NCBI GenBank assembly: GCA_905221605.1
Contig: CAJNDS010002762.1
Location: 191,907-255,906 of the forward strand
Length of the DNA: 64,000 nt
Source of the DNA: Symbiodinium natans
Taxonomy: Eukaryota; Sar; Dinophyceae; Suessiales; Symbiodiniaceae
Reading direction: 5' to 3'
Part shown: one piece after another, positions 1 through 64,000 of the stretch
Position numbering within the stretch: the stretch's first letter is position 1
Layout: each line of letters begins with the position of its first letter
Position numbers and translations under genes: made by a program
The notes under the pieces: generated by a model
Seen by the model: the letters and a program-made list of their open reading frames with translations, nothing else
What the model was told of the DNA's origin: nothing
Databases searched by the model: none

Positions 1-29
1 AACATGTGAATATCCCCACAAGCCTGAAC

Positions 30-114
30 CCGAAGGCGTTGACAAAAAGAGGCGTTTGCAGGCTTCGAAGCCAGGCTTCGTCCATGTTGCACGAGCTGTC
101 TAGCTGAAGGGACC
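30..114 (-). CDS. Internal exon, unidentified protein
   Basis: On the minus strand the sequence from 114 down is open in one frame and reads like protein (SLQLDSSCNMDEAWLRSLQ, then TPLFVNAFG). The acceptor is CCCCAG at 115-120, directly abutting a (CCCTAAA)n array on the sense strand. A donor |GTTCAGG follows at 29. The exon starts with two nucleotides of a codon, which fits the single leftover G of both upstream candidate exons (4100-4171 and 2237-2299). No family is recognised. Confidence 0.55.
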
Positions 115-117
115 CTG

Positions 118-139
118 GGGTTTAGGGTTTAGGGTTTAG
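118..139 (+). repeat. (TTTAGGG)n interstitial array
   Basis: Three tandem plant/alga-type telomere units. On the minus strand it forms the 3' end of an intron and abuts the acceptor of the exon at 30-114. Confidence 0.9.
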
Positions 140-1017
140 AGGGGCGCTCAGATGTCCTTGAGATCTGATTGCGCAGTTCCGGTTTCTGAGTCCCAAAAAT
201 TCAGACATCCTTCTCTTTGCCGAGATTTGCGACGAGGCTTGGCATGAGCGCAGGCCTCCACCTCCTCTGCGTGCCGAATGCAGTCCTGCAGAGTCAGGGC
301 CGAGAGCTTAGGGCCGTGGGGATACTACTATTTGCTTTAACCCCCCCCAGAAAAAAAAAAAGATCCCTATGTTACTCTGATAAGAGAGAACATTTTCATT
401 TTTTGGGTGGTTCGTAAGCAATTCGTAGGATAGGTTGGTTGTGTTGGTGCTCGAGTTCAGGAATAGACAGGTGCTCATACGATGAAGTGTTCGGAACTTT
501 CTGGCTTGTTTCCGAACGATTCTTTGCAGGCGTTCTCACTTTAACGTTTACAGGTTTTACGCGCCTTGGCCCGAGGTTTCCAGAAGTTTCTGCGTCTAAA
601 CCTCTAAGGATCTTCGGGGGTTGAGGCGTGTCGAGGCACTTGGTCTGCTATGAGCATGTTTTGAGCATTCTCAGCATCGCAACCTTCGCTCTCCTAGAAG
701 CTGCATACGGTCCCGCCGTCGAGAGAAGGGAATTTCAAGCTCCATCCGACAACTTAAGCTCCTCTCCCTGGTCAAGCCTCGAAGGCAAGATTATGAATGC
801 TTCGTATTCCCAGGGAAATTGAAATTGGGAGCCCTTGAAGCCATGCAGATGGTCTTCGTGATGGACACTCGGCAGTAAATTCGGGGGTCTGGAAACTCTG
901 CGCTTCTTGCAATTGTTTTTACACTTCCTCTCACCATGGATCCTCTTGGTGCTAGACTTTGCCGTTGGAAGTTCACAACTCCAAGCTACTCGAAGCTCAA
1001 CCCACAACTTGTGATTC

Positions 1018-1110
1018 TATACTGCCCTTAGAACCTTAAAAAAAATAGAAATCTTGAATATCCTCTTGGGTTTTATAAAAACAAAAATAGAAAAAACCAA
1101 GGGGGATATA
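1018..1110. repeat. Short inverted-repeat element, family A copy 1
   Basis: About 93 bp. It starts TATACTGCCCTTAGAACC and ends CCAAGGGGGATATA, so the ends are imperfect inverted repeats. A relative lies at 31534-31621, sharing the first 20 bp, the central TATCCTxTTGGGTTT block and the CCAAGGGGG end. It has no coding capacity and looks like a non-autonomous transposon or introner-like repeat. Confidence 0.6.
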
Positions 1111-2236
1111 GCATTGTACATTGAATGAAGTGCTACAGTGCTCTTTTAGGCTGCTGCCGGGTTCTTGGCTTCTTGGCTTCTTCCCCCCCCCCCCCCTCCC
1201 CCCGGAAATCCTCGTAGAGAGGATGGTTGGACATCTTGCCAGACGGGCCCTCCGCTTCGGGCATGTCCTCCGCACCCGCGGCCAGCATCAAGAAATCTAC
1301 ATTTCAGGGCAAATCTGCTCGGAACCCAGCACTGCACGTGTGCGCGAGCTCCCTCGATGGAGTTTTCCGTTCGCCCTGAACCACAAATGCCTGTCACAGC
1401 CCCTGTTCGGGGTGTGGGGGGACCAAGCGCAGAAGTGCCACTGAACCCAACTTGTTCTACATCCAAGCTGCAGCTCGAGGCGATACCATCTCAAGCCCCA
1501 AGCCAATTGGCATCCCCACACCCCACACCCCAACCCCAAAACTCCGCCCCCCCCATGTCAGGCTGTGTGTTCAGGGCTGCTGAGATCCACAAACCCAAAA
1601 AAGCCAGGCCTCGAGTTCGCCAATGTCCTCCTCATCCATGTCGGGTTCCTCCTCCTGACGCGTATAAGGCTTCCAGGGGCAACGAGACCCTAAAGTCCGA
1701 CATGCCAGGATCAACTTTCATGAGAAAGTACCTGACCACACTGAGCCCTGAACTTTTGAATTATGAAGCCCTAAAGCCTCAGATCCCGCACTCACCCACT
1801 GAGGGTGGAGGCTGTGCTACAAAGCAACAACTGCAACTTGGTAGCACAGTAACCATATTGCAATAAGGGCACCCATTTTTCAGTTGGTTGCTTTGCAAGG
1901 GAACCTTGCACCAAAACAAGGGAATAGGGTACCACCAAGGCAACGCGAACAAAGCCCAAGTAGAGCTGCTGCAGTACTTGGCGGGACGCCGGGGGGGTCC
2001 GGGCCACATGGGTCTTGTGCTTGGGCTTTTGCCAGTCGGGCAACTCTTGCCCCCTGCCATGCCCAGAGAACGCGAGAATTCTGTCAATCCCCGTGTTTCT
2101 TGCTGTTGGTTAGAAGGGAATGAGGTATTGAGGTACCCTATAGAATCCCTTAAAGGGCACATATACCCGAATTCCCTCACTCCCTACGTGAAAGTGTTTC
2201 CGGGCAGGTCCTCGCCAAAGTCTTCCATGCTCTCAC

Positions 2237-2299
2237 CGGACTCTTCGAGCTCCTCCATGGGCTCCTTTCCCACTTTGCAAGGAATTTCAGTAAAGGGGG
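2237..2299 (-). CDS. Internal exon, acidic protein segment
   Basis: Between an acceptor (CTTTTTAG) and a consensus donor (|GTGAGA) there are 63 nt that encode a Glu-rich segment (PFTEIPCKVGKEPMEELEES). Reading past the donor stays open to a stop at 2184. The exon takes the leftover G of exon 4100-4171 and passes a leftover G to exon 30-114, so it is phase-neutral and could be constitutive or a cassette. Function unknown. Confidence 0.5.
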
Positions 2300-3547
2300 C
2301 TAAAAAGTATGAAATAGTAGTGTTTTATAAGACACTTCGAAATAGTTTTCGAATAGTAGGAAAATAGCAGCAAAATTTCAAAAATAAGAAGATAGTGTAC
2401 AGAGGGCCTTAGACGTAGCGTATTAAAAAGGCCTGAGGCAGGATAACTTGTGGCAGTGCAAGCTCTGCTAGATTGCTGAGTTGGGCGTTTTGTTCTTTGT
2501 TTTGGGGGGGGGGGGGGCATTAGCATCTCTTGGTGCCTTCTCTCGCGACTCCTTCGGGCTGCCAGTAGATCCTTCCCACCTCCAATCAGCCGTTTCATTC
2601 ATCTGATTTATCTGTGGAGCAACTAGCAACTAGAGACTTGGGCACCCGTGAACCCACGGCCTTCGGGTGCCCAAGGCTTCAACATGTCTGAACCCTCCCC
2701 CCCCAAAAAAAAACAACTGTAAAGTTTCATGCCCTTTGTCCTACGCCTCTACTCTTTCTTGGGCCGCTTTACAGCTGTATACTCCATAATGTCCATGAGG
2801 CTCAACCTGTTGTCATGTAGTCGGTGCCTCTGTCCATAGCAGTAAAAGTCAAAATAGTAAATGCCCATCTGGACCTTAAAAATCAAACATGGCTCTCCAT
2901 CTACGAAACATGTCACAGTGACACAAGACCAGCTGTGCAACACAATCCTCCTCCTCCTCGGCCAGGACCTGATAGGAGGCGTCGGGAGTGGAAATAGCTG
3001 GGGTTTGTTAGGCTTTTGGCGGCTCAGGGCTGTTCTGGCTGCTGCAGCCTGGGACATCCTGGCACCCTAACGTAGCTTGAAATGAGCACTAGGCCTTGTA
3101 ACTTGTATGTCAAAAAACTCAATTTCTGGCTTGGAGCCTCGACAGCCTTGACCACCTGGAGGCCTCTTTCCTATCGGTCAGCTGCGCGTGCAAGTTGGCA
3201 TGCAAGATGAGCTCATTCTGGCGCAGCTGTCCGCAACACCGGCAGCTCCATCTAGACATCGGGCGATTTGGGTTCAGGTACGATTGGCGCGACAGCAGCA
3301 ACTGATAGTGGATTTTATGCCCAGACACCACCGCCTGCCAGACAAACCGCCACCAAACGCAGCACATCCAACCCAAAAGCATGCTAGAAGGGCAGCCGGG
3401 TAGAAAACTTGAATCCTGAGAAAGACCCTACAAAAGCCCAAAGCCTCACAAACCAAGTGGGTCGATGTTCTGGGAGCCGGGCTGCGGTCGAGGTAAGCGA
3501 CAGGACCAGGCCCAGCAGCCTCTCTTTGGACGCAGGAGTCTGACACT

Positions 3548-3940
3548 TTGGGATGTTCCCCCTGATACTAACAGTCCTTGCTAGGGATGATAATAGAGGG
3601 TACGGATGTTCCCCCTTATACTAACAGTCCTTAATAGGTATGATAATAGAGGGTACTATAAACTGGTACTTCTTGTGGGATTTTTGCTGTTTGGTGAGAA
3701 CTTTGGGGGCTTCATGTGCCAGGGAATTGGGGGTGGATTGGAGCTTACTGAGCTTCGGCAACATGGGCCGGGGGTTCCGCGTGCGGGGGAACTGGCTTCA
3801 TGGGCCAGCTTCCGAACGCACAGCCAACCCTACAGTACATCCTCAAAGGCAAATGTATTCTAAGGAAACATCATCACAACTATAGTACCCCCGATTATAA
3901 GGCTTGTTAGGGACTGTTGCTAAAAGGGGGAACATCCCAA
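3548..3940. mobile_element. Composite inverted-repeat element, family B copy 1
   Basis: It starts TTGGGATGTTCCCCCTGATA and ends with the complement AGGGGGAACATCCCAA. The left end is present twice in tandem (3548-3600 and 3603-3655), so this copy is a partial duplication or nested insertion. No transposase frame is present. No target duplication was recognised here, unlike the copies at 5650 and 22770. Confidence 0.65.
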
Positions 3941-4071
3941 CATCAACCTGTTGTGGATTCTAGTTCTGATTCAAGCCTACGACTAGAGTGCAAATAAAAG
4001 CCACCATGGGAGCCAACAAAAAAGCAGAATCATATGAAATCCAAGTCCCACAAAGCCTACCAAGCCCTGAT

Positions 4072-4103
4072 CCTAAACCCTAAACCCTAAACCCTAAACC
4101 CTC
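4072..4103 (+). repeat. (CCCTAAA)n interstitial array
   Basis: Four CCCTAAA units. On the minus strand this is TTTAGGG beginning exactly at the donor of the exon at 4100-4171. Confidence 0.9.
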
Positions 4104-4171
4104 AAACTCCAACTTCGAGCCGGGGGCAGCAGGTATTTTCGCATCGTCGCAGCTTCTGGGCGCGCGCCAAG
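4100..4171 (-). CDS. Internal exon ending at a TTTAGGG donor
   Basis: The acceptor is CCTTGCGCAG at 4172-4181 and the donor is |GTTTAGGG at 4099. The frame that leaves one nucleotide at the 3' end is open and reads CDDAKIPAAPGSKLEFE. That leftover G combines with the first two bases of either downstream exon (2237-2299 or 30-114) to continue an open frame. A second frame is also open, so the choice rests on phase agreement. No family recognised. Confidence 0.5.
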
Positions 4172-5649
4172 CTGCGCAAGGAGTGGCCCTAAACCCGAGA
4201 TGATCAAGATGTGCTTAAACTGTCGAGGTGACGCTCTGTAAACCTTGAGTTTAGAGATAAAAAAACGTACCGAATGCGTAATGGGACCGGTGGTGTCTGT
4301 TCCCGAGTCATGGCAAGTGAGCGGCAGACGACAATAAACCAAAATCTGCAGCGCAAACACTTCAACCCGCGCAGAATAGGATTCAGGAATCAGGAGGTTT
4401 GTGACTTTTCGAAGTTCAAGGCGAGTTGGCCGGTCCTCCAATTGCAGACATACTACGGCGCGGGCGCACCAATGAGCTTGGGGGATGCTTCATGTGGGGT
4501 TTAGGATGCATTCGGGCTTTTGGGTTTGCAGTTGCCCTGCCCCTTGCCCTGTACCTTGGAACGGACTGCTCATGCGCACTACGAGGCACTAAGGAAATCC
4601 CATCAAGTCCGGATATGTTTGGTGCCTGCAAAGGTGCAATGCTGGGGCATACTGCGACACTTGTAATCACTTGTACGACACGCCCTTTCTCACCTTGTTC
4701 ATTTTACGGAGAATGCTTCGCCCTCCCGATCGAAACCTTTGCATGACACAAGTCTTTCACTAAGATCCGTATGAACATGCTCATGAATACTCTCGTGCAA
4801 ATCCCATCATCTAAAAAACTCTTTGAAACTAACAACTAATACACGCCACGTAAACGTGCATCTGTGTGTGTTTTAGTTGTTCGCGTTTCTGTGCCACGTA
4901 TCCACATTCACAGCCAAAACCTACAAACAGCTTTTTGCCTTCCCCCAAATCTGAAGCCTGCTGCCCGAAGAGTGGGCGATTGCGTAAGTAGGCACTCCCA
5001 CACTCTGTTCAGCAAGGCAGCAGATCCTTTTCTTTATCGTTGCGCGGAAACCGTGCACTAAAGAACGCCAAGCTCCAGAATGCTTTCCAGCCAAGACACT
5101 TGATTTTGCATGGTCTGATCTCTCACGAGGAAAGAAGAGAGAGCAGAGGAAAGGAGGGTCCAGTAGACTAAGGTTCTAATCGAACTTATGGGCTGCAAAA
5201 GCCCACGGTTGGCAAGTTATTGCTGTGTTTGAGCTCTTGAGCTCGGATGTGTACACGAAGCTCCTACCGGGGCTCCGACTGGTGCTTGCGCAAGGAAGAT
5301 CTTGGATGCATCGGAGCAAGTCAGCTAAGAGGGTTTCGATTCGACCCCGCTCAGACCGCCCAATCCCTCAAACAACCTAAGCCTCAAACCCCTACGCCTT
5401 AAACCTTACACCCTTCAGCCACCCTGACTCGGAACGCGGAAGCGTATCAAACTGTTTCGCCCCTTCTGTCTTCATAACATGGTGCTGACCCTAAACCTAC
5501 CTGTACCACACCAATATAAGAGTCGCAGGTTTCTCGCTCGTTATCAGAAACCCAGAGGCTCGGACGTCCCTTCAGGGATGTCACGGGGTTCTCGCAGGCC
5601 AAACCACGTGCCTTGCTTCTCCATGGACTGAAGGTTTTAAGAGTTTGGA
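4172..5649. other. No gene recognised
   Basis: Mixed-composition sequence. I saw no exon here that stands out in either strand by frame, codon use and splice signals. Confidence 0.4.
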
Positions 5650-5765
5650 ATGGGATGTTCCCCATTCTACAAACAGTCCTTAATATGGAGTGTGTATAAC
5701 CCCCTAATCATTATAATCCCTATCAAGGACTGTTAGTACTGTTAGTATAAGGGGGAACCTCCCAA
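5650..5765. mobile_element. Inverted-repeat element, family B copy 2, with 8-bp target duplication
   Basis: 116 bp, beginning ATGGGATGTTCCCC and ending AGGGGGAACCTCCCAA. It is flanked by AGTTTGGA on the left (5642-5649) and AGTTTGGG on the right (5766-5773), a 7/8 match that reads as an 8-bp target-site duplication. It has no coding capacity. An 8-bp duplication would fit hAT-like non-autonomous elements, but the terminal motif is not one I recognise. Confidence 0.7.
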
Positions 5766-6204
5766 AGTTTGGGATTGAAGAGTGCCGGGGGTTTCGGGAT
5801 GCTTTCAGCATGCGAAGCTCTCGTAGGTGGGCTGCCACGAACCCTTGCGCCGAGATGATGGGAGTTCTGGGACCTCCAGCAACCAGACCCGAAGAAGATG
5901 TGCTTCTGCAAAATCTTACACCTCAACCCCGAACCACAAATCCTGCCCACCGCCGAACACCTACAATCCTTGATCGGATGTTGTACACAGATACCTGATC
6001 GAAGAGGCAAGGAATCTTTCGACTGTTTCAAAGACCCAAAGAAGAAGGGTGGGGGGGGATAAGAAAACCTCAAATCAAAAAACTGCAAACCCAAAGCCGG
6101 GAAATCGGTTGCTCCAACATGCAAGTCGCTCAGCCGGCAATCATCTTGCTTTGGTCCATGACGAACTCTGTGATTGCCTTAGCTTCCAGGCTTCTAGGCT
6201 CAAG

Positions 6205-6462
6205 ATGCTCAACCCACACACACAGACAGAGAGACAAAGAGGCACACACACACACACACAGAGACACAAACACACACAGACACACGAACACAGAGACACA
6301 CACACACGTCACAGACACAGACAGACACGGAGACAGACACACAGACAGACACACACACACACACACAAACACAGTCAGAGACAGAGGCACACACACACAG
6401 AGGTACACACACACACACACACACCCACCCCCACACGCACCCGCACCCGCACGCACTCGCAC

Positions 6463-6495
<33 letters not shown>

Positions 6496-6830
6496 CACAC
6501 ACACACACACACATACACACACATATACACACACAACACACATACACACATTCACAAATACACACATACACACATACAGACATACATACATACATACATA
6601 CACAAAGAAGCAGACACAGGTCACAGACACAGACACAGGCAGACTGAAACAGAGACACACACACACAGACGATGGTCACAGACACAGACAGACACAGAAG
6701 AGAGAGACACACACGCACACAGAGACACCATACATAAAGACGGACACAGACACACAGGTCACGGTCAGACAGAGACAGAGATGCACACACGCATGCGCAC
6801 GCGCACACGCACGGGCACACGCTAAAAAAA
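6205..6830 (+). repeat. (CA)n-rich microsatellite
   Basis: About 600 bp of CACACA interspersed with CAGA and CATA units. It produces long, meaningless Thr/His or Cys/Val open frames in all phases. Confidence 0.95.
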
Positions 6831-7022
6831 GAACGAACGTGCGTGCGTTCTTGCTTCCAATCGACACTTCATCCCCCTGTCATGCCTGAGCAAGATGGAG
6901 TTTAGGGAGGGGTGCTTAGTAGGCTACCCAACGCTCATGGGTCATGCGCGTGCAGTAATGAGTTGCATGATCATGACGCTGGCTTAATTAAGATTTCTGT
7001 GCTGAAGCTGAGCTGCAGCCAC

Positions 7023-7111
7023 GGATGGGTAATCGAAAATCAGGGTCGGCGGCAGCTTGATGCCGGGCCTGAGGCTTTCAACACTTCCCCGTGCAAGGGC
7101 AGCACACACCG
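7023..7111 (-). CDS. Exon ending an acyl-carrier-like domain
   Basis: The minus-strand frame reads SLRPGIKLPPTLIFDYPSV. The segment GIKLPPTLIFDYPSV matches the last third of phosphopantetheine-binding (acyl carrier) domains of type I polyketide synthases, where 'LPxTLxFDYPT' is the hallmark. The DSL loop carrying the attachment serine lies upstream in such domains and was not found. The acceptor GTTTAG at 7112-7117 lies in the telomere-like hairpin intron. The frame stays open to a stop at 6984; a donor |GTGGCT would end the exon at 7023. Substrate and product cannot be inferred. Confidence 0.55.
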
Positions 7112-7194
7112 CTAAACCCTCAACCCTAGGGTTTAGGGTTAAGGGTTTACTCTAAACCCTAAACCCTAAGCCTCCTACAAAGGAAGCCTACCGC
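7112..7194 (-). other. Putative 83-nt hairpin intron built of telomere-like repeats
   Basis: On the sense strand it starts |GTAGGC, continues CTTAGGGTTTAGGGTTTA, turns in three bases, then runs TAAACCCTTAACCCTAAA and ends GTTTAG. The two arms (7126-7149 and 7153-7170) are nearly perfect complements, so the whole intron can fold as one hairpin. The flanking exons join in phase through one leftover G plus CG. Confidence 0.55.
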
Positions 7195-7493
7195 TTGGCC
7201 GATGGCAGATTCGAGAACAGCAAACTTCATCGTATGGATAGTTGCGAGGAAGTGAGCATGGCACCACTGAGAAGCTCCAAAGCTTTAGACCCCGATGTTG
7301 AGAAGTCTGATCCGTTGCCAGGCACTTCCCAAAAACTACCGTCTCGTTATAGAACTCGGGTTTGGGGAGCTTGAAATTGAAGAGTTTCAGGGCCCTGGGC
7401 GTGTCGAAGAACAACTGCACGCTGCACCGCAGAATCTCGTTCCAAGTCAGATCAAGCCGTCGGACCGAATAAACGAACCAGAGTGCCGCAGGG
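7195..7493 (-). CDS. Exon of unidentified protein, about 99 codons
   Basis: The longest non-repeat minus-strand frame in the first 30 kb. It is open from an acceptor (CCCGTCAG) at 7494 to a donor |GTAGGC at 7194, and open further upstream to 7654. Codon use is protein-like and aromatic-rich (LFFDTPRALKLFNFKLPKPE). It may include more than one exon. It lies directly upstream of the acyl-carrier-like exon, but I do not recognise a domain. Confidence 0.45.
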
Positions 7494-7499
7494 CTGACG

Positions 7500-9660
7500 G
7501 GTTTCAGCTTCCTTTCACCACATCTCAGCCCGCAGGGTCTTGGATCTCGGCAAACCCATCTACAGCTAGACCCAGAGGCCTGCGGGCACAAGCGGCAAGA
7601 AGGCGGCAAGTGTTCCGAACTAGCCCCCTTCCCGAAGTGGATTTCTGAGCCCATGAACAGTCAAAACCCATCCAGGGCTCCTGGCTCAACACGCTTTGCA
7701 CAAGCCTCTCTATCTCTGAGCCCCGAGCAAGTCCTTGGTTAGCTCATCCCGCAGAAGCACGGCTGTGTTCGAGGTGAGCCCGGCCTCCCAAGGGAACAAA
7801 AACCCCTCAAAGCTTCAAAAAGGCACACAATAAGAGCACTAAGACTTAAGAGCCGTCCAAACTGCGCGAAGCACGCTGCATAACTTGCATCCACCTGCTA
7901 CCGCCTAGAGGCCTCGTCCGCAAGCCTTACCACCCAACCCTCAACCCGCAAAAAAAGCTCAGGCTTGAAAATTGAACCTTGAAATACCTTATGAAAACCT
8001 GTTCAACACCAATGCTCCCAATGTGAACCTCCATGAGGGGCGTGTCGGCTTCAAACTCCTCGTCACCGCCCATGATTGCCGTCGCGATCTGAGAGGGATG
8101 TCGGGGGGTATGGGGGGAATGGGGAGAGTCGGGGGGGGGGGGGGGAATTCGGGTTGCCCTGTGTACAGGGTCCTGGAGGTGTCTGGAACTCTGGGCTGTA
8201 GGGTTTGGAGTGCCAAGGAAGTTCCGGCCTGACCTTCGGGCCTCCTGACGAGGAGCCTTGCTCTTAAAGCGCTTCAGGCTTCAGGGGTGTGCCAAGAGGA
8301 CCATGTATGCTCCCAGCTCGCCTGACGATTGGGCACAAGTCTTTACCCGCAGAGCGGGCAATGCGAGTTCTTGGGGAACCCTAGGCATGGTTTCCACGTG
8401 CTTCTCCAGGAACACCCTCCCGATCCCCTCTTCTTTTTTCTCACCCTTTGGGCCCATGATTATGTATCCCAAGAGCCTCTGAGCACTAGCAACCTTGGTC
8501 GCTTCGTGGTTCGGGATTGTTGCAGACTGAGGCGAACTTCAGGGTTCATTGTTCTAGAGAAGCCCCGGTTGACATCGAACTCTGGCGATGCAGCGCGCCT
8601 GGCTGACCTTGCTCTTGATTGTCCCTGTGTCCATGCCTGCCTCGGGTGTGTCCAAGAGTACTGAAACCCCAACTTGTTGTGATGGCACTGGTGTCACATC
8701 CAGCTTCTGTTTTGGCTCAGTTGAGGGAGCACCTCTTCCGTTTATAACTCACCTCAAATGCCCAGGAATGTGCACACAGTAGGGTTAACATGGTCAAGCC
8801 CCAGATCATGGCAAATCCCAACTATACGTGAGGGCTTCCACACCATTTCAGCTGGAACCTGTCTTGAGTCGAAACCTTGCTGCTGGCAATAGGGTTCACT
8901 GATCAACCGGCCTTGAGCAACAAGGGGTTGCTCTCCCGCTCCAAAGGCGCCTGCGTCGAAGGAATATTCAAAGATTGAAAGCCCTGAGGCTCCATGCTTC
9001 TCCATTTTATTAGAAGGCCAAACATGAGCTCTCTTTCCTAACCCTGAAATCCACAAAGAAATCCGCAGACATCAACTGGGACCTGTGATCTTGGGGATTT
9101 TGCTCTGCTTGTACTTCCCTCGATTGCGAGACGCCTTCTCCACGGAGCCAGCCTTCGGCGCTTGCATCTCCATGCCTGGGGGGGGGGGGAAGAGGGGGGG
9201 GGAAGAGGGGGGATTCGTGACAAACATCCACAAACGCCAACAATCACCACCCCAAAGCTAAAACTCAAGCACCTTTGGTGCTCAGACGCTCAGAATTGAC
9301 AACAAGGACCTGCGGCTTTAACTGTAAGGGCGCTGCTAGGCATCATCTGTGGCATTGGTGGGGCTGCACCACCTCCACCCTGAAGCTGCTGCTGCTGATA
9401 GTACCTCGGTTGCTGCACGGTGAGGCCTTAAGGGCCCAAGCTTCGACTGGAGCCACCAGAAACAACTGCAAACAAAACGAGTAAAACCAACAAACGGCCT
9501 CCCCCATACCAGCACGTAGTCCCTCGCACACCCTTAGGAAACAAGAGAGATTACACGTCAGAGAAAATCATTCCTTGCCTGGCCTGTCAGCTTCTGGCCT
9601 GAGTCCAATCTCAGTACTACGGCAGACTAAGACCGTCCACTGAATGAGCAGCATAATCCC
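7500..9660. other. No gene recognised
   Basis: Contains poly-G/C runs (8133-8146, 9179-9211) and several small open frames in both strands, none with convincing splice signals plus protein-like sequence. Confidence 0.4.
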
Positions 9661-9664
9661 ACAC

Positions 9665-9715
9665 CCTCAAGCCTAGGATGAAGTCATCGAAAGTATCAGA
9701 GACCGAAGCCAGCAG
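9665..9715 (-). CDS. 17-codon exon, unidentified protein
   Basis: Sense sequence LLASVSDTFDDFILGLR in phase 0 at both ends, between an acceptor (ATATCGTAG) and a donor (|GTGTGG). A weak CCCTAAACCCTGAA array lies about 27 bp upstream on the sense strand. Function unknown. Confidence 0.55.
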
Positions 9716-10118
9716 CTACGATATTTTCCGCAAAGATTTAAGGTTCAGGGTTTAGGGCTTGGTGTTTGATGGTTTCGGGAAGGCATAAAACTTATAAGCT
9801 TGCGACGCACCATCGCACTCTCTGCTTAAAGAACTATGTCCTGACCGTTCTAACAACACCACACTCCGAACCAGCTCCCTAACCGCAAGCGCTCGTCCCC
9901 AAACCTAGATTCTCAGGTCAGCCGTGCCGCTGTAGGGCCCATTGCCTGATGGCTGATTGGCCACGAGGAAAATGCAAAAAGGAAGACTTGAAGCGAATCG
10001 AAGCTTTGTAACCTTGAGAGTGTGGCTCCAAGCCCTAGACGTAAGACCCTATGGCTAGGGGTTTGGGGCTTGGGGTAGAATGCAGCAACGTGGTGGTTCT
10101 GCGAATTTCACCACATAC

Positions 10119-10285
10119 CGAGGCACCAGCGTGAGTCCGGGGTCCAAGTTGGTCTTGAGCGTAGGGCTTAGGATCTGGAGTCTACGCAGAAACGCGCCGC
10201 CGCATTCTTGGGGTGCACACTGCGAAAGATGTGTCTTTGGAGCACTCGGCTTGCCAAGTGACTGCTGCTGGAGGCGGAGCTTTTC
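10119..10285 (-). CDS. Exon of unidentified protein, 167 nt
   Basis: Starts after CTTGCTGCAG and ends at a donor |GTATGT. The phase-0 frame reads EKLRLQQQSLGKPSAPK and continues to LDPGLTLVP. A second frame (KAPPPAAVTWQAEC) is also open for most of the exon and then stops, so the frame is not certain. Confidence 0.5.
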
Positions 10286-10745
10286 CTGCAGCAAGCTCGG
10301 CACTAGGAGCAATCGATCCTGATGTCTTAGTTTCTTGCTCTATGGGGTCCCGGGGTCCCTTTCGACCTCCGGAGGCCAGGTGAAGTTGAGAGTGGGAAAT
10401 TCCTGAGGAGCAGAGCTGGTTCCCTTCTTCCATTCCTTGGCTTCATCAATGTCACACCCTGCAATTCCTCGTGCTGAGGCCACTTGGAGGTTTAAGACTT
10501 CGGTCTACTTTCACTTTCAGTCCAATCCCCGCATCTGAACCTGAGCCTGAGCAGCTTGAGCAACTTTATCTGCATCAAAATCCTGGAGCCGTCGTGTCGT
10601 AGAAAACCCAGCGCGCTCCTCTATCGCAGCAGTTCTCTTGGAATAAGCCCTGGTTACAAAACAAAGCCATTCCTCATCGTTAAGCCCACCAACCCAAACC
10701 CATCGAGCCCCCAAACTCAAACCCAAAAAGTCTCACCCCAAACCA

Positions 10746-10857
10746 CCCTAAACCCTATAAACCCTATAAACCCTATAAACCCTATAAACCCTATAAACCC
10801 TATAAACCCTAAACCCTAAACCCTAAGCCCTAAACCCCAAACCCCAAACCCTAAACC
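10746..10857 (+). repeat. (CCCTATAAA)n and (CCCTAAA)n array
   Basis: Seven CCCTATAAA-type units followed by CCCTAAA and CCCCAAA units. On the sense strand this is the 5' end of an intron, beginning at the donor of the exon at 10857-10955. Confidence 0.9.
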
Positions 10858-10955
10858 CAGCGCCTGCCGCTTCCTCTGCTCCTCGGCTGCGATCTCGGCC
10901 CTGGTCGGAAGCCCCAGGGCCTGCCAGAGCTTGTTAAGGGAAAGGAGGGACCCTT
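10857..10955 (-). CDS. Exon enclosed by telomere-like repeats
   Basis: An island between a CCCTATAAA/CCCTAAA array and a TTTAGGG array. The sense strand has acceptor GGTTCCTTAG and donor |GTTTAGGG. The frame reads NKLWQALGLPTRAEIAAEEQ followed by RKRQAL, a clearly helical, protein-like segment. The exon begins with two and ends with one nucleotide of a codon. Function unknown. Confidence 0.65.
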
Positions 10956-10979
10956 CTAAGGAACCTTGGGGGTTCTTTG

Positions 10980-11003
10980 GGGTTAGGGTTTAGGGTTTAG
11001 GGT
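10980..11003 (+). repeat. (TTTAGGG)n array
   Basis: Three units. On the sense strand it lies at the 3' end of the intron upstream of the exon at 10857-10955. Confidence 0.9.
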
Positions 11004-11444
11004 GGTATCCCTTAAGCTTGTGAGTTTAAAGTTTATAGGGTTAGAGTTTAGGAAGAAGGGGTTTTTTGGGGGGAAAGTGGGATAGATGCAGAGAATTCAG
11101 AAGCAGCTTTATGCCTTGAGATGCCCGCAAGCCGATAGCTCCCATACGAAGGACCCATCTGCTTGGGTCAGAGCTCTGTATCGGAGATGGTGCGTTTCAC
11201 CTTCGTGGAAAGCCTTCGGTTTTAGTGGCAGCCGTGGTGCTTGAGTTCAACGCAGTCTTTCCAGGCACCTAAGCACTACTTTGTTTCAGAGCGCCTTAAG
11301 ACCGTTTGGTTGAAGATGCCTGCCGGGTTTGCTGCAGGCCGGACCTCCAGCATGCTTTCTTGACACGAGTTTCGCACAAGAACTGTCTTTTACTGCAGAG
11401 CTTCAGGGAGCCCCGGATGCAATTCACCCAGGAGTTCATGCGGC

Positions 11445-11504
11445 CTGGTGAGCAGCATCGAGGATGTCGAGGGCGCGATCTTGGCCTTGGCACGGCACTT
11501 CCCT
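11445..11504 (-). CDS. 20-codon exon, unidentified protein
   Basis: Acceptor AAGATTCAG, donor |GCCGCA (GC type). The frame is REVPCQGQDRALDILDAAHQ in phase 0. An alternative frame (KCRAKAKIAPSTSS) is open for longer, so the assignment is moderate. Confidence 0.45.
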
Positions 11505-12471
11505 CTGAATCTTGTACCTTCAATGCGTACCCTTAGCGGCCTTACAGCCCAACATGACCAGGCTCAAACTTGCTCATCAAGTTCTGCACCGTACAACCCA
11601 CATCTTAAGGTTTGCCTCTGCGCTAACACATCGAGGTTGCATTCCGAGGAATGTTGAGGGCTTTAGCAGGCTCAGGGATCTTCAAGCCTCTTCGATGGGA
11701 GTTTTATTGGCCTCGTGCTAGTAGGAGACGTAGTCCTAAAACCCTTACCTCCGAATGGTACAGCTACACCACGCTACACCGATCGCCAGAATCCCCAAGT
11801 CCCATTTTGGGTGCTGAGGTCAGCGCCATTGAAGTCTTCAATTTCTTTGAGGACCTTTGCAGCCTGAAGAAACCCCAGGGTTGCTCTTCACACCCAGCAA
11901 TACGCGAAAGCAAGCAAGCAAGCAAGCCAAGAGGCATACAAGCAGGCAAGAGAGCACTATACAGGCAAGCAAACAAGTAAGCGTTTGGTGTGTCGACCTC
12001 TTCGGCGTCTTCCTTTCCTTCCGCAGCACGACCCAGCCCGACCTTCACGGGAGATTGTTGTGGTCCATGAGGTCTGGGTAAGAACCAAAGTGTGCAGAAC
12101 TCAAGGTCCAGGGTTGTGGCTGGAAGTCATGAATGTATTCTAGAGATTAAGATCCGTGACCAGTTGCACGTCTCGCATCCTGAAAGGCGTAAAGGCGTAA
12201 AGCATACGACAACCCCAGCAGCACCCTGATAACGCCGTACCCCCCGGAAACATGGACGCTGCGAACATCTGTGCACTCAGTCAACACAAATCCTCAAGCC
12301 TGGTCCCTAAGGGGCCTCTCAAGCACCGTTTGATGCAAATCCCAATCGAGGTCCGAAGCCTCTGATCATCCCCATAAACCCACAAAAGTCAAGTTGAGCT
12401 CAATAGCTTGAAAGCCCATGAAAGCCCTAGATGCTTCGAAACCATACACACAAATACACACACACACATCC

Positions 12472-12539
12472 TACACCCTAAACCCTAAACCCTAAACCCT
12501 CAACCCTAAACCCTGAACCCTATAAACCCTAAACCCTAC
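12472..12539 (+). repeat. (CCCTAAA)n array
   Basis: About nine degenerate units. On the sense strand it forms the intron 5' end immediately after the exon at 12540-12623. Confidence 0.9.
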
Positions 12540-12623
12540 ATGACGCAGAGCGGTAGCCGCAGAGATCGGGGAATGGACCTCGGCCTCCGCAAGCGCAAGC
12601 TGCGCCCGCGCGGCTTGCGCGGC
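12540..12623 (-). CDS. 28-codon Ala-rich exon ending at a telomere-like donor
   Basis: Acceptor AGCTTCCAG, donor |GTAGGGTTTAGGG, phase 0 at both ends. Reads AAQAARAQLALAEAEVHSPI then SAATALRH. It is GC-rich and helical. Function unknown. Confidence 0.6.
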
Positions 12624-15480
12624 CTGGAAGCTTTACTCGTAGTCAGACTCGCAGAGAGACTCGTTGCAGCTTTGATGTAAGGGTGTTTACTTATATGTTA
12701 GAGAGAGTTAGAGAGAGTTAGAGAGAGTTAGAGTTAGAGAGAGTTAGATAGACGAGGGACATGAAAGAGAAGGCTGGACCTCCTCATCCACCTGCAATTG
12801 CAATGGGCGGTTGGTTGACGGGCGAGCCGGCCAACGGAGAGGTGGTCGAGATGGGGTGGGACATGTGGATGGCGCTGGTCAACGAGTGAGCGCATGACTT
12901 GGAGGCTGAAACGATCCAAAGAGCCCGGACAGAGCGGATCCCAATCTAATCCCTCCTTTTCTCACCGTGCTGTTGCGTTTGTTTTGCCCCTTGCCCTTTT
13001 CGTCTTCCCGGCTTGACCTTGTTTTGCAGCCGCAGCTGTGCGTCTGAAAAAGTTGGGCCGACCGACGGACCAACCGACCGACTGTCTACGTCCGCGGCTG
13101 ACTAGACCCTCTGAAACAGAAACAGAAAATCCCTTCCCAAAGCCTGCAAGAGCACCCCAAGAGCCACGAGCCCGAAGGTAGACACGCATGTCTCTCTCTC
13201 TCTCTCTCCCTCCCCCGGCCCTTCGCCCCTCCTGTATGAGACGACGAGCGACGGGAGACATGGGACTCCTAACCCAAGGGTCTCGAAGACGAAGAAAAGC
13301 GGGCTTGGGCAACCACAGCAGCTGCCCGGCACCCTCGAATGAGTGCAGGACGACACCCTGCACTCTGAACGGCAACATTTTCCGAATCGACATCAGGAAA
13401 GATGGCTTCGGGCAGGAGACTCGAGGACTTCAGATGTTGAGCAGGGATTCGAGAGGCAGTGCTCTCCTCCAGGAAACCCCTTGTCCATCTTTCTCATGGC
13501 TTCATGCTTTGGGCTTGATCATCGGCTCCACAGCGCTTATACTCGAAAAGCCCAGATCCCAGAACCAACAAGACTCGCGCAGGCCTGACCGGCTTTGTTG
13601 AAGAAGATCTGCGCATCCTGCACAAGCTCAGCTCGTGCACGCAGTCGAAGCCCCACATGAGCCCAAACCACAACGAAACCGCGACCAGGCTTACGACAGC
13701 AAGGATGAGGCCTGGTGCAAGTTCTCACATATGCATTACATGACATGAAACTACAGGACAACTTGGTTCACCTCTAAGTGTGCTTTTGGGAGGTTTAACA
13801 ACTTGAAACGTGTGAACGCTTTACGCTGGATGCTGCAAAATAGTGGCCAGGTCAGAATATTCGAGGCTTCCATGATGCAGGTGCTCCCTTTCGCTCTGAA
13901 CATGAACCGGTTTTGGCTCATGTTTTTGTTGCGGTTGACTACAATGTGCCCCTGAACTGGTGGTGCTAGTAACGGGAGGCGTGTACGTAGTTACGTAGTT
14001 TGACTGTTTGTTTTTGACGCCCTGAGGGTAGGGGGGGTGTGGGGGGGGGGGGGGGGGGGGGGGGGGGGCCATGCCCAACAACACGGGTATCATTTACAGC
14101 GTTCTTGCCTCTTTGCAAAACATACCACAAAAGGATGTTTGACTTTCTGGAACAAGACGCGCTGTCACAAGGGATGCGACCATTGTGGGCAGCTCTGGGG
14201 ACCTATACTGAAAAAAAGTCCGGAGCAAACTTTGCAGCCACACTACTTTCTAGGGCCCCAGGCTCTCTTGCAAGTGACATTCGAAAACATCGTACATCAT
14301 GTGTTTCGAGGCCCTGATACTCCCAACCGCACCTGTTTTTGGTATGCAGCTACCGCAGCACAGATTACCAGCTTCCATGAGACGAAACGACAAACAAGTA
14401 ACCATGCTTGAGCCATTGGCAACGACTTCTCCTGTTCGCGCGACATGCGCAAAAAGCCTGATGGTGAGTTTGGGGCTGGATGATGCCCTAAGTCGCCCTG
14501 CTGGAGTTCAGGCTTCAGGCCTTCAGGCGACTGATGGTCAGAGAAGACCCCTAAATTCGAAACACGGACGTACCATGACAAGTCTCTGACTGGACAGCAA
14601 CGCATAGTTACATATTGTATCACCCCACAAAATATGAGCCACCTTACCCTCCCCCCCCCCTCCCCCCAACTTCCTTTGCAGCTTGCAGAGCGCTGCGAAG
14701 GCCGTCCGAGCGAATGAGCCTCGACAAAACCACTTCGGTTTTAGTTCGGAGATTCTGTGTTTTGTTGTGTTTTGTCTGCGTATTGGTTGTGTTTCATGAC
14801 TTGGAAGAACCATGTTGATGACAATTCCGACTGTCAGGAGTTCCACGTGTGCGATGCCATAGCGATTTGCGAAATGCCTCAAGCCTTTGATCCGGGGCCA
14901 TCTCCAATCCTTCTTAAGAAGAAACCAGCCTAACCCCAACCATCCTCTTTGGAAGAACAGATGGTCTCAGATGGTCTCAGATGGTCTGGGCTGCCGCCTG
15001 GGTCTTTAGGACCGACTGCTTCTCAGGCGAATAATATCGAAACCCTGCCCTCTTCTCACACCGAAAGCCCGACTAAGTACAAAAAGGCTGAAGAAGTGAT
15101 TCGCAGGGCCTTGAGAAACGATGGTTCCGAACTCAACCGAGACGTCTAAAACTTTAACGGGGCGAATACTGCGTAGTAACCTTGAAAGAATTCTTCTGTG
15201 GCGAAAAAAATGTGGAGGCCCTTTGACCCCAACAGTTGAACAGCAATGCGTCCACGGCACGCCAAGGACATCGTCAGAAGTGCCTTTCTGGGCTGGCTGT
15301 CAGGATAGTCTTACAAGTTACTTGAAGTCTCAACATTCTACTGCCAGTACCCAGAAGAGGCTCGGCTTGAGAGGCTTCCGGGTCTCCGGGTCTTCCAGGC
15401 GAAGTGTCGACCAGCTTGCTTCAGGGTGTTCTGCATGTTGGGGCTCTTGCGGCCCTCCCAAGATACTCCCTAAACCCTAA
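12624..15480. other. No gene recognised; repeats
   Basis: Holds a (GAGAGTTA)n microsatellite (12698-12750), a (TC)n run (13190-13208), a 28-bp poly-G tract (14041-14068), a poly-C tract (14648-14668) and a three-copy GATGGTCTCA repeat (14959-14988). No exon stood out. Confidence 0.4.
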
Positions 15481-15490
15481 ACCCTAAACC
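15470..15490 (+). repeat. (CCCTAAA)n array
   Basis: Three units. On the sense strand it would start an intron directly after an open frame (EHLSRRFRIQRQ) at 15490-15557, which is too uncertain to call separately. Confidence 0.85.
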
Positions 15491-15557
15491 CGAAAACTAA
15501 AGGCTGACTGCCTCTGAATCCGAAATCTCCTACTCAGGTGTTCGGACATGCTCGGAC

Positions 15558-15655
15558 CTCGTCATTCAGGCTACCCAGATAGTTGACAATAGAATCGCCT
15601 TGGGTTCTTCTTGTCAAAGAGTGCCGTGGCTGCTCGGGTGCAGATGGGCATAGCA
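15558..15655 (-). CDS. Possible exon, unidentified protein
   Basis: The minus strand is open from just inside the TTTAGGG array through FLEMLCPSAPEQ to DSIVNYLGSLNDE, with a donor candidate |GTCCGA. A second frame (TRAATALFDKKNPRRF) is also attractive and ends at |GTAGCC. One of the two is probably coding. The upstream array here has the opposite orientation to the general rule. Confidence 0.4.
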
Positions 15656-15661
15656 TCTCAA

Positions 15662-15696
15662 GGAACCCTAAACCCTAAACCCTAAACCCTAAAACC
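15662..15696 (+). repeat. (CCCTAAA)n array
   Basis: Four units ending ACCCTAAAACCC. Confidence 0.9.
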
Positions 15697-15702
15697 CTAT
15701 CT

Positions 15703-15798
15703 CATGGCCTCCGCCATCAAGACTCGATGGTGTGGTCGCATTTGAGCAACGCGCTCGGCTGCAAGCTGGGTCACCTGGCGTTCGCGGCAGGGCAAGAC
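15703..15798 (-). CDS. Exon between CCCTAAA and TTTAGGG arrays
   Basis: The sense acceptor is AACCCTAG inside the array and the sequence continues in phase 0 as CRERQVTQLAAERVAQMRPH then HRVLMAE. The exact donor is unclear (a GC donor at |GCCATG gives the stated end). A plus-strand frame over the same bases is also open, so the strand is inferred from its neighbours. Confidence 0.45.
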
Positions 15799-16356
15799 CT
15801 AGGGTTTGGGGGTTAGGGTTTAGGGTTAGGGGTTTAGGGAGAAAGCCAGCAGAGATGCTGGCCAGGAGCTCTCGATGCCAGACCAGATACCGAATGATGT
15901 GCTCGACTGCACGGAAGAAACTCGACATGCAGAGGATTCAATTTGGAAAACCTACCGGTTTTCAGCTCAAACATGGCATGGAATGAGGCTGAGGTGCTTT
16001 TGATCCCCCAGAAAAAATTTACAAAGTGTTGCCCCAGCACGGTTAGTCACCCATATATGGCCCTCAACTTCAGGGACGCGGAAGCTCCATCGTCAGGGCA
16101 ACATGACTCTTTCGCATACAGCTTCGCGAGGAACCGACAACTTGCCCTGGGCACTTCAGTCCAGAAGCCTGAACTAGACGACACCAATCTTACACCGCGA
16201 CATGAGAAGTGTAGACAGTGTAGGCTGCAGCCTTCCAGTGCAAAGTTGAGATGGTGCAGCCCACTGTGTGCGAAAGCACACAGATTTCGAGTCAACGTCA
16301 GAAACAAGACATACCTTGCGCACCCCACCCCTCGCAGGAGTAATTATCCGTCGTAC

Positions 16357-16465
16357 CCTGAAGGCTTCAGCTCAATTCGGCTTGCCTTGACGATGGTGTG
16401 GTTGATCTCGCCCTCTTCGCAGACCACCCTGACTTTGATTGCTTCTTTATTGTGCTCGTGATGTG
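16357..16465 (-). CDS. Exon with strong splice signals, unidentified protein
   Basis: A pyrimidine-rich acceptor (CGGCTTTTTTGCAG) precedes a clean frame: HHEHNKEAIKVRVVCEEGEI then NHTIVKASRIELKPS. A donor candidate |GTACGA ends it; reading on gives a stop at 16344. Basic-acidic alternation and codon use are protein-like. Function unknown. Confidence 0.65.
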
Positions 16466-16561
16466 CTGCAAAAAAGCCGAAGCCCTGAGTCGAAGCGAAG
16501 CCCGTTCAACTCCGAAGGCCTCAAGTCGCCCAAGGAAACTTAACTTCAAGGCCCTTTAGGG

Positions 16562-16595
16562 ATTAGGTTTAGGGTTTAGGGTTTAGGGGTTAGGG
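16562..16595 (+). repeat. (TTTAGGG)n array
   Basis: Four units, about 95 bp upstream (sense) of the acceptor of the exon at 16357-16465. Confidence 0.9.
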
Positions 16596-17405
16596 TGATT
16601 CAAGGCGTTGGTGTTAAGGAGAGTTGGAACACGGGCCGTAGATTGCCGCGAGGTTTTCGGCAATGGCCTGTCCGCCCGCGAGGTTTCCGGCATTTCAGGG
16701 CCTATGGGGGGGGGGGGGATAAGAACGTCATTCATATTACCTCCATGCCAAAACACTGGTATTTACAGCGTTTTCTGTCACAAGCGTCCATGCCTTCGCG
16801 ACCATGCCCAAAACACTGGTGTTTAGAGCGTTTTATGCCCAAAGCGTTGGTATTTACAGGGTTTTCTTCTCTTTGTACAACAGGCTGCACAAGGATGTGG
16901 AACAAGAAAGTGGATGTATAGAAGCCATCTCGGGTCTTGCACTCCTATGCAGTTCTTTCAGCATTTGTGCAAAGTACTCTGATCCTTCCAGCAGGGGAAT
17001 GCCAGGACAAAAAAGTCGACGCTGAAGTACGATGTCAATTAACCCCCAAGCCCCAAATTGAGTATAAATCGAAGTACTTTATTTACTGCTTTTTAAACCT
17101 CCTGTTTCAGGAATCCTGCCAAAACCCAGGCAAAACGCACGTTTTAGTACACCCAAACACCACGGCAATCTATGGCCCGTGTCCGAGTAGTTTCCCAGCA
17201 GTACAGAGCTGACATCAGCTGAAGCCTGATGACTACTGGGCTGTGGGATGAATTCTCGGTCACCTTATTATTGGGGTCATTATTATAAGGGATCCTACTA
17301 TTTGGGGGTCAAAATTCGGGCCTGCGCCGCACCAACAACTCCCCCCCCCCCCCACCCCGAGTCTGCCGAGGTGCAGCTTTGCCTTCGCCAGTGTCACCAG
17401 AGCCT

Positions 17406-17532
17406 CTGGGGACAAAAACCCTAAACCCTAAACCCTAAACCCTAAACCCTAAACCCTAAACCCTAAACCCTAAACCCTAAACCCTAAACCCTAAACCCTA
17501 ACCCTAAACCCTAAACCCTAAACCCTAAACCC
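17406..17532 (+). repeat. Long (CCCTAAA)n array
   Basis: About 18 units, one of the longest uninterrupted telomere-like arrays in the window. It is internal, not at a sequence end. Confidence 0.95.
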
Positions 17533-17560
17533 CCAAAGCCCAAACTTCGCACACTGGTAC

Positions 17561-17615
17561 CCGGAGCCTGTGCTTCCCATCCTTTTCGGGCGGAGAGGTG
17601 GCAAAGGTCCACGGC
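17561..17615 (-). CDS. Exon enclosed by telomere-like arrays
   Basis: Lies in the island between (CCCTAAA)n at 17406-17532 and (TTTAGGG)n at 17641-17713. Acceptor CGCCGCAG, donor |GTACCA. Reads AVDLCHLSARKGWEAQAP, leaving one G. Other frames in the island are open too, but this one has matching splice sites. Confidence 0.55.
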
Positions 17616-17640
17616 CTGCGGCGGCGTCAGGGGTCATGGG

Positions 17641-17713
17641 GGGTTTAGGGTGCTTAGGGAGGGTTTAGGGTTTAGGGTTTAGGGTTTAGGGTTCAGGGTT
17701 TAGGGTTTAGGCT
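17641..17713 (+). repeat. (TTTAGGG)n array
   Basis: About nine units with small interruptions. Together with 17406-17532 it brackets the exon at 17561-17615. Confidence 0.95.
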
Positions 17714-18656
17714 GCTTAGGGTGGACATGTTTTGGGATAGGCGAGTTGTTGAGGAGGGGACGTACGAGAAGAAGAACGGTGGGTCCGGCATGGGCGAAGG
17801 AATTTTCGAGTCCAGGTTGGATCCGAGGCTCAAAGTTTATAAAGCTGCTGTTTGGGGCTTGAGGAGGTCAAGGGCTTGTGCAAAGAAAGCGTAAAAGCCT
17901 CCTGCTGCAGCGCAGCGGGATTTTCCTGGGGCTTCCGCCTATGAACACATCCGAACGCCCTACGCCGCAACTTGATTTTGAGATGCACGGTTTCAGTACA
18001 TCCTATCTAGTCTTGGGGCTGACTTAACCTGGTGCAGAACTGAGACTCGGCCTCAAAATCAAAATCTCAACGTCATCCGTTAAGGGCATGGCCACCTTTA
18101 GTTTCAAGTCTCGTCACCTACACACAACGCTGTGTTGATCGTTAGGTTCCGAGCCACAGATCTGCGGCTCTACTCCAAAAGTATCCCAAACGCAAGAAAC
18201 TCGTGAAGATATTTGCCTTCTCCGCTGCACGGAGCGCCTCGATGTCCTCATACACAGAATACACGGCACAAGCCTCATGAAAGCCCTAAGCCTTCGATCT
18301 GGACTCCGGGCGACTGTGGGAGGGCCGATGTGTTACCAGCAAGAACGTCCGGCGTTGAACACTGCAGGTCCGAAAGAAGCCTAGCTCGCAAGAGTCCAAG
18401 TTTTGCTTAGCAGCTACAGGAACGACTGTCTCGGGTATGGTAGGCTGAAGGTGGCAAAACTGACAAAGTTCTCCAAGTTTTGCTTAGCGGGGGGGGGGGG
18501 GGGTGTTTGCCCAGGGTCCAAAGCTAAGCTTGTCTTAAACATGATTCCAGGAGCCTGATCAGCAACATGTTACTGGCTCTCTCAGTAAATTCGCCTGGGC
18601 ATCCGGCCGACAGGCATCTGAAGCAAGCAGACCATGGCTTCCCCACACCAGACCAA

Positions 18657-18749
18657 GCCCTAAACCCCCCGCCCCCCAAACCCTAAACCCTAAACCCTCA
18701 ACCCTCAACCCTAAACCCTAAACCCTAAACCCTAAACCTAAACCCTAGG
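18657..18749 (+). repeat. (CCCTAAA)n array
   Basis: About eleven units. The sense-strand copy starts within the donor region of the exon at 18752-18828. Confidence 0.9.
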
Positions 18750-18751
18750 AC

Positions 18752-18828
18752 CCTCAAAGTGGGGCCTCCGGGACCCTCCTGCTGAGCAACATCCCTCGGG
18801 AACCCTCTCTTTGTTGCCTTCTTGACTT
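18752..18828 (-). CDS. Exon ending in |GTCCTAGGGTTTAGG
   Basis: Acceptor TTTCTGTCCAG (good pyrimidine tract), donor |GTCCTAGGGTTTAGG. The frame is VKKATKRGFPRDVAQQEGPG then GPTLR, ending in phase 0. Function unknown. Confidence 0.6.
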
Positions 18829-18839
18829 CTGGACAGAAA

Positions 18840-21690
18840 TGAGGGTTCCTTATGAACTATCTTGCAAAGCGAAAAATCTTTCCTTTCTGTGTTTGAAACA
18901 CATCCTAAAGTAGGCGATGAGGCTGCATCCATTATTGCGAGCATCTCTTCGACAGGGCTTAGAAGATGTGCAAGGACTCTTTCCGACTGAAACCCTGCAA
19001 TGGGATGTCAGGTCCTCTGCCAGATCCAACATCGCCTGTGCCTGGACTCGACACCCACTTCATGGTGGCCGTGAGTCTGTGCTGTGCGAGAGGGTTTCAT
19101 TGCGACATTGCAGACAGACCCGAGTTGCCATGTTTGCCCTGAAGGCCGAGAACTACCAGACAGGTTTTGATGGTGACAGCCAAGGGAGGAAGTCGTCACT
19201 GCGGGTGACGGTAACACGGAGGCTTGCGAACGGGTTCTAGCCCACGGAGGCATCCGACGTTTGGAAGCCCACAATATCTGCAACACACGCCTCCACCTAC
19301 ACACCTCCGACCCAGGCTGGCAAAAACGAAAGCAAACGGGCACAGAATCCAGGCGCCTTTCGACAAAGAGCACCTGCAGGACCTTGCTGCTGTTGTCAGG
19401 CACTAGGGTTTCGGATTCAATGCTTTGGCAATTGTCTACAGTCTACAGGTCACAATTCTGATGTGGCGGGTTCTAGGCCATCGAAAGACACTTTGTGATG
19501 AGACCTGCCAACCTTCGATGAGTCGACGCTTGAAGTACAAAAGGGCTGCATAGTGTCGGGTACAGTAGCAATAGGGCATTAACGCGCTCGCAAGGATGAA
19601 GCGTTGTCTGGATGCGCAGCTTGGGCTTAGTGCTCAACACCCTCATCACGGAATCGCCATGAATCGCCCTCTCACACCCCCCTGAATATCAATCGCCACT
19701 CCCTACTGAGCGGGCCGGGACACCGCTGATCTCCCTCGACACCGGAAGACGCTCCCTGTCCTCTCGACCACGACATGCAATTGTGTCAGGGATTGGGAGG
19801 GAGCTGCTCGCCGCTTGGCGATTCTGCAGGGGTGGTGGGGGGTGAGGGGGGCAGGTGCTGTTGAGGCCGGAGTCCTTCCTAACCATGCTAACCACGCGTG
19901 AGTGGTACGCGTGTGGCTTTCTTTCCAAGGCGGTGTAGCCTTCCAGCATTGCATCATCCCGTTTCCTCCAAAAACGTGCAAAGTGGAAAACCTTCAAAAA
20001 TGCCAATGTCACAGTTCTAAGTGCTAAGGTCGAGCTTTACCTTAGAATAGCTAATACAAGGCAACTGAACCCGTGAGCTAAACAGCTCCCAAACATGGGT
20101 CTCGCAACCCCCTGTACACCCTTCTTGATGTTGTCCTCTGCACCGTGGAACAGGTTCTGCGCCCTCACCGCCGCCTCACCCCGAGGATCCGGGTTATGTT
20201 CTTGAGTAAGTTTAGGGCGTGTAGAATTCGGAGTTGCTAGCAGGCTTCTTATGGCTGAGCATACGACCATGACAACTTCTGCTTGAATGAAAACAACATG
20301 TTTATCATGAGCCGCGTGCGCGGGCGCGTGCACCCGCCCGTGTGCGTGAGCACACAACACATCAACAATTTACGGGGGCTGTCTCTCAACTTGAGAGCAT
20401 GGCAGGGTTGAAGTTTCTTTCATTGTCTGCGGACATGCTGCATGGCACCTCGGCGCTTGAAGAATGGAGAGCACCAACTTACTTCGAAAGCTGTGGCCGA
20501 GCTCAGCCAGTAGCCAAGGCTGCCAAGTGCAAAAAACTTGGGCGCTGGGGAGACTGTCCCGGGTGGACGGACTTAAAGTCCTACAGTGGGTTCTGGCTGC
20601 AGCAATGCACAGCCATGACGTTAAACACCTCAACCTGGCCTCGAGGGTGACAAACTCGATTTCCGGACAATAAGCGAATAAAGAAGACGAACTTGACTGT
20701 CAGAACCCAATGTGTCAACCGTTTGAGCCGATTTAAGGCATGGGGGCACTCTTCAGCTAAAGACAACAGCTGCAGCTAGCGGCGAAAAGCAAACGTAAAC
20801 ACCAGCATCTTCGAAAGCCTATCCGGGTTGAGGGCGTACATTGCGCTGAATCTCCTGACATCCTCGCCCCTCCTTCTTTCCCTCCTAATCCCTGTGCTTC
20901 TCCATGGACCCAACCTTATGAAGTGATGGCGGCTCGACAGAGAGCGTGCAACGAAGCGCAGCGGGCAAAGAGTTAAAACTGCCAGGACGATGGCGCTACC
21001 AACCCAAACGGCAGATGGACAAGATAACTCTAACTGCAAATAATTGGTAACCGGTAACAGCTCCAAAGAGTGCCGAGAGGACGCAGACTTTCTGTCCGAG
21101 AATACGTTCGAAACCGTTACCAAGACCATCCAGGCCTCAAAGATCTCCGAAACTCTCATCAGCAATACCGATGGCGTGCGTCAAACGATCATAATTCGAG
21201 CAGCATGTAACGCTGGGCGCATCCGCCGCAAACTGACCGCAAAAATGGGCGTCACAGTGCACAAGGGGGTGTGCGCCAACCGCCATACGGCCAGGGACAT
21301 TGAGAATTTGCTAACATCACTGACTTTTGCGTGCACTTCAACCATGGCATCAGATCCTGGGTGCAAGAGTTCCTCAGCAAACAAACACCAGCAACCACAA
21401 CCCAACAGTTAAGCAGATGAATGCGCCCAAAGGATGATCCAACGCCACCTTGCGCCTCATTCTGCCATGAGAAGCCCTAAAAAAGCATCATCCTGAAAAG
21501 GCGGTTCCGTAGCTTTATGTAGCCATCTCAGCGTTCTGAACCCCTGACGGCCCGTGCCTGGAAAGACTCGTCAGCATCGCCATCCATGCGGGCCAAGTCA
21601 GACAGCGCCTCGAAAGCCAGGCAAGAAATGCCCAAGTGTAGACTTGAGTTCCCCACCCTAAACCCTAAACCCCAAACCCTAAACCATATA
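18840..21690. other. No gene recognised
   Basis: Mixed sequence with scattered short open frames on both strands. Nothing combined splice signals with protein-like sequence convincingly. Confidence 0.35.
21655..21690 (+). repeat. (CCCTAAA)n array
   Basis: Degenerate units. On the sense strand it follows the donor |GTATATGG of a possible exon at 21697-21763. Confidence 0.85.
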
Positions 21691-21696
21691 CCCTCC

Positions 21697-21763
21697 ATGA
21701 TGGTGGGAACCGCGCCAATTCTGTGTCTTCGGCTCAGGGCTCGAGCTGGGCCCTCGGGGTCTC
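21697..21763 (-). CDS. Possible exon, unidentified protein
   Basis: Acceptor CCTCAAAGCAG, donor |GTATAT close to the TTTAGGG array. The frame DPEGPARALSRRHRIGAVP then TIMEG is open; a second frame is open too. Confidence 0.4.
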
Positions 21764-21824
21764 TGCTTTGAGGTCTTGGTGTTGCCCCGCCTTGCGACAT
21801 TGAGGGTGCTTAGCTTCCCAGAGA

Positions 21825-21920
21825 GCCCAATACCCTTTGATTAAGGAATATAGCCTAAATGAGAAAGGGATCCTTACTATATGATTTAAGGGAATATTCC
21901 TTAATTAAGGGGTATTGGGC
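21825..21920. mobile_element. Inverted-repeat element, family C copy 1
   Basis: 96 bp with about 28-bp terminal inverted repeats: GCCCAATACCCTTTGATTAA at the left, the complement of GCCCAATACCCCTTAATTAA at the right. It lies in a putative intron of about 180 nt between exons at 21945-21990 and 21697-21763, so it could be most of that intron. A relative is at 30700-30769. Confidence 0.65.
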
Positions 21921-21944
21921 CTTGGGTTGCCTGTCAAGCGGCCA

Positions 21945-21990
21945 GCTGACATGCACCCTGGCCGCAGCGGTCATTGGCCCGGCCATAGAG
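21945..21990 (-). CDS. Possible exon beside a family C element
   Basis: Sense frame ASMAGPMTAAARVHVSWPLD with acceptor GAAACCAAG and GC donor |GCAACC. A plus-strand reading (LAAAVIGPAIEAPWFQ) is equally open; the minus strand is preferred from its neighbours. Confidence 0.35.
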
Positions 21991-22013
21991 GCGCCTTGGT
22001 TTCAGGGAGTTGG

Positions 22014-22040
22014 GGGTTTAGGGTTTGGGGTTTAGGGTCG
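22014..22040 (+). repeat. (TTTAGGG)n array
   Basis: Three degenerate units, on the sense strand just upstream of the possible exon at 21945-21990. Confidence 0.85.
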
Positions 22041-22769
22041 TACAGGGGCTAAGGGCTTCTCTGCGGCAAGGGGTCCAGACGGTGCTGGAGTTTCATCTCA
22101 GGGTCTTCGGCTTGCACTACTCCAAAGGCCTCAAAGTTATCGCTTCTCCGTGCGGACCTGCCGGTCAACATGAGTTGTTCAGCTCGTTCGGAGCCCTTCT
22201 GGATTACAGGTCCAGTAAGGTCGAAGACTTTGAGCAACTGAGGCCCCAAAAGCTCCAAAGCTGCCGCCCAGGTTCCACGCCGCATTTGCAGCATCCTTGC
22301 CTGCATCAGACAGGTAGCAGTGCGAATTTAGCGTCTCCAGGCACTGTTGTGGTGTTTGACCTGTGTGAACTATACATTGAACAAGAAAAAGAAAAGCCCG
22401 TAAACATTAAGTTGCGTGCATCCACTTCCTTGTGAAGGTGACCTTCGTCGAAAAGGGAGCAAAGTAAAGGCCAACCGCTCTTTCCCAGAGCCCCATGAAA
22501 ATCTAATTCACTTAAAAGGGTCTTTGAACTTGCGCGCTTATAGCAGCTGCAGGCTTGGGAAGCTGAGATCGTGGGAAGAAGGCGGCCTAAAGCATAACAT
22601 GCTGATCGGGCTCATACCACTGCAGCACAACACAAGCGCACATGCGGCGTTAACAGGAGGCGCAGGCCTTCTGCATACCGGGGCAGCCCTGCAGCAATGC
22701 AGACCTGCGCGCGTGAGAAAGGCGATGATTGCTTGGAGCTGTGTTCGCAACGAGCTCTACATGGCCAAC

Positions 22770-22870
22770 TTGGGATGTTCCCCCTTAGGCTAACAGTCCT
22801 TAGTAGGAATCCGCCGATAATAGCACGATAATCCCGATTAAGGACTGCTACCATAAGGGGAACATGCCAA
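22770..22870. mobile_element. Inverted-repeat element, family B copy 3, with 8-bp target duplication
   Basis: 101 bp, starting TTGGGATGTTCCCCC and ending GGGGAACATGCCAA. It is flanked by TGGCCAAC (22762-22769) and TGGCCAAG (22871-22878), a 7/8 target-site duplication. The interior is non-coding. Confidence 0.75.
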
Positions 22871-23289
22871 TGGCCAAGCATGGCTCAGAATGGTGGGTGC
22901 GATGCAGTTCAGGTAAAAGGGCAATGGGGCGTCGAGCGCAGGAGGCCAAAGCGCGAATCAAGAAGTCGCCTAGCCAAATTTAGCAATGCTAGGCAACTTA
23001 CACGAATAAACCTTCCGCAAAGCAATGTTCCAGCACGTGAGCCCGCAGAGTTGGAGCAACAATACTGGAATGACTGCATTGTGCAATGGTCAAGTCAAGT
23101 TGAACAACCGCGAAGATCAAGATGTCTTACCAGCATTGCGCGCGTAAGTGCGGAAACGAGCATGCCTCAGAATGGGTCAATTCCGCCACGGCCTGAGAGC
23201 GACAAATCATTGAGCGTATAGATGAGAAACCAATGAGGAACCATGGGATTCTACAAGCCTACAATGCCGAAAGCCTTGCTAGGAGGCTT

Positions 23290-23590
23290 CACACTCGCAC
23301 ATGGTCACACATGCACACACAACGCATATGACCATACGTACATAATCATACATACATACAGACAGACATACATATGCACATATGCTTGTACATATACATT
23401 TGCATGTACATGTACATATTACATGCATGCATATGCAGGTATGTATGCATATCTATATCTATATCTATATCTAAATCTATAATCTATATCTATATCTCCA
23501 TAGAAGTATTCACACACACACACACACCCCATGGCGGGCTTAGGTTTAGGGTTCCCCCCCTCCCCCCCCCCCCCCCCCTCCCCCTCCCCC
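23290..23590 (+). repeat. Microsatellite cluster (CATA, TATC, CA, C)
   Basis: CACA, ACATAC, TATATC and CACACA blocks followed by an approximately 55-bp C-rich run at 23536-23593. Confidence 0.9.
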
Positions 23591-23610
23591 CCCCTTGTGG
23601 TTCATGATCT

Positions 23611-23812
23611 TTAGTTCATGGTGGGTTGAGGGCTCAGGGTTGCTCCGAGGTGCCTCTTGCCCCAAGTCAGAGCTCTCGTTGGCAAGAACCTGCATCCTCG
23701 AGCGTCTTGCAGTGAAGGGGTTTGGGGCCGACGACGTTTGTAAGTGCAGGGTTTGAAGAAGAGGGCTTTCAGGTGCTTGCAGACAAGTGCTTGCGACCTC
23801 CAGTCTGTGAAG
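23611..23812 (-). CDS. Exon directly after (CCCTAAA)n, up to 67 codons
   Basis: Sense acceptor ACCCTACTGCACAG at the end of a CCCTAAA array. The frame FTDWRSQALVCKHLKALFF then KPCTYKRRRP stays open to a stop at 23611. The first 20-30 residues are most convincing; a donor inside (for example |GTCGTC) could end the exon earlier. Confidence 0.5.
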
Positions 23813-23819
23813 CTGTGCA

Positions 23820-23848
23820 GTAGGGTTTAGGGTTTAGGGTTTAGGGCC
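23820..23848 (+). repeat. (TTTAGGG)n array
   Basis: Four units; the sense-strand 3' end of an intron. Confidence 0.9.
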
Positions 23849-24640
23849 ACGACTTCATGGAGGTGTTTGGGACAATGGCCATGCACTCCTACAAACCCGA
23901 ACGCTCAGCACGCGGGAACAAACCCACCAACGACCACCAGACCGCTTAGACGCAACAACGGGTACCCTTTTTGGTGGTTCCTATAATAATAAGGATTATG
24001 GTATTTTGGGGTATATTAGTGGACACTATCTGTGCCTCTTGACCACCGCCAGAGCTTCATCGATCTGCAGAACCTTCAACGTGAAACTTACCGTGATTTT
24101 TTTTACGTCTTTGGCGTTCCAAAGAGGTCCCAGGGGCAGGTTGACGGACTTGAGTGTTTCTGTTGCACAGGCTTCAGTTCAGGCTCGTAATTTCACATGG
24201 ACAACAGGACAACGACACGTGTTCTGTCAGCTTTCAATCCCTCAGGTCCTCCCCTGAGTTCTGTATGCAGCGCAGGACTGAAATTAGGGGCATGGGTCCA
24301 TTGAGGGTTGGGCACAAACAGTGAAAACCTCGGGACAAACTCCGACCTGTGCTGAAAGGCCTGCACGGCCAATAAACTCGGACTCACGGTTGCATCTATA
24401 TACCTGAGACTCCTGAGACTAACTCTAAATGTAAGCCGATGTCCATCTGACAACGAATGTGATGTTGAACTATGTTGAACTGCCCCCGAGGCCTGGACCT
24501 CACAAGTTCGTGCCTCACAAGTTCGTGCACAACCGAACCCCCTCAGCCCTTCAACCGCAGTGCCTCAAGCCTTAAGTTAAATGTAGACCCGCAATGTCCA
24601 CATTAAGATAACACTATCAGTCACTATCACACCAACACAC

Positions 24641-24720
24641 TGGCACCCCGTAGCCGCCTCAGCGAGGAGCAGCGCCTGGAGGCGCAAGGTCCACAGCTCA
24701 CCGCGAGGATCACCAGCGGC
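24641..24720 (-). CDS. Exon with CCCTAAATGCAG acceptor
   Basis: The acceptor TGCAG directly follows the sense-strand CCCTAAA array. The phase-0 frame is AAGDPRGELWTLRLQALLLA then EAATGC, and the donor is |GTGTGT with two bases left over. GC-rich, helical, very protein-like. Function unknown. Confidence 0.65.
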
Positions 24721-24725
24721 CTGCA

Positions 24726-24764
24726 TTTAGGGTTTAGGGTTTCGGGTTCAGGGTTTAGGGTTTC
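24726..24764 (+). repeat. (TTTAGGG)n array
   Basis: Five units with TTTCGGG and TTCAGGG variants, abutting the acceptor of the exon at 24641-24720. Confidence 0.9.
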
Positions 24765-25163
24765 CCACCCACACACACACACACATGGAAACTGACGCTG
24801 GGCAGGCAACTCCGCTAGCCCCCAGGGGCTAGCTTCTCATGATGTCGGCTGACAAGGCCTTCAGAGCTTTCGTGGCGTTCTTTGTCACCTGGCAGTCAAC
24901 TTTAAGCATGAAGCATGGATTATCATGGATTGGTGCAGCGCTTAGGGATGCACTTCTTGACTGCTTTTTCCTGCAGTTTGATTGGAAATTAAAGACCAAG
25001 GAACTGCCCTCCCGTGCTGTGGAGCAGTGGTCGAAAGACTCTGCGCAACCTGGCCAACTCCAAATCGAGTTAAACCATTGCCGGCCTCGACGATGTCCAT
25101 GGGGTCTTGCTGCGACATCTCATTGAGTATCAGGGCCTAGCGACGGAGATCTGCGGCTGAGGA

Positions 25164-25200
25164 TCCCTAAACCCTAAACCCTAAACCCGAAACCCTAAAC
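25164..25200 (+). repeat. (CCCTAAA)n array
   Basis: Five units; the sense strand begins exactly at the donor of the exon at 25201-25367. Confidence 0.9.
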
Positions 25201-25367
25201 CTGTAGAATCCCAACCCAAAGCCTCCTTCGGAGCTTGGACTTTGACTTTCAAGGGCCTTCAAAGGGACAAGAGGGTCCTGGTCGGGCGAACAAGTGCGGA
25301 CATTTTGGCAGAGAAGCCCAGTGTTCCCGGCCTGCATTTGTCGAGCACGTGCCTCTTGGCCCTTGTC
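25201..25367 (-). CDS. 55-codon exon with ACAG|GTTTAGGG donor
   Basis: Acceptor CCACTGGCAG, donor ACAG|GTTTAGGG. The phase-0 frame DKGQEARARQMQAGNTG continues through CSPDQDPLVPLKALESQSP to the donor without a stop. One of the cleanest exon calls in the first half of the window. Function unknown. Confidence 0.65.
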
Positions 25368-25637
25368 CTGCCAGTGGCCCAAGTTTTGCAGATTGAAAAT
25401 TTGAGAAACTTCAGCCGCACATCCTAAGAGGTCCGCCGCCTGAACCTTCTCGGAAGAGCTTTCGACAGCACATCACCCCTCAGCACTTGGGCTCTGCGAA
25501 CCTAATGGCTTTTTGAGCGTATCGGTCCTATGGGGCCCAGCTTGGTACTCTCAGGGCTCGCAGACTGCGGGTCCTTTGCTTTGATCGCCGTCCGCAAGCC
25601 TCGATCTGCGACCTTCAGCGCCTTCTGCACCTGACAA

Positions 25638-25700
25638 GTGACGGAATAATAATAACCATAAGTAATAATAATAGTAATAATAATAATAATACATAGTAAT
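25638..25700 (+). repeat. (TAA)n AT-rich microsatellite
   Basis: TAATAATAA-type repeats, strongly AT-rich relative to the surroundings. Confidence 0.9.
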
Positions 25701-27800
25701 AGCAACAAACTATGTGGAGCCGGTGACTGCTGAGGTTTTGACAGGATTCTCTGGAGCCTTAAACGACCATTTCGCCGGCGAAACACAGACGTTCAGACGT
25801 CGAGAAGCGACGACAGTTTGGCATTTGGTGAACACAAAAAGACCTCACATAGCTCACTGAACACTGGAATCCTCATATTACAGCCGACTGGCCCAAACCC
25901 CTCCTTCTTATGTTTCATTTTCAAGACATACGAAGGTCAGCATAGGGTGCTTGGTGTTCTTCAGGGTACCATGTTCCAGCGCGCACCAGATGCTGGCGCG
26001 CCTGATCGTTCAAGAGGAGCTCCCGGGCGGTCGTGCACCTCAGGCAGAAGGCTTGGCTTCCCACAGCAAGGCCCAAGTCAAACCTTTGGCACGTTTGGGC
26101 GCCACATAAGGAAGTCCCGAATCTACTACACAGGAGCCAACGGGTTTACCGCAAACTGCACGTATTCTCACGTCCCAGTGTGCCAATGAACCTGAAAGCT
26201 TTGTGTGCCAGAGCAGGGCAGTAGCGGTCTGAATAATTCTGAAATCTCGGTAGGTGGGTGGTTGCGGGCTGGTGAAATGAAGTCCTAGTTACAGACATCA
26301 GTGACATGAGCCAGTGATAGCCAGCGTCCCACTGATACGAAAGGTCCGGCATCATTGCGAACAGCAGGTCAGATGAACTCACATGCAATCCACAGATTTT
26401 CCAGGTCCATCAGCATCTTCTATCTGGCATAATAAGGCTTAGGGCCAGCCAAAGAACCCAACCGGCATTTTGCAGCCAAGAAGCCAGTCGGGCTCCGTGT
26501 CCAGGCTCGTCGGCGGGTATTGCGAAACCTGGCTCGCGACAAACGGTTGATGGCCAGAATCTGCACTTGGGAAGCGCCACTTTCCGTAGTATTCATTCCA
26601 AAGCGAACCTCAAAGTCTCCTTGCTACTATATACCTATGAGGAACTGTGGAAACATGAAGGTGCAGGATGGTCTCATCTGGTAGGTCGCTCCATCATGCA
26701 AGAGCTGCTGACGTATACATGATCGTTCTACTGCCACAAATCTCTATGCCAGGCCTCATGTGTAGCATGCTGCTTGAGCTGCTCGCCGTTGGCTACCACG
26801 AGGGCACCCGCTTCCGTTTCGGCCATGGCAAACACAGAAGGAGTGAGTGAGCTAAACCCGATGCTCCCAACACAAACCGTAAGAATTTCGTGGTTGAGTG
26901 AGTTGGTGCTTTGGCCATCGCCCTTGTTGGCCAGTTTGCAAATGCCAGTGTACGGCCTGAAACTGAACATGAATAGCTATGGTTAAGGGCACATTGCCGT
27001 GCACTGCGCAATGTTTGGAGCTACTGAAGACTTGGAGGGGTGAGGTGGAGTATGGTACATGTTTACCTTTGCTCCTCTCAAGCCGCAGAGGATCCACAGC
27101 TGCGGAAAAGGTGCAACATGTCCACAGCTGGATGAGTTGCTTGGGCTGTTTTCATGACTGTTAGGAGTGTGGGCCAGAGTAAGGAGCTAGTCATCAGTGC
27201 CCGAGAACCAAGGCCTTGTAACAAACAAAAACAAGGGCTGTCATTTCGTTTTCGTCACAGCTCAGACAACAGCAGTCTGTTTGAACCCGATCCCTGAAGA
27301 TGATTGCGCACGTGCTCGCACCCCTATTTCTGATCCTAGAAATTGCCTTCTAGGCTTTCAATGCGCAGGGTTTGAGGGTGTGAGCTACTGCAGGCAGCGG
27401 AACTACAGTAGCAAGTAGCGTGACAAGGGCCGGGGCTGTGCCTTGAAATGGTTCTTTAGTAGGAAGGCTTCCCCGTACTAGCACACGCTTACCGCACCAC
27501 AGGACTCGCTCGACTGCTTTATGCCAGGTGATTTCCTGTAGCCCTAATCCCTAAACTGTAATCCCCGAAACTCCAAAACCTAAATCTTGAACCGCAGTCG
27601 AGGGTATGGCTTTGCGGACTTATATCAGAAAGCTCGAAATTCAGATTCGCCTCCAGGCTGAGCCACGGAAGCTACAGAAAAGCAAAGTGCTGCTGGCATA
27701 AGGCCGTGGGGTTTAGCACGAAGCCTCCTAACCTATTCGATCTAACTGTTTAGGGTTTAGGAGGCTTTGGTGGGGAATCATGTGGCAGTGAAGGGCTTTG
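25700..27800. other. No gene recognised; diverged segmental repeat
   Basis: No convincing exon. The 26885-27080 part is similar to 29650-29850 (shared GTGGTTGAGTGAGTTG, GACTGCGCAATG, GAGTATGGTAC blocks), indicating an old duplication. Confidence 0.4.
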
Positions 27801-27808
27801 TCAAGGGC

Positions 27809-27860
27809 AACCCTAAACCCTAAACCCTAAACCCTAAAGCCAAAACCCTAAACCCTGAAC
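27809..27860 (+). repeat. (CCCTAAA)n array
   Basis: Seven degenerate units, sense strand starting |GTTCAGGGTTTAGGG at the donor of the exon at 27861-27953. Confidence 0.9.
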
Positions 27861-27953
27861 CCAAGGGCCGCCACCGAGGCCACCCGGCCATCTCTGGGCG
27901 CCCGACTTGAACGCGGCTTTCTCGACGTTCCAGCCGTGCCGCTCGAGTCAATC
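27861..27953 (-). CDS. Exon with |GTTCAGGG donor
   Basis: Acceptor TGGTGCTGCAG, donor |GTTCAGGG. Two minus frames are open (AARLERRESRVQVGRPEM and RKPRSSRAPRDGRV); a plus frame is open as well. Coding is likely from GC content and splice signals, but the frame is not settled. Confidence 0.45.
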
Positions 27954-27966
27954 CTGCAGCACCATT

Positions 27967-28122
27967 GCTTAATCCCACAATAATAATGATAGAAACAATA
28001 ATCATGATAGTAATGATGACAACAATAACAGTAATAACAACAATGTTAATAAGAAGAATAAGAATAAGAATTAAAATCATAGAAATTGAAATAACAATGA
28101 TAATCATAATAATCATAGGTAG
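27967..28122 (+). repeat. AT-rich trinucleotide-like tract
   Basis: AATAAT, AACAAT and AAGAAT units over about 150 bp, directly beside the inverted-repeat element at 28135. Confidence 0.85.
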
Positions 28123-28134
28123 CAATGGAAGTAC

Positions 28135-28487
28135 TACAAGCGGGTAGGTTAAGTCACATCTTTGCGTGTGAAGTCACATCTCCCCAGTGACACGCGGCTG
28201 CGAGCGAAGTCACATCATCCCGCGTAAAGTCGCATCACAGAGACGTACGTTGAAGCCTTTCCCCCTATGTGCACGCGCCGCACGCGCGTGTTCTCGACAC
28301 ATATGCAAAATACGCACTTGTCACCGCACGCCTGGGAGGGGAGCACATTTTTGTCAGCGTGAATAAGATTTCTGCTTGGGGGTGCAAGTGGGTTCTGACC
28401 AGTCTTGGAATTCGCGAATCCCCAGTGTGCACGCGCCCGAGATACGACTTTACACAAGAAGATACGACCTAACCTACCCGCTTGTAG
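28135..28487. mobile_element. Non-autonomous DNA transposon with subterminal repeats and target duplication
   Basis: 353 bp. The left end TACAAGCGGGTAGGTTAAGT and right end ACCTAACCTACCCGCTTGTA are inverted repeats. The flanking 8-bp direct repeat is GGAAGTAC (28127-28134 and 28488-28495), perfect. Inside, a 10-bp motif AAGTCRYATC recurs in the same terminal orientation: left at 28151, 28171, 28207 and 28227, and (as complement) right at 28441 and 28461. Such subterminal arrays are typical transposase-binding sites of hAT or CACTA-like elements. No transposase frame is present. Confidence 0.8.
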
Positions 28488-29008
28488 GGAAGTACGAGGG
28501 ATTGGTAGGTCGTGGGAGCTTTGAATTTCAGAGTAGTTCAATTTTAGTCGCAAGGTCTCCAAAGGCCCTGGAAGCCAAACTCCACACAGCGAGCGTAGAG
28601 AACAAAAGTCCTGGGCCGGCAGCCTGCTCGCGTTGGTCATGGTCATGAAGAGCTGCACCTGTGGGCTATTCGAGGCTTCAGAGGCATAGGGGTCCCCAAA
28701 CCTACAATCTTCGGACTCTTACCGCTATACCCTGAACCATTCTTAAGGGTTCCATTGCACAAAGGTGCCTGTAGTACTGTATGCTCTAACTTGGGACACC
28801 AGAATGTGTGGAGCTCGGGGTGCTCGGGGTCTTGGGCCTTCAGGGCTTAGGGTTTCGGTGTGTCGCTGGAGCGACAGGGGACTCTCAAAAGATCCGGCTT
28901 CCCAGCTGCTCAGAAAAGGGACGGCCGAACCATTCTCAGTACCCACAACTCTCAAGGCTGGCACCCTAAGCAAGTCATCCACAAAAAAACAACCCAGTGC
29001 AAGTAGAC

Positions 29009-29090
29009 CTTTGCATGATAAAGATGATCATGGTCTCGTGTTCGTTGACCTCTGCTTTGCCTTTCATCACAGCTGCCATGACATCAGGTG
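29009..29090 (-). CDS. Exon present in a duplicated segment
   Basis: Acceptor TGGCATCACAG, donor |GTCTAC. The frame PDVMAAVMKGKAEVNEHET then MIIFIM is clearly protein-like. The same segment occurs again at 29366-29580 with a one-base deletion that breaks this frame, so this is the intact copy. Confidence 0.55.
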
Positions 29091-29260
29091 CTGTGATGCC
29101 AACACAGAGGGCTCACAAGTTCTCTCTGCGGTGCATTTTGGAGAAACCCGCATGCGGTCCAAGAACACGGGCTCGAAGACGGAGCACCAGCCAGAACGCA
29201 CACATGCGTACCCTACTTAAGTCATCCAGACACATCAGGGTTCAGCAGTAAGTGCCGTAT
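29042..29260. repeat. Tandem segmental duplication, copy 1
   Basis: About 220 bp nearly identical to 29366-29580; spacing about 324 bp. Confidence 0.9.
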
Positions 29261-29365
29261 TGGCAAGCTGCTTTGCATCTGCTTCCGCTGCAGAAGACAG
29301 CGGCGAGACAGACCAATAGTGAGCGTGGCATTTAGGGGCATGTGCTAGTCGAAGGACTTGGGGCG

Positions 29366-29580
29366 TTGACCTCTGCTTTCCCTTCATCACAGCTGCCATG
29401 ACGTCAGGTGCTGTGATGCCAACACAGAGGGCTCACAAGTTCTCTCTGCGGTGCATTTTGGAGAAACCCGCATGCGGTCCAAGAACACGGGCTCGAAGAC
29501 GGAGCACCAGCGAGAACGCACACATGCGCACCGAACTTACTTCATCCAGGCACATCATGACTCAGCAGTGAGTGCTGTAT
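29366..29580 (-). pseudogene. Duplicated, frame-shifted copy of the 29-kb exon
   Basis: Copy 2 of the segmental duplication. Relative to copy 1 it lacks one base (CTTTCCCTTC against CTTTGCCTTTC), so the exon frame shifts after PDVMAAVMK. A third, truncated piece lies at about 29590-29650. Confidence 0.6.
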
Positions 29581-29857
29581 TGGCAGCCTGAGCACTAGCG
29601 AGAGTGCACATATGCGCACACTACTACTTAATCCAGACACGACATGACTCGTGGTTGAGTGAGTTGCTGCTTTGGCCGTCGCCATGCAATGGTGTGCGAG
29701 TCTACAGCCCGAGATGATTGAACGAATGAAAGCATATGAAAACATGGCAAAGCTAAATGTTTGGAGGCGCATGTGGACTGCGCAATGGAATGTTTGGAGC
29801 TCTGAAGACTCAGAGGGCAGGAGTATGGTACAACGTTTACCTTTGCCCTGCGAGCTC

Positions 29858-30214
29858 CAAAACCCCAAAACCCCAAAACCCCAAAACCCCAAAACCCCAA
29901 AACCCCAAAACCCCAAAACCCCAAAACCCCAAAACCCCAAAACCCCAAAAAAACCCCAAAACCCCAAAACCCCAAAACCCCAAGCCCCAAAGCCCCAAAG
30001 CCCCAAGCCCCAAAGCCCAAAAGCCCCAAAGCCCCAAAGCCCCAAAGCCCCCAAGCCCCAAAACCCCAAAACCCCAAACCCCCCAAAACCCCAAAACCCC
30101 AAAACCCCAAAACCCCAAAACCCCAAAACCCCAAAACCCCAAAACCCCAAACCCCAAAACCCCAAAACCCCAAAACCCCAAAACCCCAAAATCCAAAACC
30201 CCAAAACCCTAAAA
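29858..30214 (+). repeat. (CCCCAAAA)n tract
   Basis: About 355 bp of CCCCAAAA units with CCCCAAAG variants in the middle. CCCCAAAA is the telomere unit of spirotrich ciliates, not of the CCCTAAA type used around it. All frames are open (PKTPKPQN or GFWGFGVL) and are artefacts. Confidence 0.95.
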
Positions 30215-30565
30215 CGTTGTAATGCCTACCTGGTTTGGGCTGAGGCTTTGCAGTGGCGAGGATGCGGTGCCCAAGGTCTGCAACGGGGCATGAAGACAAC
30301 TGCTGGAAGATGAAGCTCCCCAGCGTATTAGAAATAGTTTTAATGACGTTGAAAGTTGTGTTAATTTATAGAAAAAGGAAGTAGATTCTGAGGACTTTGC
30401 AACATGTTGCAGCGCAGATCTGTAGCCAATCAGCACGAGTGCCCCGCTAAACCCCCCCCCCCCCCCAAAAATGAATCTAGCCTTCATGTGCAGCATCGAG
30501 ACCTCACTCCCAGATCCAGACTAACCTTATCCCGCCCAAAATCCTAAAGCCCCACATTCTCATGC

Positions 30566-30613
30566 TCCAGCCCCTAAACCCTAAACCTAAACCCTAAATC
30601 CTAAACCCTAAAC
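30566..30613 (+). repeat. (CCCTAAA)n array
   Basis: Six units, sense strand beginning at the donor of the exon at 30614-30691. Confidence 0.9.
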
Positions 30614-30691
30614 CCGTGGCTGCTTGGCCTCGGGGAGATCAAGAACTGCCTGCCAGCTCCGACCTTCAAGAGCAAAACGTGCCCCCAGAGA
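30614..30691 (-). CDS. 26-codon exon between a family C element and a telomere-like donor
   Basis: Phase 0 at both ends: SLGARFALEGRSWQAVLDLP then EAKQPR, donor |GTTTAGGG, acceptor GGCTTTGGAG. The acceptor lies directly downstream (sense) of the family C inverted-repeat element. 'GRSWQAVLDL' resembles PPR helix-B/linker sequence, but one copy is not enough to assign it. Confidence 0.55.
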
Positions 30692-30699
30692 CTCCAAAG

Positions 30700-30769
30700 C
30701 CCCTTAATTAGGGAATATACCTTAAAGTATGATAGGAACCCTAATTTGATTCAGGTATATTCCTTGGGG
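30700..30769. mobile_element. Inverted-repeat element, family C copy 2
   Basis: About 70 bp, CCCCTTAATTAGGGAATATA at the left and TATATTCCTTGGGG at the right; related to 21825-21920. Its left end is about 8 bp from an exon acceptor. Confidence 0.55.
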
Positions 30770-32393
30770 TCTAAGCGATTCAGAAGCATCTGTCGCGAGT
30801 GTCGTGTCTCGACAGTGACATTTCTAGAGCCATTGCGGCTCTTTTCAACGATTTGTGTGTTCTGGAATCAGTTTACGGTCCTAGAAGTGAGTTGTGTGTG
30901 TTCTAGTCGTGTTGGGAATCCTTTGTGACTTCTCAAGTCGTGCATTCCAACACGCTTCAACCAGAGATGACTTCTGAATTTACTTGCGGCCATACCCTGG
31001 CTGACAATGTCCTTTCATGTCAACCAAGCTAAACCAATTCTAAGCCTCCAGTTTAGAGCTTAATTAGAGTTCGGGTCGCACCTTAAAGGAGCCTGCTGCA
31101 GACAGACGACCGAGTGCCCTGCACGCAGCTTTGCTCGAGGCGCTTCATCAACGGCCTCATCCCATCTGTCTGAATCTGTCTTATCTGCCGAACTTGTGAA
31201 ACAGCGCAACTGCATCCGCACACACTACCTTAAGCTCTGCAAACGTTGAGGGCTTCGATGGCCCCAAGCGACAGGGAAATACCAGGGCTCTTGTCGGTTT
31301 GAGGTCCTTAACCGCAGTGTGTTGGGCCGTTGGGCCTTTCGGGCTCTTTGGGCACTATTGGGTTCAAGGCTTTAAGAAAAGAGATTTTAAGATTGTAGAG
31401 CGCTGTTAACATTTGCTATTGAGTGGAGGCGCACACATCGCACTCCTTACGCAACATTTCCGACATGAGGCCTCGCTGCTGCTGCTTCGCCTGCCTCGCC
31501 GACACGATTGCGATCCAGTCAACAACTTGAACCTATACTCCCCTTAGAACCTTAATAAACACAATATTTTAATATCCTGTTGGGTTTGAAAGAAACAAAA
31601 AATACTTCCCAAGGGGGTATGGGAACCTTCACCATATGGAGCTTAACTCGGAAACTGCAGCCATGGGTTGCCAGGGTGGATCTGCTTTTGTGTTAGGTGA
31701 ACGTGTCAGGATATTGCCAGCACCGTCAGTGAAGCTAAGCAAGGGTCCAGCTACTTCTTACTAAAGCTCGAGATCATTCTGCCAGCACGACAACATGCAA
31801 TGTACAAAACCTTGTACTAACCTCGACTGAAAGCGGGGAGCAGGGTTCAACACTGCAGGGTTGTCGGCTCTTGTGCAATGATATCAGTCGAGCACGCTTC
31901 TGCAAAGCGCAAACAAAGTGGCACTCACATCAACTTATAAGACCGCTACAAGCTCATAAAACCATAGCTCGGCCGGTACCAGTTACCAGCAAAGAAGTTC
32001 GGGGTTTCCAGCATGCGGTGAAACTGAGTCCGGTGAACGCAAGCTGACCTTTATGTAAAGCAACCAAGAAAACCGGCCACCATGTAAGTGAGCGAAGCTG
32101 TGCAATCGCAGGTGCCTCTCGGCTGTATACAGCCCGGCGCGATCGAACTAATATGCACGGCAGATAGGTGATGAATCGTGCGACCCTACCTGGAGCCGAC
32201 GACAGCACTATCGGTCACTATCGGAGCCGTGCTCGAGACACTCATGCTGGACCGCGCTGTCACGCCAACATCATTGCTCCCGGAATGGGATACCGTAAAG
32301 CGAACTGCTAAGCAGAATCACCTGAAAAAAGGTGTGAATTTCAAACAACACCTTCGCGAATAGCTTCGAAGCATCGAATGAAGCACCCTGAGC
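30770..32393. other. No gene recognised
   Basis: Mixed sequence containing the family A element at 31534-31621; no exon called. Confidence 0.4.
31534..31621. repeat. Inverted-repeat element, family A copy 2
   Basis: About 88 bp, TATACTCCCCTTAGAACC at the left and CCCAAGGGGGTAT at the right, matching 1018-1110 along its length with indels. Confidence 0.65.
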
Positions 32394-32420
32394 CCTAACC
32401 CTAAACCCTAAACCCTAAAC
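32394..32420 (+). repeat. (CCCTAAA)n array
   Basis: Four units; the sense-strand intron 5' end after the exon at 32421-32511. Confidence 0.9.
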
Positions 32421-32511
32421 CCCAAAATAATCCTCCGCGCCTCCAAAGCGGCCTCGACGGCTGGGCCAAGGACGTCGGCCCCAGCGAGCAGCCGCCGCCT
32501 CACCCCGCAAG
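32421..32511 (-). CDS. Exon enclosed by telomere-like arrays
   Basis: Acceptor AACCCCAAAG, donor |GTTTAGGG. The frame CGVRRRLLAGADVLGPAVEA then ALEARRIIL is strongly helical and GC-rich. The island is bracketed by CCCTAAA on the left and TTTAGGG on the right, the same layout as 10857-10955 and 17561-17615. Confidence 0.6.
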
Positions 32512-32527
32512 CTTTGGGGTTTGTTTG

Positions 32528-32606
32528 TTAGTGTTTAGGGTTTAGGGTTTATAGGGTTTAGGGTCTAGGGTCTAGGGTATAGGGTTTAGGGTTTAGGGTT
32601 TAGGGC
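32528..32606 (+). repeat. (TTTAGGG)n array
   Basis: About ten units with TCTAGGG, TATAGGG and TTATAGGG variants. Confidence 0.9.
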
Positions 32607-33861
32607 GCTCAGAACCGTCCGAGTAACATGCAAAGAGAACCGGCCAACGCAAGCGGGACAGAGCAAAGGCACGGAAGAAGTAGCAAAGTGAAGGCAAGGT
32701 GGTCACTGCTCAAGCCTAAGACTTTCAGAGCCTCTGCATCCGCCGCATCAGCGCAAACAGCATGTCCCAGCGCTCGCCACCGGGTGACCGACCTACAATT
32801 GCTAGAGGTCCAACCTATCGTGCGAGCGCTCCTGCATGCGTTTTCTACACGAACCCCTCTCCTCATCCAGAGACTCTGGTGTTGTTTGCACGTGCGAAAC
32901 CGCAAAAGCTTGCACTCCCGCACCGACTCTAAGGACTTTAGGGGCCGACCAGCCCTCACGGACTTCAAAGGCTACTTTTAAAGTTGAATGGGTGCCGAAA
33001 CCATGCAAACCAAAAAAGAGCCTCGTCATCTTCAAAACTTTCAGGGGACTTTAAACAGCCTCATTAATGGAAATCATTTCACTGGGGAAATCACTGGATG
33101 AGAGCGAGGCCAAACAGCCCATAAGGGTCCTATGCACTTGGGACAATTCAAACGGTCGCTCACATCATGGCTTACCCGAATTGGGATACATAACTAAACC
33201 TCCTCTTACGGGTCAGAGATTCTACCGTGCGGGCCTGGGCTCGAAACTAAAGTTGAAGACTTCCCAAGGTGTTTTTTGAGTGGGGTCTTCAATGATGAAG
33301 ACAACGGGTGCCGAATCTACCTGACTCGGGTCGATTCACGCTGAACTGGTCGAATTTACAGAGACACGCAGATATCTTGGCGCTTAGACCTTCCTGGGGG
33401 TACGTGGGGGACCATATGCATACATATACATATACATACATGCGGAGAAGGGGTACCAGGAGCTCCAGATTAGCGCTCGTGGGTGCGCGAAAGCACGTCC
33501 ACCGGAGCTTGCGGGCTCAAGGAGGCTTCCGCAAGCTACTCGTAAGCGCTCAATGTCAGCAGCCCCAAGCCCCAACAGAATCTCGCTAGTGCTTGGGATC
33601 TAGACTGGGTTTGGGAAGCTATTTTTTGCTCACAAGTGGTGTATGGAACTGAATTTGTCCAGCATGTGTCTTGATCTTGCCTACTGAGGGGATTTAGGCC
33701 TAGACTGCCAGTGTCCACACGTTTGAGGGCGCACAGCCCACTGAGGCAATCCAAACCTCTAGATCCCTCTAAACTGCATTGATCCTCCCACCCCAAAGTC
33801 CAGTGCAACAAGGCGGACATCCCAGACACATGGCCAGGCACCAACAATTGGCACTGGGGAC

Positions 33862-33910
33862 CGGACAGGCTGTCACAAGGGCATTGTAGGTCACCTGGTC
33901 CGCCAGGCAA
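33862..33910 (-). CDS. PPR micro-exon
   Basis: Acceptor AAGTTTCTAG, donor |GTCCCC. Reads CLADQVTYNALVTACP, the helix-A pattern of a PPR motif (xxVTYNALVxAC). 49 nt. Confidence 0.6.
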
Positions 33911-36900
33911 CTAGAAACTTTGAAGTGATAACCACTCACGAAACTTTCGCAGACCTTTGTTGCCGGGATACAGCGTGCTTGGTAGTCGCACTGCTGATGG
34001 GTCCGGGGCAGAAGATGCAGGGAATGCACAGTATGCTCAGAAGCTGTGCAGAGGCCCTCGAATTGAACTTGAGCTACAGAGGGAGTTCTACTGAGGGATC
34101 GGATCAAGGCGCGTTGCCATATCCAGAGTCCCATGCCTTGAGGGCGAGGTGGGGTCTGAAATATAGGAGCCCTTGAGCCCACGGAAGCCTCCATGCCGCA
34201 CTCTTCCACGGGGGTGAGTGCATCAAAGGCGACTGATGTGAAGGACCTTTTCTTTTGGACTGTGGAACCCTTGACTACCGAGACTGTCCGAGCCGACCCC
34301 AACACCTCACATCCCCAAGCCCCACGTCCTAGTCCTACAAACTCTGTGAACTCCGACATGTTCGGCATCAACGCCTTGTCTGGTGCTTCAACTTCGAGCC
34401 TGGGAGGGTGTGGAGAACTACTCCTTCAAAAAACCGGGCAAAATCTGACAAGGGTTGTGTTCTCTTCCCAGCTTTGCATTGCCTCAACTGGCAAAATCAA
34501 CAGGAGCTCCACACTTTCTCATAAGAATGCACAGCACCCAACATGCAGCTCCCACAAAGGGAGGCTTACCAGGATCGCAGGCTTGGGGCTCGGGATTCTA
34601 TTGAAAGAACACCCCCCAAAAGCACTCCAAGAGCATGCCGTAAGACCATTTTGGACCACTCCAAGAGGGCTGTTTAGGGTTTAGGGTCGCCCCCACCCCC
34701 GCAGCCCCGGGCAATGCGCGTTGCGGATGCTTAGGGGGTCGGGTTAGGTCCGGTCTTGGGTTGGACGTTGGTCGCGTCATGGTAGAGCTAAAAGGTTTCA
34801 TGTCGCACAGTTCAGTAGTAGGATTACTAGGTTTCTCCGGGGTCCGGTCGGGGTGGTAGGTTTGACTTCCAGTCGTGGCCCTGGAACCCGGGACGTGGGG
34901 AGGGAAGGAGACCGGGACTGCGCGTTGCAGGATAGCCAGAAGGTATGAGAGGGTCGGCCTTCCCCAACATAGGAACCCGTGTGGGTGGGTAAAGGAGATA
35001 GCCGAAGGCTACAGGCCCGAAGCCTCACCCTATAGGTGGCTTGGGTTCTGAGTAAGGTTTTGGCCCAGAACTGCCAAATGGCAGCCAGCAATCCGTCGGC
35101 CTACTCACCCATCCTAATCCCCTTTAAACCCGTACACAAGTAACGGCAACCGACCCTGGCTCAGAACCTCCACTTGTCTGTGTCTTAAGCATCTTGAGCT
35201 TTCGGCAGCGGAAACGAAGCTACTGCCACAGAGCCCCTGGCCCCAGCGCCAAGGCTTCGCTCAGCCGTCGTGCCTGCCAGGGACGTTTGCTTCACACATG
35301 TTAGTTTGAGGGTTAACGCCTAAATGGTTGAAGGCACAACTCCTTACCAGAAAGTTGTTTTGTCACATGAGCTGCTTACCCTGATTAATTGCAACTCCGA
35401 GGAGTGGCAAAACGATCAACCGAGGCCTGGAGCAATTAAGAGCACGTCATTGTCAGGCGAGTGCATTCTTGTGCTTTAACCCTGAGCCATGTGCTGATAG
35501 TGCAAATAGCAAGTGGCATGTAGTTAATGGACTAACAGGTGCAACTGACTGGGCTCTAGTTACTTTGTGATCTTCTGCTAAGTCATTGCCGAGTTTTCGG
35601 GGTCACAAACTCAACATCTCCAGAACTCCCAAGCCACATTGAAACGCACTGAGCAAGGCAATCTCTCAATCCCAATTTTAGAACACGCCAATGCATTTAC
35701 TCCTACAATTTTCCGCCCTCTCATTCCCAAAGCCCGCAAGTGTGCCTTCGCGCAAGCACTGATGCAAGCGTTGCTGATGGTTAGCAGCTCAGGGCCTGGC
35801 ATACGCACTTGCAGAAGAAGAAAGCATCAGGTACTCCTTCAAGTCTTGGGATATGATGGCCTCAAAGTAAACCGCCTACAGTTGGCACGAGCGAAAACTG
35901 GCAGCGACGCAGTGGTTTTGGTCGCAAACTTTACCATCCTTCATCCCATATGTCCAACATCATAGCTACAAATCCAACATACATAGACCTTAGCTAAACC
36001 CCGGCAGCCTTGCACTCAAATTGAGGACGGGGGCGCCTCGCATCTTTGGCAGGCACCTTCCGCAAATTTGCGATTGAGGCTTTCAGGATTTGAGTTTCAG
36101 GATTGTAGGGGGTCAGGTTGAAGGTGTAAGAAGGTGTAGGGTTTCAGCACTTTAAGGCCAGGGATTCCGGACGTGTCAGTCTTGAGGGGTCTTGTTCCGC
36201 CATGTTCGGAAGAGAATTCAGACCAAGACTGCTTCTCGAACAAAGCGAGGCAAGAAACCGACGTCAAAACGGGACCGGTGCGTTTTGGAAAATCCGGGGA
36301 GTCGTGCATTTGGCTAAGTTTGGATTAAGCCTGCTTCGAACAAGGGAGAGGTCATGGTCCGATGGAACAAGTTCCGAGTGCAAGGTTACGGGCTGGGGCA
36401 GCACTCGCAGATTGTCTGCTTCATTTGCAGCAAATAGATAAGGCACAGCATTGGGTGTTGCTTGGGATTTGGTGTTTCGAGATTGCTGGGATCAAGGAAA
36501 ATGTTTTTTGGGTGTTGCTGGCTGTATGGTAGGCTCGGGAGGCGTAATTTAAGGCAATTCCAACGATCCCGAGTGAACAACATCCTCCACTCCAAGTAGG
36601 ACTACCGGCTCAAGCTTTAGAACGTTGCAAACAACGCTTCGGGCTTCTGTGCTTTCTGCAATCGTACACGAAGCATGAGAAAAAGTGTTCCTGAGCTTCG
36701 AATTAAAAGTCGCACATAACTCATGACAAAAAAATATGTGAATCCCTGACCGCGCAGGGTCCGCCAAAAGTGTAACCTTTACTGGGAAGCCCTTGCAGCT
36801 TCGAGCCCCCTTATGTAGACCAATGAGATAGGGTTTGCGCAGCCCCCGCCAACCGTGAACTCGTTGCCAGCTATATGCCCTTGAGCTTCGAATCCTTTTC

Positions 36901-39900
36901 ACGGACCAATCAGATTTGGCTTGTGCAGCCACAGCTACCCGCACGGGCCTGCAATGCCTCTACCGGAAAGCTCATGTAGAAGCGAGTGAAAGGGCACTTG
37001 TACTGCCCTTTGCATAGCTGTCAGCAGGCATTGCCAACAGGCCCGACAACCGCGAAACGGTTACGGACTGGTTATTGAGAGCCATTGAGAGCCACCTTCC
37101 AACACCGTCGCCCGTCTGTGTCTCGCTGGCGTGCTTAGTCTCCCTGTTCCGTACCACTGGCCTGCTTCTCAAACATCAGAATTCGGCACAGTCGCGCATC
37201 CGAAGCCTGCTTATGCAGGGCGCTTTCCAGCAAACGCCCATCTGAGCCGCCGAGCATGAGCCGCCGATTATCTGGTTGTCCGACAGAGCTTCCCTGGCCT
37301 GCCTATGGAAGCCAAATTCTGGTACAGTCGCCTCCCAAACAGTCTTATGGAGGCCACATGTCGACAATGCTGTCTGCCTTTGGTCCCCCATGCCGTGAGC
37401 CCATCTTGTCGGGTGGGGGAATATGCAAATTTGAATATGTCAGACATGCAAGGGCCCGTGCAAGCACCCTAGTGCTGGCACTGACATTGCCGACAAAGCA
37501 TTATGAGTTGGCACATGCATGCGACAACAATCACAGTGCCGCCCAGCGAGTGCAAACAGTGGCCCGTGCCTCCTTGGCCTGCGTATTAAGGCATCTTTTC
37601 GATACAGCTCTGCTGTTCAGTCCACATTCCGGTACAGTTGCCCGCCTGAGCCTCCTTGGCTTGCTTATTCAGGGAGGATTCCGGTACGGTTGCCCGCCTG
37701 TTGTCCTGAAGGCTGTACTGCCTCAAAGCTGTACTGCCTGCTGTCCTGAGCACGTCGTGTCACATGATGCGAGCCACTCATTCCTGAAATCTACCAGTAA
37801 CAACCCACTTGTCGGATGAAGAACTACAACCTCAAAAGCCCATAAAGCCTGCAACGTCGCGGTCAAATCCTGTTGGTTTTCAAGCTGCAAAGCAGTATGC
37901 TTGCAGCCAAGCACGTTCATTGCTCTAGGGCTTGTGAAGTTTCAGGTGCGCCGGTTGAACTCGTGAAGGCCGGAGCATCGAAACAGCAGGTTCAACCCTC
38001 TCGTGCTGGCGCCTCTCTCGCTGTGAGGCTATCCACAACGCCCAGCCTTGATGCGGGATCTACGGAACCCGCTTTGCCGCCAACGTTTGGTATGTAAGGC
38101 TCTGCTTGAGCATTGATCGCTTGAGTATTCAAACGGTCGGATCGCCTTCATCATGTTTGATCACTGCCTAATACTATGACTGAGGGGAAATTGAGAACAG
38201 TGCGGGAGTGACAAGGCAACAAGGTGATGCCTGAAGGCACGACCGAGGAGGCAGTTTTCACCCCATGCATGAATGGCGCGACACATCTCGCCACATCTAT
38301 ACAATTCTTATCATGCGAACCATGCGGGCTTCAAGCTCGAAACTTCAACGAAACTCCCAAAACGCAACCTGTTGGTACTTTTTTCAACTTAGCCTAAACT
38401 TCGGCGACTCCGGATATGCTTCGCCGAGCATCCAGCACCACTGACTGCGCTTTTCGCAGGCGGAGGCCTTCAGCTCACTGAGGGGTCTTACGTTTAGGGG
38501 TCTTGAACTTGAAGCTCTGATGGACATGCAACGCTTTTTACTAGATGTCTACCAAAGGAAGCGCGTGTCGCAACAGTCGCCTTTGTTGCTTCGCTGAGGA
38601 CTACTTGCTTCTGGTGCGCAGCTGCGTCTGCGGTGTCAGGCGTTCGGGGTCTAGACATTGAATTGAGGCGTCATCCGCTCTCTGCCAGCCAACTGAGCGT
38701 CATGACCGCGGCGTTGAAGGAAACAATGTCGGGCGCTAGCACGAAGTTGCCTGTGGCGGGCCCACACCCACCCCTCTACAGCCTACAAACCCCGAACCCG
38801 ACCCCAATGCGTATTGGATCCACACGCGACTGTAAGTCCATTTAACTCCCACATTCCGGTCCGAAACCCAGCAGATTGAAGCCGAAGCCCGGATTGCAGT
38901 CCCCGTAGCAGCTACAGAGCTGCCGACAGCAAACCTCAAACCACCAGCTCACTGGCATTAGCTGGATGTCGCCCGTTGTTGAGTATCAAATTTAAACTAG
39001 TGCCATCTGAAATCCCTCCCATGCCAGGCGTTTCGCTTTCCAGTTACTTTCCAGCTTGGGGAGGGTCAGGATGCATTTCCGGCTAGCGTGTTCCTTGTGT
39101 TCCTTGTCCTGGGCCTCCAAAGATGCCTCAAGCCTTCTGGAGGTGTCCCGAAATTTGTTCGGATCACTCAGAGGGTTTCGGAGCATGCATATATGGCCCG
39201 TATAGCCCATACAGGGCATGGCACCTAGCCCTGGCTGTGACCCGGACCTGGAAAGCAATACGTTGGGAGATGTGAGCCGTGAACTGGTGGCTGATGGTGG
39301 CTGTGCACCCGGCTCATCATCATCAGAAGTTCGATGGCGAACTCCCAGCGTTGGGCCTCTGCACAAGTTCATGCAGCGACGGAGAGCAGGCAGAGGTGCT
39401 CAAGGCAGAAATCTTCCTGATTTACAGTACGAGCCTTACTAATAATTATATAGGGACCCTAAGGGAATTATTAGTATTTCTTCCGACCCCTTCCGACCCC
39501 TACATTATGCTGATATCGGGCGGGGAACCTTGCTAGTCTAAGTCCGAACTCGTGCCTTCGTGCCTTTTGTGGGTTGCGGAAGGATTTACCGATGTGCTTG
39601 CTGCGTCTCCAAATCAGGGCGAACGAAACGGCCCCTCGGCAAATCAGGGTCCTAAGCGTAACGAGACACAGGGGACTCGAAGCCAGGCCGCCGTGCCTTC
39701 TCGCAGGCGGTGATGGCTGCGTTGAACGCAATAAGGTCCTGGCACAGGAACAATATAGAGATCCCAAATGCCTCCGGTGGGGAAGCCTCCCGTTCCAAAT
39801 TGGGAAACCATGGGAAACCACACATAAGGTAGTTGTGCAAATCACAGCTTAAACCACATGTGGCGCAGGCAAGGGGGCTCAAGATGGTGGCACATGGAAA

Positions 39901-42900
39901 ACAAAAATATTTTGGTGGCGTTGGACGTTGTCTTAGTGGTTTTGATAAGGCTATTCCACTTCTCTGTCAGTCCAAAGTTGAACTACCGTCTGGGGTACCA
40001 TACGGCCTTTCGACAAACAGATAGCCTTGACAGTTGCTCAGTAAGCAACACAGCAAGAGTTGCTGAGCTCTGAACACTCAAGAACAACACTCCAGAAGTA
40101 GAACTACATCAAAACGACAAGCCGAATCAACTTTTTCTGGACCGAAAATTTCAAATAGCTTGTGGCAACAGCAGAATGGTCGCTGTGGTTTTCCAGGGGT
40201 GAAAGCATGGTCTCTCAGCAATACAGCAGAGTTAACACAGAAGTACTGATCATGCTGCTGAGCTCTGAACACTCAAGAACAACACTCCAGAACTAGAACT
40301 ATATCAAAACGACAAGCCAAATCAACTTTTCCTGGACCGAAAAGTGGAAATAGCTTGTGGCAACAGCAGAATGGCCACTGTGGGCCTCAAGGGCCTGAGG
40401 CTTGAGGATGGCTGCCCCTAGATTGGGGTGCTTCTAATTTCTTTAAAGAGGGTCGGGGGGGGGGAGGGGGTGGGTGTTTTTATTCACGCAGTGCAACAGT
40501 GCATGGGATTTTCATCGACTTGGGAACCCGTACTCCAAATCCCACTTGCGCTTCCGTGCCGCGCGCGGTAGCACAAGCGACCCCATCCATAGCACAAGTG
40601 CGCGCTATGGCAACCTGTACTTGCGCCATGGATGTGGTCACTTGCGCTTCCGCGCCGTGCGCGGTAGCACAAGTGAGCTTTGGAGTACGGATTCAGGATT
40701 TGGCAAGTGGCTGAAAACACACTCTTTACAGTGAGTGATTTTGGTTGCCTTGCGCTTATGCGCAGCGCGCGGAAGCACAAGTAGGTGAAAACGGACCATT
40801 TAGAACGAGGAATCTTGGCGGACTTGCGCTTACGCGCGGCGCGCGGAAGCACAAGTAGGTGAAAACTGATCATTTAGAACGAGGAATTTTGGCTGATCTG
40901 CGCTGGGATCACGAGGTTGCACTATCCGACACTTTGGAACGGAGCCTCTCCACCGGAGGCATTTGGGATCTTTAGAACCTTACAAGCTTCGAATCCTGCC
41001 CTAAGAGTGCCCTCTCGCGCCTGTTAAGTTGTCTTTCGAAGTCGCTCACTTGAGTGATTCCCTGCGGATCAATCGCAAAACTTCTTGGCAGGAACTTGCT
41101 GGGTTTCATGTGCCCTCGGGCGATAAGCTCCAGAAGTGAACCGAATGCATGCAGAGGAAAAGGCACACATTCGGCTCTTCTAACCTTTGCAATCATCTTT
41201 GCCCGGAAGCCACTGAGCACCAACTTACCTTTGCAACGGCGCCGGAACTGCCGGAACCAGGGCACTGTCTTGAAGCTCGTCGAGCAGAGCGAAGGCAGCC
41301 TTGCGCTGTCAGCATTGGCGTGCATTGTAAAGGGGATTAGGGGTTTAGGGTTTAGGGGGATTTCTACGAGATTCCTTAAAGGAAAAGCGTTGGTCATGTG
41401 CAAAGACAGCTGCCGAATTACTGTAGCCGTTGATTTTCAAAGCTTCTCACAGTCGAGCGGCCGGCCTGAAACTGCTCTAGCACCAGCTAGTCGGGAACGT
41501 TTGTGCGTTTCCGGCCTTGGGATTTAAAACATCCTTCCAAAAGGTCTGTCGGTGTTTGATCATGACGGTATCCGACGAGACTCAGAAGCAACACAAAAAG
41601 CCCTGAGTTCAAGAGCGGTCGCTTGCGGCAAAGCATCAGTTTTCAGGCGCCGGTTGCTACAGTGTGTTTGTCGCGGCTGCTTTCGAAAGCGGGAGGGATC
41701 GGGAGGGGGTTTCCACAAAGGACGTCTTGGCTGACCCTACGTAAGTCCAAAAAGCTGACCAAAGCCCGAAGCAGGAGCTTGGACCTGACCGGCAATCACG
41801 AAAGCCCAAATGGACCAAAAGCACAATCCTGAGCCTGGTCACGGGTGCTATCCCATCTATAGATATCTATAACTTTGACCCTTTTCCGTCATACTGAGTC
41901 CTCGAAGAAGACAAGGCGCGGATGTTTTTGTGAAGGGGGGTCACGGGTCCACTTAGGCCAACGTAGGCCCACATCTCAGCAGCCTCCCAGAAATGGCCTT
42001 TTGCGCAGGCCTCGGTGGCTCCCAGAGCGTCACGCGTTTCAGAATGGAGATCAGGCACCTTACGGCCCTACCCTGAGCCCTAAACCCTAAACCCTAAACC
42101 CTAAACCCTAAACCCCAATTTTCTTGGGATGTTCCCCCTGGTACTAACAGTCCCTCATCGGGATCCTAATAGGGAGCAACATCCCAAGTCATGCCATTGA
42201 AGAAGGGTGTTTGCTTTCGACTCCAAGTGCATCCCCCCCACTGCAGTGCATGGCAGGTGAAAACTGGTGACGCTGCACCGTCAAGACTTGAAGCTGAAAC
42301 AAACCACAGAACTGCGAAATTCCAGTCCGGGCTCCGAACTGAAATCGCAGCACTGAAACCTCGGTGACTCAGTTCTGCACACCCAAGGAAAAGGATCAAA
42401 AAGTCAAGCTCGAACTTGACCACTATACGGCACTGCACGAGTTTAATTCTGGAAGAGTTTCAGCACGTGCTGAAAGAATGCCCAAACACATTCTCTCTTC
42501 AGCCCAACCTAAGGTACTTGATCAGGATAACCGTATAGAAGAAATTGCCCGCGAATGCCAACACCTATCAGCTGAGGTTTGATATGGTTTGATGAAGATT
42601 TGATTTTTGGGTACACACAGATGCTTTGTGTGGAGGTTGTCAACGGGGGGGCGGAGGCTAACTTGGAGCCCTCTCTGAGAAGAAGCAAAAAACTACCTTA
42701 AGTCTTCTCAGGCCCTCGAGCGATGTGGGGATTTCCCAAACTAGGGGTAAGGGGATCCTATTATTTGGGGATCTACATTGGGGGTCCCCTATATTATTTT
42801 CGTAAGCCCCCATGTATTGGGACATGTACCTCGGGCTGACTCGGGAAGCTCGGGCTGCACCTCCGAGGGGTGCAACCTGAGGGGGCTGGGCTATGTGAGC

Positions 42901-45900
42901 CGCTCAGGCAAGGGCACACAAACACAAGAACATAGAGACGGGCTTACCCTAAAATAACAACCGTGTGGGGTTGATGAGAAAGAAACAGAGTATGACTTGC
43001 ATCTAGTTTCTTTTTTCTTCTTCCTTTGGCCTCCTTTGGCTGGAGTCTCTTCACACATTCACCGAGCGCCTTTCTTATCCGGACTTCTGCCGTAGCGGCA
43101 ACACGCAAGCCTTCCAAACCAACCATGGAAACCAAAAGCATGATCAAGCCGTGTGGCAGACGACATTTGGCTGGATGCCGGGCTGCATGCCTGGGTGACA
43201 GAAGCAGTCCGTTTACGCGCTCCGCGGCCCCCTGCTCCCCCCCCCCCACCGGTGTGGCTGTGGGTTTGGGGCTTAGAGTTCTAGGCTCTAGGGGTTTAAG
43301 GTCTTAGGGCTTAGCTCTTTTCAGTTTTGGGGCTTTCGGGTCATGATCGTCTAGGTACTCCTTCCCCCTCCCCCCCCACCTCTTCAGGCATGCGGTTTTA
43401 GGGGTTAGGCTAGGGTTCGACTTCAAGGCTTCTCGTTAAGGGCGGTTTCAGGGCTTGGGGGTTTTGGGGCTTGCAGGGCTTCACTGTTAGGAACTTAGCC
43501 CGGCGGCTCCGGCGCCAGTAGTTTCACGAGTTGTAAAATACCAAATCGATCTCGATCGGAGAAGCGTACGCTGCTTCGCAACCCTTGCTGTCGCAAGTTG
43601 GTACCTCCCATCGTCCCAGGCCCTTGTAGCTCCAACTGGAGAGTTACATGTCAGAAATCCTTGAGCCCCCCAAAACAAACATCCGCCAAGCCCAAGATCC
43701 TGAGACACCGAACAGCTGATAGCGGTCAACATCCCAAAGGCAAGCCCAGCTGCCCTAAACCAAGAAACCCTAAACCCTAAACCCTAAACCCTAAACCCTA
43801 AACCCTAAACCCTAAACCCTAAACCCTAAACCCTAAACCCTAAACCCTAAACCCCCTAAACCTGGGGCAAGGTCGAAGCATCTCCAGCACTTCCAAAGCC
43901 ATCTGAGAAGGGCCGCGTTGGGTTTTGGGGGGTGTCGGGTTGATTGGGGGTTGCTTGGGCTTGAGCAAGTTTCGATGCGTTTTTACTTTTTGGGAGGGCT
44001 GAGGGACTTGCTGAGCAAAAGAGCTTTACAGCCTGGGAGTGAAAGCAACCCTAAGCCACGGTGCATTGAGTGCCCCCCCCCCCCCCCCCGACAGCTGGAA
44101 ACCGCAGTCTCAATGACCCGACCATGATTCACGAATGCCAAGGCCACGAGGTGGCTGGGCCGATTGGAGGTGTTCCTGCGCGTGGTGCCTCTTGCCTAGA
44201 CTTCTACCTAGGACCTATTGGGATGCCCAGAAACTGGAAGACCCAAGCCCTTCAGTTGTGAGCTCCTCCGGGCCGTAACACCTTGCAACCCGCACAAGCC
44301 CACGTGGTCTGCGTGACTGCTCTGAGGGTTGAGGCTTTGTGGAGCTTTCGGGCTGTGCTTTCGGGGAGCCATGGGCTGAGATCTCCTTGCTATGCATTCT
44401 GGATATGGCTTACAGGGCCTTGGGACGCAGTGGGGTGAGGAAAAACCTCGGCCCAGTCTAGGCAAGGAAAGCAACTGCTCCACTCAACACTCATGCGAAG
44501 GAACCCTGAATGACACGGGCCTCCCATTGTGGACTTTTCCCGCACGCGCTGATGACCGAGGTACAAGCGATGACCTCGATCTTTGCGGGTCAGTCCGCGC
44601 ACATCAGAACTTCTACCTCCCTACCAACTTCCCTGGCAAGCGAATTGGACGCTTGGAGCAAAGGCCTTGAGTCTGAGCTACTCTAAACCCTAAACCCTAA
44701 ACCCTAAGCCCTAAACTAGGGGCGGGTGCACTGCAAGCACTTTCAACACGCACGGACAAGCCAAGCGATGGCAAGTGATGTCAAGCCACAGTTCATTTGA
44801 GCGCTTCCCCGTCACCTAGTTCCGAATCCCGAAGCTCACCCAGCAGGTCGATCACAAGACTCCGAAAGCATGTGGTGGGGGGGCTTTGTTTAGGACTACC
44901 TTGCCATGCCAGAATAGTGTACACGTCTTGTGGAAACCTGGCACGTCCCAACAGAGTTCCCTGATGCTGGCAGCCCCACGTCTGGCGACAATCGTCGAGC
45001 AACTGCCTGGACATGCTACATCGAGAGGCGTATGACTTACTCTACTTGACGGTTGGGCATTGCGTTGAATGCCCAGCCCTTAACTAGGAGAGCTGCAGAT
45101 GAAGCCTCTGCAAAGCGCGCAACCACTTTCCATCTGCTTCCACTGCAGTGGCAAAAACTTCGCCACCTGCAATCGGTGGTTTGAACACCAATGATTTGCC
45201 GAGCGACCGATAAGCCGGTTAAACCTCAAGACGGACGGTATTCGGCCTTATCCCGGTACACGACTTGCAGGCAGGAAGCAGAGGAGATTACTGCCGTACA
45301 GGGTGTGGTGGGGGGGAAGTAGCTTGAGACCGAGAATCGGGGCAATCATGTGGCCAAAATGGCCACGGGCACTCGAAGTGAGTCAAAAACAAATAAAATA
45401 ATAAGAAGAAGAACAATAATAATAACAGTAATAGTCATAATGATAATACCCTAAGAAGTGCTAATTGTAAGTCTGTTGGCCAATGCTGACGTCGGTCCGG
45501 CCTCGGCCAGCAGCGCCACTGGAAGCTGCCCATTCTCCGGTACACCTCAGGCAACTCCTTATCACTATCAGTATTCGCCTCGGCTTCCTGCCGAGAAGCG
45601 TCTGGAACAAGCAGACCCGGATCGGGCCTCCTTCCCCTAACCCAACCCTTCCCCCCATACCAAATTTTCTGACGCCACCCCCCCCCCCCCCCCCCGCCCT
45701 GTGGGACCCCCCCCAATCCCTTGGAGGAGCTGCAAACCGATGCCGTGGAGGGTCCCGCTTGTCGGTGGCTCAGGGGGAGTGCCTCAAAAACCCCCCTCCC
45801 ACCCCAACCCCCCCCACCCCTCACCACCCCCCACCCCCCCCCCCCCCCCCCCCACCCCACCCCCCCCCCCCACCCCCCCCCACCCCCGCCCTCACCCCCC

Positions 45901-46475
45901 CCGACCCCCCCCCCCACCCGCTCTGCCCTTCCTCCCTTTTTTGCGAAACCCTCTTTCCTCTTTCCTGTCCTGGGGCCGGCCCGGCTGCCGAGGCGGCGCG
46001 CGCAAGCGTTTACAATTAATATGTTTATTCGTATTACTATTAGTTATTATGATTCTTATTAGTATGGTTATTACTGTTACTATTCCGGTAGGAATCCCGT
46101 TTTCCATCTGTTGAGGACTTGGTACGTTCCCAGACTTAGCGGGAAGTTCCGAATCTGCTACATGTACTTCATTTTACTCACCTCGTCCTGAGGGTTGTGC
46201 TGCCGCGTGAAGCACACAGGAAACAAAGCAGCACAAATCACCGGCGCAGGCAAATGCAATCTGTCCAAAAAAATGGCTTGAAACTTACGTGAACATGTGA
46301 CATCGGGCCAGCAATCCGCTGAAGAACTGAGCATGCTCCGATTTTGAGCTGACATTTCTGCAGTCTCGACATGTGCAGGAATAAAAAAGGATGCATACGC
46401 ATGTGCACTGTCAACCGAGATGCCAACCTTTTGCGACTGCACTGATGCATGCCGAGAAGGTCGTGATGTCGGGAT
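33862..46475 (-). CDS. Multi-exon PPR-repeat gene region (partial model)
   Basis: At least five micro-exons on the minus strand encode the start of pentatricopeptide repeats: ADQVTYNALVTAC, PELLTISNACISACAK, PDIVSFNAAVMTL, DLIAFNAAITACEK and PDITTFSACISAVAK. Others give helix-B-like pieces (ALEVLEMLRPCP, AFALLDELQDS, ACAKGHFWEAAEMW). PPR proteins are helical RNA-binding proteins, usually in organelles, acting in transcript processing or editing. The exons are spread over 12.6 kb, each holding about half a motif. It could be one gene, several, or a decayed gene; not all exons were found and no start or stop is assigned. Confidence 0.65.
34570..34669 (-). CDS. Exon with CCCTAAACAG acceptor and GTAAGC donor
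   Basis: A textbook donor (|GTAAGC) and an acceptor formed by the CCCTAAA array itself. Reads LLEWSKMVLRHALGVLLGG then VLSIESRAPSLRS, with no stop until inside the donor. It may belong to the PPR gene, but it shows no clear motif. Confidence 0.65.
34671..34688 (+). repeat. Short (TTTAGGG)n array
   Basis: Two to three units, abutting the exon at 34570-34669 on its sense-strand 5' side. Confidence 0.8.
34700..35740. other. No gene recognised
   Basis: Intronic or intergenic sequence between PPR-region exons; nothing further called. Confidence 0.4.
35746..35795 (-). CDS. PPR micro-exon
   Basis: Acceptor GTATGCCAG, GC donor |GCACAC. Reads PELLTISNACISACAK, a clear PPR helix A. 50 nt. Confidence 0.7.
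36788..36950. repeat. Diverged tandem duplication
   Basis: Two copies of a block of about 65 bp, 100 bp apart, sharing CTTCGA, GACCAAT and the CAGAT/GAGAT-GG-TTG-GCAGCC framework. Confidence 0.5.
37140..37710. repeat. Degenerate tandem repeat, unit about 60-100 bp
   Basis: Recurring blocks TTGGCCTGCTTATTCAGG and CCGGTACAGTTGCCCGCCTG in several diverged copies. The 187-codon plus-strand open frame over this region is probably a by-product of the repeat. Confidence 0.6.
37711..38690. other. No gene recognised
   Basis: Non-repetitive sequence between PPR micro-exons; no exon called. Confidence 0.4.
38694..38735 (-). CDS. PPR micro-exon
   Basis: Acceptor TTCGTGCTAG, donor |GTTGGC (the same hexamer as the donor at 46427). 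Reads PDIVSFNAAVMTL. 42 nt. Confidence 0.65.
39437..39476. repeat. Perfect 11-bp inverted repeat
   Basis: TACTAATAATT (39437-39447) and AATTATTAGTA (39466-39476) around an 18-base loop containing AGGGACCCT. May be a remnant of a short inverted-repeat element. Confidence 0.7.
39697..39738 (-). CDS. PPR micro-exon
   Basis: Acceptor CTGTGCCAG, GC donor |GCACGG. Exactly 14 codons, DLIAFNAAITACEK, phase 0 at both ends; the PPR helix-A signature. Confidence 0.7.
40061..40383. repeat. Two-copy tandem duplication, period about 195 bp
   Basis: The block TGCTGAGCTCTGAACACTCA through GCAACAGCAGAATGG occurs at 40061-40187 and 40256-40383 with few differences. Confidence 0.9.
40544..40856. repeat. Four copies of a GC-rich hairpin unit, two in a 73-bp tandem
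   Basis: Copies at 40544-40578, 40640-40674, 40749-40782 and 40822-40856. Each reads approximately ACTTGCGCTTxCGCGC...GCGCGGxAGCACAAGT, a near-perfect inverted repeat with a 15-16 bp stem. The last two are part of a tandem unit that also repeats AGGTGAAAACxGAxCATTTA and AGAACGAGGAAT; a third partial unit follows. Confidence 0.85.
41229..41305 (-). CDS. PPR-like exon with consensus GTAAGT donor
   Basis: Acceptor ATGCTGACAG, donor |GTAAGT. Reads RKAAFALLDELQDSALVPAV, matching PPR helix B plus linker ('ALxLLxEMQxSGVxPDV'). Two bases remain for the next codon. A CCCTAAA-type stretch (41337-41362 as TTTAGGG on the plus strand) lies 30-60 bp upstream on the sense strand. Confidence 0.65.
41337..41362 (+). 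repeat. Short (TTTAGGG)n array
   Basis: Two to three degenerate units beside the exon at 41229-41305. Confidence 0.8.
41963..42031 (-). CDS. PPR-like exon (limits uncertain)
   Basis: Minus frame ATEACAKGHFWEAAEMWA resembles the 'ACEKGxxWExALxL' junction of a PPR motif. Donor candidate |GTTGGC at 41962, again the same hexamer as other PPR exons. The acceptor was not fixed. Confidence 0.45.
42078..42116 (+). repeat. (CCCTAAA)n array
   Basis: Five units, about 8 bp from the family B element at 42124-42187. Confidence 0.9.
42124..42187. mobile_element. Inverted-repeat element, family B copy 4 (short)
   Basis: 64 bp: TTGGGATGTTCCCCCTGGTA at the left and CAACATCCCAA at the right; an internally deleted copy. 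No target duplication recognised. Confidence 0.65.
42232..42360 (-). CDS. PPR-like open frame
   Basis: Minus frame RGFSAAISVRSPDWNFAVLW resembles a PPR 'FNAAISACxxxxxWxxAL' segment. Splice limits not resolved; open over about 90 codons in total. Confidence 0.35.
42741..42815. repeat. Family D repeat copy
   Basis: AAGGGGATCCTATTATTTGG ... CGTAAGCCCCCAT, shared with 58945-59027 and partly with 17255-17315. Confidence 0.6.
43765..43861 (+). repeat. Long (CCCTAAA)n array
   Basis: About 13 units; the sense strand begins at the donor of the exon at 43862-43902. Confidence 0.95.
43862..43902 (-). CDS. PPR-like micro-exon with CAG|GTTTAGGG donor
   Basis: Acceptor GCCCTTCTCAG, donor CCAG|GTTTAGG. 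Reads MALEVLEMLRPCP, like PPR helix B ('ALxLLxEMxxxGxxP'). 41 nt, two bases left over. Confidence 0.6.
44682..44716 (+). repeat. (CCCTAAA)n array
   Basis: Five units. Confidence 0.9.
44720..46420. other. No gene recognised; AT-rich flanks around a poly-C block
   Basis: A (C)n-rich block (45676-45920) is flanked by AT-rich tracts of opposite polarity at 45383-45455 (AATAATAA type) and 46012-46092 (TTATTACT type). Confidence 0.6.
46428..46475 (-). CDS. PPR micro-exon
   Basis: Acceptor CTTGTGCAG, donor |GTTGGC. Reads PDITTFSACISAVAK with one G left over; PPR helix A. 48 nt. Confidence 0.7.
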
Positions 46476-46727
46476 CTGCACAAGGCTCAGCAGAGGGAAC
46501 GGGTGGCGGCAGCAAGCGTAAGAAGATACAAGGCAAGGCATGCGACAGAGAGAGAGGGAGAGACGTGTGCAACAAAAACCCTTTTGGGATAAGTGCCGGA
46601 ACCAATATCTTAGAGAATCTTGAACTTCGCACCTGTGGCCAACGGTTTGAGGCAGTCATGCACAGAAGCTCAAGCCCTCAACCCTAGTAAGCCCTAAGCT
46701 CAAAGCCTGAGACTTCGAGGCTTCTGA

Positions 46728-46765
46728 GGTTTAGGGTTTGGGGTTTAGCATTTCGGGTTTAGGGT
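46728..46765 (+). repeat. Degenerate (TTTAGGG)n array
   Basis: Four to five variant units. Confidence 0.8.
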
Positions 46766-47537
46766 CTCTCTCAGAGTTCCCTTTATTGTGAACATCTTGG
46801 GGAGATGAGTCTGACCTGGGCCAAGCGTTCCAGGGCAAAGCAGCCCCATGGCCTGGCACCATGGCGAAAGGAGTGAATTTGGGTACAAAATCAACAAGAG
46901 ATTTCAACGTCATTGGAGATTTGTCAGTTCCAGGTTCCCAAAAGATATAGAGTGCTTTGGGGCATTTTAGGCACCCCCCAGGAGCAGCGGAGGGGCCAAG
47001 CTGAGAAGACGAAAGGACATGCCAGAAATGCCTCTTGCCATCGGCTGCCTCTTTCGAGAGCGGTGGCCTGGGTTTCAACATCTGCAACTTTTTTGTTGCC
47101 AAATTCTTGTTCTCTCGGCAAAAGAAGGGTCTAGAGAAACTCAATAGCTTCGCAGCGCTGAGTTTCAAGGGATTTCTGTTTCGGGCCTCGGGCCTCGGGC
47201 CTGGCATTAAACTCAAGCGACCACTCATTCATGGATTGGAGAGCGCACTCGCAAGCTAACGCCACGTAGCCACATGAAGATTTTTTTGGGAGGCGAGATC
47301 CCTCGTGCCCGTGTTGAGCGCCTATGCCCAGGGTGTAGCAACCCTAAAGGAGCCTTTCCACTTTTGCACTGCCCTTTCATGCCAGTGTCCTATAGGTCCT
47401 ATGAGTAGAAGCTTCTTCAACCCAAGTACCCGCGATGAAGATTCGGCTCGCACACATATGCCCAAGAGGCATGCCGAAACATGGCAGTGTATCACCACCT
47501 CACACTGGGACCTTGGCCTTGTAGTTGAAAACTTAAC

Positions 47538-47821
47538 CCCCAAATGCGAGAGAGTGGAAGCCGAAACTACTGCCTGAAGACCGCCCCGCAACTTCGGCGT
47601 TCACGTTTTCTCCGTGAGCTCCCACGGTCGACTTGCTAGGGAACTCATCAAGCATCCACTTCATCCCTTTGATCCTCTTAGCCCCCTCGTATGATTCATT
47701 GGGACAAAAGGCTATGAGTTCCCCCAGGCTTATCGATAAGCGTCTCCACAACAAAGTCGTAGCGACGGCCAACACAAAAGTCTCCATCGAAGGTTCCAAC
47801 TCCACTTCCTCAATTCGTCCA
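47538..47821 (-). CDS. Long exon, about 94 codons, unidentified protein
   Basis: A good acceptor (CCCGCTTTTGCAG) opens a frame beginning GRIEEVELEPSMETFVLAVA, containing LIAFCPNESYEGAKRIKGMK and WMLDEFPSKS, and ending at a donor |GTTAAG. Codon use is consistent. It may be a C-terminal or internal exon of a protein I do not recognise. Confidence 0.6.
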
Positions 47822-47839
47822 CTGCAAAAGCGGGTTGTT

Positions 47840-50800
47840 CAGTACTTAGACAAGCACCATAGCGCTCCCAGATTCTAGCCTTTGTTATGGGATTGGCTAG
47901 GGTTTGGGGCTTGATTGTTCGTAATTTGGGCATTCCCGGCTCAAGCGCCCGTATTACTCCGAAACACCCATATTTCCCGCCCGTTCGCCCGTCAAATTCC
48001 GTGAAAACAAAACGAAACGCAAACGATCAAAAAACAAACGGTGTGTAGGGGCTCCAGGCAATCATCCTCAATGAGTGCACCTTGCGAGGATCTCCAAGCG
48101 GGAACACGATTTCGACCACCCAATGCGCGTGGGACGTAGAAGGCACGATTTCGAACAACAAAATGCAATCCCTCTAGAATGGTCGCACAGAGCAAAGCCA
48201 TCGACGAGCCCAACAAGCTCATACGTCCTCTGCAGCATGTTCGCAAGACACTAATAGTTCGAACATTATTGAAACAGAAATGCCATTATTCATCTTCATA
48301 TTGTTACTACGGTCAATACGATTACTTGTTTTAATGATGAACATGCTTAACATGCTTAACATGATTAACATGATGATTCACATGATTTATTACTCTGATC
48401 TAATCTGACGAATATGATGAATATGCTACCATGATTGATTACTCTGATTTAGCTGATGAATTTGATGAATATGATAGTAATCCGAGCATCTGATTAATTA
48501 ATACCCCCACATTTAAAGAAATTTTTTTTGGCCGGAAGCCCGCCGGAAGACTACTTTCCATTAGGGTGGATTTCGTATGGGACAAACCCCCCACATTTAA
48601 AGGAATTTTTTTTGGGGGGGTTCAAAAATCTGTCGGCAGGCTTCTTGTTTTGCTTGCGGAGACGCAAAGCTACAGCACCTCAGGGATCTGCAGCCTATTG
48701 TTTTTAATAGAGAATCAATACAGGGCCATGGTCCAACTATTGCGGAACCCTGCATTCCTTATTGTGGGGGGGGGGGGGGGGCCCCCCACCCACTAATCAG
48801 AAGCTCGGATTATGATAATAGTATTCTTACGATTCACATAGCACCAAGGCGGGAGCACCGATTTCACCTGCTGGGACCCTTGGATCCTCACGAAAAGAAA
48901 ACCGAGACGTCAAGCCTGCGCCCCTCGACCGGAGCCCAATTTTAACCAAGGGAAGCGCCGTGCCTATAGGTGAAAGCCGTGTGCGCAACAGCCCCCCAAC
49001 CCTCTTTACCTGGAACATCCGAACCATTTTCAATTTGATGCCGGTGGACTGGTATGATCGAGGTGGAGCAGGCTAGGGGCAAGCTGGCTACACTGGCAGC
49101 TACGCACCGCGTTCAGCAAAGGCGGTCTCAAGTACCTGCGCCCACTGTGATTCAGTGATTTGGGGGATTTCTGAGATCTGGGATGTTCAGGGCCTAAAGG
49201 CTTTCAAATGCGAATCGCATTGAAGTCTGAGCTTGCCGACGAATGGAAAGCGTGACAAGGCAACATGAGCCATCATGAGCCTGACCAGCCTTACCAGGCT
49301 CATTCGCCCCATGCTGCCCGACGGCAGATATGTATCACCAACAACTACAGCGTTGGCATGAGCACGGCAAAGTATACCCCAAGCAGATCACCCACATTCT
49401 TAATACTGTTTACTTCAGACATCATAGTTTTTTAATGTTGATACTGTTTCATTGCATAAAACATAATACTTAAAGACCACATTTCTGAACACCCCCAGCC
49501 CTTTCCCCAGGCCCAGCCTGGAGTGCCCGATCTAAGCGCTGGAAGCCGTCACGCAGCTCACCTCGCGCTGTACGAGGCCGGCTGTTAGGGCTTCAGGGTG
49601 TTGACTGGTTCTTGCAGCTCATACATCCGGTCACTTTACTCTGCTCCAGTATACCAGGTTTCAGGCGCAGGGTCTGGGAATCTTAAATTCGGAGTTTGGG
49701 AGGCCAAATTTCTGCGATGGGAAACAGCCAGGCCGTTGCATTTAGCATATGTCAGTGGCAAAAGTGTACCAGGGTTGCTGTTCGACGGCACTTTTCATCA
49801 ACCCAGGCCGCGCATGTTTCAACTGTGTTCTTTTCAGACAACGGGGAGTGTGAAACCAGCCAGGGTTGGCATGGACGAGAAGACCACACATTGTTGAAGT
49901 ATCCGGAAGGAGGCCAGGGCAAGGGAAAGCATCAGCAGAACAGCTACTCAGCAACTCAAACAAGCCTTGGAAATCAACATCTAGAAACTCGGAACCTCTT
50001 AACCTTCAATTCAAACCCTGAACCCCACGCCGGTGGAAAGTCTGCAAGTGAGCCTTCGCTGATGACAAGCGGTGGGGCGCAGTGCACCTGCTTCATGAGC
50101 TCTTGTGCTACCCACAGGCACTCCTTCTCGAAACACCTCAACCTCAATGATGCCACTTGAGGTGTCCAAGCCCTCAGCACTCCAAGCTAAACCTGTCAAT
50201 CCCTCCAGCCCTCAAGCGACCCTGCAATGCTTTGTGGGGCGCGGGGGCCAGTTCGGGTAGCCCCACATTAGGGTGACAGGGGTTCCCCGGCAAGCTGCTG
50301 GGAGGGAGGAACCAGGCTCGGCTCGGGGAGGAGCCAGGCTCGGGGCACACTCTCCTCGCTGTTTACGACGTTTTTTCTCGAGCTGGATGACCGACAAAGC
50401 ACCGCATACCCCGACCCGCGCCCGAGCGCCATCAGTGACAACATGTTCCCAGAGCCGCACCTGGGTCGCCCACTGAGCGGACAACTGCGTGTACTCGCAA
50501 GTAGCCAAGAAAGAGTCCCCGTCGCGACTGCTCTTGGATCACCACCTCTGCTCCCACGGGAGTTGGGTTGCGCCGGGGCCGATAAGATGGTGTTCCCAGG
50601 CTGCGACTGCAACGCCTCCACCAGGGACATCCACTTTATGGGCATAGGCTGCGGCGCCAACCTCGACTAGGAATGGGCCTGCACAGCTGGACCAGGACTA
50701 GGGTCCTCCCCATTGCAGCCTCGCAGTCAGACGAGGTTGGCCAGGCGTTCCATGCGCCGAGGACTGTCGACCATGCACCATGTGCACGTCGCAATGCGAC

Positions 50801-52960
50801 GGAGCCGGCATTCCGTCGCTGTGATGGAACCTGTGGGCCGTAACAAACCAGGGGTCAGATGTCGGGACACGCAGGTTCTCCACGCCTGGTGTTGGCAGTG
50901 CTGCTGCTGCTGTTGCAGCTCACCTGGTCAGCAGGTCTGCACGCTGCCAGAACTCGAATCCGTTGCGTTGGGGAAAGGGAAGGGCCAACTCACACTGCTG
51001 CCCCATCGGGGACTCTATACCGACTGTACGGAAAGTAATGGCATGAGCAAGGGTCGTGACCTCCACGGGTGGACCGGCCTTCCCGCATTCGCGCTGGTGT
51101 CGCAATGCATTTGTATGGCACTGGTAGATGACCATCAAAAGAAGAGGCCCTCCCTCTACCCCTTCACCCAACCCTGACCAGCCCTTCTTGACCCCCCCCC
51201 CCCACGCTTTGCACTCACGACGCTGCCGAGCTTCCTTCAATACGCTACGCCTGCTGCCTGCTGCCTGCTTGCTTGCCCTTCTGCTCAACCGCCTGGCGCT
51301 TGGCAGAAGCAGTGTTAACTCTTAGATATTTAACTTCGATAATCCCCCTACTGCTACCTGATATGGGAGCCATCCTCTGGTTTGCATATGCAAGTACAGA
51401 TACTTCGCTGCAGGCTTCAGTCGCGGGATTCTCCCGCAGAATTCGCTGAAGGTGGGGAGCTCCAGGGCACTCGGCGAGACTCCGCGGGCTTCTCTGAGGG
51501 TTGGCACTCCGAAATACTCGGCGGGACTCTATACGGGCTTCTCTGAAGCAAGGCACTCTAGGGATACGCAGCAAGACCCTTGTAGACTTTGGGGGTGGGC
51601 ACTCCAGGGACCAGGCTCAGGAGACCGGGCAGGGCGAGGAGGCGAGGAGCATGGTTGACTTAAAACCTACCAGGACCTACCAAGCCCACACCGAGAGCAT
51701 GAAGTGACCACAACGTAGGCGAGTGACCTAGGAAGACCCAACCATAAACACCAGCAGTTGAAAACGCGGTAGCCACACCCCGCAAGCACGAAAGCAACCC
51801 CCCTACTCCCTTCCAAGTGCCACCATGCAAGAAGGCGTGTCCCGGCGGACCTGAGGAGGTCGAAGGAAACCAATCCTTGGCCCAGTCCCCACCCAGTCCC
51901 CACCCAAATTGCGCAAATTGACAGATCGGGTGTTGGCTTTGTTGGCCTGTTGTTGGCTTGTTCTCGTGTTGAAAAGAAGGTCCTGTGTCGGGACTAGATT
52001 CTTGCGGTTTGTCGGGTTTACAGGTTATAGGTGTGTTGGGTTTAAGGTTTAGGGGTGTAGTCAAGGCTGTCAAGATGGTTTGGGGGTTGAGGGTGTTCGA
52101 CGTTTTTTGGGGAAGGGGGTGTTGACGTTCCAACAAACCAGAGGTTCAAAACACACTCCTCTTCTTGGTCCTCGGACCATGTTCTTTCATACATCCTTTC
52201 CAGGCGCGTTGCATTGCAGACTGTTGCAGCTGGGGCCTTCAAAACATTCTGGAGCATCTTGAGGCCGCAACTTCTGCTTGAAGAAATGCTTTAGTGACGC
52301 AGTTTCGGGGCGAAGTTCTGCCCATCCAGATAACTGATCCGAAGCAAAAATTCGCTCCGGCTGCTCTCATGTTGTAATGCCCCAAAACAAGCACGAAGGT
52401 GCCGCAAGGCAGCTTTCGAGGCTAAGCTCTGCCAAGACTCACTTAACGCAGCTAGCCCAGCCCTGAACGACAAACCTTCAAAACCCCTTGCTTGCAGCTG
52501 CCAACGATCCTAAACCCCCAACTTCCAACGTAAACACCGCCAAGCCGCAGCCCATTGTCGTTGAAGGCCTCATGAGATGCAATGTTAAGAGCCGTATATG
52601 TCGTACGGCTTACTTACGAGGTTGGCCTTTGCTTAGCTTAAACGTATTCAGCCGTGAAGATTTCGCTTGAATAAGGCTATGAAATTTGCCTAACCCTGAT
52701 GCCTTATCATGCGAGATGGCAGCATGAGCCGAATGAGCCGAGCACAACGTGCAGTTTTCGCGAAGCGAATGTTTGCTGCCTGCAGTGTGAGGCAGTGCTG
52801 AAACATGTTGTTCGCAAGATGAAGCAAGGCCAGGGTGAACGCTTGCTGTTGCAATCTTCAAGGCTTAGGCTTAGGCGTTAGAGTGTGGTCCTTTTCGGAA
52901 GGAGGGGTGTGAGGAACCGGTCAGGCTCCAGAGAGACGCCTATGTTCTGCAATACACTCA
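47840..52960. other. No gene recognised
   Basis: Contains AT-rich sequence (48240-48510) with a 49-bp tandem repeat (48381-48478), a 27-bp direct repeat CCCCCACATTTAAAGxAATT (48504 and 48588), and G/C runs at 48766-48789. Open frames around 49.6-51.6 kb are not supported by splice signals. Confidence 0.4.
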
Positions 52961-52970
52961 GTGTGCGCTC

Positions 52971-53183
52971 TTGAAAGCAATGCTGCTGAGCTTGGACCAT
53001 GAACCACGTTCAACCACTGAGGACAAGGAGGTTGCAGAGCAAGCTCTTGCAGCTTGCGCAGCACAAGAACTCAGGCACTTGCTGAGTGCCCTCAGAGAAC
53101 TCCTCGCCAAGCCCCCAGCCACGCCGCGCCAACCCCGCGAATGGCCCGCGAACCCCGTACAAAAAGCCGCGCGTTCGAGATAA
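52971..53183 (+). CDS. Possible plus-strand exon, helical protein segment
   Basis: Frame DKEVAEQALAACAAQELRHL then LSALRELLAK is strongly helical with sensible codons. Splice limits are not defined, and the opposite strand is also partly open. Function unknown. Confidence 0.35.
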   Translation: MKAMLLSLDHEPRSTTEDKEVAEQALAACAAQELRHLLSALRELLAKPPATPRQPREWPANPVQKAARSR

Positions 53184-53457
53184 AACCCACCGTCATGGCC
53201 CGGCGTCGCTTTTCGCCCGCGTAGAAAAGCTGCACGTGCGAACTTCTGAGAAGTGAGGCTTTTGTGGCTGCGGGTGCTAGGCTTTGCAAGCCTGGAGCCC
53301 TAAGTATCCCTAACGTGTTTAGAATTGAGGTGAACTCGCCCGCTTCAGATGCAGATTGTGGGGCTTAGAGGCTTTCGAGCCGAAACCCTGAATCAATATC
53401 CCGCGCTTTTGGGGCTTGGGGTTTGAAAGTTTTGTAAGTGTCTGTATCTAGCGTCTA

Positions 53458-53548
53458 GAGCCCAGAGCTCTGGCTGTGGAATCGAGCCCAAGCCTTCTTG
53501 AAGATCTGCATCTCCTTCGTCATCGGCTCGCCGAGTTTCATCACCCGC
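53458..53548 (-). CDS. Possible exon, unidentified protein
   Basis: Minus frame RVMKLGEPMTKEMQIFKKAW then ARFHSQSS has strong codon bias and a protein-like pattern. Acceptor candidate CCCCAAG; no clear donor before the stop at 53455. Confidence 0.45.
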
Positions 53549-53599
53549 CTTGGGGCATGTCACGATTGTTCAAGCTTCGGTCCGCCATCGAGGACCCTT

Positions 53600-54638
53600 A
53601 AACTGCAGTACATGAAGCTACTGTCCGTAGTTCTGGTTTGTTCAGGGTCCTTAATGGATCTTAACATTATGAAGCAAGTGGGGCACCACAGAGGGGCAAC
53701 ACAGTGGGGCCACCACGGAGTACCTACTGCCAAACGGAACCTGGTCGCGTTTACAAACCACAGTTCTGAAAGCATACCTTGGAGTCTTCGGCCCATGAAA
53801 TTTGTTGAGTGAGGAAGGTATCTGCTGCTCGTGATGCTCAGCAATCGGAGTTGTAGCCATGTGGTCACAAGGGTAGTTTTCTGCGTGGGCCAGGGTGTTT
53901 ATGGGGAGTGTCCTCTTGCCGACGGCACGCTCACCTGTCACAGGGTCGATCAGGTCCAGGCAGCCAAATGCGCCAACGCATCGTGCCTGACAAGCTGGCG
54001 GACGAGGCTCGGGGTCGGGTGGTTCGGGGGCACCAATCTGGACGTCTCATGGATTTTCAGTCTGAATGTTCTGGCGCCCAGAAACTGGTATCCTCGAAGC
54101 CTTCATCTCTCAAAACAGAAGGCAATCATCTTGAAACGGTCCGCTAGTTCTCTTTGCGGGTTGAGCCCACTGAAGACTTGATCCCTTGAGTACGACAACC
54201 TAAGCCCGGCGCCAATACGAACCCATAAGCCCGCAGAGGGTCAACAGGTCGAAGCCTTGAGCTGCAATGTGCCGAAAAGTCCCCGAAGTTCCCCCCCAAC
54301 TTGCTTGACAGCGCCTGCTTGACGAAACTGTACTTGCTCACCAGACGGTCCAGCTCCTCGTGGGTGTGGCAGTGAAAGGGTTCCGGGGACCTACAAAAAG
54401 CCCTGCTCAGGTCACCAGAGGGCTCGCCTTGGTGACTGCGGATCTAAGAAAAAACAGTTAGGCTCGCTCACCTATGAGCACTTAACATGCGGCCAGGATG
54501 GATACCGCGACCAACCCCTGGCTATGCAAGTAGATGCCGGTTCCCCAAGCCCTCTCCCACGAACAAAATTCCGAGCATGCCCGTAGGGTCGCACGCGTCA
54601 TAAATCCCACCTGCAAACGCTAAAAGCCTTTAAGCTCC

Positions 54639-54673
<35 letters not shown>

Positions 54674-55228
54674 ATTTGAGGTTCAAACAAGCCTGACGAT
54701 TAAAGGTGCGAGAGTACTTTTTTTGCCTTAAGGAATGAAACTATGCACGGTTTGCGGGTTCACCGGTGGGTGTTGTACCTCGAGCCCTCGAGCCTCGATC
54801 ATGATTGGCTGGATGACCTTCTGGACGTTGTCTAGGATGTTTGTCTCGAGCATGTGCTTCCTTCAGTCAAGGCGGCGGCCCCCGGAAACTCCCCTAAAGC
54901 CCTAGGAAGCCAAACCCGGAAATATCTCGAAACCCCGAAACCTCGGTTGCTATACGTATATATATATATATATTATATGTATATATATTGTAGTATAATG
55001 TACTACATAATACTGTAGTATAATTGTATAAACTTATATAATGCAGTATCATGTAGTATTACAGCTTCAAAACCACCCCAAGGCACGAGCGCAACCGAGG
55101 ATCACCGCAGCATAGCCGCAAGCCATGGCGACAGGGTGCGCCTGCAAGAAGCTCAAGTTCAGGGCTACAGGCTTAGGGCGGGGAAAAAAATGCGCAGACA
55201 AAAAGTGGAGATGAGAGTTGTTGCATAA
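53600..55228. other. No gene recognised
   Basis: Includes an (AGC)10 run at 54640-54669 and a TATA-rich stretch with ATGTAGTAT units at 54950-55060. Confidence 0.45.
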
Positions 55229-55477
55229 GTTGGGCTCCGGCTACGGGGCTTGTTGAAAGCATTGGATTCAGCACGTCGTGTGGAGTTTCGGCTTGAGGGT
55301 GCTGGCTGTGAGAATCTGCAATGGCATCCTGACAATGGGCTATGTTTAAAGAATGTCTTTGTCCTGCTTAGCCTTGCGGTCGGGGCTTCGGGCAGTTCGG
55401 AGCCTTTCAGGGAACACATGTCGGACATGTTGTTGAAATGCAAGCATGGTACATGTCAGGAGTATGAACACGCCTAA
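55229..55477 (+). CDS. Possible terminal exon of a plus-strand gene
   Basis: Open frame from 55229 to a TAA at 55477: LLKALDSARRVEFRLEGAG, then NLQWHPDNGLCLKNVFVLLS and EPFREHMSDMLLKCKHG. It is protein-like over its whole length. If real it ends just before the (TG)n tract and converges on the minus-strand aminotransferase. No family recognised. Confidence 0.4.
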   Translation, partial: VGLRLRGLLKALDSARRVEFRLEGAGCENLQWHPDNGLCLKNVFVLLSLAVGASGSSEPFREHMSDMLLKCKHGTCQEYEHA

Positions 55478-55800
55478 CGGCTACACTATGCAAAGATGGC
55501 CGATGGGAAATCCGAAATACAAACAAAGGCCTGCGCGCTGACTCCTGAAGGGTCCCTTGTCCGCAAGAAGACTTGGCATATGCCATAGCTTGTAAAAACA
55601 AAAACCCGCACCATCCTCATACTCCGAGTACGAATAACATGCCCGCATGTTGCCTGGAAAGTGGAGCCCCAGCCGGGCGGATGCGCCCAGAAGAAGTCCT
55701 TCAATTTTTGGCCTGAGGCTATCCCGGACCAGACCTCGAACCTTCCCCACGAAATTTTGTCCTAGACCGCACTTCAGGGCCTCAAGGTTTAAGGTGTTTG

Positions 55801-57040
<1,240 letters not shown>

Positions 57041-57634
57041 TCTGTGTAGGCCGCCGCCCGAATACGCGGGCTGGCCCTGTGAGGAGAACTGGGCTCTTCC
57101 CACGGTTCAGTCGCGAAACCCAAGGCTCACACCCCTCCAAATAACAAGTTCTAAGAAATCGAATGTCTCACTGAATGCCCAAGATGGGTGCAAGCACCTG
57201 AGCCTCCGACGGACACCGACGACGGAGAGTGGCTGCCATGATCCCTTTGCAGAGCAACTGAAAACTGAAACTACGGAGTTGGCTTAGGTGCCCCCCCATC
57301 GACTGGATCAAGATTCAAGTTAAAAGCTTCAAAGCTTAAGGATGCTTCAAGGGCAGGGTGGGGGGTTGGGAGTGGTCTGGCATAGGTATGGCATGGATTG
57401 TGCTACAAGCTGTGGAGTTCATAGCTTGTTACTTGGAGCACCAAATCTCTGCACCTTCTGTTTTCTTTTTTTTCTGCCCTACGCATGGACCAACCATGGA
57501 GCCACCCCTTTCTTTAGACGCCCAAAGGGCGCCGTCCGTGGAGTTATATCCTAAAGGTTCAAGGCTTCAAGGGCCGGCGATTGACGGGGCGGTTTGAAGC
57601 CTTGGGGTTTCTCAGGTTAACCCCGCCAAGCAAC

Positions 57635-57672
57635 CGTCAAGCCCTTGGCGCTCGTCACGATGTCGGGAACGA
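57635..57672 (-). CDS. Aminotransferase exon with catalytic lysine
   Basis: Reads VPDIVTSAKGLT; the lysine of AKG is the PLP Schiff-base residue in this family. Acceptor TCAAGGAG, donor |GTTGCT. The first two bases complete a Val codon with the previous exon. The next exon downstream is not identified. Confidence 0.8.
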
Positions 57673-60600
57673 CTCCTTGAGTGGGGTCTTCGTGAACAAT
57701 TCCCCATGAATTCTGTCGCGCATGCAGCATGCTGTTAGCAGACATAGTATGACATTCTGACGACTAAGCTTGGGACATTGTCCCCCTGTTGAACGACCCA
57801 GCAAGAGACCGCTTCCGATCGAAGAATAATAGGTCCGAAAATTCCGACAGCTCCCCTTCACGCGTTTCACCGCCACACGGAGCGCCTTCGAAGTGCTGGA
57901 AGGCAAAGAGCTCGCCGGTGCGGCCAAATCCGGTCATGACCTCCGGCTGAGCTGTTCAGCTGAGGTTCTGGGGTTAGCTTCACGGCTCCAGTTGGGAGCC
58001 GCGATGGGGGGATGTGCGAGGTAATTGTACTTGCAGATTCTTTGCTTTTGCTTTGCTTGCATGCAAGCTTCTGGGAATACCGAGAAATTAACGGGACATG
58101 TGATCGGATACGTTGCGTCACCAAGGTGTGAACGGCTAGTTTTGCCGCCTTGGACAGGCAAGGGCCTGCGGGAAAATGCTGACTGTGGTCATGAGCTGTT
58201 AGTGTCAAGCTCTCGAACTAAACCAAGTCTTGATCCAAAGGGCTGTATCCAAGCCACGGCAGATCTAGCAGCCCCATGCAAACCCTCCTGGACAACGAAC
58301 CGTGGAACCAGGCGCACAGGGTTAGGGGGCTTAGAACGCGCAGGTGAGGATTCGGGCCTTCGGAATTCGAGAGTGCTCAATGCGTTTCAGGAGCATTTAG
58401 GGCACCGGGGCCTCATCGCAGATCATGAGGATGTCGTATTTGTTGCACAGCGATCGGATGCCTCCGGCAATCGAGCTTCTTGCTGCTTTGCATGGGCAAA
58501 GGGGCCTCCCCCCGCATTATGTAAGTAAAGCTCTACGCGGTCTCTGTGGCCACCTTGCAGCCTTGCAGTTGCACTCCCCATGAGCTTTTGGCGGGTAAGA
58601 GGAAGGCCCCCCAAGACAGAAGGCCCCCAGCGTTTCAAAGGCCCGAGCTTCTTGGACATTCTTTGGACGCAATCTATCTACGCATGGCCACCAACATGCT
58701 CCCGCAAAGAGGAGACCCTAGCATATTCGTGGGGTGGATCTCAATGGGGCAAAGACCAGGCCAGCTAGCTGTGCTTGAACAGGAACCCTAAAAGCCAAGA
58801 CCCTGCTCTTGTAAACCCTACTGGCAGTTAGAACCCCTCTCAGAAGACCCAACCCGAGGGAGCCTTCCATGTATCCGACGGCGGGTATCCTTGATTGCAC
58901 AGATTGCGTAGTTAACAACTCATGGATCGCGTAGTATCGCGCTTTACGGCATGAGGGGTACCTTATTGGGGTCCTCACGAAAAGGGGATCCTACAATTTG
59001 GGGTCCCCATTTTGCCGTAAGCCCCCATATCGCGCTTCCTAGGGAGGTCAAGGCTCAGGGAACGTGCAACCGTTGAGCAACTTTCCCGGAAAGCAGTTGT
59101 AATTTTCCTGAGTGGCATTTCCTAGTCGTACATTCCTTCCCAACACAAGTGCACTCCCAAAGTCTGTGAGCTTTGTACACCGCGATTCCCTGCCGAGCTA
59201 CAGCACACCGGCTGAGCCCGGAATGCTCTCGACCATGATGGCGGCGATGGTGGACGGGCCTGTGTACAGAGCCACGCTGAGCACACTGGCAAAGTCACTC
59301 TCGCCGTGGTCGCTGCTAGCATGCACATGCCTTCGTGTTGAATATCACTTGCAGTTGCAGGTGCTCTAAGAGAAGGCGGAGCTCTGGCAAACTAAAGTCC
59401 AAAGATTTTCCGAGCCTTCTGCCACAATCTGCTCCTGCGGCACGCCAAGCTCGGGGAAATACTTTTGCTTAATCCAAGAATCCAAAATCCTGCATCCTGT
59501 AGCCAACTCAAGCTAAACACAGTTACCTGAGCATATATGTCTTGACAGCTGAAAAGGCTCCAGTAGACTCATCAGCTCCTCCAGGCATGCCAAAGCCATC
59601 GCACAAGCTGCTTCGTCCTTTGCCGCGGCAACTGAGAGAAATGAAAGAGAGCGCGTACGAAGACTTTGGGACAAGGCTACTGAGGCATTCGTTTTCTTTA
59701 CCACTTCGTAGTGCGAAGCCTTTTGCAGCAAGGCTCTCAAAAGGAGGGTTTAACACCCAGGTGTGAGGTATGAGCCTTTGAACATATGACGCCTTTGCAT
59801 GCCGATGCTCTGTTGTGGTTCCAAGAAAAAATGTCACGAAAGCAAACCCCCCAGGGTCATGCGTGTGAAGATGTATCTCTTGTGAGAGAACGTTTGTTTG
59901 CTGTGGCAGAAGCCATCTGTGACTTCGTTGCCTCTGAGCTCTGACAAATGACGCCCACATGGGTCTGCTGAGGGTGTTCCCCTTCAACACTTTGCCTTAC
60001 TCCCGCATTGTCTTTTCGCTAACAAACCCTCATGCCCCAAACCCTAAATCCCAAACATAACACTAAACATGCTCAAACACTTTAGGGTCGGGCGAAGCAG
60101 TGAAGCCTTTACCCACTTGTTGCGCCGCTCAGTGGGGCCTATAGCCGTGTCCCCCGACAGCCAGATTTAAGTTTCTCCCCGAAAAAGGCACAAGATGCTG
60201 TGCCACCTTGGAACTCACTAGAGACCCTCAGTGTTTTGGCTCACACAGATACGCAAACTGCTTGGATTCTCCGATTCTGGGTCTAGAGGCATGTGGGCAG
60301 CTCAAGTAACTCAAGTAACCGTCAGGGTGTGTTTGGCAACGCCCCATCCATTCCAAGCAGAGCGCCGTCTCTCCCCAGCGGAAGTAGTGCGGCTCCGGGT
60401 TGAACCTCCGCCATTCCGCAAGGCCAAGTGTCAGAGCGCATCTTCGCTTAAGGCATGCGATTCCTAGTTGGGGTTAGATGCCGACATGTAGGATACTCAT
60501 TTGGCAATTTTGCACGATCAACCCACGTCAGCACAGCAATTCCCAGAACCCGAGACCCCCGAACCGAATACACTTTCTTGGTGAACCTTTGCTGGAGCAT

Positions 60601-62548
60601 TGCCGGTTGGCTTTGGAGCGTCGCATTCGGTTCGATAGGGCCACACCCTGAGTCCGAACTCCTACAGGGTGCCCTTGACCTCACATACCGACCCAGAACC
60701 CCACATCGCAAACTTGATCCGGGAAGCATCTTGACAAATCCAGTAGCAGAGTCTCCAGCGAAGTGCCGGCGGAAGTCACCTATCATGCTCTGCTGCTGGC
60801 TGCAAACTGCATCACAAAGCCCGAAACACGCTGACCGGTGGCGGTGGGTCTCGGTCCCTTGGGTTTGGTTGGGCTTTTGGGCAGGTTTCTTAGTTCTGGA
60901 TGAGTGGCAGCTGTATCATTTTCATCGGTTAGGGGGTACAGATATGGTAGATGCAACTATACAGATGCAAATATCCTCAGCCCAGCAAATCACCACCCTC
61001 ACAGTAGCATTTCCTCATGGACCCTTACTCATACTGCGGGGAGTGTCGGATGTTCGGTAGGTCTTCTGAGGTTTTGAGACCTTCAAATGAAATTCCGAAA
61101 CATCGGAGGCCTGTCGCGCCAAGGGGTCCAAGCGAGCCACCATGGTACGAGCGGTACTGGTTGAATATCTTCGTCTTGCCTCCATGGGGTTTGCTTTGCG
61201 AGGAGGTTTCATAGCAAGGCAAAGGCACTTTTGAAGCACGGGTTCGAACTGCTTCGGTTTTGCTCACAAGGAAAAAGGCACGCATGCTTATGATTCATAA
61301 GGTGTCCATCGATTTTGTACTTGAGGTGCGCTGATGAGCGCAGCAACAACGCCCTACGTCATCGCGTCTATTCTTGAACAACCTACTGGTAGCTTTAGGC
61401 TACTTGCTCACGAACTGTGTGCTCGTCTGTAACAGAAGCAGGACGAGAATCCTAGGCAGTTCACAACCCCAAGCCCAATTTCATTCATGCGATCGACCCA
61501 AGCTCGGGTGCCTGTGTAGAGCCGTGCCAATCGAATGGCGCAGTCGTTCGCCTCTCCACCCGAAGACGGGAAAAGGAAACCTCGCATGAACCGGCGGAAC
61601 AAAACAGGAGCCTACGCGCCAAATATCCATACAACTACACCTCTAACTCTCGCCGGAGAACCAAGGCGACAAACACGACCTACTCTCTCAGCCTAGGGAT
61701 AGCTTCAGGGTTCTCACGCCGATCTCTTTACAAGTCTCCACATTCGCGCAAGACGCCGTTGAGGTCACCCGGCGCCAGGTCGGCCAAGAGCGCAGCCAAA
61801 CGCACGCGCACCTCGACGAGACCTGAGCTCACAAGGGCTCCGGTTGACCTCGCATTTTGGGAGAACTCAGGTGTTGAAGCTGAGTCAATGGCTTCAGCTC
61901 TCAGTGCTAAAGAAATTCAAAAAAAAGGATTTGTGGACTCGGGATTAGGGAGGATTCTGAAATACCCTGATAGACTCTCATGTGCCAATCGTCAACTTCG
62001 TTCGACATGATCACTTCAATCACGCGGCCCATTCCACCGTAGATGAAAGGTGACTTCTCCATCTGTTCGTGCATCGCAGCCTTCACCTTGGCTAGCAGAC
62101 TAGGAGCCCTGGAACATCTCTCACAACGCGTCCATCAGAACAGGCGATCACAACAAAGGAACTCAAATGCACGAAATCAGGCTACGGGGTCTGGATTTCA
62201 AGCACCCAGTGAACCGACATACATGGAGGGAGTCAGGAACAACATGTCACAAGGAAACACTCAGCAATGACGTCAACTGCGGGCGTGAGGTGAAGGGCTT
62301 GAAGGATCGACGTAGGAGACTTTGGGGCTTTCACTTTCACAGTCTAAGGAGGCAGCTGTCGGCAACGATAACCCCAAGCCCACTCACTGTCAACGCCACA
62401 GGGTCCTGCAACATCCAGAAGTCCCGAAGCTGCGAAAGGACCACGATCAAGGAGCTGTCTCGGGCATGGTGTGGCCGAGGTTGACGCAGACGGCTTCAGA
62501 AGTCCAGTCCAGGTACTGCTTCCCTGTGGAGTCGAAGACGTAAACGCC
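57635..62548 (-). CDS. Class-III (PLP-dependent) aminotransferase gene, 13 exons recognised, both ends missing
   Basis: Joined in phase, the exons encode a class-III aminotransferase of the omega-amino-acid:pyruvate kind: N-terminal YLDWTSEAVCVNLGH, the PLP-phosphate loop SSGGEAN, the YHGGSLG segment with the aromatic-histidine pair that stacks on PLP, the aspartate in ICDEVMTGFGRTG that binds the pyridine nitrogen, and AKGLT with the lysine that forms the internal aldimine. The order and spacing match the family. The enzyme moves an amino group between an omega-amino acid and a keto acid; the exact substrate cannot be read from these exons. The first exons (N-terminus or targeting peptide) and those after the lysine were not found. 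Eleven of thirteen donors are GC. Confidence 0.85.
57886..57940 (-). CDS. Aminotransferase exon with VMTGFGRTG motif
   Basis: Reads VMTGFGRTGELFAFQHFE. It continues CDE from the previous exon to give the family's DEVxxGFGRTG motif. Acceptor AGCCGGAG, GC donor |GCGCTC. Confidence 0.9.
58412..58461 (-). CDS. Aminotransferase exon with the PLP aspartate
   Basis: Reads IRSLCNKYDILMICDE; the Asp in CDE pairs with the PLP ring nitrogen. Acceptor TTGCCGGAG, GC donor |GCCCCG, phase exact with both neighbours. Confidence 0.9.
58864..58889 (-). CDS. Aminotransferase 26-nt micro-exon
   Basis: Encodes IPAVGYME, the 'GVIxPPxGYxxG' part of the family. Acceptor GTGCAATCAAG, GC donor |GCTCCC. Its boundaries are set by phase with both neighbours. 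Confidence 0.8.
58945..59027. mobile_element. Family D element with 10-bp target duplication, inside an aminotransferase intron
   Basis: 83 bp between two identical copies of TATCGCGCTT (58935-58944 and 59028-59037). It contains AAAGGGGATCCTACAATTTG and ends GCCGTAAGCCCCCA. It sits in the intron 58890-59206. Related repeats: 42741-42815 and 17255-17315. Confidence 0.65.
59207..59259 (-). CDS. Aminotransferase exon (STIAAIMVE)
   Basis: Reads PSTIAAIMVESIPGSAG, the 'GPxTIAAxxxExxxGxxG' stretch. Acceptor GTACACAG, GC donor |GCTGTA; the two leftover bases combine with the micro-exon to give Val. Confidence 0.85.
59527..59631 (-). CDS. Aminotransferase exon, helical linker
   Basis: A textbook acceptor (CATTTCTCTCAG) and donor (|GTAACTG). 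Reads AAKDEAACAMALACLEELMS then LLEPFQLSRHICS, corresponding to the helix before 'EGPxTIAA'. The last residues differ from the usual EGP, so the true donor may lie earlier. Confidence 0.75.
60380..60405 (-). CDS. Aminotransferase 26-nt micro-exon
   Basis: Encodes FNPEPHYF, the position of the family's 'PxxPYYxR' segment. GC donor |GCTGGG. Placed by phase with the exon upstream; the junction to 59527-59631 gives Leu rather than the usual Arg, so moderate. Confidence 0.5.
60710..60779 (-). CDS. Aminotransferase exon after ATG
   Basis: Reads DFRRHFAGDSATGFVKMLPG, following LGATG of the previous exon ('GDxRR...GVVKxLP' in relatives). Acceptor CATGATAG, GC donor |GCGATG (a GT donor |GTATGT at 60688 is the alternative). 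Confidence 0.75.
61111..61179 (-). CDS. Aminotransferase exon with YRSYHGGSLG
   Basis: Reads KTKIFNQYRSYHGGSLGPLG then AT. The Tyr-His-Gly segment stacks on the PLP ring in class-III enzymes. Acceptor CCCCATGGAG, GC donor |GCCTCC. Confidence 0.9.
61512..61580 (-). CDS. Aminotransferase exon with SSGGEAN loop
   Basis: Reads FLFPSSGGEANDCAIRLARL then YT. The loop binds the PLP phosphate; most relatives have SGSEAN or GGSEAN. Acceptor TTCATGCGAG, GC donor |GCACCC. Confidence 0.92.
61757..61822 (-). CDS. Aminotransferase exon (LAPGDLN)
   Basis: Reads LVEVRVRLAALLADLAPGDL then N, the 'LAxxLxxLxPGDLN' stretch preceding the PLP loop. Acceptor GTGAGCTCAG, GC donor |GCGTCT. Confidence 0.88.
62029..62086 (-). 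CDS. Aminotransferase exon (VKAAMHEQ)
   Basis: Reads VKAAMHEQMEKSPFIYGGM. Acceptor TAGCCAAG, GC donor |GCCGCG, one leftover G forming Gly with the next exon. Confidence 0.88.
62456..62548 (-). CDS. Aminotransferase N-terminal exon (YLDWTSEAVCVNLGH)
   Basis: 31 codons, phase 0: GVYVFDSTGKQYLDWTSEAV then CVNLGHTMPET. It matches 'GVYVYDxxGKxYLDWxSxxxxxNLGHxxP' of class-III aminotransferases. Acceptor CACTGCTCCAG, GC donor |GCTCCT. Upstream exons not found. Confidence 0.9.
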
Positions 62549-62559
62549 CTGGAGCAGTG

Positions 62560-63620
62560 CTCAGGGGGTTGGAGGGCTTGGAACTTTGGAGCGTGGACAT
62601 ATGGGGACTGTGGAGTTCATGTACGACCAGAGGTTGGAGATCCTGGCTTCAATTTCTCCCTCCTCTGCATCCAAAGAGGACTACCTATCACAAGAAGGAT
62701 TTCCGTGCGCCAGGCATCGCTGAACGTGAGCAGATTTCGCATTGCATGGCCCCATTATGTGGTATGTGAAGGCTTGGGACAAAGAAGAAAGGACATAAAT
62801 CGTCAGATTTGCAATGCGAGCGACTGGCAGCGTGTATGGCAGCCGGAAAGCAAGTGCTATGCTTAGGCACTGTATGAGCTTCAAGTTCACAAGTTACGCG
62901 ATATGCACGTCTGCGCACATCATGTTCCGTGCCATCTCTGGACGTTCCTAGGCCCTCTCCCGACAAGCCTCTGCACGCTCCACGACGGGAATATTCTCCA
63001 GGGCTGCGGAAGGGGACCTCCCCACAACAACATGCTCGCAATCCCAGGCCCGCTTGCACTCCTTAGACTTTCATCGACTTTCAATCTTGTAGAGATTGCC
63101 ATTAGAACGGTGCTATTCTCCTGAGGGTCCACGTCGTGAGGTTTCTGGCTATCTTGACAAGGGCTCCTACCAGTAAGACTGTGAGGTGCACCCATTTCGG
63201 CTCTTCCGATGCTAGAATTCTAAAGCCGATGAGCCCGCCCCTCCACACCATGTCAGCATCGTGTGCTTGACTGCGGCCGCACGCAGCTCGCCATCTGACC
63301 TGACGAAGGCGCAGCAACATGTTCATCCTCCTTCTGTGTAGGTTTGGCGTAGTGGCTTTTAGTGGACTTATCAGGATAGCTGTGGCAAAGGTAAGCTTCA
63401 AGGCCAGCCCACGTTCGATGCCCAGTGCCCTCGGCACAAGGATCTCCGCTTCCAAATGTTTGACCGGATACTGACATCTCAAGCCCTGCTTCGCAAAACA
63501 TGACACGTCCGACATTTTGGTGAACGAGTTAGCCCTAGCCCGAATCAGTCTCAGCCAAGGACCAGGAGGCTTCCCAATGGCGTGCACTGGCGGTGCCAGA
63601 ACTGTTGTCCTCTGACCACA
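62560..63620. other. No gene recognised; expected to hold upstream aminotransferase exons
   Basis: The N-terminal exons of the minus-strand aminotransferase should lie here or beyond the window. Open frames exist (for example 62681-62890) but none matches the family clearly. Confidence 0.4.
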
Positions 63621-63627
63621 ACGCCAT

Positions 63628-63728
63628 GTGTGTGTGTGTGTGTGTGTGTCTCTGTGTGTGTGTGTGTGCGTGTGTGTGTGTCTCTGTGTGTCTCTGTGTG
63701 TGTGTGTGTGTGTGTGTGTGTCTGTGGT

Positions 63729-63765
<37 letters not shown>

Positions 63766-63788
63766 CGTGTGTGTGTGTGGGTGCGTGC

Positions 63789-63878
<90 letters not shown>

Positions 63879-64000
63879 GTGCGCGTGTGCGCGTGTGCGT
63901 GTGTGCGTGTGTGCGTGTGTGCGTTTGCGCGTGTGTGCGTCTGCGCGTGTGTGCGTGTGTGCGTGTGTGCGTGTGTGCGTGTGTGCGTGTGTGCGTGTGT
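63628..64000 (+). repeat. (TG)n / (TGCG)n microsatellite running off the window
   Basis: TGTG with TCTC, GGTG and TGCG variants; the end is outside the window. Confidence 0.98.

Follow-up and report, generated by a model that had tools for sequence, protein, structure and literature searches.

Telomere-like repeat arrays flank short exons with a preferred orientation at a Symbiodinium natans locus

What telomere-like repeats are doing beside intron ends, and whether they belong there to the introns or to the exons, is the question raised by a 64,000-nucleotide stretch of the Symbiodinium natans genome (contig CAJNDS010002762.1, positions 191,907 to 255,906; hereafter the window). The dinoflagellate telomere unit is TTTAGGG (PMC11453091). 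Its doubled form, TTTAGGGTTTAGGG, gave 67 matches on both strands of the window and none in each of 100 dinucleotide shuffles, and 36 telomere-like arrays were delimited with a cut-off of at least 14 matched bases. The arrays consist of tandem telomere units at internal sites, like the short interstitial telomeric sequences described elsewhere, many of which are intronic (PMC7215372). Below, C denotes an array that reads CCCTAAA on the sense strand and G one that reads TTTAGGG, so that CG means a C array followed by a G array. In the whole assembly (759 Mb in 2,543 contigs, on which all genome-wide counts were made) the 14-mer was matched 1.79 million times per strand, overlapping matches included. 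A variant unit, TTTATAGGG, is common to the arrays at 10745-10811, 12475-12538 and 32533-32605, which hints at copying between arrays. The window also contains an array of about 45 copies of the 8-base unit CCAAAACC (29857-30215) and long GT/CA-type arrays at 6217-6822, 55803-57044 and 63627-64000. In addition, TTTAGGGx3 was present in 22 IMG/VR contigs (L001-L022), nearly all of them with doubled units in a single orientation.

The exons were defined by homology. A first homologue search with a single aminotransferase exon gave no match; joined exons compared with 5.8 billion proteins returned dinoflagellate transcripts and proteins, and a second search returned relatives with pentatricopeptide repeats (PPR). 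Exon boundaries were sought by tblastn and then with a purpose-written spliced protein aligner, which gave three genes:

6133-26817, minus strand: gene 1, 42 exons and 41 introns from the spliced alignment of a P0079/P0081 hybrid; its protein ends in a phosphopantetheine-attachment (ACP) domain
31097-46485, minus strand: gene 3, PPR protein, kept part; 22 of 31 introns kept from the spliced alignment of a P0122/P0138 hybrid
49518-63615, minus strand: gene 2, class III aminotransferase, nearly array-free; PF00202 on the DNA (E 2.7e-12) and spliced alignment

P0079, the homologue of gene 1, carried PF00550 (E 3.9e-9), PPR Pfam families were present in both P0122 and P0138, and alignment of gene 2 with P0001 and with P0002 gave the identical 28 introns. 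It must be noted that all boundaries are those of protein alignment and that the aligner accepted GT, GC and GA donors only and favoured AG|G acceptors. The first intron of gene 1, whose first exon is uncertain, the last of gene 2 and nine of the 31 of gene 3 were dropped before counting, and a 75-base stretch (L054) was left out; the usable set comprised 89 introns and 86 exons from one locus of one species. Among these introns the donor was GC in 63, GT in 18 and GA in 8, and the base after the acceptor was G in 87, counts that lean this way because of the restrictions built into the aligner. In genes 1 and 2, under the same preference for AG|G, this acceptor occurred at 68 of 69 sites and the exon ended in AG at 42 of 69. 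The introns thus have the GT/GC/GA donors and AG|G acceptors of dinoflagellate spliceosomal introns, though no other donor was allowed. In published Symbiodiniaceae data GC is likewise the commonest donor and AGG is found at most acceptors (PMC10666404). Independent support for the splice sites came from the S. natans protein P0081, which was identical to the spliced window at 285 of 285 residues covering the C-terminal half of gene 1.

Some traits of the models deserve mention in their own right. P0081 starts with MPDPPFFFSY, which is intron sequence in the window (17791-17762), and the N-terminal half of the protein is absent from it; therefore, the start of this public model is apparently in error. 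In P0138, from Symbiodinium sp. CCMP2592, the PPR gene and the beginning of gene 1 are joined into one protein (window 26817-29160), which reflects either a conserved gene order or a public model that is a fusion. The first aligned exon of gene 2 is distorted by the GT/CA-type array at 63627-64000. The exons of genes 1 and 2 (median 43 nt, with a median intron of 375 nt) are shorter than the averages of about 100-120 nt given for Symbiodiniaceae (PMC10666404). Ab initio gene finding without homology over-predicted exons and did not settle their boundaries, and was dropped in favour of protein alignment because in one run reversed-sequence controls outscored the real strand. A Pfam search of X-coded minus-strand frames from 1 to 44.8 kb (1-15 kb and 15-30 kb in all three frames, 30-45 kb in two) gave nothing above the cut-offs and three sub-threshold matches.

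The original prediction had placed nine donors inside or directly at TTTAGGG arrays and seven acceptors after CCCTAAA arrays. When these were compared with the spliced alignments, none of the nine donors was exact: four were 7-39 nt off (10857, true position 10864; 12540, true 12579; 32421, true 32441; 43862, true 43875), two were wrong, with 18752 in mid-intron and 25201 in the 3' part of its intron, and 4100, 27861 and 30614 were outside the kept introns. Of the acceptors, 24720 alone was exact, three were 13-43 nt off (15798, true 15774; 32511, true 32498; 7111, true 7068), 23812 and 34669 were wrong, and 114 was outside the models. That the arrays are the splice sites themselves is not supported. 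The donors are mostly GC, and the arrays sit at a distance from both sites: the six donor-side G arrays begin 5-40 nt after the donor, and the eight acceptor-side C arrays end 5-62 nt before the acceptor.

The predicted polarity of the arrays, that is, G near donors and C near acceptors, stood for one kind of array and was weak for the other. The 89 introns contained 30 arrays, 15 of each orientation. All 15 C arrays were in the 3' half of their intron, eight of them at most 65 nt from the acceptor and none within 45 nt of the donor (permutation p=0.001 for this placement). Six of the 15 G arrays were within 45 nt of the donor (p=0.049), and four were within 65 nt, and five within 70 nt, of an acceptor; one G array fills a 164-nt intron and was counted at both ends. 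The two kinds differed in their position in introns (Mann-Whitney p=0.0018) and, taken together, 14 of 30 were within 65 nt of the end that the rule assigns to them, against 20% expected (permutation p=0.0002), with distance windows (45 and 65 nt) that were picked after inspection of the data. One-sided arrays, as well as two counter-examples, were located in the spliced alignments as follows:

24726-24763, minus strand: C array, one-sided, 5 nt before the acceptor of exon 24720-24658
43753-43862, minus strand: G array, one-sided, from 12 nt inside the intron after exon 43902-43875
12475-12538, minus strand: G array, one-sided, from 40 nt inside the intron after exon 12623-12579
25165-25201, minus strand: counter-example, G array 28 nt before an acceptor
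21655-21685, minus strand: counter-example, G array 46 nt before an acceptor

Gene 2 had arrays in only two of its 27 introns, against 22 of 62 in the other genes, and being nearly array-free it indicates that the arrays are not needed for splicing. The flanks of the arrays gave weak signals, both in GC content (p about 0.02, 20 of 36 positive) and in coding score (p 0.006-0.055 depending on the window, 17-20 of 35 positive).

In these genes the arrays pair around exons rather than around introns. Four of the 86 exons had a C array upstream and a G array downstream, against 0.56 expected (hypergeometric p=0.00046), and the excess persisted when genes 1 and 3 were considered alone (p=0.0019). 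The four exons, defined by spliced alignment, and their arrays are:

17568-17615, minus strand: bracketed exon of 48 nt, gene 1
17641-17722, minus strand: C array ending 25 nt before the acceptor of this exon
17416-17532, minus strand: G array occupying most of the 164-nt intron after this exon
15709-15774, minus strand: bracketed exon of 66 nt with a GC donor, gene 1
15800-15839, minus strand: C array, 25 nt before the acceptor of this exon
15664-15699, minus strand: G array, from 9 nt inside the intron after this exon
10864-10920, minus strand: bracketed exon of 57 nt with a GC donor, gene 1
10983-11003, minus strand: C array, 62 nt before the acceptor of this exon
10745-10858, minus strand: sense TTTAGGG/TTTATAGGG array, from 5 nt inside the intron after this exon
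32441-32498, minus strand: bracketed exon of 58 nt, PPR gene (gene 3)
32533-32605, minus strand: C arrays, the nearer one 34 nt before the acceptor of this exon
32397-32422, minus strand: G array, from 18 nt inside the intron after this exon

In these clearest cases the exon measures 48-66 nt and the island around it about 100-125 nt, and the G-strands of both arrays point outward. The three islands regarded as clearest in the original prediction each hold a homology-defined exon (10920-10864, 17615-17568 and 32498-32441). The array at 15662-15696, considered at that time an exception, obeys the rule, as it begins 9 nt inside the intron after exon 15774-15709; it is regular because a GC donor at 15708 is used.

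Two further proposals concerned the introns, namely that their complementary ends pair in the pre-mRNA and that they arose by insertion of an element with telomere-repeat ends. None of the 89 introns had a G array at its start and a C array at its end, and the complementarity of the two ends of an intron was not above that of swapped introns. The search pattern published for introners asks for 8-20-nt inverted repeats in the terminal 30 nt at each end of the intron and direct repeats of 3-5 nt at the junctions (PMC10666404). None of the 89 introns had an 8-mer inverted repeat shared by the outermost 30 nt of its two ends (swapped introns averaged 1.14), and self-BLAST of the window revealed arrays and a few low-copy local repeats, with no multi-copy intron body among the best 80 of 133 filtered matches; the introns showed neither end inverted repeats of 8-20 nt nor one sequence shared by many of them. 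Therefore, both the pairing and the transposon ideas fail in these genes. Outside the window, 20 islands had a further array at most 1.5 kb to the right, which was a C array in 12 and a G array in 8, an order that leaves room for introns carrying both arrays elsewhere in the genome.

The predicted island order, C array, exon, G array, recurred outside the window and in the genome-wide count. Across 190 kb of the contig that lie outside the window, neighbouring arrays of opposite orientation 60-180 nt apart were in the CG order in 23 cases and in the GC order in five (binomial p=0.0009). These CG islands are coding-like, with a GC content of 0.59 against 0.49 in 150 random stretches (p=4.1e-6) and a mean exon-like codon score of 5.3 against 0.5 (p=2.6e-6). 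The gaps between arrays of the same orientation are also exon-like (mean score 3.8, n=14; gaps in the GC order 1.4, n=5), so that the coding score alone is not decisive for the CG islands. Once data from five further stretches, two of them free of arrays, were added to those of the contig, CG pairs peaked at gaps of 100-120 nt (16 CG, 1 GC-order, 5 CC and 3 GG pairs), and gaps of 180-400 nt comprised 11 GC-order pairs and 1 CG pair. Two CG islands matched light-harvesting proteins, with splice points that were set by eye: C2450:75862-75914, whose arrays lie at a distance of 51 nt on the near side and 46 nt on the far side, and C2450:83917-83987, where these distances are 32 and 4 nt. For PF00504 these islands gave E 3.7e-4, which just misses the Pfam cut-off, and 1.3e-6, which passes it, and one island had a PDB match (E 5.3e-7). 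On C1, several bracketed exons belong to a candidate SDR-like gene, whose adh_short match (E 0.032) misses the Pfam cut-off and which had no PDB support.

In the whole assembly C-N90-120-G occurred 134,342 times and the mirror order, G-N90-120-C, 47,188 times, a 2.85-fold excess. Long array pairs contribute several overlapping matches to these counts, and C-N220-250-G, counted without its mirror, occurred 263,046 times; therefore, the genome-wide result shows order and not spacing. The exact C-N90-120-G pattern had no match in the viral_contigs and genome_contigs collections.

The intron starts carry a wider signal, of which the arrays may be an extreme form. Of all hexamers, GGGGTT showed the strongest enrichment in the first 60 nt of introns (13 occurrences against 0 in mid-intron, n=81) and was retained in array-free intron starts (9 against 0, n=59, family-wise p=0.001). 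In the three genes GGGGTT or TTGGGG was present at 7 of 36, 9 of 24 and 4 of 22 intron starts, against none in mid-intron and 5 of 82 intron ends. Over the last 60 nt AACCCC led the enriched hexamers (11 against 0 in mid-intron, p=0.005); in array-free intron ends the signal was gone (4 against 0, family-wise p=1.0), and the C/A-rich end signal comes from the introns with arrays. The C-skew of intron ends was not significant (p=0.065). The start and end hexamers of genes 1-3 (6133-63615) are exact reverse complements of each other.

Given the polarity and exon bracketing seen at this one locus (89 homology-defined introns, genuine exceptions among them), the best-supported mechanism is that the telomere-like arrays are intronic elements that flank exons and would help to define them, a reading that may be correct and is put forward tentatively. 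Dinoflagellate splice sites are degenerate. With CCCTAAA runs a short way upstream of the acceptor and TTTAGGG runs a short way downstream of the donor, the arrays would help to define very short exons with weak GC, GA or GT donors, the GGG-rich RNA after the donor acting as an intronic splicing enhancer and the C/A-rich RNA before the acceptor serving as a tract or branch-region signal; a similar G/T-rich hexamer would mark the 5' end of array-free introns. G-run intronic splicing enhancers likewise have GGG runs after the donor; the S. natans form differs in that the runs are telomere arrays and GGGGTT words and the dinoflagellate uses GC and GA donors. The arrays have probably grown from G/T-rich seeds, either through addition by telomerase or through slippage, and were probably retained where they were harmless or helpful.

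Among the alternatives, the arrays could be repair scars, left where telomerase heals double-strand breaks in introns by adding TTTAGGG to 3' ends and introns tolerate the product; break sites and splicing tolerance would then set position and orientation, and a bracketed exon would be a fragment capped at both ends and then rejoined. The C-exon-G arrangement would be the geometry of such a telomere-capped fragment, the arrays are hugely abundant, as their genome-wide number indicates, and in mammals the interstitial telomeric repeats originate at double-strand breaks in a single step that leaves the nucleotides in register, TERC sequence pointing to telomerase (PMC7215372). However, scars of this kind predict random placement within introns, and in human the intron share of these sequences is compatible with random insertion (PMC7215372), whereas the S. 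natans arrays cluster near exons and have a preferred orientation. We therefore regard repair scars as an unlikely account of the pattern, although telomerase repair may be the origin of the arrays even if splicing decides their retention. Ciliate telomere-bearing elements also have the C-strand to the left and the G-strand to the right of a segment, but the segment bracketed in S. natans is a single exon and not a transposon.

That the flanking arrays pair with each other in the pre-mRNA and loop out the exon, leading to regulated skipping or exon circles, is improbable. Predicted folds of the four bracketed exons would form 33-103 bp across the exon (MFE -84 to -193 kcal/mol), but complementary repeats trivially pair in this way, the protein alignments retain all four exons (those from gene 1, three in number, are also present in the identical P0081 model), and across-exon complementarity is not raised in array-free introns. 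Improbable to a similar degree is a local accident, in which three genes with array-rich surroundings were sampled and the choice of thresholds inflated the polarity: the genes are few, the distance windows post hoc and the G arrays inconsistent, but the same order was found on the 190 kb outside the window and in sampled contigs, together with the genome-wide excess. Least probable of all is the creation of the introns by introner-type mobile elements with telomere-repeat terminal inverted repeats. Introners do occur among dinoflagellate introns, and their ends carry simple inverted repeats together with short direct repeats (PMC10666404, PMC7789003), but none of the 89 introns has arrays, or an 8-mer inverted repeat, at both ends, the best 80 of 133 filtered self-comparison matches gave no many-copy body, and the inverted pair brackets an exon.

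Among the matches listed in a search of the open-access literature, no title or beginning of an abstract dealt with telomere repeats at dinoflagellate intron ends. To our knowledge, how dinoflagellates recognise 40-60-nt exons amid longer introns has not been settled, and a fixed array-exon-array geometry is a direct, testable signal for the recognition of short exons. The effect of intronic telomere repeats on splicing has been called interesting to test (PMC7215372), and arrays that face away from exons are a new, testable link between telomere DNA and gene structure. Arrays that flank exons suggest what interstitial telomere repeats might do, or at the least how selection might filter them. 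It is possible, if somewhat unlikely, that the arrays constitute a genome-wide exon-marking code in S. natans, in which CCCTAAA upstream and TTTAGGG downstream, at a spacing of about 110 nt, mark very short exons with degenerate splice sites; if so, millions of internal telomere repeats would serve gene expression and would not be debris.
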